From NCBI GenBank assembly GCA_026545225.1, contig CM048847.1, positions 10,224,501 through 10,288,500 on the forward strand: a stretch of 64,000 bases of DNA, written 5' to 3'. Below are positions 1 through 64,000 of the stretch, piece by piece. The stretch's first letter is position 1. Every line of letters begins with the position of its first letter. The position numbers and the translations under genes are program-made. The notes beneath the pieces are model-generated. The model was not told the origin of the DNA and made no database searches. It saw only the letters and a list, made by a program, of their open reading frames with translations. This stretch comes from Cornus controversa (Eukaryota > Streptophyta > Magnoliopsida > Cornales > Cornaceae).

Positions 1-567
1 ATAACTTTATGTAAAGTAAGATTGGAAAAGAGGAAGTCATTTCAATAGCTGTTAACCATAAAGTAAAATCTTTTGTAAGATGTTGTGGTAACAGTCACGT
101 GATTAGATAAGGAAAAAAAGACATATATGCATAATGTATGCAACAGATATATGTAAAGTCGAGATGTGATAGCTGGATAATCTTAAAATAATGATAAAAA
201 GAGATAAAGTAAAGATGTGATAGCTGTAGTAAGTTTGAAGTAAAAGATTTTGTCTGAAACAAAATATGGATTTGCTGGTCTTCTTCATGTGACATAGTCA
301 GCAAGGAAGGTCAGGAAATACTAATGTATGTTCTATTATGTATAGATATACATGTGTGTGTATATATCTTTAAGAAATAAATCCGCAGTTGTGTAAGATG
401 TAAATAAGATGATAACATGATAGATTTTTAGAGATGAGTAAAAAATCTTATGTTGAACTAATAGTGCATCAGGATAAAGAAAATGTATAAAAGTACTGAG
501 TATGAGTTTAGAATGAGATCACTAGTATGAAGCTCTGAGTCCATACAAAGAACATCTCCTATGAATT
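1..567. other. AT-rich flank, no gene seen
   Basis: I see no credible coding sequence; short open frames here are low-complexity. On the minus strand this stretch continues the sequence that starts with the Tat-type primer-binding site at 12153-12170, because the copia element inserted between them. It may therefore be 5' untranslated DNA of an old Tat element, but nothing in it proves this. Confidence 0.4.
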
Positions 568-572
568 ATACG

Positions 573-2089
573 TGTTACCCAAGTGTTGACCCTAGAGGGG
601 GGGGGGGGGGGGAGGGTGAATAGGGTCAATGGCAAACTATGACAAATTTTCACTAATTTAAATTATAAGAACAAATCTAAATAAAAGCAATAGTGAAATG
701 AGAAAATTGAAATTGATGTACAAAGATTAAGAGAGAGAGTTAGAGAGAATCAAACACAAGTGACGCAAGATGTAGCGTGGTTCGGAATCCCCTACTCTAT
801 GACTCAAGATCTCTCTTGAGATTTTTTCAAATCCACTAAGACTTCTTCTTTCGGGTGGAGAGCAAACCTTTACAATGAAGCTTACAAGCTTCTTCCTTCT
901 CTTACTAAGTGAAGTCCTTCACCTAGTCTTCTAGGGTTTAAACCAACCCTTTACAATAAATGAGAGGAAGATTGAAGTACAATAAATGATATATCTCAAA
1001 GATAAATGCTCAAGTTTTAGCTCATACTATAGCAATAAATGAATCTCAAGTTTGAAGCTCAAATCTTTGTTTCAAGAGGATGAAATGAGTAAATGATGAT
1101 CAAGAAGTGTATGATTGGTGTCTCTTACTCATAAATGCAGAAAAAGACTCAGATATATGGTCTATTTCAAAAATATAGCTGTTGGAGGTGGTTGGGCAAC
1201 ATTAAATGTAATAAAATAGCCATTCAGATCTGTTTTCGTAAAGTCAGTCGACTTATGCATTTGAATTAATCAACTGATTTACCTCTCTGAAAATGCCTAA
1301 AACATTCTGTCTAAATTAGTCGACTGATAGATGTGTATTAGTCGACTGATAGAAAGACTTTTCTTTGAAATAATTCAAGTCATAAGTCGACTGATGTTTT
1401 TGAATTAGTCGACTGATTTACCCTTCTAGAAATGCCAAAAATGCTCTGTCTAAATTAATTGACTGATAGAAGGAAATAAGTCGACTGATCAAAAATACTT
1501 TTCTCAAAAATTATTTCAAGGCATAAGTTGACTGATGCATTTGAATTAGTCAATTGGTTTACCTCTCTAGAAATGTCAAAACTGCTTTGTCCAAAGTGAA
1601 TAAGTTGACTGATTTATGTTCAACATTAAAAAAACAAATTTTTGACATCCAAACAAAGCCTAAAACATTAAGGACTTCAAAGATGTGATTCAATGTGATC
1701 AAGTCCTATTCTTAAGAGGCTAAGGACCAATATGAAATATAAGAATGATATGCACATGATTTTAAAAACTTGTTTTTGAGAAATTGAGCTTCAAGCAAGA
1801 TATTCAAATAAGCTTTACAAAATTACCTAATCTCTCACCATTTCCTAACTACCCCAATTCTTCTTTGATTGACATGATTCTTCAAGTTTGATGTGCCAAC
1901 TTCATTTCAATGGGATGAGTTCTTTTGATCATATCATCTTCAATGATTTATCCTCATTGTGAATACTATCTTGAATAGATCATTATTCTAAGCAATCACT
2001 TAATAAAAATGTTAGAACCTAACATCATTAATGATTTGTTTTCATCAAAATTACAAGATTGCCCTTTGGTTAAAACCTTTGGGTCAACA
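573..2089 (-). repeat. 3' LTR of the SIRE-like element
   Basis: This 1517-bp copy matches 10657-12139 along its whole length with scattered substitutions and small indels. It starts TGTT and ends AACA, so the termini are inverted. A run of about 17 G at 597-612 is expanded relative to the 7-G run in the other copy. A word array at 1246-1620 lies upstream, in transcription sense, of a TATA-like stretch near 1175. Confidence 0.93.
1246..1620. repeat. AGTCGACT word array in the SIRE LTR
   Basis: At least ten copies of TAGTCGACTGAT or AAGTCGACTGAT, some decayed by C-to-T type changes (AATCAACTGAT, AGTTGACTGAT), fill this stretch. They come in pairs 22 bp apart start to start, for example AGTC at 1246/1268, 1318/1340 and 1385/1407. 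The core AGTCGACT is a perfect palindrome. The second LTR has the same array at about 11282-11665. Confidence 0.85.
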
Positions 2090-2090
2090 A

Positions 2091-2103
2091 TCTCCCTCTT
2101 TTT
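2091..2103 (-). other. polypurine tract next to the 3' LTR
   Basis: On the minus strand AAAAAGAGGGAGA directly precedes the LTR start TGTTGACCC. This is the expected plus-strand priming site for reverse transcription and fixes the element's orientation. Confidence 0.85.
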
Positions 2104-2220
2104 GATGATGACGAAACATTGATGTGTTCAAGCAAAGTTTGGAGTGCATTCAAAGATGCTCCCCCTATCAATATGCAAAATATGAACACAATATGACAAA
2201 TAAAGCATATTTCTATATAA

Positions 2221-2880
2221 TCATGCTTTTAAACAATAATTCAAATGAAATTCACAATCATAAGTGTAATAATGTTGAAAATCTCCCTTTGGAATGTTGA
2301 AAATGAGTCTCAATTCTTCAGTCGTGAGAGAAATTTCTTTCCCCTTAACATAGGAGATAAGAGTGTTTTCGTTTCTCTCTTCCTCTTCCAAATGTGCATA
2401 GAAAATCTTAACCAATCTAGAATATTGAACTTTGTCCAGAGTGACAAAGTTTCCCCAACCTATTGCATGAAAATAGTTGAAAGTGTTTAACTGAAGATCG
2501 GCACAAGTGATGGGTGAGACAATTTTACCTTTCTCAATAATGCGATTTGCAAACTTGTGGTTATATCTCATTTAGTAGATGTCATTTCGGAAGAGGGGAG
2601 GAGGAATTGGCTGCGGTGGTGGCTCCGAAAAGTGAGATGACTTTCCTTCGTTTCAACGTTTTTGGCGCCGTTCAGAGTTGTCGTCCTCAGAGCCGACATT
2701 TCTGTCGGAGTGTGGTCTTCTTCCTAGGGTTCTTGGAGGTATGGTGGATGATAGAAGTAACGAGATGGTGGGTGAGTTGCAGTGAGAGGAGAAGAAGAAG
2801 GTTCAGATGGGAGAGGCTGAGACGAAGCGTCGCGAAGACAACGAAGAGATCGACTTATGGATCGATCGATGAAGGACAAT
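2221..2880 (-). pseudogene. extra (env-position) ORF of the SIRE-like element, decayed
   Basis: The open part (2221-2571, 116 residues) reads on the minus strand and includes YSRLVKIFYAHLEEEERNEN. The piece RLVKxFYxxL is shared with the extra ORFs of both Athila elements here (31349-32572 and 55554-56780). This matches the domain usually labelled 'putative plant transposon protein'. A stop sits directly before the ATG at 2571. Upstream, to about 2880, lies a Ser/Pro-rich stretch in other frames that probably encoded the N-terminus. It lies between RNase H and the 3' LTR in sense orientation, where SIRE elements carry an env-like gene. I see no clear signal peptide or membrane segment, so an envelope role is not supported. 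Its function is unknown. Confidence 0.6.
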
Positions 2881-2889
2881 GTATATATA
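2881..2889 (-). promoter_or_regulatory. TATA-like box ahead of the extra ORF
   Basis: TATATATAC on the minus strand lies between the internal word array (2966-3060) and the extra ORF. The layout copies that of the LTR, where the words also precede a TATA-like sequence. A real internal promoter is inferred, not shown. Confidence 0.35.
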
Positions 2890-2965
2890 GATATGCGCAA
2901 GTCAGTTAACTAATGGTAAATGATAAGTTACCTTATTTCATGAATCGTCACCATTATTGAATGAT

Positions 2966-3060
2966 CAGTCGACTTACGGTAAGTAATAAGTCGACTGTTT
3001 TGAATAAAACAGTCACTAAACCTCTATTAGTCGATGGTGAGATGGAATAAGTCGACTTAT
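2966..3060. repeat. internal AGTCGACT word array
   Basis: Four copies of the SIRE LTR word occur between the end of pol and the extra ORF. AGTC starts at 2967 and 2989 (22 bp) and at 3029 and 3050 (21 bp). They are outside the LTRs and so are a second, separate array of the same word in one element. Confidence 0.8.
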
Positions 3061-3089
3061 GCTGCCAAAAAAAGAGATTTGTGCTAAAA

Positions 3090-3893
3090 TTATAAACTTT
3101 TCACCTCACAAGCACTAGTCATACCAATTTCTCTTCTAATTGTGCAAAATCGATCTTCTTGAAGAGGTTTAGTGAGAATATCAGCTAATTATTTTTTGGT
3201 ATTAACAAACACAAGCTCGATATCTCCTTTAGACACATGATCTCTCAAGAAATGATGTCTAATGTGTTGTATTAGATTTTTGGAAATACATATAGCACTT
3301 ATATTATCACATCTAATGGGTATGTGATCAAATGTAAGTCCAAAATCCTCAAGTTGTTGTTTGATGTAGAGTGTTTGTGCACAACAACTACTAGCTGCCA
3401 CGTATTCGTCTTTCACCATTGACAAAGCTACGGAGTTTTGTTTCTTGCTTGACCATTGTACAAGGAAGTGTCCTAGGAAGTGACAAGTGCCACTTGTGCT
3501 TTTTCTATCCACTTTGCATCCAGCAAAGTCAGCATTCGAATAACTTATGAGGTCAAATGATGTATTCCTAGGAAACCAAAGTCCCAAATCAATAGTGCCA
3601 CTCAAGTATTTAAAAATTCGTTTAATGACACTTAAATGAGATTCTTTGGGGCATGATTGGAATTTTGCACATAAGCAAACACTAAACATAATGCTCGGTC
3701 TACTTGCCGTTAAGTACAAAAGACTTCCAATCATTCCTCTATATTTCTTGATATCAACATCTTTCCCTGTTTCATCCTTATCAAGTTTAGAGGCATTACT
3801 CATAGGAGTTTTTGCGTGTTTGACATCCTCCAAGCCAAATTTCTTTAGCAAATCTTTAATATATTTAGATTGGCAAATGAATATACCATCCAA
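3090..3893 (-). pseudogene. copia RNase H domain, decayed
   Basis: The frame encodes the C-terminal part of copia Pol: the RT-RNase H connection (GMIGSLLYLTASRP), then RNase H motifs (DRKSTSG, SSKKQNSVALS, DEYVAASSCCAQ, IRHHFLRDHVSKGDIEL). RNase H removes the RNA strand during reverse transcription in virus-like particles. An in-frame TAA interrupts the frame at about 3186-3188; the frame continues with LADILTKPL and ends at a TAA at 3090-3092. A short in-frame deletion has removed the residues normally found between NLIQH and IRHHF. The first codon in the open frame is TTG, and upstream the RT core is missing. Confidence 0.88.
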
Positions 3894-4047
3894 TGATTGT
3901 TTGATTTCTAATTATAACTCCCGACTCATCCTTTTTATTCCTATAAACCCATTTGGTTCATATGACGGTTTGATCTTTGGGTCTAAGAACTAAATTCCAA
4001 AATTGATTCCTTTCAAATTGGTTTAGTTCTTCTTGCATAACTAAAAT
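3894..4047 (-). pseudogene. N-terminal RT remnant with core deleted
   Basis: Translation on the minus strand gives the usual copia lead-in to RT (MQEELNQFERN, then TKWVYRNKKDES) with two in-frame stops at positions that are normally Trp and Gly. It then jumps directly into KQSLDGIF of the connection domain. The palm with its YVDD motif is absent from the whole element, so this copy cannot encode an active polymerase. Confidence 0.8.
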
Positions 4048-5065
4048 CTATGACTCATCATTTTCGGCCTCATGTATATTCTTTGCCTCTATTTGAGACA
4101 CAAAGGCCAAATGATCACACATATCTTTAAGAGAGGATCTAGTATTAACTCCTTTAGAAGGGTCACCTATAACTTGGTCAAGTGGATGATAAGGAATGAC
4201 TCTTTGACTTTTTGGAAGAGAGTTATGTATGTCATTTTGAGTGTGTTCCTCTTTAGAAGCATTTTCTTGTGACTCATCAATGGTGGACTCTTTCGATTTT
4301 TTAACTAACGTAAGTTCATCAACATTCTTTTCAAGTTCAATCACTTCATCATCCAAATCTTGCCTTCGGGTAGGTATATGAGATTCATCAAATACTACAT
4401 GTATTGATTCTTCAACCACTAATGTTCTCTTGTTGAAAATTCTATAGGCTTTACTTTTGGATAAGTATCTTAGGAAAACACCTGCATTGAATTTAGCATC
4501 GAAGTTTTCTAAGTTGTCCTTGTCATTCAATACAAAACATTTGCACCCAAAAACCTTGAAATACCCTATATTTGACTTATGACCATTCCAAAGCTCATAA
4601 GGGATTTTATCAAGCTTCTTTCTAATGATGACTCTATTTATAACATAGCAAGAGATGCTAACGGCTTCAGCCCAAAAGTGTCTAGGCAACTTAGGTTCAT
4701 TGAGTATTGTTCTAGCCATCTCTTGGAGGGATCTATTTTTCCTTTCAACGACCCGTTTTGTTGAGGAGTTCTAGGAGCTAAAAAATTATGATCATAACCA
4801 TTATCATCACAAAATTTTTCAATGTCACGGTTATCAAATTCTCTACCACTATCACTTCTAATACTCTTAATTAGGGATGACAATTTTGTCCGCCCCGTCG
4901 GGTTTTGGCCTCGTCCCGCCTCGTTTAGGACGGGTATGTGAGCTATTTTTTTTCTGTAGGGGTGGGTTTGGGAAAGAAAATCAAAACCCGCCGCGGGTAC
5001 AGGGTGGGTTTGGGACTCTATAATAACCCACCCCGCCTCGCCTATATATTTTATTATTATAAATA

Positions 5066-5101
<36 letters not shown>

Positions 5102-5790
5102 AATTATAATTTTACTTTTGGTTGTATTAAAACTTATGTTTTCATTTTATCTTTTTGTTATATTAACACTTATTTAATTGTTGGATCAAACTTGTTACTA
5201 AGTTATTTAGTTGTGAAATATATTTTCTATAATAGGCTATTTAATTGTAGAATCTTTTTATTTTACTTTTTAAACAAGGGTTATACTATTTTGAATTTAA
5301 TAGTATCAAACTTGGTACTACTCACTAGGCTCGCATTTTTTGAAAAAATTAATTTTTATTGATGTTTGATGTGGTTAGGAGAGGGACCCCGCCTCGTCCG
5401 TCTCGTCCCGCCCCTTTTGAAATTTTAAACGGGGCGGGGTGGGGATGGGGTGGGGTTTCTCCCAACGGGGCGGGGATGGGTTTTGAAATTCTGTCCCGTT
5501 TCAAACCCGTGGCGGGTTTGGTAATAATGTTGAAGGTAGCGGGGCGGGGACGGGTTTAGGCAAACCCGTGCCGTACCCGCCCCGTTGCCATCCCTACTCT
5601 TAATCCTATATTCTTTCTCATTTTGGACTGTTTTACAAAACTTAGAGAAAATGACATGTGTCTCATTCTTATGAGCAAGAAAGAATACCCAAGTAAGCCC
5701 AATGAAATCATCTACAATCACAAATGGATAAAGTTTTCCTCCTAAGCTAACAATTCTATCTAGACCGAAGAGGTCCATATGAAGCAATTC
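4048..5790 (-). pseudogene. copia integrase, split by a hAT MITE
   Basis: The catalytic core starts at HMDLFGLDRIVSLGGK (about 5780, first Asp), continues to EKEYRIKS at about 5606, is interrupted by 4872-5596, then resumes with IRSDSGREFDNRDIEKF (second Asp) and APRTPQQNG. One G is missing in the G run after QQN (about 4757), which shifts the frame just before the expected catalytic Glu. The C-terminal part is open at 4048-4719 (MARTILNEPKLPRHFWAEAV, VFGCKCFVLNDKDNLENFD, then an acidic hinge toward RT). Integrase joins the cDNA to chromosomal DNA. This copy is inactive. Confidence 0.87.
4872..5596. mobile_element. non-autonomous hAT element (MITE), 725 bp
   Basis: It starts TAGGGATGACAA and ends with the inverse of TAGGGATGGCAA, and is flanked by the perfect 8-bp duplication CTCTTAAT (4864-4871 and 5597-5604). 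Termini and duplication length are typical of hAT transposons. The inner ends are GC-rich (GGGGCGGG-type runs), and the centre is AT-rich with a TA microsatellite at about 5065-5098. No transposase is encoded. It interrupts the copia integrase. Confidence 0.95.
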
Positions 5791-6718
5791 TAGAGGTCTT
5801 GATGTAGTGATATCCTTCTTCTTTTTGAAGGAAGACTTGATTTGTTTGCCTAATTGGCAAGCACCACAAGTTGTCCTTAGTAAACTTAGTCTTTGGGAGG
5901 CCTTTGACTAAGTCCTTTTTGGACAATTTTGATATCAAGTCCATGCTTGCATGTCCTAATATTCTATGTCATAACCAACTATTGTCACTAGAGGAGATAA
6001 AACATTTAACATTTTGATCAAGTAAGTCACATAAAAGGATGGTGTACAAATTACCATTTCTATATGCAACAAAAATTTGACGATCATCTTTTTCAACAAT
6101 GCAATGACCGGATCTAAATGTAACATTAAAACCTTTAACACATAGTTGACTAATGCTAAATAAGTTATGCTTTAAACCATTAACAAGAAATACATTATCA
6201 ATAGATAAGGAAGGAGATATACATATGGTCCCGACGCCAACAATTTTACCTTTAGAGTTGTCTCCAAACGTGACATTTCCTTCATCATAAGGCTTGAGAG
6301 AAGAGAATTTGGAGCGATTTCTCGTCATGTGTCTTAAGCAATCACTGTCAAGAAACTACTTGTCCTTGGAACTAGAGGAGGATTTCAAGCATACCTACAA
6401 GGCAAGTTTAAGTGACTTTTTTTGGTACTCAAACCATTTTGGGTCCAATTGGGTTAGTAATCATAGAAAAATTTTCTTTTGGAACCCAAACCATTTTTGT
6501 CAACTTTCTTTTTCTAAAAGGACAAGAGAATATTTTGTGTCTACTTTTCCTACAAAGATTGCATATAGAATCGAAAAAGTTGAGTTGAGAACTTTTGACA
6601 AAGAAATGCTTCAAAGGTTTTAGCTTATCAATTTTAGAATAGGATTTTTTGATCAAAGACTTTTATTTATCAAATAGATTATATCCAATTCCTTCTTTGT
6701 CATAAACATCCCTTTGTC
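5756..6718 (-). pseudogene. copia protease and pre-integrase region, decayed
   Basis: The open part 5969-6328 encodes SKFSSLKPYDEGNVTFGDNS, then DNVFLVNGLKHNLFSISQLC, the region after the aspartic protease active site. Just upstream (about 6328-6360) the active site reads FLDSD rather than the usual DSG triad, and a stop replaces the residue before it. At 5756-5944 is the pre-integrase stretch (MDLISKLSKKDLVKGLPK), shifted in frame at its end. At 6429-6656 is the basic linker (LTKMVWVPK). The frame upstream reaches DVYDKEGIGYN at about 6700 before it is cut by the solo LTR. Confidence 0.82.
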
Positions 6719-6722
6719 TTCC

Positions 6723-9151
6723 TGTGGAAACCGTGCCCAAATTTGGCCATTTTTTTAATTTTTGTCATTTATTGCTTTAAATGTATTTTAAATGATATTT
6801 AACATGTTTTGAATGTGAGGAACATGTTTAGAGGGTTGGAATATAGTTTTGAAAAGTTTTGACAACTTTTGAAAAGGTTTAACTTTTTGGTCAAATCGAG
6901 GCTCGGGATGCGAATTAAGTGGGTCCGGAAAATCCAAAAAATTTTACTTTTGGTTATGAACTAAATGGAATGTTTAGAGTGTTAAGGAAGTGATTTCGAG
7001 TCCAACGGAGTTTTCGGTAATTAATTCCGAGGTTGGGAAGGTACATTAAGTGGTCGGGGGTAAAATGGTCATTTTGCACCCCTAGGGTTGAGATAAATAT
7101 AAAAAAAGGTCTGAGATATTTCATTTTACAGATCTCTCTCTCGCTACCTCTCCCACTTCATCTCTCTCTTTTCTCTCTAGATTCTACGTCACTTGAGGTG
7201 TGATTTGAAAGAATCCGAAGAAGGAAAGTGTGTAGAGGGCATTGAGGGCTTCGGGTTGAACCGATCAAAGTCTCCATTTCGTAAAGTTGAAAAAGTTAGG
7301 ATTTCTCAAAGTTGGATTCAAAGCATAGGATTTGAGGTAGGGGTGCTAGACTCATCTTTAGTGTGATTCTATAGGTCACATATTTGTGACATGAAAGATA
7401 GGTTGAGATTTCTTAAGTTTAGGGGTTTGTGAATTTGTATATATATATATGTGTGTGTGTGTGTGACTTATGTATATGTATATGTCTAACATGCTAGTTA
7501 TGGCTCATATGTGTTGCATCTGTGATATTGAGACTATATATGCAAATTGTTGAAATTGTGTTCAATTGGTGAAAATGCATGAATCTGAGTTTTTATATAA
7601 AATGATATATGAAAGATATAATTTTCTTGAAAATTGCATAAACATGATGATTTTCATGAGGTGAGTGAGATAACATTATGACATGTTTGATTTGAGGAAT
7701 AAAATGCATTGATTTGATAAAATGCATTTCATTGTGTGGGATATGTGCATTATGTGATAACATGCACTATGTGACGAGTTTTGGGGCAGGAGTGTAAGAA
7801 ATTAAGATAAGGGCATGGATCCCTAGGGTGAAAGACCCAAAACTTGGCCAAGCGAGTGTCGCATCCGTCGGAATAGTGAACTGAGAAGCATAATCGGGGT
7901 TTGGGTGCCAATGGGACCCTTACTATTGATTTAATTTGATTTGAGCGATCCTTTGATTTGATTTCTGGACTTATGTGGTGTGAGTTATACATTGAATTGT
8001 GACTTGCTCAATTTGCTCCATGTATGTATACATTGGAATGTGAAGCATCATGCATGATTTATAAAATGTGATTATTTATGGGTAAAAAGCACGGATATTT
8101 GTCATATAGATTGTAATGATTTCATATGCATCCATGCATGGCCACTTGAGTTAGAGTGGAGTTGGGTGGATCATTCCTACTGAGCCGCAGTGGTGCTCAC
8201 CCCCTATTTATATAAATTTTTCAGATAAGGCCCCAATGGAGGATGAAGCATGAATAGCTCAATGGACCTTATTGAGTTTCATTTTTGGACTTTTGACCTT
8301 TTGATATGTAGATAGATGTCCACGCCAGCTTGTGGCAACTGGACTAGATTGAAAGCTTTGTATTTACATTTGATTCATGTTAGTGTACTTTAGTTTCAAA
8401 TGTAATGTTCATATATGGATCATATGGGATTTGTGGATTTTGAATGGAAGAATGTTGGGTTGAATTCCATTGCATATGTTTATGGATATGATTGAATGAA
8501 GTTTTGTTTTTATTATGTTAAAACATGTTTTAAATGATGATTAGAATGTGGTTGGATTAGTTTTGTATTGTAGAAGTGGTTATATGTGAGTCATGGGGTA
8601 AATTTTGGTCAAAATTGTGAAAAATGGAGTTTCCAGGTTGAATAAGTCGACTAATTCCTTTCTATAAGTCGATTGATTTGGACAGTGTGCTTTAGAGCTT
8701 TCTAGAGCAGCAAATAAGTCGACTGATTCATTCAATAAGTCGACTTATTCACTTATAAGTCGACTGACTCCTTTCTATAAGTCGAGTAAAGCAGATTTTC
8801 AAAATCTTGAAATAGGCATAACTTGGTCGTTTCAAACCCGAATCAAGCGATTCTTTTTTTAAAATTGAGTATTTTGAAATCCTCTATCCAATAGTGAGGG
8901 TTTCAACACCAATTTCTAGTCACACGGGGAGTTGAGTTCTGAAAACTTTGGAGTTATGCTATTATAGCTTGGTATGAGGCTCTTTAGGGTTTGTTGTGGT
9001 TGAGGTTGACTTAGCACCTTCTTGTGCAAGAAAGAGTTAAGTTTTTGCAGTAATTAAGAATATGGATAGTTCATTAGTGATTGATGAGGTGATGTGGCGA
9101 GATGAGAATCAAGTCACCCTTGGTTTTCGGGGAACGGAAATCGGGGCGTGA
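6723..9151 (+). mobile_element. solo LTR of a gypsy (Tekay/Del-like) element
   Basis: The 2.4-kb unit starts TGTGGAAACC and ends GGGGCGTGA. Flanks CTTCC (6718-6722) and CTTTC (9152-9156) differ by one base and probably are the target duplication. Removing the unit restores continuity of the copia frame between the gag coiled coil and the linker before protease. It has a TATA-like box near 7097, a CT-rich 5' leader at 7130-7170 and a GGTGCTCACCCC...TTTTTCAGAT block near 8190-8225 seen in plant gypsy LTRs. No coding sequence is present. The lineage is inferred from LTR style only. Confidence 0.75.
8645..8787. repeat. AAGTCGACT word array in the gypsy solo LTR
   Basis: Six copies of ATAAGTCGACTGAT or close variants occur near the 3' end of the LTR. 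AGTC starts at 8645 and 8667 (22 bp), then 8717, 8738, 8758 and 8780 (21, 20, 22 bp). The word is the same as in the SIRE copia LTR, but the sequence around it is unrelated. Here the array lies downstream of the TATA-like box. Confidence 0.85.
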
Positions 9152-10607
9152 CTTTCAAAGAGAATAGTTAAGTTCTTTCTCCCTTTAGTGAATTTTGCAA
9201 GAATCTCAATTTGATCCTCAACAACTTTCTTCAAGTTTTCATTTTCAATTTGGAGTTCAATTGAGGAGGTTTCTTTTGAAGATGTATCTCTTTCTTTCTT
9301 GAAAGAATCATTTTCCATTTGAACTTTAGAAAGCTCAAGTAAAGAAGAATCTTTTTCCTTTTTCAATAAAATGTTTTTATTTTGAACTTTAGAAAGTTCA
9401 AGTGAAAAAGATGAGATTTTTTGTTTAAGAGATGAGTTTTTTAAAATCACCTTTTCAAGTTCTTATGCAAATCTTCAAAAGTATCTTGCAATTCATTATA
9501 GGAAAAAGAAGACTCAATTGAAAACTCAAGATTATAATCTACCTCATCCTCGATTGCCACAAGGTAAATGTTGGCAACTTCGTCATTATCACAATCCGAG
9601 TCGCTTGAGTCGGAATCATCCCATGTTGCCTTCATTGCCTTTTTCTTTTGCTTATTTTCTTTATCTCTTTTGTACTTAGAGTAATCGGTTTTGAAATGTC
9701 CCGGCTTTCCACAATAAAAGCAAGTGGGTGGTTCCTTTTTGCTTGACTCACATTTGGATTCATTTCTCTTGAAAGGTCTCTTTTTGAAGAGATGTTCTTT
9801 CCTCATGATTTTTTTGAACTTGTTAGAGATGAAAGAGCAAGTTCATCTTCATCAATGCTAACGTCTTTATCATCTTCCTCATTGACTTCTTGAATTGAAG
9901 TCTTTAGAGCCATGCTCTTCTTTTGCTCGGGCTTTTCTTGATGATTTTTCATCTTGATTTCATGAGTCATGAGAGATCCTATGAGGTCTTCAAGACTTAA
10001 TGTATTGAGATCTTTTGCTTCCGAGATAGCGGTAGCCTTTGCATCCCAACTTGTGGGTAGGCACCAAAGAATTTTCTCCACATTGTCGGAAGTAGAGTAA
10101 TTCCTACCAAGATGAGATAAACTATTAATAATGTTAGTGAATCGAGTAAACATCTCACCAATGGTTTCATTTGGTTCCATCTTAAAGAGCTCATACTCGC
10201 GAATTAACATGCTCACTTTGGTGGCTCTAACTTGCTTAGTGCCTTCATAGGTCACTTCAAGTTTGTCCCAAATCTCTTTGGCGGACTTACAAGCTAAAAT
10301 TCTATTGAATTCAGATTTGCTTAAAGCACTATACAAATTTGTAACGACTTTAGCATTGACTTGAACAAGTTTTCGGTCATTGTCATTATATTCATGCAAG
10401 TCTTTTGGAACTCTTAGACCTTTTTTTGATTTTCATGGAAACTAAGGATCCGTCACAAACAACTTTCCAAACTTGGTAGTCAATAGATTGAAGAAACCAT
10501 ATCATTTTAGGTTTCCAATGGCTATAGTCGGTTCTATCAAACCAAGGTGGCCTATTGTTGGATTGACCTTCTACATGAGATGGTCCTTTCATATTTGTCA
10601 TGATCAA
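9152..10607 (-). pseudogene. copia gag (capsid and zinc knuckle), decayed
   Basis: The N-terminus is open at 10392-10607 (FDRTDYSHWKPKMIWFLQSI), then capsid at 9803-10399 (KSAKEIWDKLEVTYEGTKQV, typical copia UBN2-type gag). At 9447-9806 there is a nucleocapsid zinc knuckle CFYCGKPGHFKTDY, whose last ligand is Tyr instead of Cys. At 9109-9450 a heptad-rich Lys/Glu coiled coil follows. Gag forms the virus-like particle and binds genomic RNA. Frameshifts near 10395, 9805 and 9448 break the gene. The 3' end is cut at 9152 by the solo LTR. Confidence 0.88.
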
Positions 10608-10642
10608 ACTCTAAGACGATTAAGTCCTATTCAAGAGTCCTA

Positions 10643-10654
10643 GCTCTGATACCA
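10643..10654 (-). other. primer-binding site for initiator tRNA-Met
   Basis: The minus strand reads TGGTATCAGAGC two bases after the 5' LTR end. This is the standard copia first-strand primer site, complementary to the 3' end of tRNA-iMet. Confidence 0.95.
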
Positions 10655-10656
10655 AT

Positions 10657-12139
10657 TGTTACCCAAGTGTTAACCCTAGAGGGGGGGTGAATAGGGTCAA
10701 TGACAAACTATAACAATTTTTCATTAATTTAAATTGCAAGAACAAATCTAAAGAAAAGCAATAGTGAAATGAGAAAATTGAAATTGATGCACAAAGATTA
10801 AGAGAGAGAGTTAGAGATAATCAAACACAAGTGACGCAAGATGTAGTGTGGTTCGGAATCCCCTACTCCATGACTCAGGATCCCTCTTGAGATTTTCCCA
10901 AATCCACTAAGGCTTCTCTTTTCGGGTGGAGAGCAAACCTTTACAATGATTACAAGTTTCTTCCTTTTCTTGCTAAATGAAGTCCTTCACCTAGTCTTCT
11001 AGAGATTGGAGTACAATAAATGATATCTCTCAAAGATAAATGCTCAAATTTTAGCTTACATTATAGCAATAAATGAATCTCAAGTTTGAAGCTCAAATCT
11101 TTGTTTCAATAGGATGAGATGAGTAAATGATGATCAAGAAGTTTATGATTGGTGTCTCTTAGTCATAAATGCAGAACAAGACTCATATATATGGTCTATT
11201 TCAAAAATATAGTTGTTGGGGGTGGTTGGGCAACATTAAATGCAGTAAAATAGTCGTTCAGATATATTCCCGTAAAGTCAGTCGACTTATGCATTTGAAT
11301 TAGTCAACTGATTTACACCTCTGAAAATGCCTAAAACATTCTGTCTAAATATTGGTTGATAGATGTGTATTAGTCGACTGATAGAAAGAATTTTCTTTGA
11401 AATAATTCCAAGCTATAAGTCAACTGATGCATTTGAATTAGTCGACTGATTTACCCTTCTAGAAATGTCAAAAATGCTCTATTCAAATTAGTCGACTGAT
11501 AGAAGTGAATAAATCGACTCATCGAAAGTACTTATCTCAAAAATCATTTCAATGCATAAGTCGACTGATGCATTTGAATTAGTCGACTGGTTTACCTCTC
11601 TAAAAATGTCAAAAATGTTCTGTCCAAATTAGTCGATTGATAGAAGTGAATAAGTCGACTGATTTATGCTCAATATTAAAAAAATAGATTTTTGACACCC
11701 AAAAAAAGCCTAAAACATTAAGGACTTCAAAGATGTGATTCAATGTGATCAAGTCCTATTATTAAGAGGCTAAGGACCAATATGAAATGTAAGAATGATA
11801 TGCACATGGTTTTAAAAACTTGTTTTTGAGAAATTGAGCTTCAAGCAAGATATTCAAATAAGTTTTACAAAATTACCTAATCTCTCACCATTTCCTAACT
11901 ACCCCAATTCTTCTTTGATTGGCATGATTCTTCAAGCTTGATGTGCCAACTTAATTTCAATGGGATGAGTTCTTTTGATCATATCATATTCAATGATTTA
12001 TCCTCGTTATAAGTGCTATCTTGAATAGATCATTGTTTTAAGCAATCACTTAGTGAAAATGTTAGAACCTAACACCATTAATAGTTTGTTATCATCAAAA
12101 TTACAAGATTGCCCTTTGATTAAAACCTTTGGGTCAACA
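10657..12139 (-). repeat. 5' LTR of the SIRE-like element
   Basis: This 1483-bp copy matches 573-2089. Its word array runs at about 11282-11665, and several words are better preserved than in the other copy. Scattered substitutions between the copies, including CG to CA/TG changes in the words, indicate an old insertion. Confidence 0.93.
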
Positions 12140-12144
12140 ATACG

Positions 12145-13000
12145 AGAATACCTCCCCAGTGGAGTCGCCAAAATGTAGGGGTTCTTTATTAATAACCGTA
12201 AAATATATAAATGGTGAGGCATCACTCACAACATGACAGAGATTTGAGGTGGACTGAGAGAGGTGGAAGCTTAGGCAAACTTGAGAGAGAGAGAGAAAGA
12301 AGATGGCCATGCTCATATAAATCGTTGACTCCTTGATGAAGGATGAGAAATTATAGAGAAAGCATGGGTGTGAGAGAGCATGAAAGCTCTTCTCCTTTTT
12401 TTTTTTTTTGATCGTCTAGAGAGCAGAGAGTTCAATGTGTCTAAAAACTCCCCCTTTCTTGGCTTTGGACAATGTCCTTTTATAGGCTAAGAGTAAGATG
12501 GTGATGTACATCACATAAAATGTGGATTTTTTAACACAATAATTCAAAGAGATAAATTTCTCCAATAATTATAAAGCAGTGTTAATTAAAATGAAGACAA
12601 GTTGTACGGGAGTCAAAATGGTGTTTCTCTCTCAACAAGTTCGGTCGAGGGTCGACTCGACGGACCCTGGACTTCAGCCACCAAACCAAGTACCTCATCA
12701 AATTCTAGGTATTCCTAAGTCATGCTCCCAACTCAGGTCTTCAAGTTTTCAGTCTGATGACGTCGTATGTGCCACGTAATTTGTATGTTGACAATTTGAC
12801 CAAGCTAAGTGGGCCGTTGTTGATGATATGGTGTTGCCATGTAACTTGCATGTTGACTATTTGACCAAGATAAGTGGGTCGTTGTTGATGATGTGGCGTT
12901 GCTATGTAACTTGCATGTTGACTATAGTTTTTGGTGGTTCAATTACAAAATTTGAACATTAATTAAGCGGTAGTGGTTGGGCAATTGAATTTAAATCATA
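12145..13000 (-). mobile_element. Tat-type LTR end with primer-binding site (fragment)
   Basis: On the minus strand a sequence ending CCCCTACA is followed after TTT by TGGCGACTCCACTGGGGA (12153-12170), a primer-site type known from Tat/Ogre elements. LTR sequence therefore starts at 12174 and runs to the right. A minus-strand TATA-like box (CCTATAAAAG) lies near 12480. The outer LTR boundary is not resolved; 13000 is approximate. The SIRE element inserted just inside this element's internal region. Confidence 0.55.
12771..12965. repeat. 65-bp tandem repeat, about 2.5 copies
   Basis: Units beginning GCCACGTAATTTG, GCCATGTAACTTG and GCTATGTAACTTG start at 12771, 12836 and 12901, exactly 65 bp apart. 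Each contains CATGTTGACTATTTGACCAAG or a close variant. It lies in the presumed Tat LTR. Confidence 0.85.
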
Positions 13001-13369
13001 CTAATATTGTCTCTGTTTCCTAACTAAATTTATATGAAGATGCCCTGGACAGAAATGTTTTGAATACGTAAGTCAATAAAAACTCTCAATTTTTCCTTAT
13101 AATAAAAAATAACAACTTATCATTGCTTTAGGATGGCAGGGGGTACGGTACCCAAAGTATCCAATATTTTCTCGTCCCAGACACATCCTGAATAAATGGT
13201 GATAATTATTGATTGGAAAGTGGAGTTTCACATTACAAAGTTCCTTTTCGTTAGGGATTGTGTCTCAAATTTCCATTGTAATTAAGTTTCTATTTTAGAG
13301 TTGTAATTTATTGAATAATTTCTTATTAGACATATCTTGGGCTTCAAGTAATTGTAATTTTTGTCCAAC

Positions 13370-13829
13370 AAGGAACTATGTTTGGAACTTTATAAATGGA
13401 TGTTGAATTGATCGGAGAAAGTAAAGAAGAAAAGAGAACGGAGCAGTGAGTGAGAAAAGAAGAGTGGGTGAGTAGAAAATTAGAGAGATGTAGCCTTATG
13501 AAAATTGGTGAATGTGTGAGTACAGATAATGAACAAGTCTTGGGACAAGTCAGATGATGTTCATTTTTAAGATGGGGCATGATGATAGATGATGAAGAAG
13601 GTGATCATGAGTGAGTGTTAGTGATGTGATTTCTCATGAGATAGAGTTTGTTGAGTGTTTATATTCTACCATTGTACACTTTTTTTCTTTCATGATAGTG
13701 AAATTTCTTCTCTCCGTAGATGTAGGCGGGGTAGGGCCGAACCACATAAAATATTGTGTTTTCTTTGTGAGCTATGTTTTGATTTGCTTCCACTGTGCCG
13801 AACGAAGGGAGGTGGAGTAATTCCCAACA
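13370..13829 (+). mobile_element. copia LTR tail, probably a solo or truncated LTR
   Basis: A TATA-like box (ACTTTATAAATGG near 13388) is followed by a purine-rich leader. The sequence then runs CTCCGTAGATGTAGGC, GCCGAACCAC, a TTGTGTTTTCTTTGTG block and the end TTCCCAACA. This R/U5 arrangement is common in plant copia LTRs. No primer site follows and I could not find the left boundary, so the start is approximate. Confidence 0.45.
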
Positions 13830-13841
13830 CTTTTAACATCT

Positions 13842-14075
13842 GAAGTTCCAAACTTATACGGGTAATTTAATGGTTAAGGGGTCATGGGGTGGGACATAAA
13901 TTCGGACGTCCTGAGTTTGGCTCTCAAAGGTGCAAAAACACCTAGATTTAAATTATATGTCTGGTTTGCGGGTGACCGCACATATCCGAAATTTATCTTA
14001 CAAGCTTGTGTACCAACTAGGTTCGAAGGATTCCACGTTTTCAAAAAAATAAATAGTAAATAAAAATAAAATAAA
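13842..14075 (+). mobile_element. tRNA-derived SINE
   Basis: The unit has an A-box-like TAATGGTTAAGG at about 13869 and a B-box-like GAGTTTGGCTC at about 13912. It ends in an A-rich tail (about 14041-14075). AACATCT occurs on both sides (13835-13841 and 14076-14082) and is a likely 7-bp target duplication. The SINE head may start near 13860 rather than directly at the duplication. Lack of coding sequence and the pol III-type boxes support the call. Confidence 0.65.
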
Positions 14076-14082
14076 AACATCT

Positions 14083-15520
14083 AAGTACTGTGATGGAGGG
14101 TTGATCAACTATAACTCAAATTAGCATAGTACAATGAAATGGTCTAATCAGGATCTGAATTTAATAGGTCAAACAAACCCGTATTTTTGGTAAAAATATG
14201 ATAGATTGTTTGCGATTGAATGAACATAACCAACCCATCTTTTAAAATTCAGTATACCTAATTTTTAGTTAAATTGGTGCATGCGGTGCTCTAGTTAAGG
14301 TATTTCATGGAGAAATCATTGAGAGAGTGAACCCAGCAGTGGTTCTCTTGATGTTTGAACAACGAAAGAGGGCCATAGACAGGATTACCTCTGCCATTTT
14401 ACGCCCACTCAAAGCAAATCACTGACTAAAGTCTTCCCTTAAATGAATTCATATTTTGCCATGCGGCTTTATCTATATATACTTGAATTATTCCCATGCA
14501 TGTTCATAAGGAGCTAGTTTGAAAAAGGTTCAACAGGCTGTTTACCTATTTATAAACTTGTTTGATCTTCCGAAAAAAAAAAAGACAACACAATATTTTA
14601 TTTTCTTCCAATTTTAAGACTATTTATGTAAAAAATAAAACATTAAGCCCTACATAGGATGATCAGGTTACCATTTAATTTTCTCCTACATAGTTAAAAA
14701 TATTTTAACATGAATCATATTATATAAAAAAGTGATGCAAATCATCAAATGCAGAAGATGGTGATCAGAGAACAATTCACTTAGGGCAACAAAAACTATA
14801 GCCACGTACATGCAAAGCTTTTAATTTCTGCACTGCATGTAGATTTCTTTTTCGCTTCCCCTTTTTTTCAAAGAGGTTTGGGTACGTGAGATAGACACGT
14901 AAAAGCAATGTAGTTGAGATCATTGTGAAAGAAATGAATGAGAATTAAAATCTTTTGTCCATTTCAATTCTTTCCATTTGTACTTTTGTATGACTCTTGA
15001 GTACGTAAAACTTCAGCTGTCCAGCACTGAGATAAATTCAAAGGGATGATGCTAAGAACTGAAAAGTTGTCTGAATCCATGCAAAGTAGTGAAACTTTGT
15101 CAACGTAGTTTTCTTTTTCTGTGGAAGCATTCTAGCTCTATCAAGCTACTTTGTTAAAAAATTGGATTATTTTACATACAATATTAGACTTAGAGTTGCA
15201 GTGAGATTATAGTGTATAAATTAACTAGCTTGTTTCTTGCACTCTCTGTAGACTGTTATGTGAACAATACTATGGCCTCTCTTAATCTCTCTCTTATACA
15301 CACAAAAGAGAGAGAACCCAAGTAACAAAATGACGTATAAGTTAGTTGAGAGTTGTAGTGCAATAATTAATATGGCAGTGGCCTTAAGCACCCTTTTTGT
15401 CAAGGCGAGTTGAAAGTTCCTTCCATTGCCCATCACCTCACCCCGCACACACACGGAGACGGCCACAGAGAGAGAGATTTTCCACCCAACTGAATGCATT
15501 TATTGTCCTCCTTACCCTAT
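14083..15520. other. upstream region of the glycine-rich protein gene
   Basis: No gene or clear mobile element is visible in this AT-rich stretch. The last 300 bp include ACAC/AGAG-rich sequence (15430-15480). The region probably holds the promoter of the gene at 15618. Confidence 0.5.
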
Positions 15521-15523
15521 TCC

Positions 15524-15531
15524 TATAAATA
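15524..15531 (+). promoter_or_regulatory. TATA box of the glycine-rich protein gene
   Basis: TATAAATA sits 94 bp before the start codon. A start site about 30 bp downstream would leave a 5' leader of roughly 60 bases without an upstream ATG in good context. Confidence 0.7.
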
Positions 15532-15617
15532 CCACTAGCCATTGATCACAAACATGCAGCAAACGAGCATTGCTAGTCATCAACCTATATACTCTCAGTT
15601 CCCATTTTGAGTGAAAT

Positions 15618-16853
15618 ATGGGGCAGTTTATTAAGCATGCTGGAGTGCTTATTGTAATGTCGTTGATGGTGCTGTTTGTAGTGGGGATAGCAGGACGGAA
15701 AATTGAGAAAGAGACCATTGCTGATGCTGATTCTGATTCTGGAAAAGGTGGAGGAGGTTATGGTGGTGGTGTAGGTGGAGGTGCAGGGGGTGGGAAAGGT
15801 GGTGGCGGAGGAGAAGGTGGTGGTATTGGTGAAGGCGGTGGTGCTGGTGGAGGTGGTGGTGTTGGTGGAGGCGGTGAGTATGGAGGTGGTCAGGGTGGCA
15901 GTGTAGGAGGAGGTGGTGGGGGAGAATACGGCGGTGCTGCTGGAGGTGGAAAAGGGGAGGGAGGTGGTGGCACTGGGGGAGGATACGGCGGTGGCGCTGG
16001 AGGTGGAGGAGGTGGCGAGGAAAGTGGTGGGGGAGAATATGGTGGTGGCGCTGGAGGTGGAAAAGGTGGTGGTGGAGGTGAAGGGGGAAGTGGAGGAGGA
16101 TCTGGTGGTGCTGCTGGGGGAGGATACGGTGGTGGCGCTGGAGGGGGAAAAGGTGGAGGAGGTGGCAAGGGAGGTGGTGGGGGAACTGGAGGAGGATCTG
16201 GTGGTGGTGCTGGGGGAGGATACGGTGGTGGTGCTGGAGGGGGAAAAGGTGGAGGAGGTGGCAAGGGAGGTGGTGGGGGAACTGGAGGAGGATCTGGTGG
16301 TGGTGCTGAGGGAGGATACGGTGGTGGCGCTGGAGGTGGAAAAGGTGGTGGAGTAGGTGGGGGAACTGGAGGAGGGTCTGGTGGTGGTGCTGGGGGAGGA
16401 TACGGTGGTGGCGCTGGAGGTGGGAAAGGTGGAGGAGGTGGCAAGGGAGGTGGTGGGGGAACTGGAGGAGGATCTGGTGGTGGTGCTGAGGGAGGATACG
16501 GTGGTGGTGCTGGAGGGGGAAAAGGTGGAGGAGGTGGCAAGGGAGGTGGTGGGGGAACTGGAGGAGGATCTGGTGGTGGTGCTGAGGGAGGATACGGTAG
16601 TGGCGCTGGAGGTGGAAAAGGTGGTGGAGTAGGTGGGGGAACTGGAGGAGGGTCTGGTGGTGGTGCTGGGGGAGGATACGGTGGTGGCGCTGGAGGTGGT
16701 AAAGGTGGAGGAGGTGGCAAGGGAGGTGGTGGGGGAACTGGAGGAGGGTCTGGTGGTGGTGTTGGGGGAGGATACGGCAGTGGTTCTGGAGGTGGTGGAG
16801 GCGGCAAGGGAGGTGGTGGAGGATATGGTGGAGGGGATGGTGGTGGATTTTAA
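15618..16853 (+). CDS. secreted glycine-rich structural protein, 411 aa
   Basis: An uninterrupted single-exon frame starts MGQFIKHAGVLIVMSLMVLF, a short basic head with a hydrophobic core that looks like a signal peptide (residues 1-26). A short acidic stretch (ETIADADSDSGKG) follows, then a domain to the C-terminus dominated by Gly with interspersed Ala, Tyr, Lys, Ser, Thr and Glu. The order and composition match plant glycine-rich cell-wall proteins, which are exported and thought to reinforce walls; this role is inferred from family resemblance. A TATA box (15524) and a poly(A) signal (16960) frame the gene. It is the only intact-looking host gene in the window. The antisense Pro-rich frames are mirror images of the GGN codons. 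I do not assign a gene symbol. Confidence 0.88.
   Translation: MGQFIKHAGVLIVMSLMVLFVVGIAGRKIEKETIADADSDSGKGGGGYGGGVGGGAGGGKGGGGGEGGGIGEGGGAGGGGGVGGGGEYGGGQGGSVGGGGGGEYGGAAGGGKGEGGGGTGGGYGGGAGGGGGGEESGGGEYGGGAGGGKGGGGGEGGSGGGSGGAAGGGYGGGAGGGKGGGGGKGGGGGTGGGSGGGAGGGYGGGAGGGKGGGGGKGGGGGTGGGSGGGAEGGYGGGAGGGKGGGVGGGTGGGSGGGAGGGYGGGAGGGKGGGGGKGGGGGTGGGSGGGAEGGYGGGAGGGKGGGGGKGGGGGTGGGSGGGAEGGYGSGAGGGKGGGVGGGTGGGSGGGAGGGYGGGAGGGKGGGGGKGGGGGTGGGSGGGVGGGYGSGSGGGGGGKGGGGGYGGGDGGGF
16182..16829 (+). repeat. in-frame 96/84-bp repeats in the glycine-rich gene
   Basis: Units start with the GTGGGSGGGA block at 16182, 16278, 16362, 16458, 16554, 16638 and 16734. Spacing is 96, 84, 96, 96, 84, 96 bp, so 32- or 28-residue modules. 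The long form carries KGGGGGKGGGG and the short form KGGGVGG. A higher-order duplication (96+84+96) is visible. Confidence 0.9.
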
Positions 16854-16959
16854 TTCAAAATGTCGGACTTTAAGCATAATACAAGCTATGTTCGTGCATG
16901 GCTGTCACAAGTTTTAATGTTTATGTTGTACGTATTAGTAGCAGTTTAATGAAATAGTG

Positions 16960-16965
16960 AATAAA
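16960..16965 (+). terminator. poly(A) signal of the glycine-rich gene
   Basis: AATAAA lies 107 bp past the stop codon in AT-rich DNA, a suitable near-upstream element for cleavage. Confidence 0.55.
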
Positions 16966-17040
16966 AAATTATCTATGTAACCTTCTGCAATGTTATGAAT
17001 GATAGATCCTTATGTTTTCTACGTTTAACAATATATACAA

Positions 17041-17205
17041 TAGAGTAATGATAGATAGGCCGATCGAATTTAGTCCGATTTTTGTTTTATGTGAGTGGGG
17101 TAGTGGGTCCCACATATGACATCATATCATGTGTGGGGCCCACCACCCCACTCACATAAAAAAATATCGGACTAAGTTCGATCGGACATAATATCATTAT
17201 TCTAT
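17041..17205. mobile_element. 165-bp foldback MITE
   Basis: The whole unit is one near-perfect inverted repeat. The left arm (TAATGATAG, CCGATCGAA, TTTAGTCCGAT, ATGTGAGTGGGGTAGTGGG) is mirrored on the right down to a short loop at about 17120. No coding sequence fits. The terminal duplication is unclear because the flanks are AT-rich. Confidence 0.75.
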
Positions 17206-17272
17206 ATAATATTAGACAATACTAGTTTTGACTCATCGGATGTATCTTTCGTGCCGACTAGGATATATGATA

Positions 17273-17536
17273 CTCCCTCAGTCCCATAATTCTTGGAATG
17301 TTTGGGGAATCCAACTTTTTATGATGGGACCCACTTTTTTGTGTGATAATGAATGAATTTACATTTTAGTCCTTGTTTAAAAATTAGTACTATTATTATA
17401 TGGTGGGCCCAACTTTTAGGATAGTAGAGTTTGAGAAGGGTAGTTTAAGAATTATATAATCCATTTTAAGAAATGGACATATATTTTGGGACATCCCAAA
17501 AAGAAATAGTGGACTAAAATTATGGGATGGAGGGAG
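17273..17536. mobile_element. Stowaway-type (Tc1/mariner) MITE, 264 bp
   Basis: Ends read CTCCCTCAGTCCCATAATT and, inverted, CTCCCTCCATCCCATAATT, flanked by TA on both sides (17271-17272, 17537-17538). These termini and the TA target are diagnostic of plant Stowaway elements. Confidence 0.93.
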
Positions 17537-17538
17537 TA

Positions 17539-18600
17539 CAATAGTTGGGATAGATTCTGGTTATGTTATATAATTGCACACTATTTAAAACTTTACTATT
17601 TTTTATATAGCAAAATGATTAAAGACAACGAAAATCTTCCTAAAATATTAATGCAGTGAAGTACTAATTTTACTAGATATAATACGATAGCATCACCCAT
17701 TTTGGCACAATGAAAACTTTAAACGTCGACACCTTCCTTTTTGGGTGCAGGGAGATACAATCAAGCCAAATAATTGGTGCTATAGTGAATCATTTTTTCA
17801 CAAACTTCTGTAACAACCAAAACATTTTCCCAAATACATGAAGTCATTGACATGGATGCTATTTTTCCATTAACTCTATTTAAGGCCATGCTTATGTGAA
17901 AACACAAATTCAAGAGATACAAAAAAGTGAACATACTCTTTTATTAAAGTTACAATCTATTTATTCAATTTTATTTCTACCTATATGTAGATGGAGAAAT
18001 TTAGCCTCTATGTATAACAATGAGTATAGATGAATGATTTGCGGTGGATCCTCACACCTTGTCCTTTCTTTGGGTAGAGCGTAAGTATTTATATTTTGTT
18101 ACCTCAACGTTATACATATTTTTATTTTTATAATGATTTGGGTTACGTGGACTTTGATTTAGCCATCGTATGACTTTTTGACTATTTGGGTTGCCCTGTC
18201 AAAAGCCACGTGTCCCTCGACGTGGCTTGCTTCCTATTGGTGGGACTTTTCCCTCCACACTTTACCCTAAATTATTTTTATTTTCTGTGTGTAGAATTTG
18301 AAAAGGATTTCCCTTGTGGCAGCAGTTACATTTCTATAACCAAATAGTCACTTGCCCTTGAAAATCGCAAAAAAATGATGTCGTGTCGTTAGACGCCGTT
18401 GCTTTGCATCGTATATGACCACGACTCTCTTCTTGAATCACTTCATTGTCATTTCTTGCCTTGCTACTTTGTGAGAAGAAAAAGGAACTTCGAAACTTCA
18501 TACAGGCAGTGCTTCTCATCTCCCTAAGGTCAGTGCCTTTCTCTCTTCTAGTTTTTTCTTTAACTTGCCCCATTTCCCTATACATCGCCATTGGTAGATT
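17539..18600. other. region without recognised gene
   Basis: I see no supported coding sequence or mobile element. The last 250 bp, with CT-rich and TTCTTC-type sequence, may be leader of the gag-like pseudogene that follows. Confidence 0.4.
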
Positions 18601-18619
18601 TGAGAAGGTTAGATAGTTG

Positions 18620-19178
18620 ATATCTTCGAAGATGAGGGGGCCACTTGAAGCTTTGAGGTGTCTGATAGTGGCCAATTAAGACACTGATTCTAGGTACATC
18701 AACTCGGAGGAGGTTGATTCTGTTAGGGTTACGCCGGACTTGGAAAAGGCCATAAAGGATTTTGAGGTTCCAGACAATGTTTCCCTTAGGTTCTACCCTA
18801 TGGATCACAATTTTTGATATGGCCAAGGAATTACTAATGGGGAAGTTCTATTCTTAGTAAAACATCTTTCTACATTTCGTTTCCCTTTACACCCTTTCTA
18901 TCACTTAGTTCTTTGTCACATGAATCTTGCCCCACTTCAAGTAAACCCTAATTTCTTTAGAGTCATTTCCAGTGTCCTGACGCTTAATTCGGAGAGATCA
19001 TTGGAACTAGGTTTTGATGACCTATTAACTTGTTACCAAGTGTGTGTGACAAAAAACGAGAAATGTAGATACCATTTTTATTCTCGGTCTGGAAGATCTT
19101 TATGTCTGGGTCATCCCACCTTTAACAAGGGTTGGAAGGAACAACTTGTTGTCATTGGTGGTAAATGGAGAGTAGCCT
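18620..19178 (+). pseudogene. gag-like 'putative gypsy type transposon' protein, part 1
   Basis: Translation gives YINSEEVDSVRVTPDLEKAI, then FRFPLHPFYHLVLCHMNLAP, then a long open part with HPTFNKGWKEQLVVIGGKW. The PLHPFxxxVLxxxxLAP signature matches the plant domain annotated as 'putative gypsy type transposon' (Transposase_28-like), found in Tat-related gag proteins. In-frame stops occur near 18678 and 18815. The frame is cut at 19178 by a solo LTR and resumes at 21913. Confidence 0.65.
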
Positions 19179-19447
19179 TGTAATACCTCAAAATTTTAGG
19201 ATATTTAATTTGGGGTTTTAACTATTTAAATTGTTCATTTTGTGGTGTTTAAAATGTTTTAGTAAATGTTTGTGAATGTCTGTTCTTGGTTTTGATTTAA
19301 TATAGATGGTTGATTTTTTTTAAATGTTTGTGAAATATTTGCTTTTGATGTAGATTTTTCTTTTAATTAATATGTGGGACTTTGGGCTCATTTTCTTTTA
19401 TTTATTTTTAATTATTGTCGGGTTGGGCTAGACTTTTGGGTTTGGAC

Positions 19448-19490
<43 letters not shown>

Positions 19491-21907
19491 GTGGGCTAAA
19501 TATATTTAGGTTTGTTATTTGAATTATTTAGGGAATTATTTTAATAATTTAAAAAAAAGAAAATCTGGATAAAAATAAGAGAAAAAGAAATTAGGGTTCA
19601 GTCATTTCTACGCACAGAGGGTTTCTATGCACAAACAGGGCGAGAATGGAAGGCGCCGAAAAAAGGAAGAGAATGTGATTTTGCTCAAAATTACAAGGCA
19701 AGTTCAATCTCTTCACTTCCTCTTTGAACTTGTAAATATATATAAATTTTTATATTGTTTGATTTCATGAATATACATGTATATGCATATAGGTTTATGT
19801 ATGATTAAGTTTAACAATTTGGGATTTTTGCTTAATTGCATGTTAAAGAAATTTTCGTTTGATTAAGCATGAATGTATTGTGTTAAACTAGGGTTTCGTT
19901 TCTAATATATAGATTGATAGAAACTAGGGTTTTATTTTTGGAGATATGTATGTTGACCAAAATTTAGGATTTCGTTTATGGAATTTATATGTAGTGAATT
20001 AAATCGTGTTGTATGTATTTACATTTAATTTCTGTGAACAGTGTCGATGTCTAGAATGTTTTGATGAACGAATTTTGACCTCACGAGACTCATTCTCAAT
20101 CAAAAACTGCCTAATAAGAAAAACCCAATAGCATAAGCTATTGAACTATGTCATTTTTCAGCTGCAGACCCTCGTCTAGGTCTCCAAAATTACATTTTTT
20201 CATTCTATAGGAAGACTGCTGAATATTTCAAAAATTTTGTTCGTGGACCAAACGAACTCAGAATTGGCTGAAATTTAATATTTAGTAGTTTTTAATTATT
20301 AGGTTTCTTATGTAATTTTTTTTAGCGATTTCCTTGTGCTGCTAGTTTCCTTTTATTTTAAAGTTTTCGTATGCTGTTAGGATTATGATTCTTTATAATA
20401 AATGCATATATTATGGAGAGCAGATCATGTAACCTATTCAATTATCAAGTTTTTGTGAAAAGTCCAAGATATTAATTTTTTTTTAAAATTTAAAACATTT
20501 TTAAATGTAGAAAATTAGAAAAAAATATTTTAAATTACCGAAAAATTCTAAAAAATTTTCAAAAATTTTAATAGGACCTTTAGAGAGAGGCTATACACAG
20601 AAACCTAGGCTAGAGCTAGGTTTAGAGTTACTTGATGTTTAAATGGAGATGTGGGCTTTATTGTGGGGTTTCTTTTTAATTAATTATATGTTTTTCTTTA
20701 ATTAGTTCTTTGCTTTCATAAATGTTCATGATTAATTATATGATGTTTAGATCAATTTTATGGGATTATGTTAAACTCTGATTACTTTTAAGGCATGTTG
20801 TGTCATATTTAACTGTTTATTAATAAACGTGACGTTAGGATTTTTCTAATTTTAATTAGCATGCTTTTAAGTGTGTTAGATTATTATTTAAAAGTAATAT
20901 CCAGGCATGTCAGGATTGCCTAATACATAAGAAGGTATCTATTCATTATATTTTTGACATGTCAGGATTGCCAGGCATGTCAGGATTGCCTAATACCTAA
21001 TAAGGTATCTATTCATTGTATTTTCAGCATGTCAGGATTGTTAGGCATGTCGGGATTGCCTAATACCTAATAAGGTATCTATACATTATATTTGGCATGT
21101 CAGAATTGTCAGGCATGTCGAGATTGCCTAATTCATAATAAGGTATCTATACATTATATTTGGCATGTCAAGATTACCAGGCATATTGGGATTGCCTAAT
21201 ACCTAATAAGGTATATATACATTATATTTGGCATGTCAGGATTGCCTAAAACCTAATAAGGTATCTTTATATTTTATTTGGTGCATGTCAGGATTGCCTA
21301 ATATCTAATAAGAACATTTCTCGTTATATATGTTCGAGCATGTTAGGATTGTCTCTTGTGTAAACTTAAAATTAGTCTGCACTTGTATTAAGATAACAGA
21401 TGGGTTAGTGTAGTGTGTGGAGCTGCTCTATTCTTGGGTCACAGGTTTAATTGGGGATATGTTTATGAGCTGGTGAGTTATACTTAATTGTATATAAACA
21501 TAAGTTTGGGTTTTTGTAGAAGGATGATTGGTGGAGGCAGGTTAGGTTTACCTAATACTTATTAAGGTATTTGTAAAATATGGAGGAAGGCATGGTAGGA
21601 TTGCTTAGTATCTAATTAGATAAAACTTAGTGTGTCAGGCATTTTAGGATTGCCTAAGTATTCCCTTTTATGGTATTTGGTTAAATGGGTCATTGAGTTA
21701 CGGGACTTCTAAGTTGTATTGTTCTGACTAGTATTATGTTTATTTAATGTTATTTATTATTTCAGTTAGAATTTCCTTTTAGCATTTATAAATCTTTTCT
21801 TTTTTGTCCTTGTATTCTATGCTTGTTTGCTATCAGTTATAGGTATCTCTTATGTTTAATGTATGAGACTGGCCACCTCATATGTGAAATTTTTAGGGGG
21901 TATTTCA
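19179..21907 (+). mobile_element. solo LTR, 2.7 kb
   Basis: It begins TGTAATACCTCAAAATTTTA and ends TTTTTAGGGGGTATTTCA, so the ends are roughly inverted. Flanks AGCCT (19174-19178) and AGCTT (21908-21912) form a target duplication with one mismatch. Removing it rejoins the gag-like frame (KWRVA to SSDKYLIPKK). It holds a TA microsatellite (19451-19482) and the tandem array at 20901-21319. Lineage is not determined. Confidence 0.72.
20901..21319. repeat. GGCATGTCAGGATTGCC tandem array
   Basis: Six to seven units of about 70 bp each contain AGGCATGTCAGGATTGCC, TAATACCTAATAAGGTATCT and a second CATGTCAGGATTG. Later units shorten by losing the second motif. Isolated copies recur at about 21540-21655. 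The motif ends GGCA and TGCC are inverted. Confidence 0.85.
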
Positions 21908-21912
21908 AGCTT

Positions 21913-22955
21913 CTTCTGATAAATACCTGATCCCGAAGAAATTCGGAGGCGTAAGTGTACCTACTTTCGATCTTACCCTGAATCTTCCTTGCAATTGTGC
22001 CATTTGTGAAGTTCTTTTGTTCTCTAAAATTTATTCTTACCTTGGTGTAGTTAAAGACTCCCTTCCTCGATCAGAGGTTTGCGGTCGATTGAAGACTCTT
22101 GAGGACATGGTGTGGAGTAACATACTCGGTCAAAGACATTACTTAGCTCCACGAATCTTAGAGCCATCACAAAAAGTGCTCTGGAGATCAAGGAAATGAA
22201 GCTACCGTCGACCACACATCAAAAGGGGAAGCAATTGACCGATGAGGAGAAGGCTGTTATTTCTTTAAAAGAAAAACATGCTCGGGATGAGTTGGCAAAG
22301 AGAAAGTCCCCCGAAGTCCCTTCGGTTACTAAAATAGAGTAGAGCGGTTTGGCTCAGAAGGTCCAGAGGCCTGCTGAAGCCCCATCGTCTTCTTCTAACC
22401 TGCAGTTCACTAATATTGGGCTGACAGCGTTGTTCCTCTTTTGGCGGTGAAGGAGGGCTCGATTGGTCTTGGATTCGGTGACACTTTTGTTGGCCCTTCA
22501 AGCAATACAGTTACCATCTAGGTCCCCCGAATGGTCAAAGCTGATGGATCTCTCCTAACTGTTGAGGATTCAATTCTCAATGATTTTGCATCTCTCAGAG
22601 CCTACCTTGGAGACATGTGGCCTCCCTGTGAGGCACATCAAATGAAGGAGACCTCAATCTCTGCTCTAGCAGAATTTTATCCTGACATAGCCATGAGGGT
22701 ATGTTATATAATTTTTATGCCAAATTTCCTCTAGCTCTTGAGTTAGCTCTGCTCAGGTGCCTTTGGGTAGAATCTGTTTGGAGTGGTGGCTATGTGTCAA
22801 TTGGTTGAGCAGGCAGCCCTGAAGGTAAAAAAGATTTTGATCGAGAAAAAGAGAGTAGAGAATGAAACCAAATCCGCTCTTGCCGAAATGAAAGCAGGGC
22901 AGGAGGCAGAGCGTTCTAAGTGTAGTGCCTTGATATCTGATTTGGAGTAAAGAAA
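21913..22955 (+). pseudogene. gag-like transposon protein, part 2
   Basis: After the solo LTR the frame continues (SSDKYLIPKKFGGVSVPTFD ... WSNILGQRHYLAPRILEPSQ) to a stop at 22197. Beyond it are decayed frames ending in a charged coiled coil (KKILIEKKRVENETKSALAE, near 22830-22900). A coiled coil toward the C-terminus is usual in this family. A stop (TAA) at about 22948 precedes the target site AGCCT of the next insertion. The remaining coding part lies beyond 42739. Confidence 0.55.
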
Positions 22956-22960
22956 AGCCT

Positions 22961-23268
22961 TGTAACAACCCGGATTAATTTTGACCAGTTCCGGACGATT
23001 TTGGACCGGATTAAATTTTTTTTCGAATTAATTAAATTTTGGAAAGGTGCATAAATATGTATATATATATATACATATATATATGTATATATATATATGG
23101 GAGATATATATATATTTGGTAAGTATATCTACATTTGAATATAGATATATTTTAGCACATGTATTATTAAACATGTGAGTGGGAGAAAGGAATACATATG
23201 TATGTAGTATCATATGTGTACATATACATGTGTGGGATATTTAATATATGCAGTAGTGTATATGGTAT

Positions 23269-23299
<31 letters not shown>

Positions 23300-25185
23300 G
23301 TGGACCAAAAGGGGTTGAAGAGTGAGTGGACCACAATAAAAGAGGAAAGTGATTCAAAGTAAAGAGACCCATGTGGGTCGGCTGGAGAGGAGAAAAAGAA
23401 GAGAAGAAAAAGAAAAGAAGAAAAAGAAAAGGAAAAAAGAAAAGGAAAAAGAAAAGAAAAGGGGAAAAGAGAGAGAAATCGGGAGAGAGAGAAATCGAAG
23501 GAGAGAAAGAGGAGGAGTTGATTCCGGCACCGACGGTGGCTGTGACTGTCGGTTGTTCATGGTGGCTTGAGGGGTGGATGATGACGGTTCGACGGTTGTG
23601 TGCACGGCTGGTTCGCGACTAGGGACGACCGTTTTGGGTGGTCCGACCATGGGGGTTCGGCTGGTGCTCTGACCGCGTCGGGCCCGTTTTGGTGAGATTC
23701 GATGGTGGTTGGCTGTGAGGGCCGTTGATGGTGGGTTTCAGTGGCTGACCGACAGTTGCGATTGGAGTCGGTTGGGGTTTAGCCACGGTGCTTGTGGGTG
23801 TTCACGGGTTCGGGATAGCAGCAGCAGTGGCTGTCACTGTTGGGTTTTTAGGCGACTTTTGCTCGGTTGGCAAGGGTCCGATCATGAGGGGTGGCTGGTT
23901 CGTCGGTTGATGGTAGCGGTTGGGGTTTGTTCGGCCGTGGCTGGTAGGGACAGAGCTTGGTGGGTCGCCCGCCAGTGGGTTGGTGTTGGCCCTCAAATGG
24001 GTTTAATTTTGAGGCTTTCGGTGTTGCTTCTACAGGTGGGTTCAGAGGTGGTGGTCGGCGAGGCTCTATTTGGCTGGGTTCGACCGTGGTGCTGATGGGA
24101 TTCAATTTTTGACTCCTTTGTTCTCGGTTGTTAGTTGGTTGGGTCTGTTTCAGTGACGCTACGGCAGCTCACGCGCATGGTGGGTCTTGCCAGAAATGAT
24201 GGTTTTGTGTGGTTTCAAAGATGGTGGTGGTTCTCCGGAGTAGTCAGCCATGGTGGCCGGCGATCTTGGGTGGTGTTTGACTCGGTTGTAATAGTGCTAG
24301 ACGGTGGAGACTCGACTGAGTTTTCCACGGCTGGGTTTCGTAGTTGTGGCCGGGAATGGCCTGTTGGGTGGTCTCGGTATAGCCATGGGTGTAGCGTGGT
24401 GGTTATATGGCTGGTATGGACTGTCGACTGGTTTTGGTGGGAGCCAGGTTGGTGGTTGCTTGATGATGATGGTGATGGTGTATACATGGAAATTTGGGCC
24501 TAATTAAATTGGGTTTGAGTTATGGACCGAGATTGATGGGCTTGATTAATTGAACTGGGCCAAAATTTATATATAGGCCCTGCAGCATTTAAAAGAAATG
24601 AGGTGTCTTTGATTCTGAGCTTTGACACTGGACTGGATCGGATTTGGACCGCTTTGCAGGCGCGGGCTTAGGGAAAGCGAGGCCTAAGGCAAGTTGATTC
24701 TTGCCTCTATCTCCTACGTATATACTTTAGTTATATTGATTAATTTGCATATGCTCTTAATTTAATCATATGTGGCGGTTGTATATATATATGTGTGCAT
24801 ATATATATATATATAAAGGTGGATATTGTATATGCATGTGATGTTAGTGAAGATATATATATAGGTGTGTATATATATTTGGGATGTGAAAGCATGATTA
24901 AATTTAAATGCTTCCTTGTATTGTGATATGCATGTAGGGTATAGATCAAAGTCGACGAAAATGTATGCTAAATAATCCATGTTTAGCTATGTGTTGTCTT
25001 GTATGCATATGTGGCTTTTATGCATGGTGTTGAATATATATGTGATTATATATTGGGTAGTGGTAGAGATTTATGCTAAATATGATTATAACATCGATGA
25101 GTATTTGAGAAGCATGATTTATGCTAAGTGTAATATAAGTGCATAATTCATATTTGGGTGATACAATATATATGTGAATATATAT
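22961..25185 (+). repeat. truncated 5' LTR of the Tekay-like element
   Basis: It matches 37530-39836 and 41363-41392 closely. Contents include TA microsatellites (23058-23115, 23273-23300), a purine block (23380-23510) and a TGG-rich stretch with long but meaningless open frames. It breaks off at GAATATATAT where TGTCACGCCC begins. Confidence 0.85.
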
Positions 25186-26357
25186 TGTCACGCCCTAAAA
25201 CCCGGACCGCCGAGACTCCCCCGGACCGACCCCGAATCCCGAGTGTGAACCCGTTCACTCATCCCCGTGAACAATCTCAATTACACTCATGCATTAGTAT
25301 CAAGGTTTGATACCATGCTATAATGCTCCGATTTCCAACTCCCAGAGAACCGGAGGTTAAACTGTGTATTTAGCCCAATAGACCCTCATTACCATCATTT
25401 ACTGTGGAAGCTTAACTCAATTCTTGCATATGAATGCACCTAATTCCATCTTAACTAATCCCCATGGGCCCTACATCGAATCATACACCTTAGTGGAAAT
25501 TTACTTGGCCACACCTTTGAGAATCACTCACTTTCGAGCCTCAAAACTTTCTGTGTTTGGAATTTGAAACTGAGGCTTACACCATTGGATATAGAATCCA
25601 AAAATACTCAAGTTCAAAAAAAACCACACTTAATTCTGATCTAAAACGAAGAGATTACGTCGAAATGAAGTTTTGAAAAAAACTGTGAATAGTAATTTCG
25701 ATTGATCGAAAATGGGACTTCGATTGATTGAAATTCTTGCGAAATTTTCACCCTCTCGGGACCCCAGACCTGTAATATCTCGATTGATCGAAATGGGGGT
25801 TTCGATTAATCGAAATTCCCCCTATCTGGACCCTAAAAATCACCATAAATCATCACCCCTTCGATCAATCGAAATGGGGGTTTCGATTGATCGAAATAGG
25901 CATCTCGATTGATCGAAATGCACCTCCCGGGACTTTCAACAACTCTATACATGATTCATTTGGAGCCCAGTCCACCTTCTATCATCCTAGAACCCCTCAT
26001 ACATGATTAATAACATAAATGAAAGGTTCCAACACCAATCTCACACTCAAGATCACATTCTTAATTGAATTCATACACCAAAATGAATCATTCTCTTTCA
26101 CATACACCATCCATTCACAATGGAAACATCATCAAATGAACAAAATACCACCATGGGCACTACATAAATTAAACCATGGTCTTTTCACACCCAACAAGTT
26201 TATAATCCAATATATACATCAAAAGTACATATGTCCAAAGTGTAACTACAACTCAAAAATAAGTCACATGCCACAAGCCGGTATGGATAGCCACAAAATG
26301 CTCAACATCCAAAAGATACCATAAACACCACTAGAGCTCCACTTGGACATTCATGTC
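25186..26357 (-). mobile_element. LTR fragment of a second Tekay-like family
   Basis: Read on the minus strand it ends GGTTTTAGGGCGTGACA, a gypsy LTR terminus. Its order of blocks near the end (word array, T-rich run, GAGTATTTTxGAxTCxxxATCCAAT, AGTTTTGAGGC) parallels the 3' end of the solo LTR 6723-9151, so the two are related families. The other side is lost at 26358, where Athila sequence begins. No coding sequence is present. Confidence 0.68.
25697..25917. repeat. TCGATTGATCGA word array
   Basis: Seven copies of TCGATTGATCGA or its inverse TCGATCAATCGA lie in three groups. TCG starts at 25698/25720, 25780/25802 and 25861/25883/25905, always 22 bp apart. Spacers are about 10 bp (AAATGGGGGT type). 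The group sits at the same place in its LTR as the AGTCGACT array of 6723-9151. Confidence 0.9.
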
Positions 26358-27864
26358 TGATCGGCATTGAATGTTACGCATTCTAGCCTCTTAACTTATG
26401 TATTTTATTCTCTTAGTGATAGATTATTTTGAGATTTTACTTTGTTTTAGTGTTTTCTGTATTATCAGGGCCTTAATGATTATTTCAGTTAAAACCAAGC
26501 TTTTGGGCTTTTAAAGAAGACATCCAAGATTGTGAGATGAAGCCTACATCAAGGAGAATCATTCAACCATTTATTTCAACTCAATTCAGCTCAAGGAAGA
26601 GGTCCAAGAGAATTACAGCTGCTTAAGAAGGTTTCGGGCTTGAAGCCCAAATCTGCGCATAATACAGTCTTAATCCCGTTTTGGAAAAAGGACCAGAAGT
26701 CTTATTTTTGATCCTCAAATCGACATTATTTTTGCTTAAGGTTGAACGAAATTCGATTCTGCACACTTTTGTATTTCACGAAAATTTCGTAAATCGGACT
26801 TCTAGTGGGTCAAAAGTTGGGCCGAAGTCAGCAGGAAAAACCCACCTGATTAGTGCTGCGGGAAACCCTAATTTATTCCTAATTGGATTAGGACTTTGGT
26901 GTATTCTCTTGGGGAATAAAGTGAAGACTTGGAGGCTGAGTTTGAGAGAGCTTACAGAGAGATTGGAGAGTCTGAGAGGGCTGAGAAGAGAACAGAAACA
27001 TATTTGCAGAGCCATTGGAGAACAAAGTCATACGCATAATTCAGAAAGATGATGTCTTCTTCCTCAACAGTTGAAGCTTCTTCTTCTACCATGAGCGGCT
27101 AGTTCATCCACTAGGGTTTTGATGTAGCCCTAACAAAGCATCAATGGTTTGATTGTTTTAATTATTGGGGACCTTTATATAAATGCATAGATTGTGTAAT
27201 TCAGAGGATTCTTATTATAGAATTGAGCAATAAAAGTCTTGTAAATTCAATCTCAATAATTTCTTATCTTGTCTTAGATACTTAGTTGTTATTATTGAAC
27301 TCAATCTATCTTGTTTTCTGTGATCATGAGAGAGATTATTACACAATGGTAATCACTGAATATATTGTTAAGAGTTTTGATGGATTATGCCTAGAGAAGA
27401 TGAACCATACCGCACCCTAGATTAGAGTAGTTAGGCAGATGGCCCATGCCAATCGAAGATAGTCCATGGCTTAGCCTTAATCATATGTTATCTTCTTGAC
27501 GGATGAAGGTGAGCTTGTAGCCACCGACACCACTTATGCATGATGTAATTCCCCTATAGTTGATTCAATTGACCATTGATTGTGGAGTTAGTGGTGAAGT
27601 CAAACACCCTAGATTTCTCTCATATTTTCTTCACTATCTTGTTTACTTTGATTTATTTTATTTTATCTTTTTATTTAGTTTAAAAATCAGAATTCTTTTC
27701 TTATAAATTTAGTTAGAATTAATTTTGTATTCCAACTCATCAGACCATAATCCCTGAGGTACGATACCCCTTTCGATAGCCCTATTCTGCAAGGAATTCG
27801 TTCTATTGCGAAGGGTGGAAAATTTTAATTGATATACTTTTTGAGTCACATCACACACGAATCA
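26358..27864 (+). repeat. 5' LTR of the pol-less Athila element
   Basis: This 1507-bp copy ends CACACACGAATCA, directly before the primer site. It is nearly identical to 34229-35705 by eye, suggesting recent insertion; a third copy of the family is the solo LTR 39842-41357. I found no word array in it. Confidence 0.93.
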
Positions 27865-27869
27865 ATTTT

Positions 27870-27887
27870 TGGCGCCGTTGCTGGGGA
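27870..27887 (+). other. Athila primer-binding site
   Basis: TGGCGCCGTTGCTGGGGA starts five bases after the LTR end. It is the Athila-type tRNA primer site. Confidence 0.92.
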
Positions 27888-28082
27888 TTATCTATTTGAT
27901 TGATTGGATTGTACAGAATTAATTTTAATTGAATTTTTAGTTTAGGATTTTTTTTTTAATTTTTATATTTTTCTTTTAATTTTGTTTTTGTTTTATTTTT
28001 AGATACTAACTTGTTTTATTTTTATTTTTTTTATAATTTTTATATTTGTTACTAATTTGTATTATTTTATTTTTGTTTTCTT

Positions 28083-29638
28083 TTGAGGGACTTCAATCAC
28101 CATACCATTGAGCAAGAGGAAGAAATTATTGATGTCATGGCTGGTGTGCGTGGTAACAATGAGGACAACAATATTATGCCTAATGCTGTTGTGGAGATGG
28201 CGCGTTTACTCAGAGATTACTATGTCCCAGAGACATACAATTCGCCAGCTGAATTTCAACTGCCTAATGTGACTGCACAGAGCTATGAGATCAAGCCCAG
28301 TATCATTCAGATGTTGCCATCCTACTTCGGGATGACTGATGAAGATCCATACAAGCACTTAGATGATTTTATAAAAGTTTGCTCAACAACAAAAATTCAT
28401 AACTTCTCTGAAGATGCTTTCAGGATGCGACTCTTTCCATTCTCTCTAAAGGAGAAGGCCAAGTATTGGTTCAGATCTCTACCGGCATACTCTATCACTA
28501 CATGGACTCAAATGCAAAGTGAGCTCTTGAAGAAATATTTTTCGATAGGGAGGACCAATCAATTCAGACGTGCTATCATTGGTTCTCTCAATTTGAGGGG
28601 GAATAATTTTATGAGACATGGGAGAGATTCAAGGACCTTCTTAGGAAGTGTCCTCATCACCAAGTTCTAAAGTGGCAGTTAGTGCAGTGTTTCTATGAGG
28701 GGCTAACAGAGAGTAACAGATAGATGGTGGATGCATCATGTGGGGGTACTTTCATGTTAAAAAGTGAAGATGAAGCATGGATTTTGTTCGAGAACCTTAG
28801 TGACAATTCTTTACAACGTGTGTCTTCATCTCGTTCGAGCAGACCATCCAATACAAGGATGATAACTGATATTTTTGATATTGATTCTACAGATGCTATG
28901 TCTTCCATTGTGGATGCTGTGGCACAAAGAATGGTGCAACTCATGGCAACTGGTCAAGTTTCTAATCCATCTTCAGTAATTCAGCCCACTTTTCAGCCTC
29001 AAAACTATGTTCCTCTACAACCATATGAAGCACAAGTTCCTATGCCACCAAAGAGTTCGGCTTTTGAAGATAAGATGATGCTTGCCCTAGCAAAACTTGA
29101 TAAGCTTGACTCTATTGCTGAAGTACTTCAATCCACTGCTCAATTGGTACATTCTCACTCTCAATCAATTGCCAAACTGGAATCTCAGTTTGGACAACTT
29201 GCCAATGCCTTGAGTAAAAGAGAAGAGGAAAATGTACCAAGTCAACCCATTGCCAATCCTAGAGGGATGCATGATTCTTTGAGCAACCCACATCTTGAGG
29301 AGGTTCAAGCCATCACCACTTTGAGAAGTGAAAAAGTAATTGATAACAAGGTGGGGGAGAAGAAGAATGATCAAGAAGAGGTGCTCATGAGTCCAATTGC
29401 TGAAAATTTATATGAGCCCAAGGCTCCTTTCCCACAACGGTTACAAGAAACATCCAAATTGGGGAAACAAGGGGACAATTTACATGACATGATGGAGGTG
29501 TTTCGACAAGTGAAGATTAATATACCACTCATTGATGCCATCAAACAGATTCCTCTTTATGCCAAATTCTTGAAGGACTTGTGCACTCAGAAAAGGAGAT
29601 CAATGAGCCATGTTCCAAAGAGAGTCATGCTTCCATAA
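28083..29638 (+). pseudogene. Athila gag, decayed
   Basis: The frame encodes the Athila capsid (YFGMTDEDPYKHLDDFIKVC, FPFSLKEKAKYWFRSLPAYS), then MVDASCGGTFMLKSEDEAW and a Gln/Pro-rich tail (VPLQPYEAQVPMPPKSSAFE). A natural start is probably ATG 28137 (MAGVRGNNEDN). One base is missing near 28583. In the correct frame TAA (28604-28606) and TAG (28721-28723) interrupt it, and TAA 29636-29638 separates it from protease. Both gag stops recur at the same residues in the other Athila element. No CCHC zinc knuckle is visible here, unlike in the relative at 50092. Confidence 0.88.
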
Positions 29639-29641
29639 CAA

Positions 29642-30460
29642 GTGAGCTCTATTATCCAGCATTGCGTTCCTCCCAAGTACAAAGATCCTGGTGCTCCAAC
29701 TATCTCATGCATCATTGGGGAGCACCATGTTGATAAAGCTCTTCTGGATTTAGGTGCAAGTGTGAATTTATTGCCTTACTCGGTTTACCTACAGTTGGGT
29801 TTGGGAGAATTGAAGCCTACCACGGTGGTTTTGCAGTTTGCAGATAGATCAACCAAACGACCTCGTGGGATCATTGAAGATATCATCATCAAGGTAGATA
29901 AATTCTATTTCCCAGTGGACTTTATTGTTCTAGATACCGAGCCAGTGTATAATCCGAAGAGGCACATTCCAGTCATCCTTGGTCATCCATTTCTAGTTAC
30001 TGCTAATGCTCGTGTTAATTGTAGAGCGGGGATCATGGATATATCATTTGGCAACATGAAGGTAAAATTGAATATTTTTAATGCCATTGAACAGCCTCCA
30101 GATGAGAATGAGTGTTTCTTCATAGATGAAATTGGTGATTGTGTGGAAGAAATTGCCCCGTTTGCTCTATCTCGAGATGATGTGAAGTCCATCGCGGGGG
30201 TGAATGATATGCTTGAGTTAGTGGCCATGAAAGATAAGCCACCTTGGAAGATTCAGATTGACCCATTTTTTTCTCTTTCTAGCACTCCTCTAGTGCCATC
30301 ATTGGAGTCTCTTCCATGGTTTGAATTGAATTCAAGGCAAGGATATATATTTTTAGAAGCCAATGCGATCCTTCCGGGTACTTCGAGTTTGACACAAGGA
30401 GGTGAGGATCATATAAAAGGGGCGAAGTTAAATATCCTCAAGCGATGTGGCATTGGGTGA
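29642..30460 (+). pseudogene. Athila aspartic protease domain
   Basis: The frame holds the retropepsin-like fold with LLDLGASVNLLPYSVYLQLG as the active-site region, the flap region (DKFYFPVDFIVLDTE) and HIPVILGHPFL near the C-terminal wall. It should process the Gag polyprotein. It is continuous with gag except for the TAA at 29636. After the domain the frame runs on about 100 residues and ends at 30460 without entering RT, which marks the pol deletion in this family. Confidence 0.85.
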
Positions 30461-30789
30461 ACCTTGAATTGGAGTTGATCGTCTCCTACGGACGTTAAAT
30501 TGTAGGTTTTGTATGTATTTCTATCATTTAATTTCTTTAGTTTTCTTTGATTTTAAGTTTTAGTTTTAGTTTTCTTACTTTTTCTTTCAATTCTAGTTGC
30601 GTTTTAATATTTTTTTCTTTGAGTTTTTGATGTATAAGTTGCTTCCGGAGGATGCCAAGAGGTGTACCAAGGTATTTGGACTCAAGATGGGTGAAAAAAC
30701 GTGCTCTCGGTTGACCTTGGGCGATGGAGACTTCAAAAATACATGTCCCGATTGACCTTGGGCGATGGAGGCTTCACAGGCATCAACTG

Positions 30790-30903
30790 GGGGGATCGAT
30801 CGCCCATTTGGAGGGGGATCGATCGCCCCCATTTTTTCTCTATGTTAGCAGGCGATCAGCTGGGGGATCGATCCCCCAGCCAAGGGGCGATCGATCCACC
30901 CAC
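30790..30903. repeat. GGATCGATCGCC word array
   Basis: Four copies of GGGATCGATCGCCC or variants occur as two pairs. TCGATC starts at 30796 and 30819, then 30868 and 30891; both gaps are 23 bp. They lie between protease and the extra ORF, the same place where the other Athila element has its array. Confidence 0.82.
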
Positions 30904-31348
30904 CTGTTTGGGAGCTGGCTGAATTTTTTAGCTCTCTATGAACCCTGCTTCAAGCCTAAGTGCATATACTTGCATCCTTGACCTCTTTGAGCTCCAATTC
31001 AAGTCCTACTTCAACCGGAAGATTATTTTCTTCAATTGGTGAGTATTAAACAAGAATTCAACATTGATCATCATCAACTTCAATATCAAATTGGATAAAA
31101 AATCACTAGTTCTCAAAGGAAACTCTCACTTTTTCAAGTTCAACATCAAAGTAAGTGAAGTTTTTCTTTGGTGAAATTGTGCAATTATTTTTGAGGGCTT
31201 TTGAAGACCAAGTTTGGGGGATCAATTTGGTGTATTTACTTGTTCAATTTGGGTGGAAAAATTGCCGAAAAGAGGAGGTTAAAGGTTACAAAAGAATTGT
31301 GCACACCAAGTGTTCGATTTAATTCCTCAACCACACTTTTTCTACTCT

Positions 31349-32572
31349 ATGGCACCAAAGAGAGCAAGTCACCAAGGTGCTTCAAGTTCACGCAATCCTC
31401 GCCGAGCGAGGCATGATCCAACCACAGGTTCTTCACGATCTCGCCGAGAAGGTATTCAAGAGAGATGGCATCCAAGGGCTTTGAACTTTGAAACCACGTT
31501 TGACATAGCCGAACTTTATGGTATGTTTCCCAAGACACGGTGGGGGATTTTCGACATCCGTCGTCGTCGGTCGGCATCCATTTTTGTTCCACTCTCTTCT
31601 ACTATTTACCCGAGGCTTGTCAAGGTATTTTATCAAAACCTAATGCCGACACCTGATGAGCGGGATGTGCTTACTTCTTCAGTAGATGGAACAATAGTTC
31701 GAGTAGACATGTCATCCATTGCCATAGCCATGGGTTGTCCTCATGAGTGCCCCGATGATTTATCTTATATCTATACTCCTTTACCCGACGAGTTGTCAGT
31801 GGGTAATGTGGTTGTACGATTGTGTGCCAACCAATTTTTCGGGCCGAAGAGGAATGCAGCTTCCAAGTCTTCAATGCCAAATCATTTATGGTTCCTTGAC
31901 GCTGTTCTACTCAAGAATGTATGTCCAATTGGACATAAAACCGAAAGACGTCAAGAGTTCCTCAGATCATTATATGCCATACATTTTGGGCATTGGCTGT
32001 CATTCCCACAGATTGTCTGGGGCCAGATGGAGAAGTTCTATTCCAAGGTTGTGGCCAAGGCACCAGACAGTGCAAGTGACTGGGAGTTTCCATTCCCTAC
32101 TATTATTCACCAGTTACTTGTGGCACAGGGGTATGCAGTCCATGAGGACGAGCTTGCCTTTCCACGTGATCTTCATTATGGCACGCATGACTGGAACCTG
32201 AGTCGATCTCATATGCACCAGAGAGTCATAGTGGCGCCTGGTGAGGTATCTCAGTTGGCCCCGGGAGGAGAGCATATAGATATACCACCACCGGTGGAAG
32301 ATCCAGAGCAGATGGAGGCAGAGGAAGAGGAGGTGCATGCACAGGCTGGTGGCCATGATTATCAATATTTAGAGGGGCAGATTGCTGGGTTGACAGCCCA
32401 GTTTGGCACCCTACAGACATAAGTATCCACACAGTTTGGAGCCATGAGGACTGAGATGGCAGATCACTTTCATGACACTCGTCAAGAGCAACTAGAGCTG
32501 AGGAGGATGCTGCGTGCACTGATGCGCCAGGCACACTTGGATCTAGATGCTCAGTCACCACCACACCCTTGA
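31349..32572 (+). pseudogene. extra ORF of Athila, 'putative plant transposon protein' type
   Basis: The frame starts MAPKRASHQGASSSRNPRRA, a basic low-complexity head, followed by the domain: TFDIAELYGMFPKTRWGIFD, IYPRLVKVFYQNL, NHLWFLDAVLLKNVCPIGHK, ERRQEFLRSLYAIHFGHW. An acidic tail (EQMEAEEEEVHAQ) and a helical Gln-rich end follow. One stop (TAA, 32420) separates the last 50 residues. The RLVxVFY and LWFLDxxLxKNxCPxGH motifs are shared with 55554-56780, and the first with the SIRE ORF at 2221. Function is unknown; I see no transposase catalytic triad and no membrane segment. A DNA-binding role is only a hypothesis from its position behind the word array. Confidence 0.75.
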
Positions 32573-34215
32573 TAGGAAGGTAACCATCTTTTGTATTTTA
32601 TTTTATTTTTAGTTTTTATTTTTATTTTTATTTTTATTTTTTGCAGTTAGATTTTTATTATGAAAAAAAAAATGAAAAATGGAAAAAATATTTTATTTTT
32701 TTTTTAGGAATTTTCTATTTCATATTTATTTTCACCTATACTATTTCACTTGATCTTTGGGGTATAGTGGTTTGTTTTGACAGGTTCTAACATCCAAGTT
32801 TGGGGGAGTGCTTTCATTGCCTTCATGCTAGTGGTGTACTCTATTTTCTTTCCACTACTCCGGATTTCTGGTAACATCGTTCTCACTCTTCTCTATGCTT
32901 TAATTGGGTGTCCATTGAGGACAGTATACAGTTTAAGTTTGGGGGTGAGGCGATGCCTATTTGTGTGCTTTATTGTATATGGGGGAAATTTGTGTGAAAT
33001 TCTTCTTGTATTAGGATTTTATTTTATTTTATTTTCTTAGTTTGTTTATTTTATTTTATTTTGTTTTATTTTTAGATAGAATGTTTTGACATTATTCAAA
33101 AGATTAATACCTTATGTAGGTGCATAACTTGCAATTTTTGAGTATGCTTGAAAATTTTGAAAACTATGGTTTGAATTATGTGGTTTTAATCATGGTTTGC
33201 AATAACATGTTTTGGAGTGATTAATTTTAGTTTCCTTACATGCACAAACACACTAGCATAATTTTGTGAGGTATAAACTTTGGTTTTGAGTTATTGAGTT
33301 ACATATGCTTGATATTAATAAGTATCTCTTGAGAATGAGTACTGATGATGTGTTTACTTGACTTCAAAAGAAAAGGAAAAAAAAAAGAAAGAAAAGGAAA
33401 AGAAAAGAAAAAAGTGATGAATAAGCAAATCAATTTGATCCTTTTCATGAGTAACCGGGCCTCTATGCCTCAGGAAGCACGGAGTGTTCGCGTCAAAAGT
33501 GAAAGGGTGAGAAAAGATTAGCATTGGTTGTCTTGATTTGTAGCCTGACTGATTCGAGTAATTAGGTCTTCGGGGTATCTTAAAGCCTAGTGCCCTAAAG
33601 CCATCTGGTTTGGGAGCCACTGACTGAAAGCTTGCTACATGGATCTTTCAGAAAGCTTAATAGATCAAGACATTGCACAACCAATAAAACAATGAAAAAA
33701 AGGGAATGATGAAAAAAATGGAGAAGTCATGTATGCATGTTGGGAAGTATGATTTCAATAAGGGGAGCTAGTAAGTTGATGGGGTATGTGCCTTAATATA
33801 TTCAGAGCTGGGTTATGCTACATGAGATGATTGCTAGTTCACTTTACACGAGGGAGCTAGAGTTGATTATTTTGAGATATGTTGATGTGAATTATGCATG
33901 AGGACCATGGATTTGAATTATGGAATTTGAAAGTTTAAAATTATTCTCGAATGCAAGTTTGTAACTATATATTGTAATCTTCTTCTTGAATTAATGTTGA
34001 AACAGAATTTTGAATGTTTGTGGGTAACATTTCTGGAAACCCTCACGAGACTATACTCGCCCACTAGGGGGAACCTAGGGGTTTAAAGGCTTATTGCATA
34101 TGCTAAATGCAATCGTTTCTCCCACGAAAGTGGAGTTGGGTAGTTTAGTTAGTATTTGTTAGTTTCTTTTGTTTTAGTTTTGTTTTATTCTATTGCTAAG
34201 GGACTAGCAATATGT
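32573..34215 (+). other. 3' untranslated region of the pol-less Athila
   Basis: It is noncoding, T-rich in its first part (32600-33080), with three AAGTTTGGGGG-like tracts (near 32798, 32937 and the true one at 34216). At about 33440-33690 lies a block strongly conserved with 57955-58190 of the other Athila element. Its hairpin CTCTATGC/GCACGGAG encloses CTCAGGAA. Confidence 0.7.
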
Positions 34216-34226
34216 AAGTTTGGGGG
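34216..34226 (+). other. Athila polypurine tract
   Basis: AAGTTTGGGGG lies directly ahead of the 3' LTR (TG at 34229), the site expected for plus-strand priming. Confidence 0.85.
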
Positions 34227-34228
34227 TG

Positions 34229-35705
34229 TGATCGGCGTTGATTGTTACGCATTCTAGCCTCTTAACTTATGTATTTTATTCTCTTAGTGATAGATTATTT
34301 TGAGATTTTACTTTGTTTTAGTGTTTTCTGTATTTTCAGGGCCTTAATGATTATTTCAGTTAAAACCAAGCTTTTGGGCTTTTAAAGAAGACATCCAATA
34401 TGGTGAGATGAAACCTACATCAAGGAGAATCATTCAACCATTTATTTCAACTCAATTCAGCCCAAGGAAGAGGTCCAAGAGAATTACAGCTGCTTAAGAA
34501 GGTTTCGGGCCTGAAGCCTAAATCTGCGCATAATACAATCTTAATACCGTTTTGGAAAACGGTTCATAAGTCTTATTTTCGAGCCTCAAATCGACATTAT
34601 TTTCGCGTTGGGTTGAACGAAATTCGATTCTGCACACTTTTGTATTTCACGAAAATTCCGTAAGTCGGACTTCTAGTGGGTCAAAAGTTGGGCCGAAGTC
34701 AGCAGGAAAAACCCACCTGATTAGTGCTGCGGGAAACCCTAATTTATTCCTAATTGGATTAGGACTTTGGTGTATTCTCTTGGGGAATAAAGTGAAGACT
34801 TGGAGGCTGAGTTTGAGAGAGCTTACAGAGAGATTGGAGAGTCTGAGAGGACTGAGAAGAGAACAGAAACATATTTGCAGAGCCATTGGAGAACAAAGTC
34901 ATACGCATAATTCAGAAAGATGATGTCTTCTTCCTCAACAGTTGAAGCTTCTTCTTCTACCATGAGCGGCTAGTTCATCCACTAGGGTTTTGATGTAGCC
35001 CTAACAAAGCATCAATGGTTTGATTGTTTTAATTATTGGGGACCTTTATATAAATGCATAGATTGTGTAATTCAGAGGATTCTTATTATAGAATTGAGCA
35101 ATAAAAGTCTTGTAAATTCAATCTCAATAATTTCTTATCTTGTCTTAGATACTTAGTTGTTATTATTGAACTCAATCTATCTTGTTTTCTGTGATCATGA
35201 GAGAGATTATTACACAATGGTAATCACTGAATATATTGTTAAGAGTTTTGATGGATTATGCCTAGAGAAGATGAACCATACCGCACCCTAGATTAGAGTA
35301 GTTAGGCAGATGGCCCATGCCAATCGAAGATAGTCCATGGCTTAGCCTTAATCATATGTTATCTTCTTGACGGATGAAGGTGAGCTTGTAGCCACCGACA
35401 CCACTTATGCATGATGTAATTCCCCTATAGTTGATTCAATTGACCATTGATTGTGGAGTTAGTGGTGAAGTCAAACACCCTAGATTTCTCTCATATTTTC
35501 TTCACTATCTTGTTTACTTTGATTTATTTTATTTTATCTTTTTATTTAGTTTAAAAATCAGAATTCTTTTCTTATAAATTTAGTTAGAATTAATTTTGTA
35601 TTCCAACTCATCAGACCATAATCCCTGAGGTACGATACCCCTTTCGATAGCCCTATTCTGCAAGGAATTTGTTCTATTGCGAAGGGTGGAAAATTTTAAT
35701 TGATA
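34229..35705 (+). repeat. 3' LTR of the pol-less Athila, truncated
   Basis: It matches 26358-27835 and stops after TTTTAATTGATA. The last 28 or so bases present in the 5' LTR are replaced by unrelated sequence (ACTGGGAAAAGTGG). Confidence 0.9.
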
Positions 35706-37514
35706 ACTGGGAAAAGTGGCCTAGCCAGACATTTTTCTTGGATTAGTGCTTCTCTTATAATACGCCGGCTCTTGTGGTTGTTGGAGTTGTTTTGTCCGGA
35801 TGGCAATGGGTAAAGAATTCCAAGTAGTAGTGAGATATCACCGAAAGTGATTAGTGTAAATAGTCAAGGACACTACCTTAGACTATTGGTGTGGATAGAT
35901 TGGTAGATGTTTACCAATGAGTACAGAGGATGAGAGTAGGTTGGTTTGAACCACTCTAGATTTTGTGTTCTAGTATGTGTGTGTACTAGGGGGACTGGGC
36001 GGTGTTTTCACACTTGCTTAGGCAGAGGAAGTACCGGGACCATGTATGGTCAGAGTATTTTGCTAGTATTTGCCCGAGGGCTAGGGTATTGATTGATGCA
36101 TCATATGTCATATCATGCATAGTACGTGTTTATTTGATTAGCATGTTATGTATTATATGCTATGTGGTAGATTTGATTCATGTGATTGTGCATCACCTTT
36201 TTTGTGTTGCATTATGCGTCACGTGGTCAGTAGTGGCATGTAGCCACTGTTTAGAAATCCTAGACTTTGAGGATTGGCAAACCTAGGTAGAGGTTTGGGG
36301 TTGAATTAATTGGTGATGTTGAAATAGACATGTTGTGATAGACTTTGAGAGTAGGAGTCTAGAGTGGATGAAAAAGGTATGATTTACCTTGTAGATTTTC
36401 CAAACCAAGAGTTTGGTGATTCAGATTTGTGTTGCAATCATTGCACGACGATTGAGGACTGGAGGTCAGTTAATTGACTAAGACTATTGGTGGTATTGTG
36501 ATACCAGGATTCTAGACAGGGTATGTCTAAATTGTGTTATCGAGGTAGTCAGATGAGGACTCAGAAGTAATCTAATTCTTGGAGTCAGCGAACAGGTGAT
36601 GTTTACAACGTCTAAAAAATAAGACGTTTGGATTATGTGAGATAAAGTGAGATGCTGGAAAGGAATGGATAAATATCCAAGAAGTCGAAAATGTCTGTTA
36701 GGATCAATGGACGGGTAAGTGGGATTCATTCTTTGAAAAGTGAGGTTGTGAAATCAGTGGGATGTAAGATCCTAGACTTGGCATTGGGTTCTAGCGGGTT
36801 GTAGTCTATGAGACTGGGCAGAGTTATGTGGCTTGCTGCGGCAAGTACATCGCTTATGTGGTTTGTATCAGCAAGTACACTGTCATGTGCCTTGCCGGTG
36901 AGTGCGCTTGTAATGTGCACTGGATTGATGTGGTTTGTGTTGTGATGATGCCCAGGATATTGGACTAAGCCCGGGAATGGTATGCCAGAGATTGAAAGTC
37001 ATGTTTGATAATTAAAGAATGACTTTGAGTATTGATGATCCCGGATTATAGGGATGTATCATTGTGAGTGATTGGAATGATTAGTCGAAGGTGTTGCCTT
37101 AAACTAGAGATAGAGATGGACTGGATAGGTATTGAGGTAGAGACTATGGACTCTAGGAAGTAAGTGCTTCGGAAGATTGTGGAAGTGAACCGTACATGGG
37201 GTTCGGAGTTGCCCAACCATGTCACGAAAGTGGTTAATTATCCACTAGGTTTGATCATTCGGAATTGTCTATGCAACTTGTGATTGTCTCAGAGTTGTCC
37301 ACTCACATTAGCTAGACCATCCCGTGGTTATACTGCTTTAGAGCAGTTGAGACGCACTGATTGTGCAAGACTCGAGTGTTATTAGTTAGGTGTTATGGGT
37401 ATAACGCCTGGAGTATGTGGAGAGAGAAAGTGACGGTTATTGGAGAGAATAACGTCCGGTGTGGATTGGTTTTGGAAAGACCTTGAGTACGCTAATTTTG
37501 AGGACGAAATTCCT
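35706..37514 (+). other. internal remnant of the Tekay-like element
   Basis: About 1.8 kb of noncoding or fully decayed sequence leads into GAGGACGAAATTCCTTAAAGG and the purine tract. I find no recognisable RT, integrase or chromodomain. Confidence 0.55.
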
Positions 37515-37528
37515 TAAAGGAGGGGAGG
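37515..37528 (+). other. polypurine tract of the Tekay-like element
   Basis: TAAAGGAGGGGAGG directly precedes the LTR start TGTAACGACCC at 37530. Confidence 0.8.
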
Positions 37529-37621
37529 TTGTAACGACCCAGATTAATTTTGACCGGTTCCAGACGATTTTGGACAAGATTAAATTTTTTTTTGAATTAA
37601 TTAAATTTCAGAAAGGTACAG

Positions 37622-37658
<37 letters not shown>

Positions 37659-37943
37659 TATATATATATATAAATAGAGAAAAATATAAATATATATATA
37701 TATATATCTCGATTTATATATATATATATTTATATTTTTCTCCATTTATATATATATATATAATTTCATATATATATATATATACGGTAAGTATATCTAT
37801 ATTTGAATATAGATATATTTTAGCACATGTATTATTAAACATGTGAGTGGGAGAAAGGAATACATGTATATGTAGTATCATATGTGTACATATACATGTG
37901 TGGAATATTTAATATATGTAGTAGTGTATATGGTATTATATAC

Positions 37944-37984
<41 letters not shown>

Positions 37985-39841
37985 GACCAAAAGGGGTTGA
38001 AGAGTGAGTGGACCACAATAAAAGAGGAAAGTGATTCAAAATAAAGAGACCCATGTGGGTCGGCTAGAGAGGAGAAAAAGAAGAGAAGAAAAAGAAAAGA
38101 AGAAAAAGAAAAGGAAAAAATAAAAGGAAAAAGAAAAGAAAAGGGGAAAAGAGAGAGAAATCGGTAGAGAAAGAAATTGAAGGAGAGAAAGAGGAGGAGC
38201 TGATTCCGGCGTCGACGGTGGCTGCGATTGTCGGTTGTTCACGGTGGCTTGGGGGGTGGATGATAATGGTTCGACGGTGGTGCGCACGGCTGGTTCGCGA
38301 CTAGGGACGACCATTTTGGATGGTCTGACCATGGGGGTTCGGCTGGTGCTCTGATCGCATCGGGCTCGTTTTAGTGAGATTCGGTGGTGGTTGGCTGTGA
38401 GGGCCGTTGATGGTGGGTTTCGGTGGCTGACCGACAGTTGCAATTGGAGTCGGTTGGGGTTTAGCCACGGTGCTTGTGGGTGTTCACGGGTTCAGAATAG
38501 CAGCAGCAGTGGCTGTCACTGTTGCATTTTTGGGTGACTTTTGCTCGATTGGCAAGGGTCCGATCATGAGGGTGGCTGGTTCGTCGGTTGATGGTAGCGG
38601 TTGGGGTTTGTTTGGCCGTGGCTGGTAGCGACGGTGCTTGGTGGTTTGGCCGCCAGTGGGTCAGTGTTGGCCCTCAAGTGGGTTTAATTTTGAGGCTTTC
38701 GGTGTTGCTTCAACAGGTGGGTTCCGAGGTGGTGGTCGGTGAGGCTCTGTTTGGCGGGGTTCGACCGTGGTGCTGATGGGATTCGATTTTTGACTTCTTT
38801 ATTCTCGGTTGTTAGTTGGTTGGGTCTGTTTCGGTGACGCTACAGCAGCTCACGCGCATGGTGGGTCTTGCCAGAAATGATGGTTTTGTGTGGTTTCAAA
38901 GATGGTGGTGGTGCTCCGGAGTAGTCAGCCATGGTGGCCGGCGATTTTGGGTGGTGTTTGACTCGATTGTAGTAGTGCTAGGCGGTGGAGACTCGGCTGA
39001 GTTTTCCACGACTGGGTTTCGTGGTTGTGGCCAGGAATGTCCTGTTGGGTGGTCTCGGTATGGCCATGGGTGTAGCGTGGTGGTTATATGGCTGGTATGG
39101 ACTGTCGGCTGGTTTAGGTAGCAGCCATGTTGGTGGTTGCTTGATGATAATGGTGATGGTGTATACATGGTAATTTGGGCCTAATTAAATTGGGTTTGAG
39201 CTATGGACTGAGATTGTTGGGCTTGATTAATTAAACTGGGCCAAAATTTATATATAGGCCTTGCAACATTTAAAAGAATTGAGGTGTCTTTGATTCTGAG
39301 CTTTGACACTAGACTGGATCAGATTTGGACCGCTTTACAGGCGCTGGCTTAGGGAAAGCGGGACCTAAGGCAAGTTGATTCTTGCCTCTATCTCCTACTT
39401 TTATACTTTAATTATATTGATTAATTTGCATATGCTCTTAATTTAATCATATGTGGCGTTTGTATATATATATATGTGCATATATATATATATATAAAGG
39501 TGGATATTGTATATGCGTGGGATGTGAGTGAAGATATATATATAGGTGTGTATATATATATTTGGGATGTGAAAGCATGATTAAATTTAAATGCTTCGTT
39601 GCATTGTGATATGCATGTATGGTATAGATCAAAGTCAATGAAAAAGTATGCTAAATAATCCATGTTTAGCTATGTGTTGTCTTGTATGCATATGTGACTT
39701 TTATGCATGGTGTTGAGTATATATGTGATTATATATTGGGTAGTGGTAGAGATTCATGCTAAATATGATTATAACATCAATGAGCATTTGAGAAGCATGA
39801 TTTATGCTAAGTGTAATATATGTGCATAATACATATATGGG

Positions 39842-41357
39842 TGATAGGCGTTGAATGTTACGCATTCTAGCCTCTTAACTTATGTATTTTATTCTCTTAG
39901 TGATAGATTATTTTGTGATTTTACTTTGTTTTAGTGTTTTCTGTATTTTCAGGGCCTTAATGATTATTTCAGTTAAAACCAGGATTTTGGGCTTTGAAAG
40001 AAGACATCCAAGATGGTGAGATGAAGCCTACATCAAGGAGATTCACTCAACCATTTATTCCAACTCAAATCAGCCCAAGAAAGAGGTCCAAGAGAATTAC
40101 AGCAGCTTAAGAAGGTTTCGGGCCTGAAGCCCAAATCTGCGCATAATGCAGTCTTAATCCCGTTTTGGAAAACGGACCAGAAGTCTTATTTCCGAGCCTC
40201 AAATTGACATTATTTTCACGTAGGGTTGAACGAAATTTGATTCTGCACACTTTTGTATTTCACGAAAATTCCGTAAAACGGACTTCTAGTGGGTCAAAAG
40301 TCGGGCCGAAGTCAGCAGGAAAAACCCACCTGATTAGTGCTGCGGGAAACCCTAATTTATTCCTAATTGGATTAGGACTTTGGTGTATTCTCTTTGGGAA
40401 TAAAGTGAAGACTTGGAGGCTGAGTTGAGGGGGATTAGAGAGAACACAGAGAGAGTCTGAGAGGGCTGAAGAGAACAGAAACATATTCGCAGAGCCATTG
40501 GAGAACGAAGTCATACGCGTAATTCAGAAAGATGATGTCTTCTTCCTCAACAGTTGAAGCTTCTTCTTCTATCATGAGCGGCTAGTTCATCCACTAGGGT
40601 TTTGATGTAGCCCTAACAAAGCATCAATGGTTTGATTGTTTTAATTATTGGGGACCTTTATATACATGCATAGATTGTGTAATTGTGAGGATTCTTATTA
40701 TAGAATTGAGCAATAAAAGTCTTGTAAATTCAGTTTCAATGATTTCTTATCTTGTCTTAGATATTTAGTTGTTGTTATTGAACTCAATCTCTTTTGTTTT
40801 CTGTGATCATGAGAGAGATTATTACACAATGGTAATCACTGAATATATTGTTATGAGCTTTGATGGATTATGCCTAGAGAAGATGAACCATACTGCACCC
40901 TAGATTAGAGTAGTTAGGCAGATGGTCCATGCCAATCGAAGATAGTCCATGGCTTAGCCTTAATCATATGTTATCTTCTTGACGGATGAAGGTGAGCTTG
41001 TAGCCACCGACACCACTTATGCATGATGTAATTCCCCTATAGTTGATTCAATTAACCATTGATTGTGGAGTTAGTGGTGAAGTCAAACACCCTAGGTTTC
41101 TCTCCTATTATCTTCACTATCTTGTTTACTTTGATTTATTTTATTTTATCTTTTTAATTAGTTTAGTTTAAAAATCAGAATTCTTTTCTTATAAATTTAA
41201 TTAGAGTTAATTCCGTATTCCAACTCGTCAGAACATAATCCCTGAGGTACGATACCCATTCATTTCGATAGCCCTATTCTGCAAGGAATTCGTTCTATTG
41301 CGAAGTGTGGAAATTTTTAATTGGTATACTTTTTGAGTCACACTCACACACGAATCA
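39842..41357 (+). mobile_element. solo LTR of the pol-less Athila family
   Basis: It starts TGATAGGCGTTGAATG, ends CACACACGAATCA and is flanked by the perfect duplication ATGGG (39837-39841 and 41358-41362). Sequence matches both LTRs of the element at 26358-35705, with more substitutions, so it is an older, separate insertion reduced by LTR recombination. Confidence 0.96.
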
Positions 41358-42423
41358 ATGGGTGATACAATATATATCTGAATATATATGGTGATTAGAA
41401 TGCATGCTAGACACTTGTGGTGAATATATGCATTGAATGAGAGCATGACTATATTTATGCTAGTGTATGTGCATATGTGGTTTATATGCATGATTTGACA
41501 TGTACGTGATTACATGTAGGTTTATGTGAATTAAATGCATGCTATCTATATATAGAAAATGTGTGCATTAGTGAAGCATGATTATAATGTGCTTAAGTGA
41601 GGTTTATGAGCATATGTGAACTGTATGCTAGATTTTACATATATAGGTGAATATATGTGTGGCTTGGTGGTAATGAAACGTATGCTATGTTCCTTTTTAA
41701 CTAGCTGATGTATTATGAAGCATGAATTTTAAGTGCTTGATTTATATGTTCGAAATGCATATATGTTGGGTATTGATTGCTTCTAAGCATGTTGTACGGA
41801 TCAAATGTATCTTAATTGCATTTGAGATTTGCTAGTTGGTGAGTAGGAGATGTGGTAGTTGATTTACATTATTTATGTAAATGTTTTGACATATTTGTTC
41901 TATATACATATTGGTGCTGGATGTTTATTGTTTTTAAGCATGTTGAAAATGATTTCAAAAATCATGTGTAGTTGGCTTATATGTTCATATGTGCTAAATT
42001 TGCCATATGCGTTGTTGGTTCATGTATGCTAGGTGGAGCATGATTTAAATATTGTGATATATTTAAATGTGTATGTTTTTGTGAATATGTGAGGATCGAC
42101 CTGCTACAGCAGTGATAGTATGGTTCTATAGACCTTGTTGGGCCTTTGAGCTCACCCCTTCCCAGGTTTTGTAGGTATTGCTGATTTTGGAGTCAGTTAG
42201 GGGGATCGATAGTACAGGATGCAAAGGTGGTAATTGAATTGCTTAGAATTTAATGTATGTCTAGGATAATGGATAGATAGACGTATTCCATTTGGATTAA
42301 ATGTATGGAGCGATTATGTTGATTCAACCCCTTCAGTTATATTTTATTCATGTGATGTATGTATATGGGATGGACATTCAGGGATTGAGTTATTATTTCA
42401 ATTGTTTAATGCATGTTGTAGGA

Positions 42424-42570
42424 ATGTTGGGGGGGCACGTGCCTAGAAGTGTCCATTTTGATTGTTAGATATAAATATTGGGGGGACATATGCCCAGAAG
42501 TGTCCATTTTAATTTTTATATGTGAATGCTGGGGGGACACGTGCCCATAAGTGTCCATTTGAATTTAAAG
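42424..42570. repeat. 50-bp tandem repeat in the LTR tail
   Basis: Three units contain TGGGGGGACACGTGCCCAGA and AAGTGTCCATTT, starting near 42428, 42478 and 42529. Confidence 0.8.
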
Positions 42571-42739
42571 CAGGAATGACATATCAGGACCTGATTTATT
42601 AGAATGGGTCATGCCCAATTTTCATAAAAATAATAGGAAATTGAGATTGTATGATCAGGTGGTGGTTATAGCGTGAGGGTGATCTCACGGAGCTCACACC
42701 CCGGTTCTCGGGACTCGGGAGTTGGGGCATGACAAGCCT

Positions 42740-43150
42740 TGTGTTTTTTTCTCTAGAAAGAGAAGTAAATCGCTGAACTAGGAAGTGCTATGGCAGATTC
42801 GAAGGTTAGTGAGTCTGAGCTGATGATCTATTCTCTACGTGGTCGGATTAGTAACCTTGAAGATGGATCCCGAGCACTGTACAAGAGGCTGATTAGGACA
42901 ATTCAAATCTAAAATACGGAGGCATACAAAACTGGCTTTGAAGATGCCACAGCTACACTTGAGAATCACTTTTATGCTGAGGGTCTTGATCAGTATGATA
43001 GAGAGATGGAGATTCTGAATGAGAACTACTAGGATCCTGAGGTTACTGATCAAGAAAGTGTTATGGTTGAAGTTCTAGAAAGCTCTGAGATCTCACCCGC
43101 TACCGAGGATCCTATGAAGGACAGTTTGTTGGACACCAATGCTAGCATTT

Positions 43151-43152
<2 letters not shown>
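42740..43152 (+). pseudogene. gag-like transposon protein, part 3 (C-terminus)
   Basis: Across the insertion the frame continues with ELMIYSLRGRISNLEDGSRA, then TEAYKTGFEDATATLENHFY and an acidic end, with stops at several points and a final TAG at 43150. A helical segment followed by a short Tyr/Phe-rich acidic tail is usual at the C-terminus of this family. Together with 18620-19178 and 21913-22955 it forms one gene scattered over 24.5 kb. Confidence 0.55.
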
Positions 43153-43190
<38 letters not shown>

Positions 43191-43677
43191 CATTTGAGCT
43201 TAGAATTTGAATTTTCCCCCAAAAAAATTTCATCATCTAACGGTCAAAATTGCTTAAAAAATTCATCTGACGGTTCAAAATATCTATGTCTATCTACGGT
43301 CAAAAATTACTCTTCCTATCTTTAATCAACGATCATGATTCACTCTCATTTAAATTCAAATTTAAACATTCTCCTACTTCCCTCCTAAAATAACATTTCC
43401 ATCAATCTCTCATCTGTGTATATCTCTCTCTACCATTATATCTATATATCTCTCTCATTTCACGTCACACATCACTCTCTCCCTTTCTCTCTATTTCAAA
43501 CACACCATCAATGGAGGCTAGATCCGATTGAACCCAGCTTGCTCCTGCAACAGCCGTTGGAGCCGTTGCTCGATCCCGGTCCGGTGTCAGCCGACTCGAT
43601 CTGGAAGGAGAAGTCGATCGGTCCGGCTCTGTTCTTGACCCATAGAACATGACTATAGATACATGACGGAGGAGTAG

Positions 43678-43768
43678 ATGAGGTGCAGCAGTTCTTCATC
43701 CAATTCCAACCCTTGCCCTATTTGCCTCGGCCCTGTAGTTGAAGACTCCTATCTCGATCGATGTTTTT
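43678..43768 (+). pseudogene. captured exon with half a RING finger
   Basis: From ATG 43678 the frame reads MRCSSSSSNSNPCPICLGPV, then VEDSYLDRCF, and stops at a GT donor (43769). CPIC followed by DxCF is the first half of a C3HC4 RING finger, found in E3 ubiquitin ligases. The rest of the finger is not visible nearby. It could be a live first exon, but its setting in a Helitron argues for a captured fragment. Confidence 0.55.
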
Positions 43769-44085
43769 GTATGTTCCTCTTTCTCTCTCTAAAATTTCTT
43801 GGACCAATGTTGTCAAACCCATGAATTATTCATTCTTTTGTATTTAATCATATAATTATGCATGATTTTAGTTTTCTTTAATTTAAAAAAATCAATTGCA
43901 GATCAATTTTTATGTTGTCCATGGTTAAAATCATATATAAATCATAGAGGTGAGCTGATAGATTTATACTTATGCACTACTCCAAATGATCATTGAATTA
44001 GAGAAAGTAAGATTTTGGGAACCCATGATAAGGTATACTGTAATACTTGACACAATTTAATTTCTCTGTCTACACACATCTATAG

Positions 44086-44208
44086 GTGGTGGAAAGAGGT
44101 AGAGGACTCCACAGTGCTTGATTCAGATGAGAAGAGAGGGATTTTGTACATCGCAGAGGATATCGCGCATCTGAGGGCCAAGATTGAGGAGTGGGAGAAG
44201 GTGGAGGC

Positions 44209-44257
<49 letters not shown>

Positions 44258-44269
44258 GGAAGAATGCAG
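44086..44269 (+). pseudogene. second exon-like piece
   Basis: After an AG acceptor (44084-44085) the frame reads WKEVEDSTVLDSDEKRGILY, then IAEDIAHLRAKIEEWEKVEA, and ends near AATGCAG|GTGAG (donor 44270). It is a charged helical segment; I do not recognise the family. A GA microsatellite of about 35 bp followed by 11 G (44214-44258) sits inside the exon, which points to non-functionality. Confidence 0.4.
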
Positions 44270-45199
44270 GTGAGAACAAGAGCTCCCGTAAAGATCATAC
44301 TCGCCGTCGTTCACGGATCTACGGCTATCGCTGCCTCTATCGATCTATATACTTACGTCTCTCTTCACTTTCCCACTAATTCTGGTACGCCCATTCGAAT
44401 TGTCCTGAAGACACTCTTCATTTTCATACACGTGTTGTGTTATTTTTTTTACTGTTTTATGTCATGGGGTTGCCTTTGAAGTATAATCTAAAGATGCCTT
44501 TTATGTCATGTTGGTTTGGAATGTAAATTTATTAGTTTGTTGACATTCACTTGATGTTTGATTTGGTTTGTAATGTAATTTATTTTGTTGACACTTACTT
44601 GATCATGTGCCTGATCTTTGGTTATTTATCAGTTCTGTATCGTTGCGATATAACACAAATGGGTGTGTTTATGGGTTGAGAATTTTGGATGATGGATTTG
44701 GAAAGTGATTTTCTTTGTAGTAATTTTGAATGTAAGAATTGGGAGATTGGAGTTATATTCATTGGATTAAGGATTTTTCATTGTGGCTCTGTCATGTTCA
44801 TTTTCCAGAGAGTATTGGAATATTTTTAACTAGAAAAAAAACCTAATGTTATGTGTGAAGGGAACTATTACCATCTAAAGAAATGAAACCTAAAGAAAAT
44901 GCAGAGCAAGGTGAGGGTTTGAATCCTTTCATGAGAAACTGCCTTGAGTGTAGTGAATTGTAATAGAAACCACTTGAAGTTCTCTTTGGTTAATTTTTTT
45001 TTTTATGTTATACAATATATACTAAAAAATTGGCATTTCATGGATTTCTGGTTTTACAAATTGAAAGATACCTTCAGGTTCCATCACATGATAGTTCATG
45101 ATCAACAGATGATCACTTGGATTTGAATTGTAGATATAGTGTCATAGTGATACAAAAATCTGTATCATATAAGTATAGTATTCCATGCAATTTTCACCA

Positions 45200-45289
45200 C
45201 TTATATTCTCCTGCCACAACTTTTTTGTTTTTTTAATTGGAGCTCTTATATTCTCCTGCCACAACTTTTATGTTTTTTTAATTGAAGCT
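45200..45289. repeat. 45-bp direct duplication
   Basis: CTTATATTCTCCTGCCACAA starts at 45200 and again at 45245, each followed by T-rich sequence and ATTGGAGCT or ATTGAAGCT. Confidence 0.85.
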
Positions 45290-46287
45290 CATAAGTAACT
45301 TATGAGGTTATACCTGATGGTTTTCTACTTTTCAACAAAAGAATGCAGCTAAAATTAAATTTTAATCTATTTGGGTCTTTCCCAAAGGAATGGGGAGAGA
45401 GAGATGAAGAGAGATTGGAAAAGTAATGGCCATTGAAAAAAATAAAAGGTCATCAAAGAGAAGAAGACGACAAATGGTTATCTAATTTATTTTGTATTAT
45501 TTTAAAAATTAATTAGTATTAAGATTTTTTTTTATTTTTTTGTAGCCCTAGAAGGTTTTTTATATTTTATTTTAGCTTTTTAATATATAGTAATTTTTTA
45601 TTATGAATAGTTATTAAGAATATTTGTCATCCCGGTTATTATTTAGATGCATCTATTATTTTGGAATGAAGTATGTATTGAATAGAAATATTATAAATTA
45701 ATTTTTCGAAGCATTTAGTCATTGTTTTTTTTAAGATGTCCATTGTTTATTATTATTATTATTATTTTATGTTATACAAGAGTTAATTCAAATAGTGTTT
45801 TGTAAGCATTTGTTAACTGACACGTTCATTATATGAAATCAATATTTATTTTAGTTCAATAATTTTTTATTTTATTTATAGTGTTGTAAGCACAGACAAT
45901 ACACTAGATTTGACTAATCAATTGTTTGGTGATCCTAATAGCAAAGTCCTATTTCAAAAGACTTACCAAGTTAGAATTTCATATTGCCAAATACATCACA
46001 TTTTAATTCTATAAATAAAATTTTTTCAACACTTTTTTTTTATAATAAAGAGAAGTTTTTTATAGTGCCGTAGGCACGGGCAATACGCTAGTATATATAT
46101 ATTGAACAATTGTAGCTACTGCTCCTGGTTGTTTTTAGAAACTTTTGTAATGAACTTTATGAAGTATTAAATCAGAAAAATTGTTTTTGTGCACTATTGA
46201 TTGTTTATTTGAGATCAGATGAAATCATAGGCTATTTAGGCAATGCGTTAGTAAATCTCTTTCCGCCTTTGGCGTTCGGCTGGCTAT

Positions 46288-46685
46288 GCCTTAGTCAATT
46301 TTTCCCTTATTTGGCATTAGGCTGACCACGCCTTAGCTAATTTTTCCTTCTTTGGCATTTGGCTGGGCGTGCCTTAGCCAATTTTTCCTTCTTTGGCGTT
46401 CGGCTCGCCGTGCTTTGGCCATTTTTTTTCCTTCTTTGGCTTTCGGTGGGCCGTGCCTTATCCAATTTTTTCCTTCTTTGGCGTTCGGCGAGCTGTGCCT
46501 TAGCCAATTTTTTCCTTCTTTGACGTTCGATTGGCCTTGCCTTAGCCAATTTTTTCCTTCTTTGGTGTTTGGCTGGCCACGCCTTAGCCAAAATTTTCCT
46601 TCTTTGTCATTCGGCCGGCTACGCCTTAGCCATTTTTTCCCTTCTTTAGTGTTCGGTTGGCCATGCCTTAGCCAATTTTTTCCTT
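46288..46685 (-). repeat. 42-bp tandem array with 14-residue basic repeat
   Basis: Ten units with GCCTTAGCCAATTTTT start at about 46288, 46329, 46371, 46411, 46454, 46498, 46539, 46581, 46623 and 46665. Read in the sense of the Tat element, much of the array is open and encodes AKARPAERQRRKKL-type repeats (14 residues = 42 bp; open at 46337-46591). Confidence 0.85.
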
Positions 46686-46689
46686 TTTA

Positions 46690-47022
46690 GGTTGTTGGCT
46701 TATAGTGCTAGCTACCTCTAATTTCTTTAGGCGATCGGCTATAGTGCCAACTGCCTTTATTCTTTTCTTTTTAGGAGATTGGCTTCTAGTGCCAGCTGCC
46801 TCTTTTCTTTCTTTTTAGGCAATCGGCTTATAGTGCCAGCTGCCTCTATTTTTTCTTTTTAGAAAATCGACTAATAGTGCCAGCTACCTCTTTTTAAGCG
46901 ATCAGCATATAGTGCCAGCTGCCTCTCTTTTTTCCTTTTAGGCGATCAGCTTATAGTGCTAGCTGCTTCTCTTTTTTCTTTTTAGGTGATCAGCTTATAG
47001 TGCCAGTTGCATTTTTTTTTTT
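46690..47022. repeat. second tandem array, about 43-bp units
   Basis: Eight units contain GGCGATCGGCTTATAGTGCC and AGCTGCCTCT. TAGTGC recurs at about 46703, 46742, 46787, 46831, 46874, 46910, 46953 and 46998. Tandem repeats after integrase are known in Tat/Ogre elements. Confidence 0.8.
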
Positions 47023-47029
47023 TTAGAAT

Positions 47030-48077
47030 TGTGTCGGGAAAAGCAAATGGCTTTGAGCATTCCTTCAAAGATGGAATATCTACACCTTGTGAATTTACAC
47101 ATAATATTTCTTCAAATGCATGGCATTCCAAGATTTCCTAATTTCTACTCTATCCCCTCGAATTCTTCAAAGTTTATAGGCACCTTTCTCGATCACCCTG
47201 ATGATCTCATATGGGCCTTCCCAGTTTGCTCCGAGCTTTCCTGCGTTGCGCTCTTTGGTGTTCTCTGTTACGTTTCTCAGAATCCAGTCTCCAAGGTTGA
47301 AATTTCTATATTTTTATCTTATTATTGTAGTAATTCAAAAGTGTTTGGTGGTAGGACGCCATACGGATCTGGGCCAAATCTCTTCGCTTTTCTAGCAAAT
47401 TCAGGTTCTGTCCAATTAGTAGGGCATTATCTTCTTATTTGAATGCCTCGGACCTGAGGATTGGTACCGCCATTTCGGTCGGTATGATTGCCTCATACCT
47501 GTAGGTGAGATTGAATGAACATTCCTTGATCGATCATCTTGGAGTTATTCGATAGGCCTATATAACGTTCAGCAATTCCTCTAGCCACCGTTCTTTTCAA
47601 TCTTCTAATTTTTTCTTTATGTTGGCGAAAATGGTTTTGTTCATTATCTCTGCTTGCCTATTTCCTTGAGGACACGATTTGGATGAGAATTTCTGGTTTA
47701 TTTCGATCGGAAGCCCCAAACGGTAGATGATGTTGTTCTATATGAACTTTTTTACTTGGACATGGGTAATTGATGCATAGGCTTCTGCTTCTACCCACTT
47801 TGTGAAGTAGTATATAACATTTGTTCTACACTGTGGAAGGGAGTGGACTTACTGAATCCATTCCCCATAGGGCAGATGGCCATGGGCTTGCCATCACGTT
47901 TAAGTCCCTTGGTGGTTGGTGCAGGATGTTAGCATGACATTGGCATTTGTCGCAACTTCTGGAGTTCTCTGTTGTATCCCAGGCCATCTTGGGACCTCCC
48001 GCCTGAAAGGTTGCCACATACTCCTTCATAGATCTCCTTTAAATCTTGTTTGCCTCTGAAGTGGTCAGGCAATATAA
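47030..48077 (-). pseudogene. Tat integrase, decayed
   Basis: Reading the minus strand: a zinc-finger tail CDKCQCHANILHQPP, start of the core SPWPSALWGMDSVSPLPSTV (first catalytic Asp, 47870-47890), frameshifted core remnants, then the C-terminal domain ([40 protein letters not shown], 47180-47300). The last block is characteristic of Tat integrases. Multiple stops interrupt it. Its N-terminal continuation is at 60353, beyond the inserted Athila element. Confidence 0.8.
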
Positions 48078-48082
48078 GTAGG

Positions 48083-49452
48083 TGATAAGCGTTAAATGTT
48101 GCACATTTAAGCCTTCTTAATTGCATATGTTGATTATGCATTTATGTTTACCTTAGTATTTTTATGCTATTTTTGTGTTTTTGCTAAATATTAGGTTTTG
48201 TCCCAAAAAGGGCGATGTTTCCGATCAAATGTTGAGGAAGTGAAGAAATCAAGAAATTCATGAAGGCATTTCGCACAATCAAGATGATGATTTCGCACAA
48301 ACGAAATCTCGATTGTGCGAAACTTTAATTTCGCACAATCGAGATTCTTCAGACTGCAAGTTGGCCACTTCTCCACTTGCCCACTTGTCCACTTGTCTTG
48401 CCACTTGCATCCATTAATGACCTTTGCACATCCTTTGGAAGGATTTTCGACTTCAAAGAGATATATGAAGGGGACATATATATATTAGGTGGATTATATA
48501 GATATATAGGCAAGGTGGGACCCTAGGACACTAGTGGATGCATATATGCATGTTTTTGAGGAAGAAAGAGAAGACTTGGAGAGGAGGAGAGAGAAAAGTG
48601 TTGAACCAAACCTTTGGAGCTTCATATCTCTGGCCATGGAGGATTGCAAGTCTCCTATGATCAACTAACTTTCCATCTAGGGTGTGGTTGAACCCCCTAG
48701 CCATTTAACTTATTCATTTTGTAGCAACTTTGGGATCCATATGTATATGTTGATTACTTAACCTAGTGTTTTTTGCAATATTTGTGAAGCTCTTCAATAT
48801 ATTCATTTGATATTATTTCTTCATCTTGTCTTAGAGTAGAAATATTTCATTTTGAATGCTCAACATTTACAACTTTCACAAAAAAATGTAAGTGATGGCT
48901 TTGTAATGGTTTTTAATGGAATATGATGTTTCTTGCTTATATAGCCCATGCCAAGATAACGTAGTTCAGACACAAGTAGGTACATTTAGAAGGTAGAATA
49001 AGTAGATAGGTTGAAGGACTATGCTTGTTAAAGATGGGCTATTTTTAGTTTGAAATCATGTTTATCTTTTGATATGTCATTATAGGCCACACGCCTAATG
49101 ACATTGTGTTACATATACTTATAGAAGATCTCATTTGCTACATACTTGGACTTGTCAGTTGGCTAGAGGTGGAAACCACCCCTAGTTCTCTCTTTCTCAA
49201 CTTTATAAAATTCTTACTTTTAATGTTCTTACATTCTATGAAGTAGTGTTAAATTCAAATCAAAAATTCTATTTTTAGGATTAAATTGGAAATTCTCTCT
49301 CAATAGTGCAATTCACCCACATACTTCTCATGTGATCGATAACCTCTATAAAGAACTGTATCTACAAAGATTTGTTCTCTTGTGAGTGGTTTAAATTATA
49401 TTTTGTTAGGCAATAGTAAGCTACAAAAATAAAGACAAATTTGGCCACATCA
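48083..49452 (+). repeat. 5' LTR of the pol-bearing Athila
   Basis: This 1370-bp LTR has a word array at 48271-48342, TATA-like boxes near 48475 and 48495, and a 3' part closely matching 58991-60347. It is also homologous to the solo LTR 62280-63643. Confidence 0.94.
48271..48342. repeat. TCGATTGTGCGA word array in the Athila LTR
   Basis: Four 12-bp words (TCGCACAATCGA or its inverse) start at 48271, 48293, 48309 and 48331, so spacing is 22, 16, 22 bp. The third is inverted relative to its neighbours, which allows stem formation. A TATA-like box follows about 130 bp downstream. Confidence 0.9.
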
Positions 49453-49458
49453 AAATTT

Positions 49459-49476
49459 TGGCGCTGTTGCAGGGGA
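49459..49476 (+). other. primer-binding site of the pol-bearing Athila
   Basis: TGGCGCTGTTGCAGGGGA, seven bases past the 5' LTR, differs slightly from the site at 27870. Confidence 0.88.
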
Positions 49477-49479
49477 GAT

Positions 49480-50884
49480 CGTTGAAGTTTGTTCGACTCT
49501 TCGGTTGCAAAATTTCTCAGAAGATGACTTGAGGCTTCATTTGTTTTCATTTTCTCTCAAAGATAGGGCCAAGTATTGGTTTAACTCCTTAGAGCCCAAT
49601 TCCATCCATTCATGGGGGGAAATGCACCATACGTTCCTAAAAAAATACTTCCCAATGGGAAAGACAAGTGATATTCGGCAAGCAATCACTGGATTTACTC
49701 AACTTGACCAAGAATAATTTCATGAGACGTAGGAAAGATTGAAAGAACTTTTAAGGTCATGTCCGCACCATGCTGTTCCAAAATGGCAGCTAGTGCAAAG
49801 TTTTTATGATGGGTTGAGTGATCAGCATAGATAAATGGTAGATTCCTCTTATGGAGGGACATTCCTTCTTAAGAGTCCTGATGAGGCATGGAGACCTTTT
49901 GAAAGCCTAAGTGAAAATTCATCTCAACGCTCCTTTTCTCGAAAGGGTAAAAAGACCCAACCTAGTAAAGGAGTATTTGAATTATCAAGGTCAGATGAGG
50001 TTGTCATACAAGTAGAGGCCCTTACTCGAAAAATTGACCAACTCATGAAGAGTGGGCTGCCTACTTCTAGCCAACCTGTTCCAAATCAGGATGGGTGTTT
50101 ATTTTGCTATAGCACTCCACATTATGTGCGGGATTGTCCTATGGTCGGTCAATGCCCCGATTATGCTCAAGAGTAATCAAATGTCGTGTACTCTAAACCA
50201 ATAAATGATCCATACTCAAATACATACAATCCTGGTTACAAGAATCATCCTGCATTCTCTTGGAAATCTCAGGAACCAAGTCCATCTTATCACGGGAAAA
50301 ATTCCTACAATTCCCAATCTCAACAGCCTCAATATAGGCTGAATCCTCAACCGTATCATCAAAAATCTCATTACCAAATTCCACCACCACCACCTCCTCC
50401 TAGAAGCCAAGGCTTCGAAGAAAGAGTGCTAAGCAATCTTGAGGCTAACACCCACTTATTGCAGTCCCATTCTCAATCAATTTCTAAGCTTAAAGCCAAT
50501 GCTCAATCTATGGCTAGGCTAGAAGCTTAAATAGGGCAGCTAGCTATTGCCTTGAATAAAAAAGAGGAAGGAAAGTTACCAAGTCAACCGGTGGTGAATC
50601 TTAAGGGTGTTCATGTGATTGATGATCCTTCATCTTCATCTTATGATGCTCTTCCTGAGCAAGTTCAATCAATCACCACCCTAAGGAGTGGTAGAGTCAT
50701 AAACTCCAAAGTTGAGCAAGAAATGAAGGAAACCATTGAGCATCCTAAAAATCCAAAAGATTCCCTCATAAATCCAAATGTGAACAAAATCTCACAAAGT
50801 CAAAAGGAAAAATCAACTGAAGTTGTATCATCACCTACTCCAAAGTGTGACACATCATTTGAACCTCCAGTTCCTTTTCCTTAA
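49480..50884 (+). pseudogene. Athila gag, N-terminally deleted
   Basis: Coding begins abruptly with EVCSTLRLQNFSEDDLRLHL, which aligns to the middle of the other Athila gag. It continues through FSLKDRAKYWFNSLEPNS and MVDSSYGGTFLLKSPDEAW to a perfect CCHC zinc knuckle CLFCYSTPHYVRDC (about 50095-50136) and a Gln/Tyr/Pro-rich tail. Stops are at 49715-49717 (TAA), 49730-49732 (TAG), 49832-49834 (TAA), 50174, 50528 and 50882, several of them at codons expected to be Gln or Trp. Gag forms the particle shell and binds RNA through the knuckle. Confidence 0.88.
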
Positions 50885-51099
50885 AGATTAAAGGAACCCT
50901 CTCATTTCAGGAAGCAAGGAGAGAAAATTCAGGACATGATGGAAATTTTTAAACAAGTGAAAATTAATCTCCCTCTCCTTGATGCTATCAGGCAAATTCC
51001 CTCATATGCTAAATACTTGAAGGACTTAGCACTCAAAAGCGTAAATCCAGGAACAATGTTCCTAAGAAATTCCTTTTAACTAAGCAAGTGAGTTCCATT

Positions 51100-52036
51100 T
51101 TTCAGCACCAAGCCCTTCATAAATTAAAAGATCTGGGTGCCCCAACTATCTCGTGCACCACACGAATTTGAAAAGATACTTCTTGATTTAGGGCCTAGTG
51201 TCAACTTGCTTCCCTTCTCAGTGTATAAGCAATTAGGTTTGGGGGAACTTAAGCCCACCACAAAAGTGTTGCAACTCGCCAACCGATCGGTGAAGCAACC
51301 ACTGAGCATCATTGAAGATGTGATCATTCAAGTGGACAAGTTTTATTTTCCAATGGATTTCATAGTCCTTGATACAAAATCTGTCCAAAATCCCGCTAGA
51401 CATATTCCAATCATTCTAGGTCGTCCATTTCTAGCTACGACAAACGCTTGCGTTAACTGTCGCACTAGCGTAATGGACATCTCTTTCGGGAATATGAAAG
51501 TTCGATTGAACATCTTTAGTGCTTCCCACCACCCATCCAATGACAAAAGTGAATGCTTTTGCGTTGATGTAGTGGAAGATCTAGTCCAAGAAGCACTGCC
51601 CTCCATTATTTCAAAGGATCTTCTCAAGGTGTGCTTAAGCCACTTCAACTATGATGACTATGACATTGAGCAATCTATAAGTGAAGTCAATTCACTGCTT
51701 CATGCCACATCTATTATGAATTCACCTAAATGGAAAGCACCAAGAGAGCCTTTGCCCCCTTTGTCAAATGCTTCCCAAACTCCTTCTCTAGTATCCCCGC
51801 CACAACTTGAGCTTAAACCTCTACCGGCTACTCTCAAGTATGCTTTCTTAGGCTGTAATAAAACCCTCCCAGTCATCATTGCTTCCAATCTCACCAATGA
51901 ACAAGAGAGAGAACTCCTCAAAGTGTTGGAAGAGCACAAGGAAGCCATAGGATGGAGTGTGGTTGATCTAAAGGGAATAGATCCTTCCATATGTATGTAC
52001 CGCATACATTTGGAAGAAGATGCAAAGACCTCATGA
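51100..52036 (+). pseudogene. Athila aspartic protease
   Basis: LLDLGPSVNLLPFSVYKQLG is the active-site region; the relative at 29642 has Ala where this copy has Pro. VDKFYFPMDFIVLDTKSVQN and HIPIILGRPFLATTNACVNC follow, then a linker toward RT (LKVLEEHKEAIGWSVVDLKG). A frame change near 51160 separates it from the upstream QVSSIFQH stretch, and another at 52030 from RT. Confidence 0.87.
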
Positions 52037-52039
52037 GAG

Positions 52040-52682
52040 GCAAACAGAGATTAAATCCAAATATGAAAATGTTGTAATAAAGGAGGTTATGAAATTGCTA
52101 GATGCGGAAATCATTTACCCCATCTCAGATAGCAAGTGGGTTAGCCCCACTTAAGTGGTACCTAAGAAATCAGGCATCACTGTGCAACCAAATGACAAGG
52201 GTGAGTTAATTCCTCAGTGCACCACCATAGGATGGAGAGTGTGCATAGATTATATGAAACTTAACTTAGCAACTAGGAAAGATCATTTTTCACTCCTATT
52301 CATCGATCAAATCCTAGAGAGGCTAGCAGGTCAAAGCTTCTATTATTTTCTAGATGGATATTCCGGCTATAATCAAGTGGCTATAGACCCGAGAGACCAA
52401 GAGAAAACCACTTTCACATGTCCATTCGGTACATTCGCCTATAGACGCATGCCTTTTGGGTTATGCAATGCACCTGCAACGTTTCATGGTGTATGGTGTC
52501 TATCTTTTCTGACATGGTGGAAAACGTTTTGGAAGTGTTCATGGATGATTTCTCTGTCTTTAGACCTTCATTTGAATCTTGTCTCCATAATCTATCCCAT
52601 GTTCTTACACGATGTCAAGAGACAAATCTCATCCTCAGTTGAGAAAAGAGCCATTTTATGGTTCAAGAAGGCCTTGTCCTAG
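52040..52682 (+). pseudogene. Athila reverse transcriptase, decayed
   Basis: Fingers and palm motifs are visible: WRVCIDYMKLNLATRKDHF, FYYFLDGYSGYNQVAI, TFACPFGTFAYRRMPFGLCN-type region (here TFTCPFGTFAY). A frameshift at about 52490 precedes the catalytic FMDD, which lies in another frame at 52538-52549. A stop (TGA, at about 52640) and the return of frame at 52658 follow. RT copies the element's RNA into DNA in the cytoplasmic particle. This copy is inactive. Confidence 0.88.
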
Positions 52683-53477
52683 GGCATATTGTGTCCAAGA
52701 GAGGAATAGAGGTTGATAAAGCCAATGTTGAACTTATTTCCAAACTTCCTCCACCATTAACGGTGAGAGAAATTCATTCATTCCTTGGGTATGCAAGATT
52801 TTACCGTCGCTTCATCAAGGACTTTAGCAAGATCTCTCGACCTTTGTGTCGCCTTCTTGAAAAAGAATCTTGTTTTACCTTTGATGTAGCGTGCCTTGAA
52901 GCTTTTGAGAAGCTACGCACGTTGCTTACACAAGCTCCAATACTCATTCCTCTAAACTGGGCTCTCCCATTTGAGGTGATGTGTGATGCATTCGATTATG
53001 CAATGGGTGCAGTTTTAGGGCAATGTGTAGACAAATTGCCTCATGCAATCTATTATGCAAGCAAAACATTTCTCGAAGCTCAAATAAATTATACCATGAC
53101 AGAAAATGAATTGCTTGCTGTGGTGTATGCCTGGACAATTTTGAGCTTATCTCTTAGGTTCAAAGGTCATTGTCTATTGTGATCTTGCTGCCCTCTGGCA
53201 TCTTTTGGCCAAGAAGGAAACCAAACCCCGACTGATTCGATGGATACTCTTGTTGCAAGAGTTTAATTTTGAGATTAGAGACAAAAAGGGAACAGAAAAT
53301 GTGGTGGTTGATCACCTCTCTAGGATTGTCATTGAGACTCTCAATGATTCCCTCCTAGTTTGTGAATCCTTTCCGAATAAACAACTTTTTGTAGTATCTA
53401 AAGAGAGCATTCCTTGGTATGCGAACATTGTCAATTTCTTGGTAACCGAAAAAATTTCATCCTCTTGGACCAAGTAA
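52658..53477 (+). pseudogene. Athila RT thumb, RNase H
   Basis: The frame gives LGHIVSKRGIEVDKANVELI, FLGYARFYRRFIKDFSKISR (connection), then RNase H: VMCDAFDYAMGAVLGQ, HAIYYASKTFLEAQINYTMT, ENELLAVVYAW. A frameshift at about 53140 moves the rest ([20 protein letters not shown]) to the frame starting at 53205. A TAA at 53475 then interrupts the way to integrase. Confidence 0.88.
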
Positions 53478-54700
53478 GAGAAGGATCGTTTCTTCTCCCA
53501 ATCTCGATCATATTATTGGGACGATCCTCAACTCTTCAAATATTATCCCGACCAGTTAATTCAGAAATGTGTCCCCGACATTGAATTCCAAAGCATTTTA
53601 AAATTCTGTCATACACTTGCGTGTGGAGAACATTTTAGTGCAAAGAAAACCGCAGCAAAAATCTTGCAATGCGAGTTTTTCTGGCCAACACTTCATCGGG
53701 ATGCATATTCGTTCTGCTGCTCTTGTGAGCGATGCCAGCGCTTCGGCGCAATGTCCCGCAAAGACATGAGGCCTCTTAACCCCATTCTTATTGTTGAGAT
53801 ATTTGACATGTGGGGCATCGATTTCATGGGACCCTTTCCACCATCCGTTGGTCATGAGTACATACTTGTGGCGGTGGACTACGTATCTAAATGGATAGAG
53901 GCTGTGGCTACCAAATCCAATGACCACGTAGTACTAGTCAAGTTTATACAAGCTAATATCTTTAGTCGATTTGGCACGCCACGAGCCCTCATCAGTGATG
54001 GAGGTAAACATTTCTGTAATCGGTTCCTCCGAACCCTTCTCACCAAATACTCCGTCACACATAAAGTAGCCACCCCCTGCCATCCTCAAACCAGTGGACA
54101 AATGGAAGTATCCAATCGGGAAATAAAGAATATACTTGAAAAAATAGTTCGGCCTGACCGGAAAGATTGGTCATTACGCTTAAATGATGCACTATGGGCT
54201 TACCGAACTACATATAAAACTCCCATTGCAATGTCACCTTACCGGTTGGTATATGGAAAAGCTCGCCATCTTCCGATTAAATTAGAGCACAAGGCTATGT
54301 GGGCCACTAAAGCATCAACTTTGATATAAAATTAGCCGACTCAAATCGAAGGCTCAAGTGAATGAATTGGAAGAATTATGACATGATGCGTATGAGAACG
54401 CTAAAATCTATAAGGAAAGATCTAAGGCCTTTCATGATCGCAATATTCGAGTCAAAATATTTTCTCCGGGATAAAATGTATGGTTGTACAACTCGCGGCT
54501 CCGTTTGTTCCCTAGAAAACTTCGCTCCCGTTGGGATGGTCCATTTCTGGTACATTCTGTTGCTCCTCATAGAGGGATGGCACATTTTCAAAGTCAATGG
54601 ACAACGGTTAAAACCATGTGTGGATGACCAAACAAGGATGGAGTATGTGGATGTTGTCAATTTGATGGATCCCATATATGTTGACTTGTAAGCCAATTCT
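53478..54700 (+). pseudogene. Athila integrase
   Basis: The frame includes an HHCC finger (CHTLACGEH ... CCSCERC), then the core [20 protein letters not shown] (Asp near 53820), [10 protein letters not shown] (Asp near 53998) and [14 protein letters not shown] (Glu near 54103). Asp and Glu are separated by 35 residues, so the catalytic triad D,D35E is intact. [20 protein letters not shown] follows. After 54329 the C-terminal part continues with frameshifts (FSPGDK-like region, 54440-54620). Only the stop at 53475 separates it from RNase H. Confidence 0.9.
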
Positions 54701-54863
54701 AACGTCAAGCCATAGACGTACAATGTGGCACAACCATGGTTGCTATCATGCACCCATGAAGTCCCTATAATCCAAAGCAAATTTGTATCTAAGTGCTGAA
54801 AAATTAGAGTCAAGTAATCATCAAATAAAGTGTTCAAAAAAAAAATTATTTCTACAATCCCAT

Positions 54864-55018
54864 TTCGATTGTGCGAAATTCGCACTTCGCACAATCGAGA
54901 TTTGGAGGAAAAATTAAGAGATTCTGCAGAGTGCAAAGTCCCGAGAGGTGAGTTCCTTCGATTGCACTTCGAACAATCGAAATCTCGATTGTGCGAAATT
55001 CACATTTCACACAATCAA
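54864..55018. repeat. internal TCGATTGTGCGA word array
   Basis: Words start at 54864 and 54886 (22 bp), then 54958, 54969, 54985 and 55007 (11, 16, 22 bp). It is the same word as in this element's LTRs. The array lies between integrase and the extra ORF and is followed at about 55047 by a TATA-like GTATATATTTT. Confidence 0.88.
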
Positions 55019-55046
55019 AAAAGGCACGAGCGCAGCACATGCACTT

Positions 55047-55057
55047 ACGTATATATT
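55047..55057 (+). promoter_or_regulatory. TATA-like box after the internal word array
   Basis: ACGTATATATTTTG lies about 30 bp past the last word and 500 bp before the extra ORF. The order word array, TATA, leader repeats that of the LTR. Whether a promoter exists is inference. Confidence 0.35.
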
Positions 55058-55553
55058 TTGAACCCACCCCTTCACCATTATTTCTTCCTACCCCTTACGA
55101 CCCATGCACTCCTCCCCTTCGTCTGAACACCCACCACCATCATCTCAGGATCTTCCCTTCTCACTCAACCACCCCCATCCATCATCCGACTAGAGCCAAC
55201 CTCCTTGGACGCGCACCCACGAAGGGAGACCACTTCGGGACTCATCTTTTCATGTGGCTAGAGCTTCCACTTCGGGTAATTTAAATCCATGCTATTTACT
55301 AGACTTTGTCCACCTTTCAGATTGGATTGCATGATGTTAAGTTTGAGTAGAGTTATTGTTAAGCAACTTTGTGGGTGATTTTGGGGCATATGAATGGAGT
55401 GGATACCTTACCATGGTTAGAATAGTTTCGGGGTGAGGAGAGTTCATGTTCTGTATGGACAGTGATAGGGTGCTTTGAGCATGTTCTTGGATTCCATATT
55501 TTGATGCCGTGTCTTAGAATAGATTTTGTGTAAATTACAGGCAGTAAAGGGGT

Positions 55554-56780
55554 ATGCCTCGTGTGAAGAATCCCGGTATCCAGATTCAAGATGTATTGGG
55601 TAGAGCTTGGCGCACTCGGGGATTTCATCCCGAGCATATTTTTGACCCCGTGGAGTTTGAGACGCGTCGTGACACATCATGGGCTGTGGCAGAGCTACGG
55701 CGACGCCAGCTTGATAGACTGCTCCAACTGTCATCCGACATCGCATATAGTAGGCTGGTGCAGGTCTTTTATGAGCATATGATGTACTCATGCACCTTGC
55801 CCGGTACTCTACAGACTGTGGTGGGAGTTACTACGATCACCATCACGGTGAGTCAGATTGCCCAGCTCATAGGCCGCCCACACCTACAGCCTCCGGATAT
55901 GGTCGACCAGGATGGCCGTCCGCTCTTCAGGGAGTTCCTCTCATCAGACACCACCGTGTTCTCCATGGTCATGGATATGTGCAATGGGGAGTTTACCACC
56001 CCCAATCAAAATTGCACAAGTAAATCCATGTGCTCGACGGACTTATGGTTCTTGGATACCATCCTTATCAAGAACGCATGTCCTTTAGGACATGTGGCGG
56101 AGCACCGGGGTGACCTTCTTCACTGCTTATATGTAGCCCATACTGGCACATGATTTTTTGTCCCATCGCTCAATTAGGGGCAAATGTATAAAGTGTGGGA
56201 CACTTTGTTCCGGAAGACGAACAAGAGAGCTGCTACTTGGTAGCTGCCGTTCCCATACTTGGTCATGGCCTTTCTTTGGGAGGCCAATATCCCCTTCAGT
56301 ACTACGGACATCCAGATAGGACTGCCTCCCCATTTCCAGCACACTCACTAGGTACGGGTCCGTAGGCATCTAGACCAGCAGCAGCACCAGGGGCAGGAGA
56401 GTGAGGCCATGGACATGGAGGATCCCTTTGCATTGGTAGATGAGGACGAGCCTATAGAGAGTGAGCCCTCGGATGTGGTGGTGGAGGAGGATTCAACTGG
56501 TCTGAGCCATGAGCAGTTTGATATATTGGCCACCGGATACTCCTGTCTGGCGACAGATGTAGAGAGGCTGTAGCAGGGTTTTGACAAGCACGTTCGGGTG
56601 ACTAAGACCCAGATAGCTGCCATGAGAGGGGATATTATATCTCTGACTTAGGGTCAGAGAGCATTGATTGATGAGTTTTGGCCATTCTGACAGGACCTCC
56701 GGACTATGTTGCATGGTCCGGTTGCCACTTCGACTTCTGCACCACCCACCGAGCCCCTCCCCCACCACTCACCCTGGATT
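55554..56780 (+). pseudogene. extra ORF of the pol-bearing Athila
   Basis: The first 199 residues are open: MPRVKNPGIQIQDVLGRAWR, AYSRLVQVFYEHMM, TDLWFLDTILIKNACPLGHV, HRGDLLHCLYVAHTGT. Beyond the stop at 56151 the frame continues with several stops through an acidic stretch (MDMEDPFALVDEDEP) and a helical end to about 56780. The domain is of the same type as 31349-32572 and 2221-2571. A possible acceptor site (TTACAG, 55536-55541) just before the ATG would allow a spliced subgenomic RNA. Function is unknown. Confidence 0.72.
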
Positions 56781-58580
56781 AGTTTAGCATTTTTCTATTT
56801 TATTTTCAATTTTAGTTCTGTATTTATTTTCAATAGGCCATGTAGGCCATGTCTTCGGATTTTATTTTATGTATTCCATCATTTCACTTTGTACTGAACA
56901 TGTTTTGCGCATTTATGGAATGCAGCTTGGATTTAATTATAATTTTTATTCACTGTATTTCTTTTACATTTAGCAACAAGACCGCTGTCACCAATGCTCT
57001 GACTATGTATGTAGTACCAATTTACTAATTGGCATATGCACGATACAGTTGATAATTTCCTTTTATTAAAGCCTGGTTTCAATTCCCAATACTGTTGAGA
57101 TTGCTTCAACACAGTATGGCTTTAATAAAGAAAGGCAGCCCCTTTGCATACTATACGTTAGTATGCCTGGATAATCAATATCTTATCGCATATGCCTCTT
57201 AGCAAATTGGGAGCCACCAGTTCAGAGTTTAGAATGAAGCTTAAAGATGCTAAAAATCATAATCATAATCATACAAATAAATCAATGTGGTTGCATAATT
57301 GCTTTATCTTTTTATTTTTTTTATTTTCATTTATTTACTTTTTGTTCCCCCGTAATGCTCGTGGTATACAGTTGATGATCCATGCAGGTTTTGCTACTCA
57401 CGTGGCCCACTGCTCATAATTCACTGCTGTTTCTATCAAGAACCGCTTTCCCGGTAATTTTGTTCCTTTCTCTTCTCTTCAAATCATTGCGGACAATGTT
57501 TGATTTAAGTTTGGGGCTATGCGGTATACCACGTGCATATGCTTGCAACTGTTCAACTCTTTTGTTTCTTATTGACGTTGTAATACAATTTTGTCCATTT
57601 TTGTCATGATGTCTGGTTTTATAAGGGAAGACTATCCCAATAAATGTTCGAGGCAAATGCAGCAGGTAATTAGGAGCTTTGGGCAGTGTAAATACCCTTA
57701 CTTTTGCAAGTTATCTATTAGGTTAGAATGGTCCACATTTTTGTTCAATTGTGAATATGGTACAATTCTTACCCTAAATTTGTCCTTAACAGCACAAACT
57801 AGCACACATGCATTTTAAGTTGTGGGGTATAAGTCTGATGGAGAATTTTGTAAATTTCTATTTTTATTAGAATGACTTAGAGAATGTGTCTTCCGGTTCT
57901 TCAAATTTAAAAAAAAAAAGGAGAAAAATTTGCGCAATAAGCCTTCTCACTCAATAAATCGGGTCTCTGTGCCTCATGAAGCATAGAGTATTCGCGTATA
58001 AGTGTGTAAGGTTGAGTCATAATGAAGCGGGTGGCTTTTTAAGCTCATCGCCTTGAAAGCTCGGCTATTAAGTCTTAAGGGTGTCTTTTCACCTAATGCC
58101 CTAAAATCGTTTGATTTGGGAGTCATTGACCCAACACCGCTACATGGGCTTTCAAGAAAGCAAAAAGAGTTTAAGCATTGCACAGTCATCCACACACAAG
58201 CATTCATGCATGCTTCGCGGTAATGAACCACAGTGTCGCGCTTTCTATGAGTTTTTCTTCTAAAAATAGATGTGTCCTTGTATTCTCCAACTATGATGAT
58301 AAGTCACACGTTAGAATGGATGTTCACTTTTCAAAGAGGATTTTAAGGTTGGCGTTGATATTTTTGTCCAAATTGACCATTATGTGGGGACTGTCATCTA
58401 ACTCTAGTTTGCAAAGGTTCATTTTTGTTAAATGTCCACATAGCTCCATAATACTTGCTACATTTGTCAGGCATGAGATTAATGGGTAATCATCCCTTAT
58501 CTAGTTAATGACTGATAAATAATCCATTTTTGCATAAGTTAGTTCATTTTATTCTGCATTGCTAAGGGACTAGCAATATG
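56781..58580 (+). other. 3' untranslated region of the pol-bearing Athila
   Basis: It is noncoding, with a T-rich first part and AAGTTTGGGG-like tracts (57506, 58580). The block 57955-58190 matches 33440-33690 of the other Athila, including a hairpin CTCTGTGC/GCATAGAG around CTCATGAA. Confidence 0.7.
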
Positions 58581-58581
58581 T

Positions 58582-58592
58582 AAGTTTGGGGG
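58582..58592 (+). other. polypurine tract of the pol-bearing Athila
   Basis: AAGTTTGGGGG directly precedes the 3' LTR start TGATAAGCG (58595). Confidence 0.85.
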
Positions 58593-58594
58593 TG

Positions 58595-60347
58595 TGATAA
58601 GCGTTAAATGTTGCACATTGTAAGAAGTTGACTTCCAGTCCTACTTGAAGCAGGAATGTACTACGATAAGCTTCCAGTCCTACTTGAAGCTCGCTTAAGC
58701 CCATCCTTCAGGCTCCTTAAAAAGAGTATCCCTCTCTCGGCTCTAATGCATGTATGGCTTGCCCAAGAAAATTAGGTTAGTCAAAACAACTAGCAACAAG
58801 ACAAGAGCCGCAAAGTAGACAACAAGCAATAGCTTCTCAGCCCCCTAACCTTTCTATTATATTAGTCAAGGGCTAGCGCACCCCTTTCTCTAATAATAAG
58901 GTAAGCTTTGAAGCTGGCTGCTCTGCTATACTATACTAGTTGTAGGGCGCTAGCGCTTTACTAATTCTAATATCAAGTATAGGGGAAAGCCTTCTTAATT
59001 GCATATGTTGATTCTGTATTTATGTTCACCTTGGTATTTTTATGCTATTTTTGTATTTTTATTGAATATTAGGTTTTGTCCCAAAAAGGGCAATGTTTCC
59101 GATCAAATGCTGACGAAGTGAAGAAATTCATGAAGGCATTTTGCACAATCGAGATGATGATTTCGTACAATCGAAATCTCAATTGTGCGAAACTTCAATT
59201 TTGCATGATCAAAATCTCAATTGTGCGAAACTTCAATTTTGCACAATCGAGATTCTGCAGACTACAAGTTGGCCACTTGTCCACTTGTCTTGCCACTTGC
59301 ATCCATGAATGACCTTTGCACGTCCTTTGGAAGGATTTTTTGACTTCAAAGAGACATATGAAGGGGACATATATATATCTTAGGTGGATTATATAGATAT
59401 ATAGGCAAGGTGGGACCCAAGGACACTAGTGGATGGATATATGCATGTTTTTGAGGAAAAAAGAGAAGACTTGGAGAGGAGGAGAGAGAAAAATGTTGAA
59501 CCAGACCTTTGGAGCTTCATATCTCTGGCCATGGAGGATTGTAAGTCTCCTATGATCAACTAACTTTCCATCTAGGGTGTGGTTGAACCCCCTAGCCATT
59601 TAACTTATTCATTTTATAGCAACTTTGGGATCCATATGTATATGTTGATTACCTAGCCTAGTATTTTGTGCAATATTTGTGAAGCTCTTTAATATATTCA
59701 TTTGATATTATTTCTTCATCTTGTCTTAGAATAGAAATATTTCATTTTGAATGCTCAACATTTACAACTTTCACAAAAAAATGTAAATGATGGCTTTGTA
59801 ATGGTTTTTAATGGAATGTGATGTTTCTTGCTTATATAGCCCATGCCAAGATAACGTAGTTCAGACACAAGTAGGTACATTTAGAAGGTAGAATAAGTAG
59901 ATAGGTTGAAGGACTATGCTTGTTAAAGATGGGCTATGTTTAGTTTGAAATCATATTTATCTTTTGATATGTCATTATAGGCCACAAGCCTAATGACATT
60001 GTGTTACATATACTTATAGAAGATCCCATTTGCTACATACGTGGACTTGTCAATTGGCTAGAGGTGGAAACCACCCCTAGTTCTCTCTTTCTCAACTTTA
60101 TAAAATTCTTACTTTTAATGTTCTTACATTCTATAAAGTAGTGTTAAATTCAAATAAAAAATTTTATTTTTAGGATTAAATTGAAAATTCTCTCTCAATA
60201 GTGCAATTCACCCACGTACTCCTCGTGGGATCGATACCCTCTATAAAGAACTGTATCTACAAAGATTCGTTCTCTTGTGAGTGGTTTAAATTATATTTTG
60301 ATAGGCAATAGTAAGCTACAAAAATAAAGATAAATTTGGCCACATCA
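58595..60347 (+). repeat. 3' LTR of the pol-bearing Athila, with insert
   Basis: It matches 48083-49452 apart from a 367-bp insertion after 24 bases (58620-58986) and a longer word array. Words start at 59141, 59163, 59179, 59201, 59217 and 59239, spacing 22, 16, 22, 16, 22 bp; the 5' LTR has four words. One 38-bp word unit was therefore gained or lost after insertion, or the copies differ by template. Confidence 0.92.
58620..58986. other. foreign insert in the LTR, probably organellar DNA
   Basis: The stretch is absent from the 5' LTR, interrupts ...GCACATT/AAGCC... without a target duplication and loses one T. Its style differs from the surroundings: GGGCTAGCGCACCCC, AGGGCGCTAGCGCTTT, CAACAAGACAAGAGCCGC. 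This resembles plant mitochondrial intergenic DNA. A 20-bp motif (CTTCCAGTCCTACTTGAAGC) occurs twice at its left end. Origin is judged by style only. Confidence 0.45.
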
Positions 60348-60352
60348 GTAGG

Positions 60353-61403
60353 GGCCTGAGAATGACCTTCGATATAGTTGGTTGTTGATGATGATGTACT
60401 TAGTCACTTTCATCCTTAGCTTTCATGCCTCAACTTTCTGCTCCAAAAGGACTCCAATTTTAAGGTATCTCACTATAGGATCCATCCAGCTTGGCTTCCT
60501 GGAGATAGTTAATGTTTCTTGGCAGTTACATGTGCTCAGGCTATCTGGAGTGTCCACCATTACTATTCTAGTGAATGATTCATCTGTGTGAGATGTCGAG
60601 ATGGCTAACTGGTCAGCTTCCTCATTCTGTTCTCTAGGGATGTGGTAGAATTGAATTCGATTAAAATTTTTGCCCTTCGTAGTCACCAACTCTTTGTATA
60701 TATTCCTTTTTTCCTCTTTCGAATGATATTCACCTTTTACCTATTTTATAATTAGCAATGAGTCGCTAAAGACTATTAAATCTTTTACCTACAACATTTT
60801 TGTGAATCATAGACCTACTATAAGTGTTTCATATTTGGTTTCATTATTTGATGCTTAGAATTCAAGTTTAATAGCGTGCTGGAGTTTCGTCCCTTCGGGA
60901 GTTCTGATTTTGATTCCTATTCCTACCCCCATTTTTCCTAAGGATCCATCGACATACACTTCCCAGCACGGCTCTGTTGGTTGTTCTTCTTCAACTTTTG
61001 GTTCGTATTCTAAATTGAAGTTCGCAATGACTTGGCATTTTTTTGACGTTCGGGGCTCGATGTCAAAAACTCCAAGTTCTGTAGCCCACTTTATGGCTCT
61101 ACTGGATACATCCAGTTTGCTACGAATTGCTCTTAAAGGCAATGTGGTGGGCACGATTATAGAGTGAGACTCAAAGTAATGCCTCAACTTCTTTTTTGCA
61201 TGCACCAGGGCCAAGATAAATCTCTCTGCTTTCTTGTACCTGCGTTCAGTATCAGTCATAGTTTTGCTAGAATAGAACATGAGGAACTGTTTATTACATT
61301 CCTCCCTAGCCAATGCAGCACTAGTTATTGCTCGTGACACGGCTAAGTAGAAGAATAGTGGTTTTTGATCAATAGGGACAGAGAGAACCAATGGATTTTG
61401 CAT
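60353..61403 (-). pseudogene. Tat dual RNase H region
   Basis: On the minus strand: first RNase H (MQNPLVLSVPIDQKPLFFYL, FYSSKTMTDTERRYKKAERF, LVHAKKKLRHYFESH), then a linker, then a second RNase H starting WEVYVDGSLGKMGVGIGIKI. Remnants continue (FYHIPREQNEEADQLA, 60620-60660) to the Athila insertion point. Two RNase H domains in series are a hallmark of Tat elements. Frame breaks lie near 60855 and 60700. Confidence 0.85.
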
Positions 61404-62279
61404 ATATTCCTTCAGCCTCCTGAGGGCCTCTTTTTGCTCTAGACCCTATAATTGTCCACCTTTTTTTTGAATTGCGTCGAAGAATGGCTTACATCTATCC
61501 GAAAGATGGGAGATGAACCTACAGAGGGTCGCGATGCGTCTGATCAACACTTGAATTTCTCTCTAAGAGTTGGGCTCTACATTGTGTACTAATGCTAAGG
61601 CTCGTGCCGAATTTGCTTTAATCCCCGTTCGGCTAACTGTGCGTTTCATGAATTGTCCCGATGAAACCCCGAATGTGTATTTGAGTGGGTTTAGCCTCAT
61701 ATTGTGATTCCTCAAGGTGTCAAAAACTTCCTGCAGGTGCATTAAATGATCTTCTTTCTTAAGCTTTTAACCACCATGTCATCTATGTAGGCTTCGATCG
61801 TTCGTCCCATTTTCTTCTTAAACACTCTGTTTATCATCCGTTGGTATGTGGCTCTTGCATTTTTTTAACCCGAATGGCATCACCTTGTAACAGTAGGTTC
61901 CACCTTCAGTGATGAAGGATGTTTTTTTCTTCATCTTCGGGATTCATCAGGATCTGGTTATATCTTGAGTATGCATATAAGAATGTTAACCTTTCATAGC
62001 CCGCGGTCACGTATACCATTTGATTTATTTTTTGTAAGGGGTAGTAATCTTTCAGGCAAGCTTTCTTCAGATTGGTGAAGTCAATGCACACCTGCCATTT
62101 TTCGTTCTTTTTTCTGACCACTACTACATTGGAGAGCTAGTCCAGATATCGTACTTCCCTGATGAATCCTGCCTCGAATAGACATTTTACTTCCTATGCT
62201 ATGATTTTATTTCTCTTGAGTGAGAACCTTCTTTGCCTTTGCTTCGCAGGAGGAATCATTGGATTTACATTTAGGTTGT
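61404..62279 (-). pseudogene. Tat reverse transcriptase, decayed
   Basis: Reading the minus strand: FIREVRYLD, then VRKKNEKWQVCIDFTNLKKA and YYPLQKINQM (fingers and palm start), YAYSRYNQILMNPEDEEK, and the catalytic AYIDDMVVKS at about 61770-61795. Several stops and frame changes lie between. The upstream part (PPAKQRQRRFSLKRNKIIA) runs to 62279, where a solo LTR cuts it. Confidence 0.85.
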
Positions 62280-63643
62280 TGATAAGTGTTCAATTCTATG
62301 CATTTGAACCCTCTTTATTGCATATGTTAGTCCCGTTTCTACGTTTACTGAGATATGTTTACGGTATTTTTGTGTTTTTGATGTATTGCAGGTCTTGTAG
62401 TAAAAGGAGCAAAATTTGAGACTTTTTGCAACTGAAGAGAAAAGTCAAAATTGCAGCCAAGGCATCTCGATCAATTGAGATGTTGATCTCGATCAATCGA
62501 GATCTCGATTGATCGAGATTCTGCAGAGCCACTTACCCACTTGCTCACCTGCTCTCCCACTTGCAACAAAATCCCCCTTTTTGCACGACTTAGAGGGATT
62601 GTCTGACTTGAACAAGACCTTTGGGGACCTTCTTGATATAGGTGGTATATATATTGATATATATATATATATATATGGTGGGCCCCAAGGTTGAAAAGGA
62701 GGCCATAAAGCACAAAAAGAGGCCATTTCTCACATATCTCTCACACACATCATATTACACATAGAGAGACATTCGGGAGAGAAGAAGAAGGAGCTGAACC
62801 AGACCTTGAAGCTCCAATTTCTTCATCAATGGAAGAGTGCAAGGCAGCCATGAGCAACTAACTTCTCTACTAGGGTGTTGGTGAAACCCCTAGCCATGTA
62901 AACTTGTTCATTTTTGTAGCATTTTGGGATTTGTAATTAAATGTTGATTATCTAGTCTAGTGACAATGTACACTTATACATTTCTTATATATATTCATTT
63001 GAAGTGGAGTTTATTCTTGTCTTAGAGTAGATTTTGTCATATGAATGCACAACATTTGCATATTCCACAAGAAATGCAAATGATGGCTAGGTAATGGTAC
63101 TTTAAATGAATGTGTAGTGCTTGCTTGTATAAACCATGCCAAGATAAGGTAGTTTGGATGCATGTAGGTTCACTTAGAGAGTAGGGTAATTAGGTAGTTA
63201 GTTAGGTTGAAGAGCTATGCTTATTGAAGATGGATTATGATAGGTTGACACACACATTAATCTTTTTATATGTCATTGAGGTCACAAGCCTAATGACATT
63301 GTTAGGCATCTAATTTATGAATCCCAAGCTTGCTACACTTATGAATATGTGAATGGCTAGTGGTGGAAACCACCCATAGTTCTCTCTCCCAACCTTTACT
63401 CTTTAAATTTATTGTCATTACATTCATGCAATAGTTTTATAAACAAAACTCAAAAACCTTATTTTTAGGATTAAAGTGGAAGTAATCTTTCTTTAAGACA
63501 ATTACGACTAGTCCTCGTGGGATCGATACCCTCTATATAGAACCGTATCTACAAAGATTCGTGCTCTTGCGAGTGGTTAAATTATATTTTGATAAAAGGA
63601 GCAAAAATAAGCTTACAATATAATTCAAGTTCCAACCACATCA
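62280..63643 (+). mobile_element. Athila-type solo LTR
   Basis: It starts TGATAAGTGTTCAATTC and ends CCACATCA, with the perfect duplication GTTGT (62275-62279 and 63644-63648). Large parts match the LTR of the element at 48083, e.g. the TAGGGTGTxGxTGAAxCCCCTAGCCAT block. It has a different word in its array. Confidence 0.95.
62467..62516. repeat. TCGATCAATCGA word array in the solo LTR
   Basis: Three words start at 62467, 62489 and 62505, spacing 22 and 16 bp, the third inverted. The flanking GATTCTGCAGA and the CACTTGC-rich stretch are as in the Athila LTR at 48343-48420. Only the word differs. TATA-like repeats follow at about 62647. Confidence 0.9.
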
Positions 63644-63648
63644 GTTGT

Positions 63649-64000
63649 GACTAGCTATACCTGGATCTATACTGGACATATCTAGGTGATTCTAAGCGAA
63701 TACATCTGAGTTTTCCCATAAGAACCCTGTTAAGTATGACTTTTCTTTTGTGGATTGGAGTGTTTTGACTTGTGTCGTATGCCATCCTCTGTCCAGTCGC
63801 ACATTCTCCAACACTTGTATTGTCTGCTCTTGCCTTTCTTCCTCTCCCCTGTTTACATGGGAGGGTAACTGTAGTTGTTATTGACGGTCTTTGTCAATGA
63901 ATGATGCCTTCTTGAGAGCCACTGTGTAACATTTTTTGGCCGCTACCTAATCTCCAAGAATGTTAATGGTTTCTTTTCCTTTTGGTGCTAGGTACCTCAT
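63649..64000 (-). pseudogene. Tat pol, region before RT
   Basis: The minus strand reads KKCYTVALKKASFIDKDRQ, QLQLPSHVNRGEEERQEQTI, RLDRGWHTTQVKTLQSTKEK and NHLDMSSIDPGIASHN, the stretch between protease and RT in Tat elements, and joins 62279 across the solo LTR. It runs off the window edge. Confidence 0.75.

Follow-up and report, generated by a model that had tools for sequence, protein, structure and literature searches.

Arrays of near-palindromic words, repeated mostly at intervals of 20 to 23 bp, are a real and genome-wide feature of the Sirevirus (copia), Athila (gypsy) and Tekay-like (chromovirus) elements of Cornus controversa. In all eight elements in which both arrays were seen, the word in the LTR (or on the 3′ side) is the same as the word upstream of an extra open reading frame (ORF), with six words represented in total. 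Judging from these sequence patterns, it is probable that the arrays serve to bind a dimeric protein with specificity for their sequence, at two presumed promoters of the element.

Words, spacing and conservation

The stretch of DNA analysed, hereafter the window, comprises 64,000 nucleotides. All five words proposed in an earlier sequence-only reading of the window were found in place, and its count of seven arrays rises to ten (Table 1). One word, GGATCGATCGCC, had been placed in Tekay; its owner is an Athila-type element without reverse transcriptase or integrase (Athila1). When direct recurrences of exact 8-mers in the window were counted at lags of 9 to 60, the maximum was 54 at lag 22. 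Below lag 38 the runner-up was 19, and lags 38-52 gave 33-35, to which other tandem arrays contribute in part. Pairs in the window arrays are mostly 22 bp apart, with 20-21 bp for some AGTCGACT pairs and 23 bp in Athila1, in agreement with the rhythm of about 22 bp (23 in one family) described earlier. The inverted partners reported at 16 bp are seen in Athila2 and Athila3. Furthermore, similar lags recur with different words, as expected of the shared design that had been claimed, and the 22-bp spacing was still present when other families were tested. Non-CG 10-mers peak separately, at 32-33 and 58-59, owing to one tandem array.

Table 1. Retroelement features of the window, with positions counted from its first nucleotide
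Feature	Position	Strand	Remarks
Sirevirus (Ty1/copia) 3′ LTR	573..2091	-	88% identity with 10657-12141
Sirevirus 5′ LTR	10657..12141	-	identity with 573-2091
Sirevirus 3′ LTR array	1245..1613		word AGTCGACT(GAT); 22-bp pairs within 139-bp units
Sirevirus 5′ LTR array	11279..11663		word positions
Sirevirus internal array	2964..3060		AGTCGACT word as in LTR; between pol and extra ORF
Sirevirus extra ORF piece, PF20167-like	2224..2571	-	E 5.8e-7, 30 bits (cut-off 45)
Insertion with Tekay-type LTR sequence	6650..9110	+	between Sirevirus gag and protease; bounds approximate
Array in inserted Tekay LTR	8644..8790		Sirevirus word AGTCGACT
Tekay LTR part	25186..26353	-	interrupted by Athila1; TGTCACGC is LTR 3′ end, reverse complement
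Tekay LTR array	25698..25916		TCGATTGATCGA; word-start lags 22, 60, 22, 59, 22, 22
Athila1	26358..35705	+	LTRs 98% identical; gag, protease, PF20167 ORF
Athila1 internal array	30791..30897		GATCGATC words; 23-bp pairs, upstream of PF20167 ORF
Athila1 extra ORF, PF20167	31283..32422	+	E 2e-10, 41.3 bits (cut-off 45)
Athila2	48109..60347	+	LTRs 92.5% identical
Athila2 5′ LTR array	48271..48342		TCGATTGTGCGA; lags 22, 16, 22
Athila2 internal array	54865..55018		TCGATTGTGCGA; after integrase, before extra ORF
Athila2 extra ORF	55548..56150	+	32-35% identity with Athila1 PF20167 ORF
Athila2 3′ LTR array	59141..59250		lags 22, 16, 22, 16, 22; one unit degenerate
Athila3 LTR	62269..63646	+	68% identity with Athila2 LTR
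Athila3 LTR array	62467..62516		position equals that of Athila2's array

Close pairs of TCGATTGATCGA number 14,304 across the 772-Mb genome, against 0 for the reversed control, and 61 of the 100 pairs listed are spaced at 21-22 bp. The array words are the top 10-mers common to the LTR and internal region in both the Sirevirus and Athila2, with 12 such 10-mers in the former (shuffles: mean 0.38, maximum 2) and 10 in the latter (mean 0.12, maximum 1). In Athila1, no word array was found in the 5′ LTR, and the LTR and internal region have no 10-mers in common. A chance origin of the words was rejected on the shuffle and reversed-sequence controls.

In the window Sirevirus, 8 and 10 word copies were detected in the two LTRs, and the extra copies lie in the linker upstream of the ENV-type ORF (2964-3060 precedes 2224-2571). 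A Sirevirus-type polypurine-tract (PPT) 8-mer, AGAGGGAG, begins 10 bp before the 3′ LTR; it is one base off AGGGGGAG, which itself is present in the Sirevirus-type locus L056. The Athila class is defined here by Ty3/gypsy pol plus an extra sense ORF before the 3′ LTR, an assignment made independently of phylogeny in which Athila1 is included without pol. Athila2 has the gene order RVT_1, RT_RNaseH, rve and then the PF20167-like ORF, which gave no PF20167 match when searched alone; Athila1 gave no match to the Athila2 reverse transcriptase or integrase.

The words are also better kept than their spacers, as the sequence-only reading had proposed checking, in one family: in Athila3 internal arrays, 2 of 110 non-CpG columns vary within words, versus 52 of 317 outside them. 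A small test on LTR arrays was not significant (1/24 versus 31/158, Fisher 0.08). When the LTR arrays of Athila3 and Athila2 are aligned, half of the word is altered and the first spacer is nearly unchanged, and the inverted word copies are altered together. Among 12 copies of TTTCAGNNNNCTGAAA at L049 and L054, admitted with at most two arm mismatches, only 1 of 144 arm letters deviates and the central 4 bp are variable. Such constant arms around a variable centre are a sequence signature of two half-sites.

Word turnover, the extra ORF and Tekay-type LTRs

The eight elements with agreeing words comprise the window Sirevirus, the Sirevirus-type L043/L056 and the Sirevirus L049/L054; Athila2 and the Athila3 elements L009/L029 and L019; and two other loci, L051/L055 and L053/L057 (LTR not delimited). 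Between families, the LTR word and the ORF-upstream word change together. The RNase H DNA of L049 is 80-84% identical to that of six Sireviruses with the AGTCGACT word, and homology to these elements ends 17-45 bp ahead of its different internal array. Its LTR word is different too, though the LTR aligns on either side of the array. Similarly, Athila2 and L009 are 92% identical in reverse transcriptase, 90% in integrase and 86% in RNase H, and 64.5% in the PF20167 ORF, in a comparison that left out the overlapping copies L003, L004, L007 and L008. In these alignments, a change of word accompanies a change of the extra-ORF region. Two observations count against the binding-site reading: an LTR array is missing from Athila1, whose PF20167 ORF is preceded by an internal array, and the L056 LTR carries a second word, GATAGAAGACTATC, that is absent from L043.

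Most PF20167 ORFs sampled have similar pairs upstream. Pairs of near-palindromic CG words with lags of 20-23 precede 17 of 20 such ORFs, compared with 17 of 140 random pieces (Fisher 5e-11, with family relatedness ignored), by a measure devised after the sequences had been viewed and with the 20- and 22-bp pairs already known. A detector fixed in advance weakens the association, finding CG-word arrays upstream of 5/20 ORFs and 9/140 random pieces. The 20 loci were chosen for their spread of score and ORF length from a list of the 150 that were scored among 4447 candidates, and the 20 random control loci were evenly spaced on contig 1, within its first 45 Mb only. Two of the 20, L043 and L044, had previously been noticed near AAGTCGACTGAT matches, and without both the count is 15/18. 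The commonest upstream lags are 20, 22, 44 and 49; the GGACCGGTCC word occurs at eight of the loci, and nine align with the window Sirevirus pol. The downstream side was examined for five of the 20, selected after their upstream words had been seen, with L048/L058 incomplete. At L034 and L035, a PF20167 ORF is present and an array was not found, which counts against the binding-site reading.

In Athila2 and Athila3, a TATA-like string follows the final internal word at 43-47 bp (TATATA, 43 bp from the start of that word, in Athila2), and in the Sirevirus at 87 bp. As a test this is weak, with three of four families positive against a 26% background and Athila1 without such a string. An AlphaFold model of the PF20167 ORF from three sequences had a pLDDT of 39 and thus gives no support for a DNA-binding fold. 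A scan of viral contigs found neither relatives nor the word pair, and a literature search for three word strings gave unrelated matches only.

The window insertion between Sirevirus gag and protease resembles 25552-25679 and the loci L005, L011 and L031. At L011, chromovirus genes adjoin such an LTR, with RVP_2, RVT_1 and SH3_Tf2-1 above cut-off and rve (E 1.1e-4) and Chromo (E 0.0049) under Pfam's cut-offs; at L033, gag and reverse transcriptase frames lie by an LTR end and a PBS-like sequence, and the L032 piece ended short of the corresponding part of its element. We take this lineage to be Tekay, a name adopted from the sequence-only reading rather than from a tree. Seven homologous copies of its LTR carry five words, one step of the comparison covering 4 of 8 word-match loci. 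Three of the five are words of other lineages, namely AGTCGACT (Sirevirus), TCGATTGATCGA (Athila3) and TCGATTGTGCGA (Athila2). The description of the words as family-specific is therefore only partly right, and strict family specificity was rejected because Tekay LTR copies bear words of other lineages. Spacers next to the words are partly common to different lineages too, which suggests copying rather than convergence. In comparisons with masks built from words we had listed, the spacers of the Sirevirus LTR and the Tekay insertion were similar at z 9.4, but at only 3.1 when a wider word mask was applied to 103 cross-lineage pairs, among which one antisense pair at z 4.3 marks the noise. In the Tekay LTR, the array apparently lies downstream of the sole TATA-like string found by eye, a further point against the binding-site reading.

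Possible functions of the arrays

A multimeric protein bound along one face of the helix, as first suggested from the sequence, remains the leading reading. Sites about two helix turns apart would place bound dimers on the same face of the DNA and would allow them to cooperate. The balance of probability favors a protein encoded by the element itself, for which the PF20167 ORF product is the first candidate at a little under an even chance. With sites in the LTR and just upstream of this ORF, both promoters might be activated or de-silenced jointly, the element protein working as VANC does on VANDAL transposons. A lineage would acquire a new ORF together with its word, the LTR array would then follow, and Tekay LTRs with the words of other lineages might exploit the factors of those lineages. 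Perhaps this extends to a general self-recognition system of plant LTR retrotransposons, in which a PF20167 dimeric activator or anti-silencer recognizes its own palindromic sites, 20-23 bp apart, at the LTR and ORF promoter, ORF and word are swapped as a unit with new pairs arising repeatedly, and Tekay pirates the sites of several other lineages. We consider this full scheme possible but distinctly short of an even proposition.

It is also conceivable, though unlikely, that the words are bound by transcription factors or a chromatin protein of the host, that elements adapt to different members of a host family, and that unrelated elements arrive at one word by convergence. Identical words in unrelated elements (Sirevirus/Tekay, Athila3/Tekay and Athila2/Tekay) are consistent with a host factor, as are the CACGTG and TATTTAA that come after three Athila3 internal arrays. 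However, the partly common spacers suggest copying, and the turnover of words in parallel with the extra-ORF region counts against a host factor.

The hairpin alternative of the sequence-only reading, taken here to mean that transcript hairpins are diced to small RNAs or that the words are otherwise required as RNA, is improbable as an explanation. Each of five folded arrays is stabler than nearly all of its dinucleotide shuffles (z -3.6 to -8.6), and small RNAs have been reported on Sirevirus palindrome clusters in maize (Bousios 2016, as described in the accessible part of PMC10760457). However, any palindromic array of DNA sites would fold likewise, AGTCGACT and GGACCGGTCC lack a loop of their own, and hairpins alone predict neither the 20-23-bp phase nor the agreement of LTR and internal words. 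Hairpins may instead be a by-product that host silencing exploits. Functionless tandem duplication of a random segment is very improbable and was rejected in its plain form on the Athila3 conservation of words but not spacers: it suits arrays such as those of the Sirevirus LTRs, nested in larger tandem units of 139 and 141 bp, and the likeness beyond the word of LTR and internal arrays at L051/L055, but not inverted copies that alter together or like lags with unlike words.

Relation to described systems

The sequence-only reading knew of no described system of this kind, but palindromic Sirevirus motifs, small RNAs on Sirevirus palindromes and VANDAL motif arrays have all been published. The closest precedent is the RM box, a family-specific palindromic word in many copies, at least 8 per element, which is located in the LTR of Sireviruses and, where ENV is present, also in the linker ahead of it, and is called Sirevirus-specific (Bousios et al. 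2010, PMC2829016). As far as the accessible text describes them, RM boxes are the same kind of feature as the window Sirevirus arrays, which likewise occupy the LTR and the linker upstream of ENV. That text does not mention a 20-23-bp phase, and it gives a CGG-CCG core for 12 of 13 elements (Tnd-1 lacks it). This core is missing here: AGTCGACT has none, and GGACCGGTCC has CCGG. Among the Ty1/copia elements compared in that text, RM boxes are confined to Sirevirus, whereas the arrays described here also occur in Athila and chromovirus LTRs (Ty3/gypsy), with words that include AGTCGACT and TCGANNNNTCGA and a turnover tied to the PF20167 ORF region. New here are the arrays in gypsy elements, the phase, the link to the ORF and the switching of words.

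The env-like PF20167 or Transposase_32 ORFs of Athila and Sirevirus are described as sense ORFs between pol and the 3′ LTR, and a nuclear localisation signal is predicted for the Athila PF20167 protein of sunflower (PMC7264820, PMC11728184). The accessible portions of these two papers do not settle what env-like ORFs do in plant retrotransposons and draw no link to binding sites or an upstream array. The arrays make this role directly testable, by assaying an ORF's own product on its own word. Retand TRP28 offers a further likeness, with an extra ORF, a putative DNA-binding domain and family-specific tandem repeats between pol and the 3′ LTR. It differs, in the part of PMC11963269 available, in its antisense ORF, its other domain and its arrays in about half of elements.

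The VANC-target motif arrays of VANDAL transposons (Hosaka et al. 2017, PMC5735166; EMBO Rep 2023, PMC10398659) are similar in being short noncoding motif arrays that differ between related elements. According to the accessible sections, the evolution of VANDAL motifs has been suggested to go hand in hand with that of a protein encoded by the element, as we propose here. VANDALs are DNA transposons, however, and their YAGTATTAY motif is arrayed in a single orientation and not in near-palindromic pairs. For VANC, those sections report both binding and loss of methylation, whereas the present arrays are known from sequence. If each ORF product binds the word of its own element, self-recognition of the VANDAL type would extend to Ty1/copia and Ty3/gypsy elements, offering many natural protein-site pairs and adding a layer of parasitism among transposons.

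Elements, words and spacing

Comparison of the window with itself resolves three LTR pairs and one further related LTR. The name Athila is our presumption; it rests on integrase features, the layout of the elements and their extra ORF rather than on phylogeny.

Retroelements and tandem arrays of the window, by position
Feature	Position	Strand	Remarks
Window	C3:10224501-10288500		genome of 771.7 Mb in 61 contigs
Ty1/copia Sirevirus	573-12141	minus	Sirevirus marks at the PPT/LTR junction (compare passages of PMC2829016)
Insertion of 2.4 kb within the Sirevirus	about 6650-9110		consists in part of Tekay-type LTR sequence
Glycine-rich open frame	15615-16853		made of 96- and 276-bp tandem units; Pfam search without match
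68-bp tandem array	20901-21312		copies of CATGTCAGGA stand 18, 50-52 and 68 bp apart
Tekay-type LTR piece	25186-26353		starts with TGTCACGC
Athila1	26358-35705		gag, protease, PF20167 ORF
42-bp and 44-bp tandem arrays	46260-47026		side by side, units unlike
Athila2	48109-60347		RT, RNase H, integrase
Athila3 LTR	62269-63646		68% identity to the Athila2 LTR

Athila1 has no match to the RT and integrase of Athila2. The Tekay-type assignments were made because of gene context at two other loci of this genome: chromovirus genes adjoin the comparable LTR in L011, and in L033 a PBS-like sequence, then gag frames, lie beyond the TGTCACGC end. At two loci an Athila1-type LTR lies inside a Tekay LTR with an identical junction (window 26353/26358; locus L005 2144/2172, with 75% versus 91% identity on its two sides), which suggests an insertion-site preference. 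At locus L027, an unbroken frame of 1287 codons (262-4122, minus strand) matches the window Athila gag-pol, and an Athila1-type LTR adjoins it.

A sequence-only reading had described seven arrays of near-palindromic words with a 22-bp rhythm. Its words are present, in ten arrays rather than seven, and 22 bp is indeed the most frequent lag (start-to-start distance) at which exact 8-mers recur in the window. In a 200-kb sample of the genome (20 loci within the initial 45 Mb of contig 1, with a single Athila family represented several times), recurrence of CG-containing 10-mers peaks at lags of 16, 20-22, 38 and 41-42 bp, and 10-mers without CG have no peak at these lags. A word-blind detector found further arrays of this kind at five of the sampled loci (L009, L011, L019, L024 and L027). 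Genome-wide, AAGTCGACTGAT has 516+472 exact matches versus 37+36 for the reversed word, and TCGATTGATCGA pairs at lags of 16-46 bp number 7116+7188 versus 0 for the control. The 100 TCGATTGATCGA pairs listed all come from contig 1 up to 4.6 Mb; of these, 61 are at 21-22 bp, 25 at 37-38 bp and 14 at other lags.

Arrays in the LTR and upstream of the PF20167 ORF

In the Sirevirus and Athila2, one word is common to the LTR and the internal region, far more than in shuffles. Athila1, whose array is internal only, has no such common word in that comparison. The Athila2 relatives L009, L024 and L019 carry an internal array of TCGATTGATCGA at the corresponding post-integrase site, and this word is likewise present in the LTR arrays of L029 (the L009 element), L019 and Athila3; the LTR array of L024 lies outside the piece analysed. 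The alignment of the Athila2 and Athila3 LTRs runs through the array, where a half-word is altered identically in direct and inverted copies, with a one-base difference in the first spacer.

Downstream sides were sampled at five PF20167 loci, one of them (L058) a truncated piece. L054, from the L049 element, has TTTCAG...CTGAAA eight times (five lags of 22 bp, then 49 and 22) in a Sirevirus-like LTR, and L055 has GGACCGGTCC words past a PPT-like string, in 20-bp pairs as in L051. L056 shares AGTCGACT with L043 and adds pairs of GATAGAAGACTATC at 22 bp, which were not found in L043. L057 has GCGCTCGAGCGC at lags of 22, 22, 47 and 22, 47, 20 bp, as in L053, on a 3' side with undelimited LTR bounds. 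Thus, in all eight elements with both arrays, the LTR (or 3'-side) word equals the internal word.

A PF20167-type ORF lies downstream of the internal array in all three window elements that have one. A first look at the genome yielded 4447 PF20167 candidates, and each of the 150 scored was above the family cut-off. Within 1400 bp upstream of 20 of these 150, the word-blind detector, which overlooks short or decayed arrays, found CG-word arrays in 5 pieces, versus 9 of 140 random pieces. A second measure, near-palindromic CG 8-mers at lags of 20-23 bp, picked post hoc after inspection at laxer settings, gave 17 of 20 versus 17 of 140; such pairs were not found in L034, L035 and L042, the last having an array of a TG variant by the word-blind detector. 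The dominant lags are 20, 22, 44 and 49 bp (8, 9, 8 and 6 of the 20 loci), and in a post hoc measure these sharp lags are stronger evidence than the count. The upstream words include AGTCGACT, GGACCGGTCC (paired at 20 bp), GCGCTCGAGCGC in L053, and four copies of TTTCAGNNNNCTGAAA at 22 bp followed by CTATATATAGC in L049.

Probable movement of words, their replacement and their conservation

Seven Tekay LTR copies carry five words at a homologous site: TCGATTGATCGA (window, L027), AGTCGACT (window insertion, L005), TTCGATGCATCGAA (L011), TTACGATGCATCGTAA (L033) and TCGATTGTGCGA (L031). Athila3, the Sirevirus and Athila2 each have one of these five as their own word, and the earlier description of the words as family-specific holds only in part. 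With words masked, spacers of the insertion match the Sirevirus LTR at z 9.4, or at z 3.1 under a wider mask. In the comparison with the wider mask (103 pairs, noise mark z 4.3), Tekay copies also have short sense-strand stretches in common with Athila internal arrays (z 5.4-7.5) or with one Sirevirus LTR (z 6.0). We read this as putative copying of array modules between elements. A parallel is described in the accessible part of one report, where structured Helitron regions likewise have the palindrome of maize Sireviruses as their most frequent motif (PMC10760457).

Words also change together with the ORF. The RNase H DNA of L049 is 80-84% identical to that of six AGTCGACT-word Sireviruses, and homology stops at L049 position 1039-1067, shortly before its array at 1084; in the three pairs of AGTCGACT-word elements compared, the alignment extends into the linker, at 74-88%. 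Past the domain, the ORFs of L054 and L056 have a single 49-bp match, and their LTRs align to L054 position 1617 and resume at 1845, with the L054 array (1635-1832) in between. Between Athila2 and L009, identity is 86-92% for RT, RNase H and integrase versus 64.5% for the PF20167 ORF. Such joint change is what a protein co-evolving with its site would produce, and some of it would also follow from relaxed constraint on the ORF.

The comparison of word and spacer conservation that had been suggested shows words to be better kept in Athila3 internal arrays (n=3). Word columns were counted wherever one or more of these sequences matched the word with at most 2 mismatches. Outside CpG they vary at 2 of 110, versus 52 of 317 other non-CpG columns (Fisher 1e-5); at CpG they vary at 13 of 58, in line with the decay that methylated CpG undergoes. 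LTR arrays show a similar but non-significant tendency (1/24 versus 31/158). Twelve TTTCAGNNNNCTGAAA copies, chosen for at most 2 arm mismatches, have one arm departure and a variable centre. Conserved arms around a variable centre are the usual shape of sites for dimeric proteins.

A candidate factor and known precedents

Past the last internal word, a TATA-like string is found at 43-47 bp in Athila2 and Athila3 and at 87 bp in the Sirevirus; Athila1 has none after its internal array in this test, for which the background is 26%. This placement suggests promoter control, whereby dimers on the array close to the TATA-like string would control the promoter. We favor an element-encoded binding factor, and rank after it a host factor that acts on the words. 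The PF20167 product itself is a tentative candidate for the element-encoded factor, perhaps somewhat short of an even chance; in the passages available, the PF20167 protein of sunflower Athila has a predicted nuclear location (PMC11728184). RNA hairpins formed by the arrays are physically possible, and may be a target that host silencing exploits.

In the titles, abstracts and passages of the mostly non-subscription literature searched, we found no description of such arrays in Athila or Tekay, of a 20-23-bp phase, or of a link between words and the PF20167 ORF. The RM boxes of Sireviruses are a precedent, described in those sources as family-specific palindromes located in the LTR and upstream of ENV.
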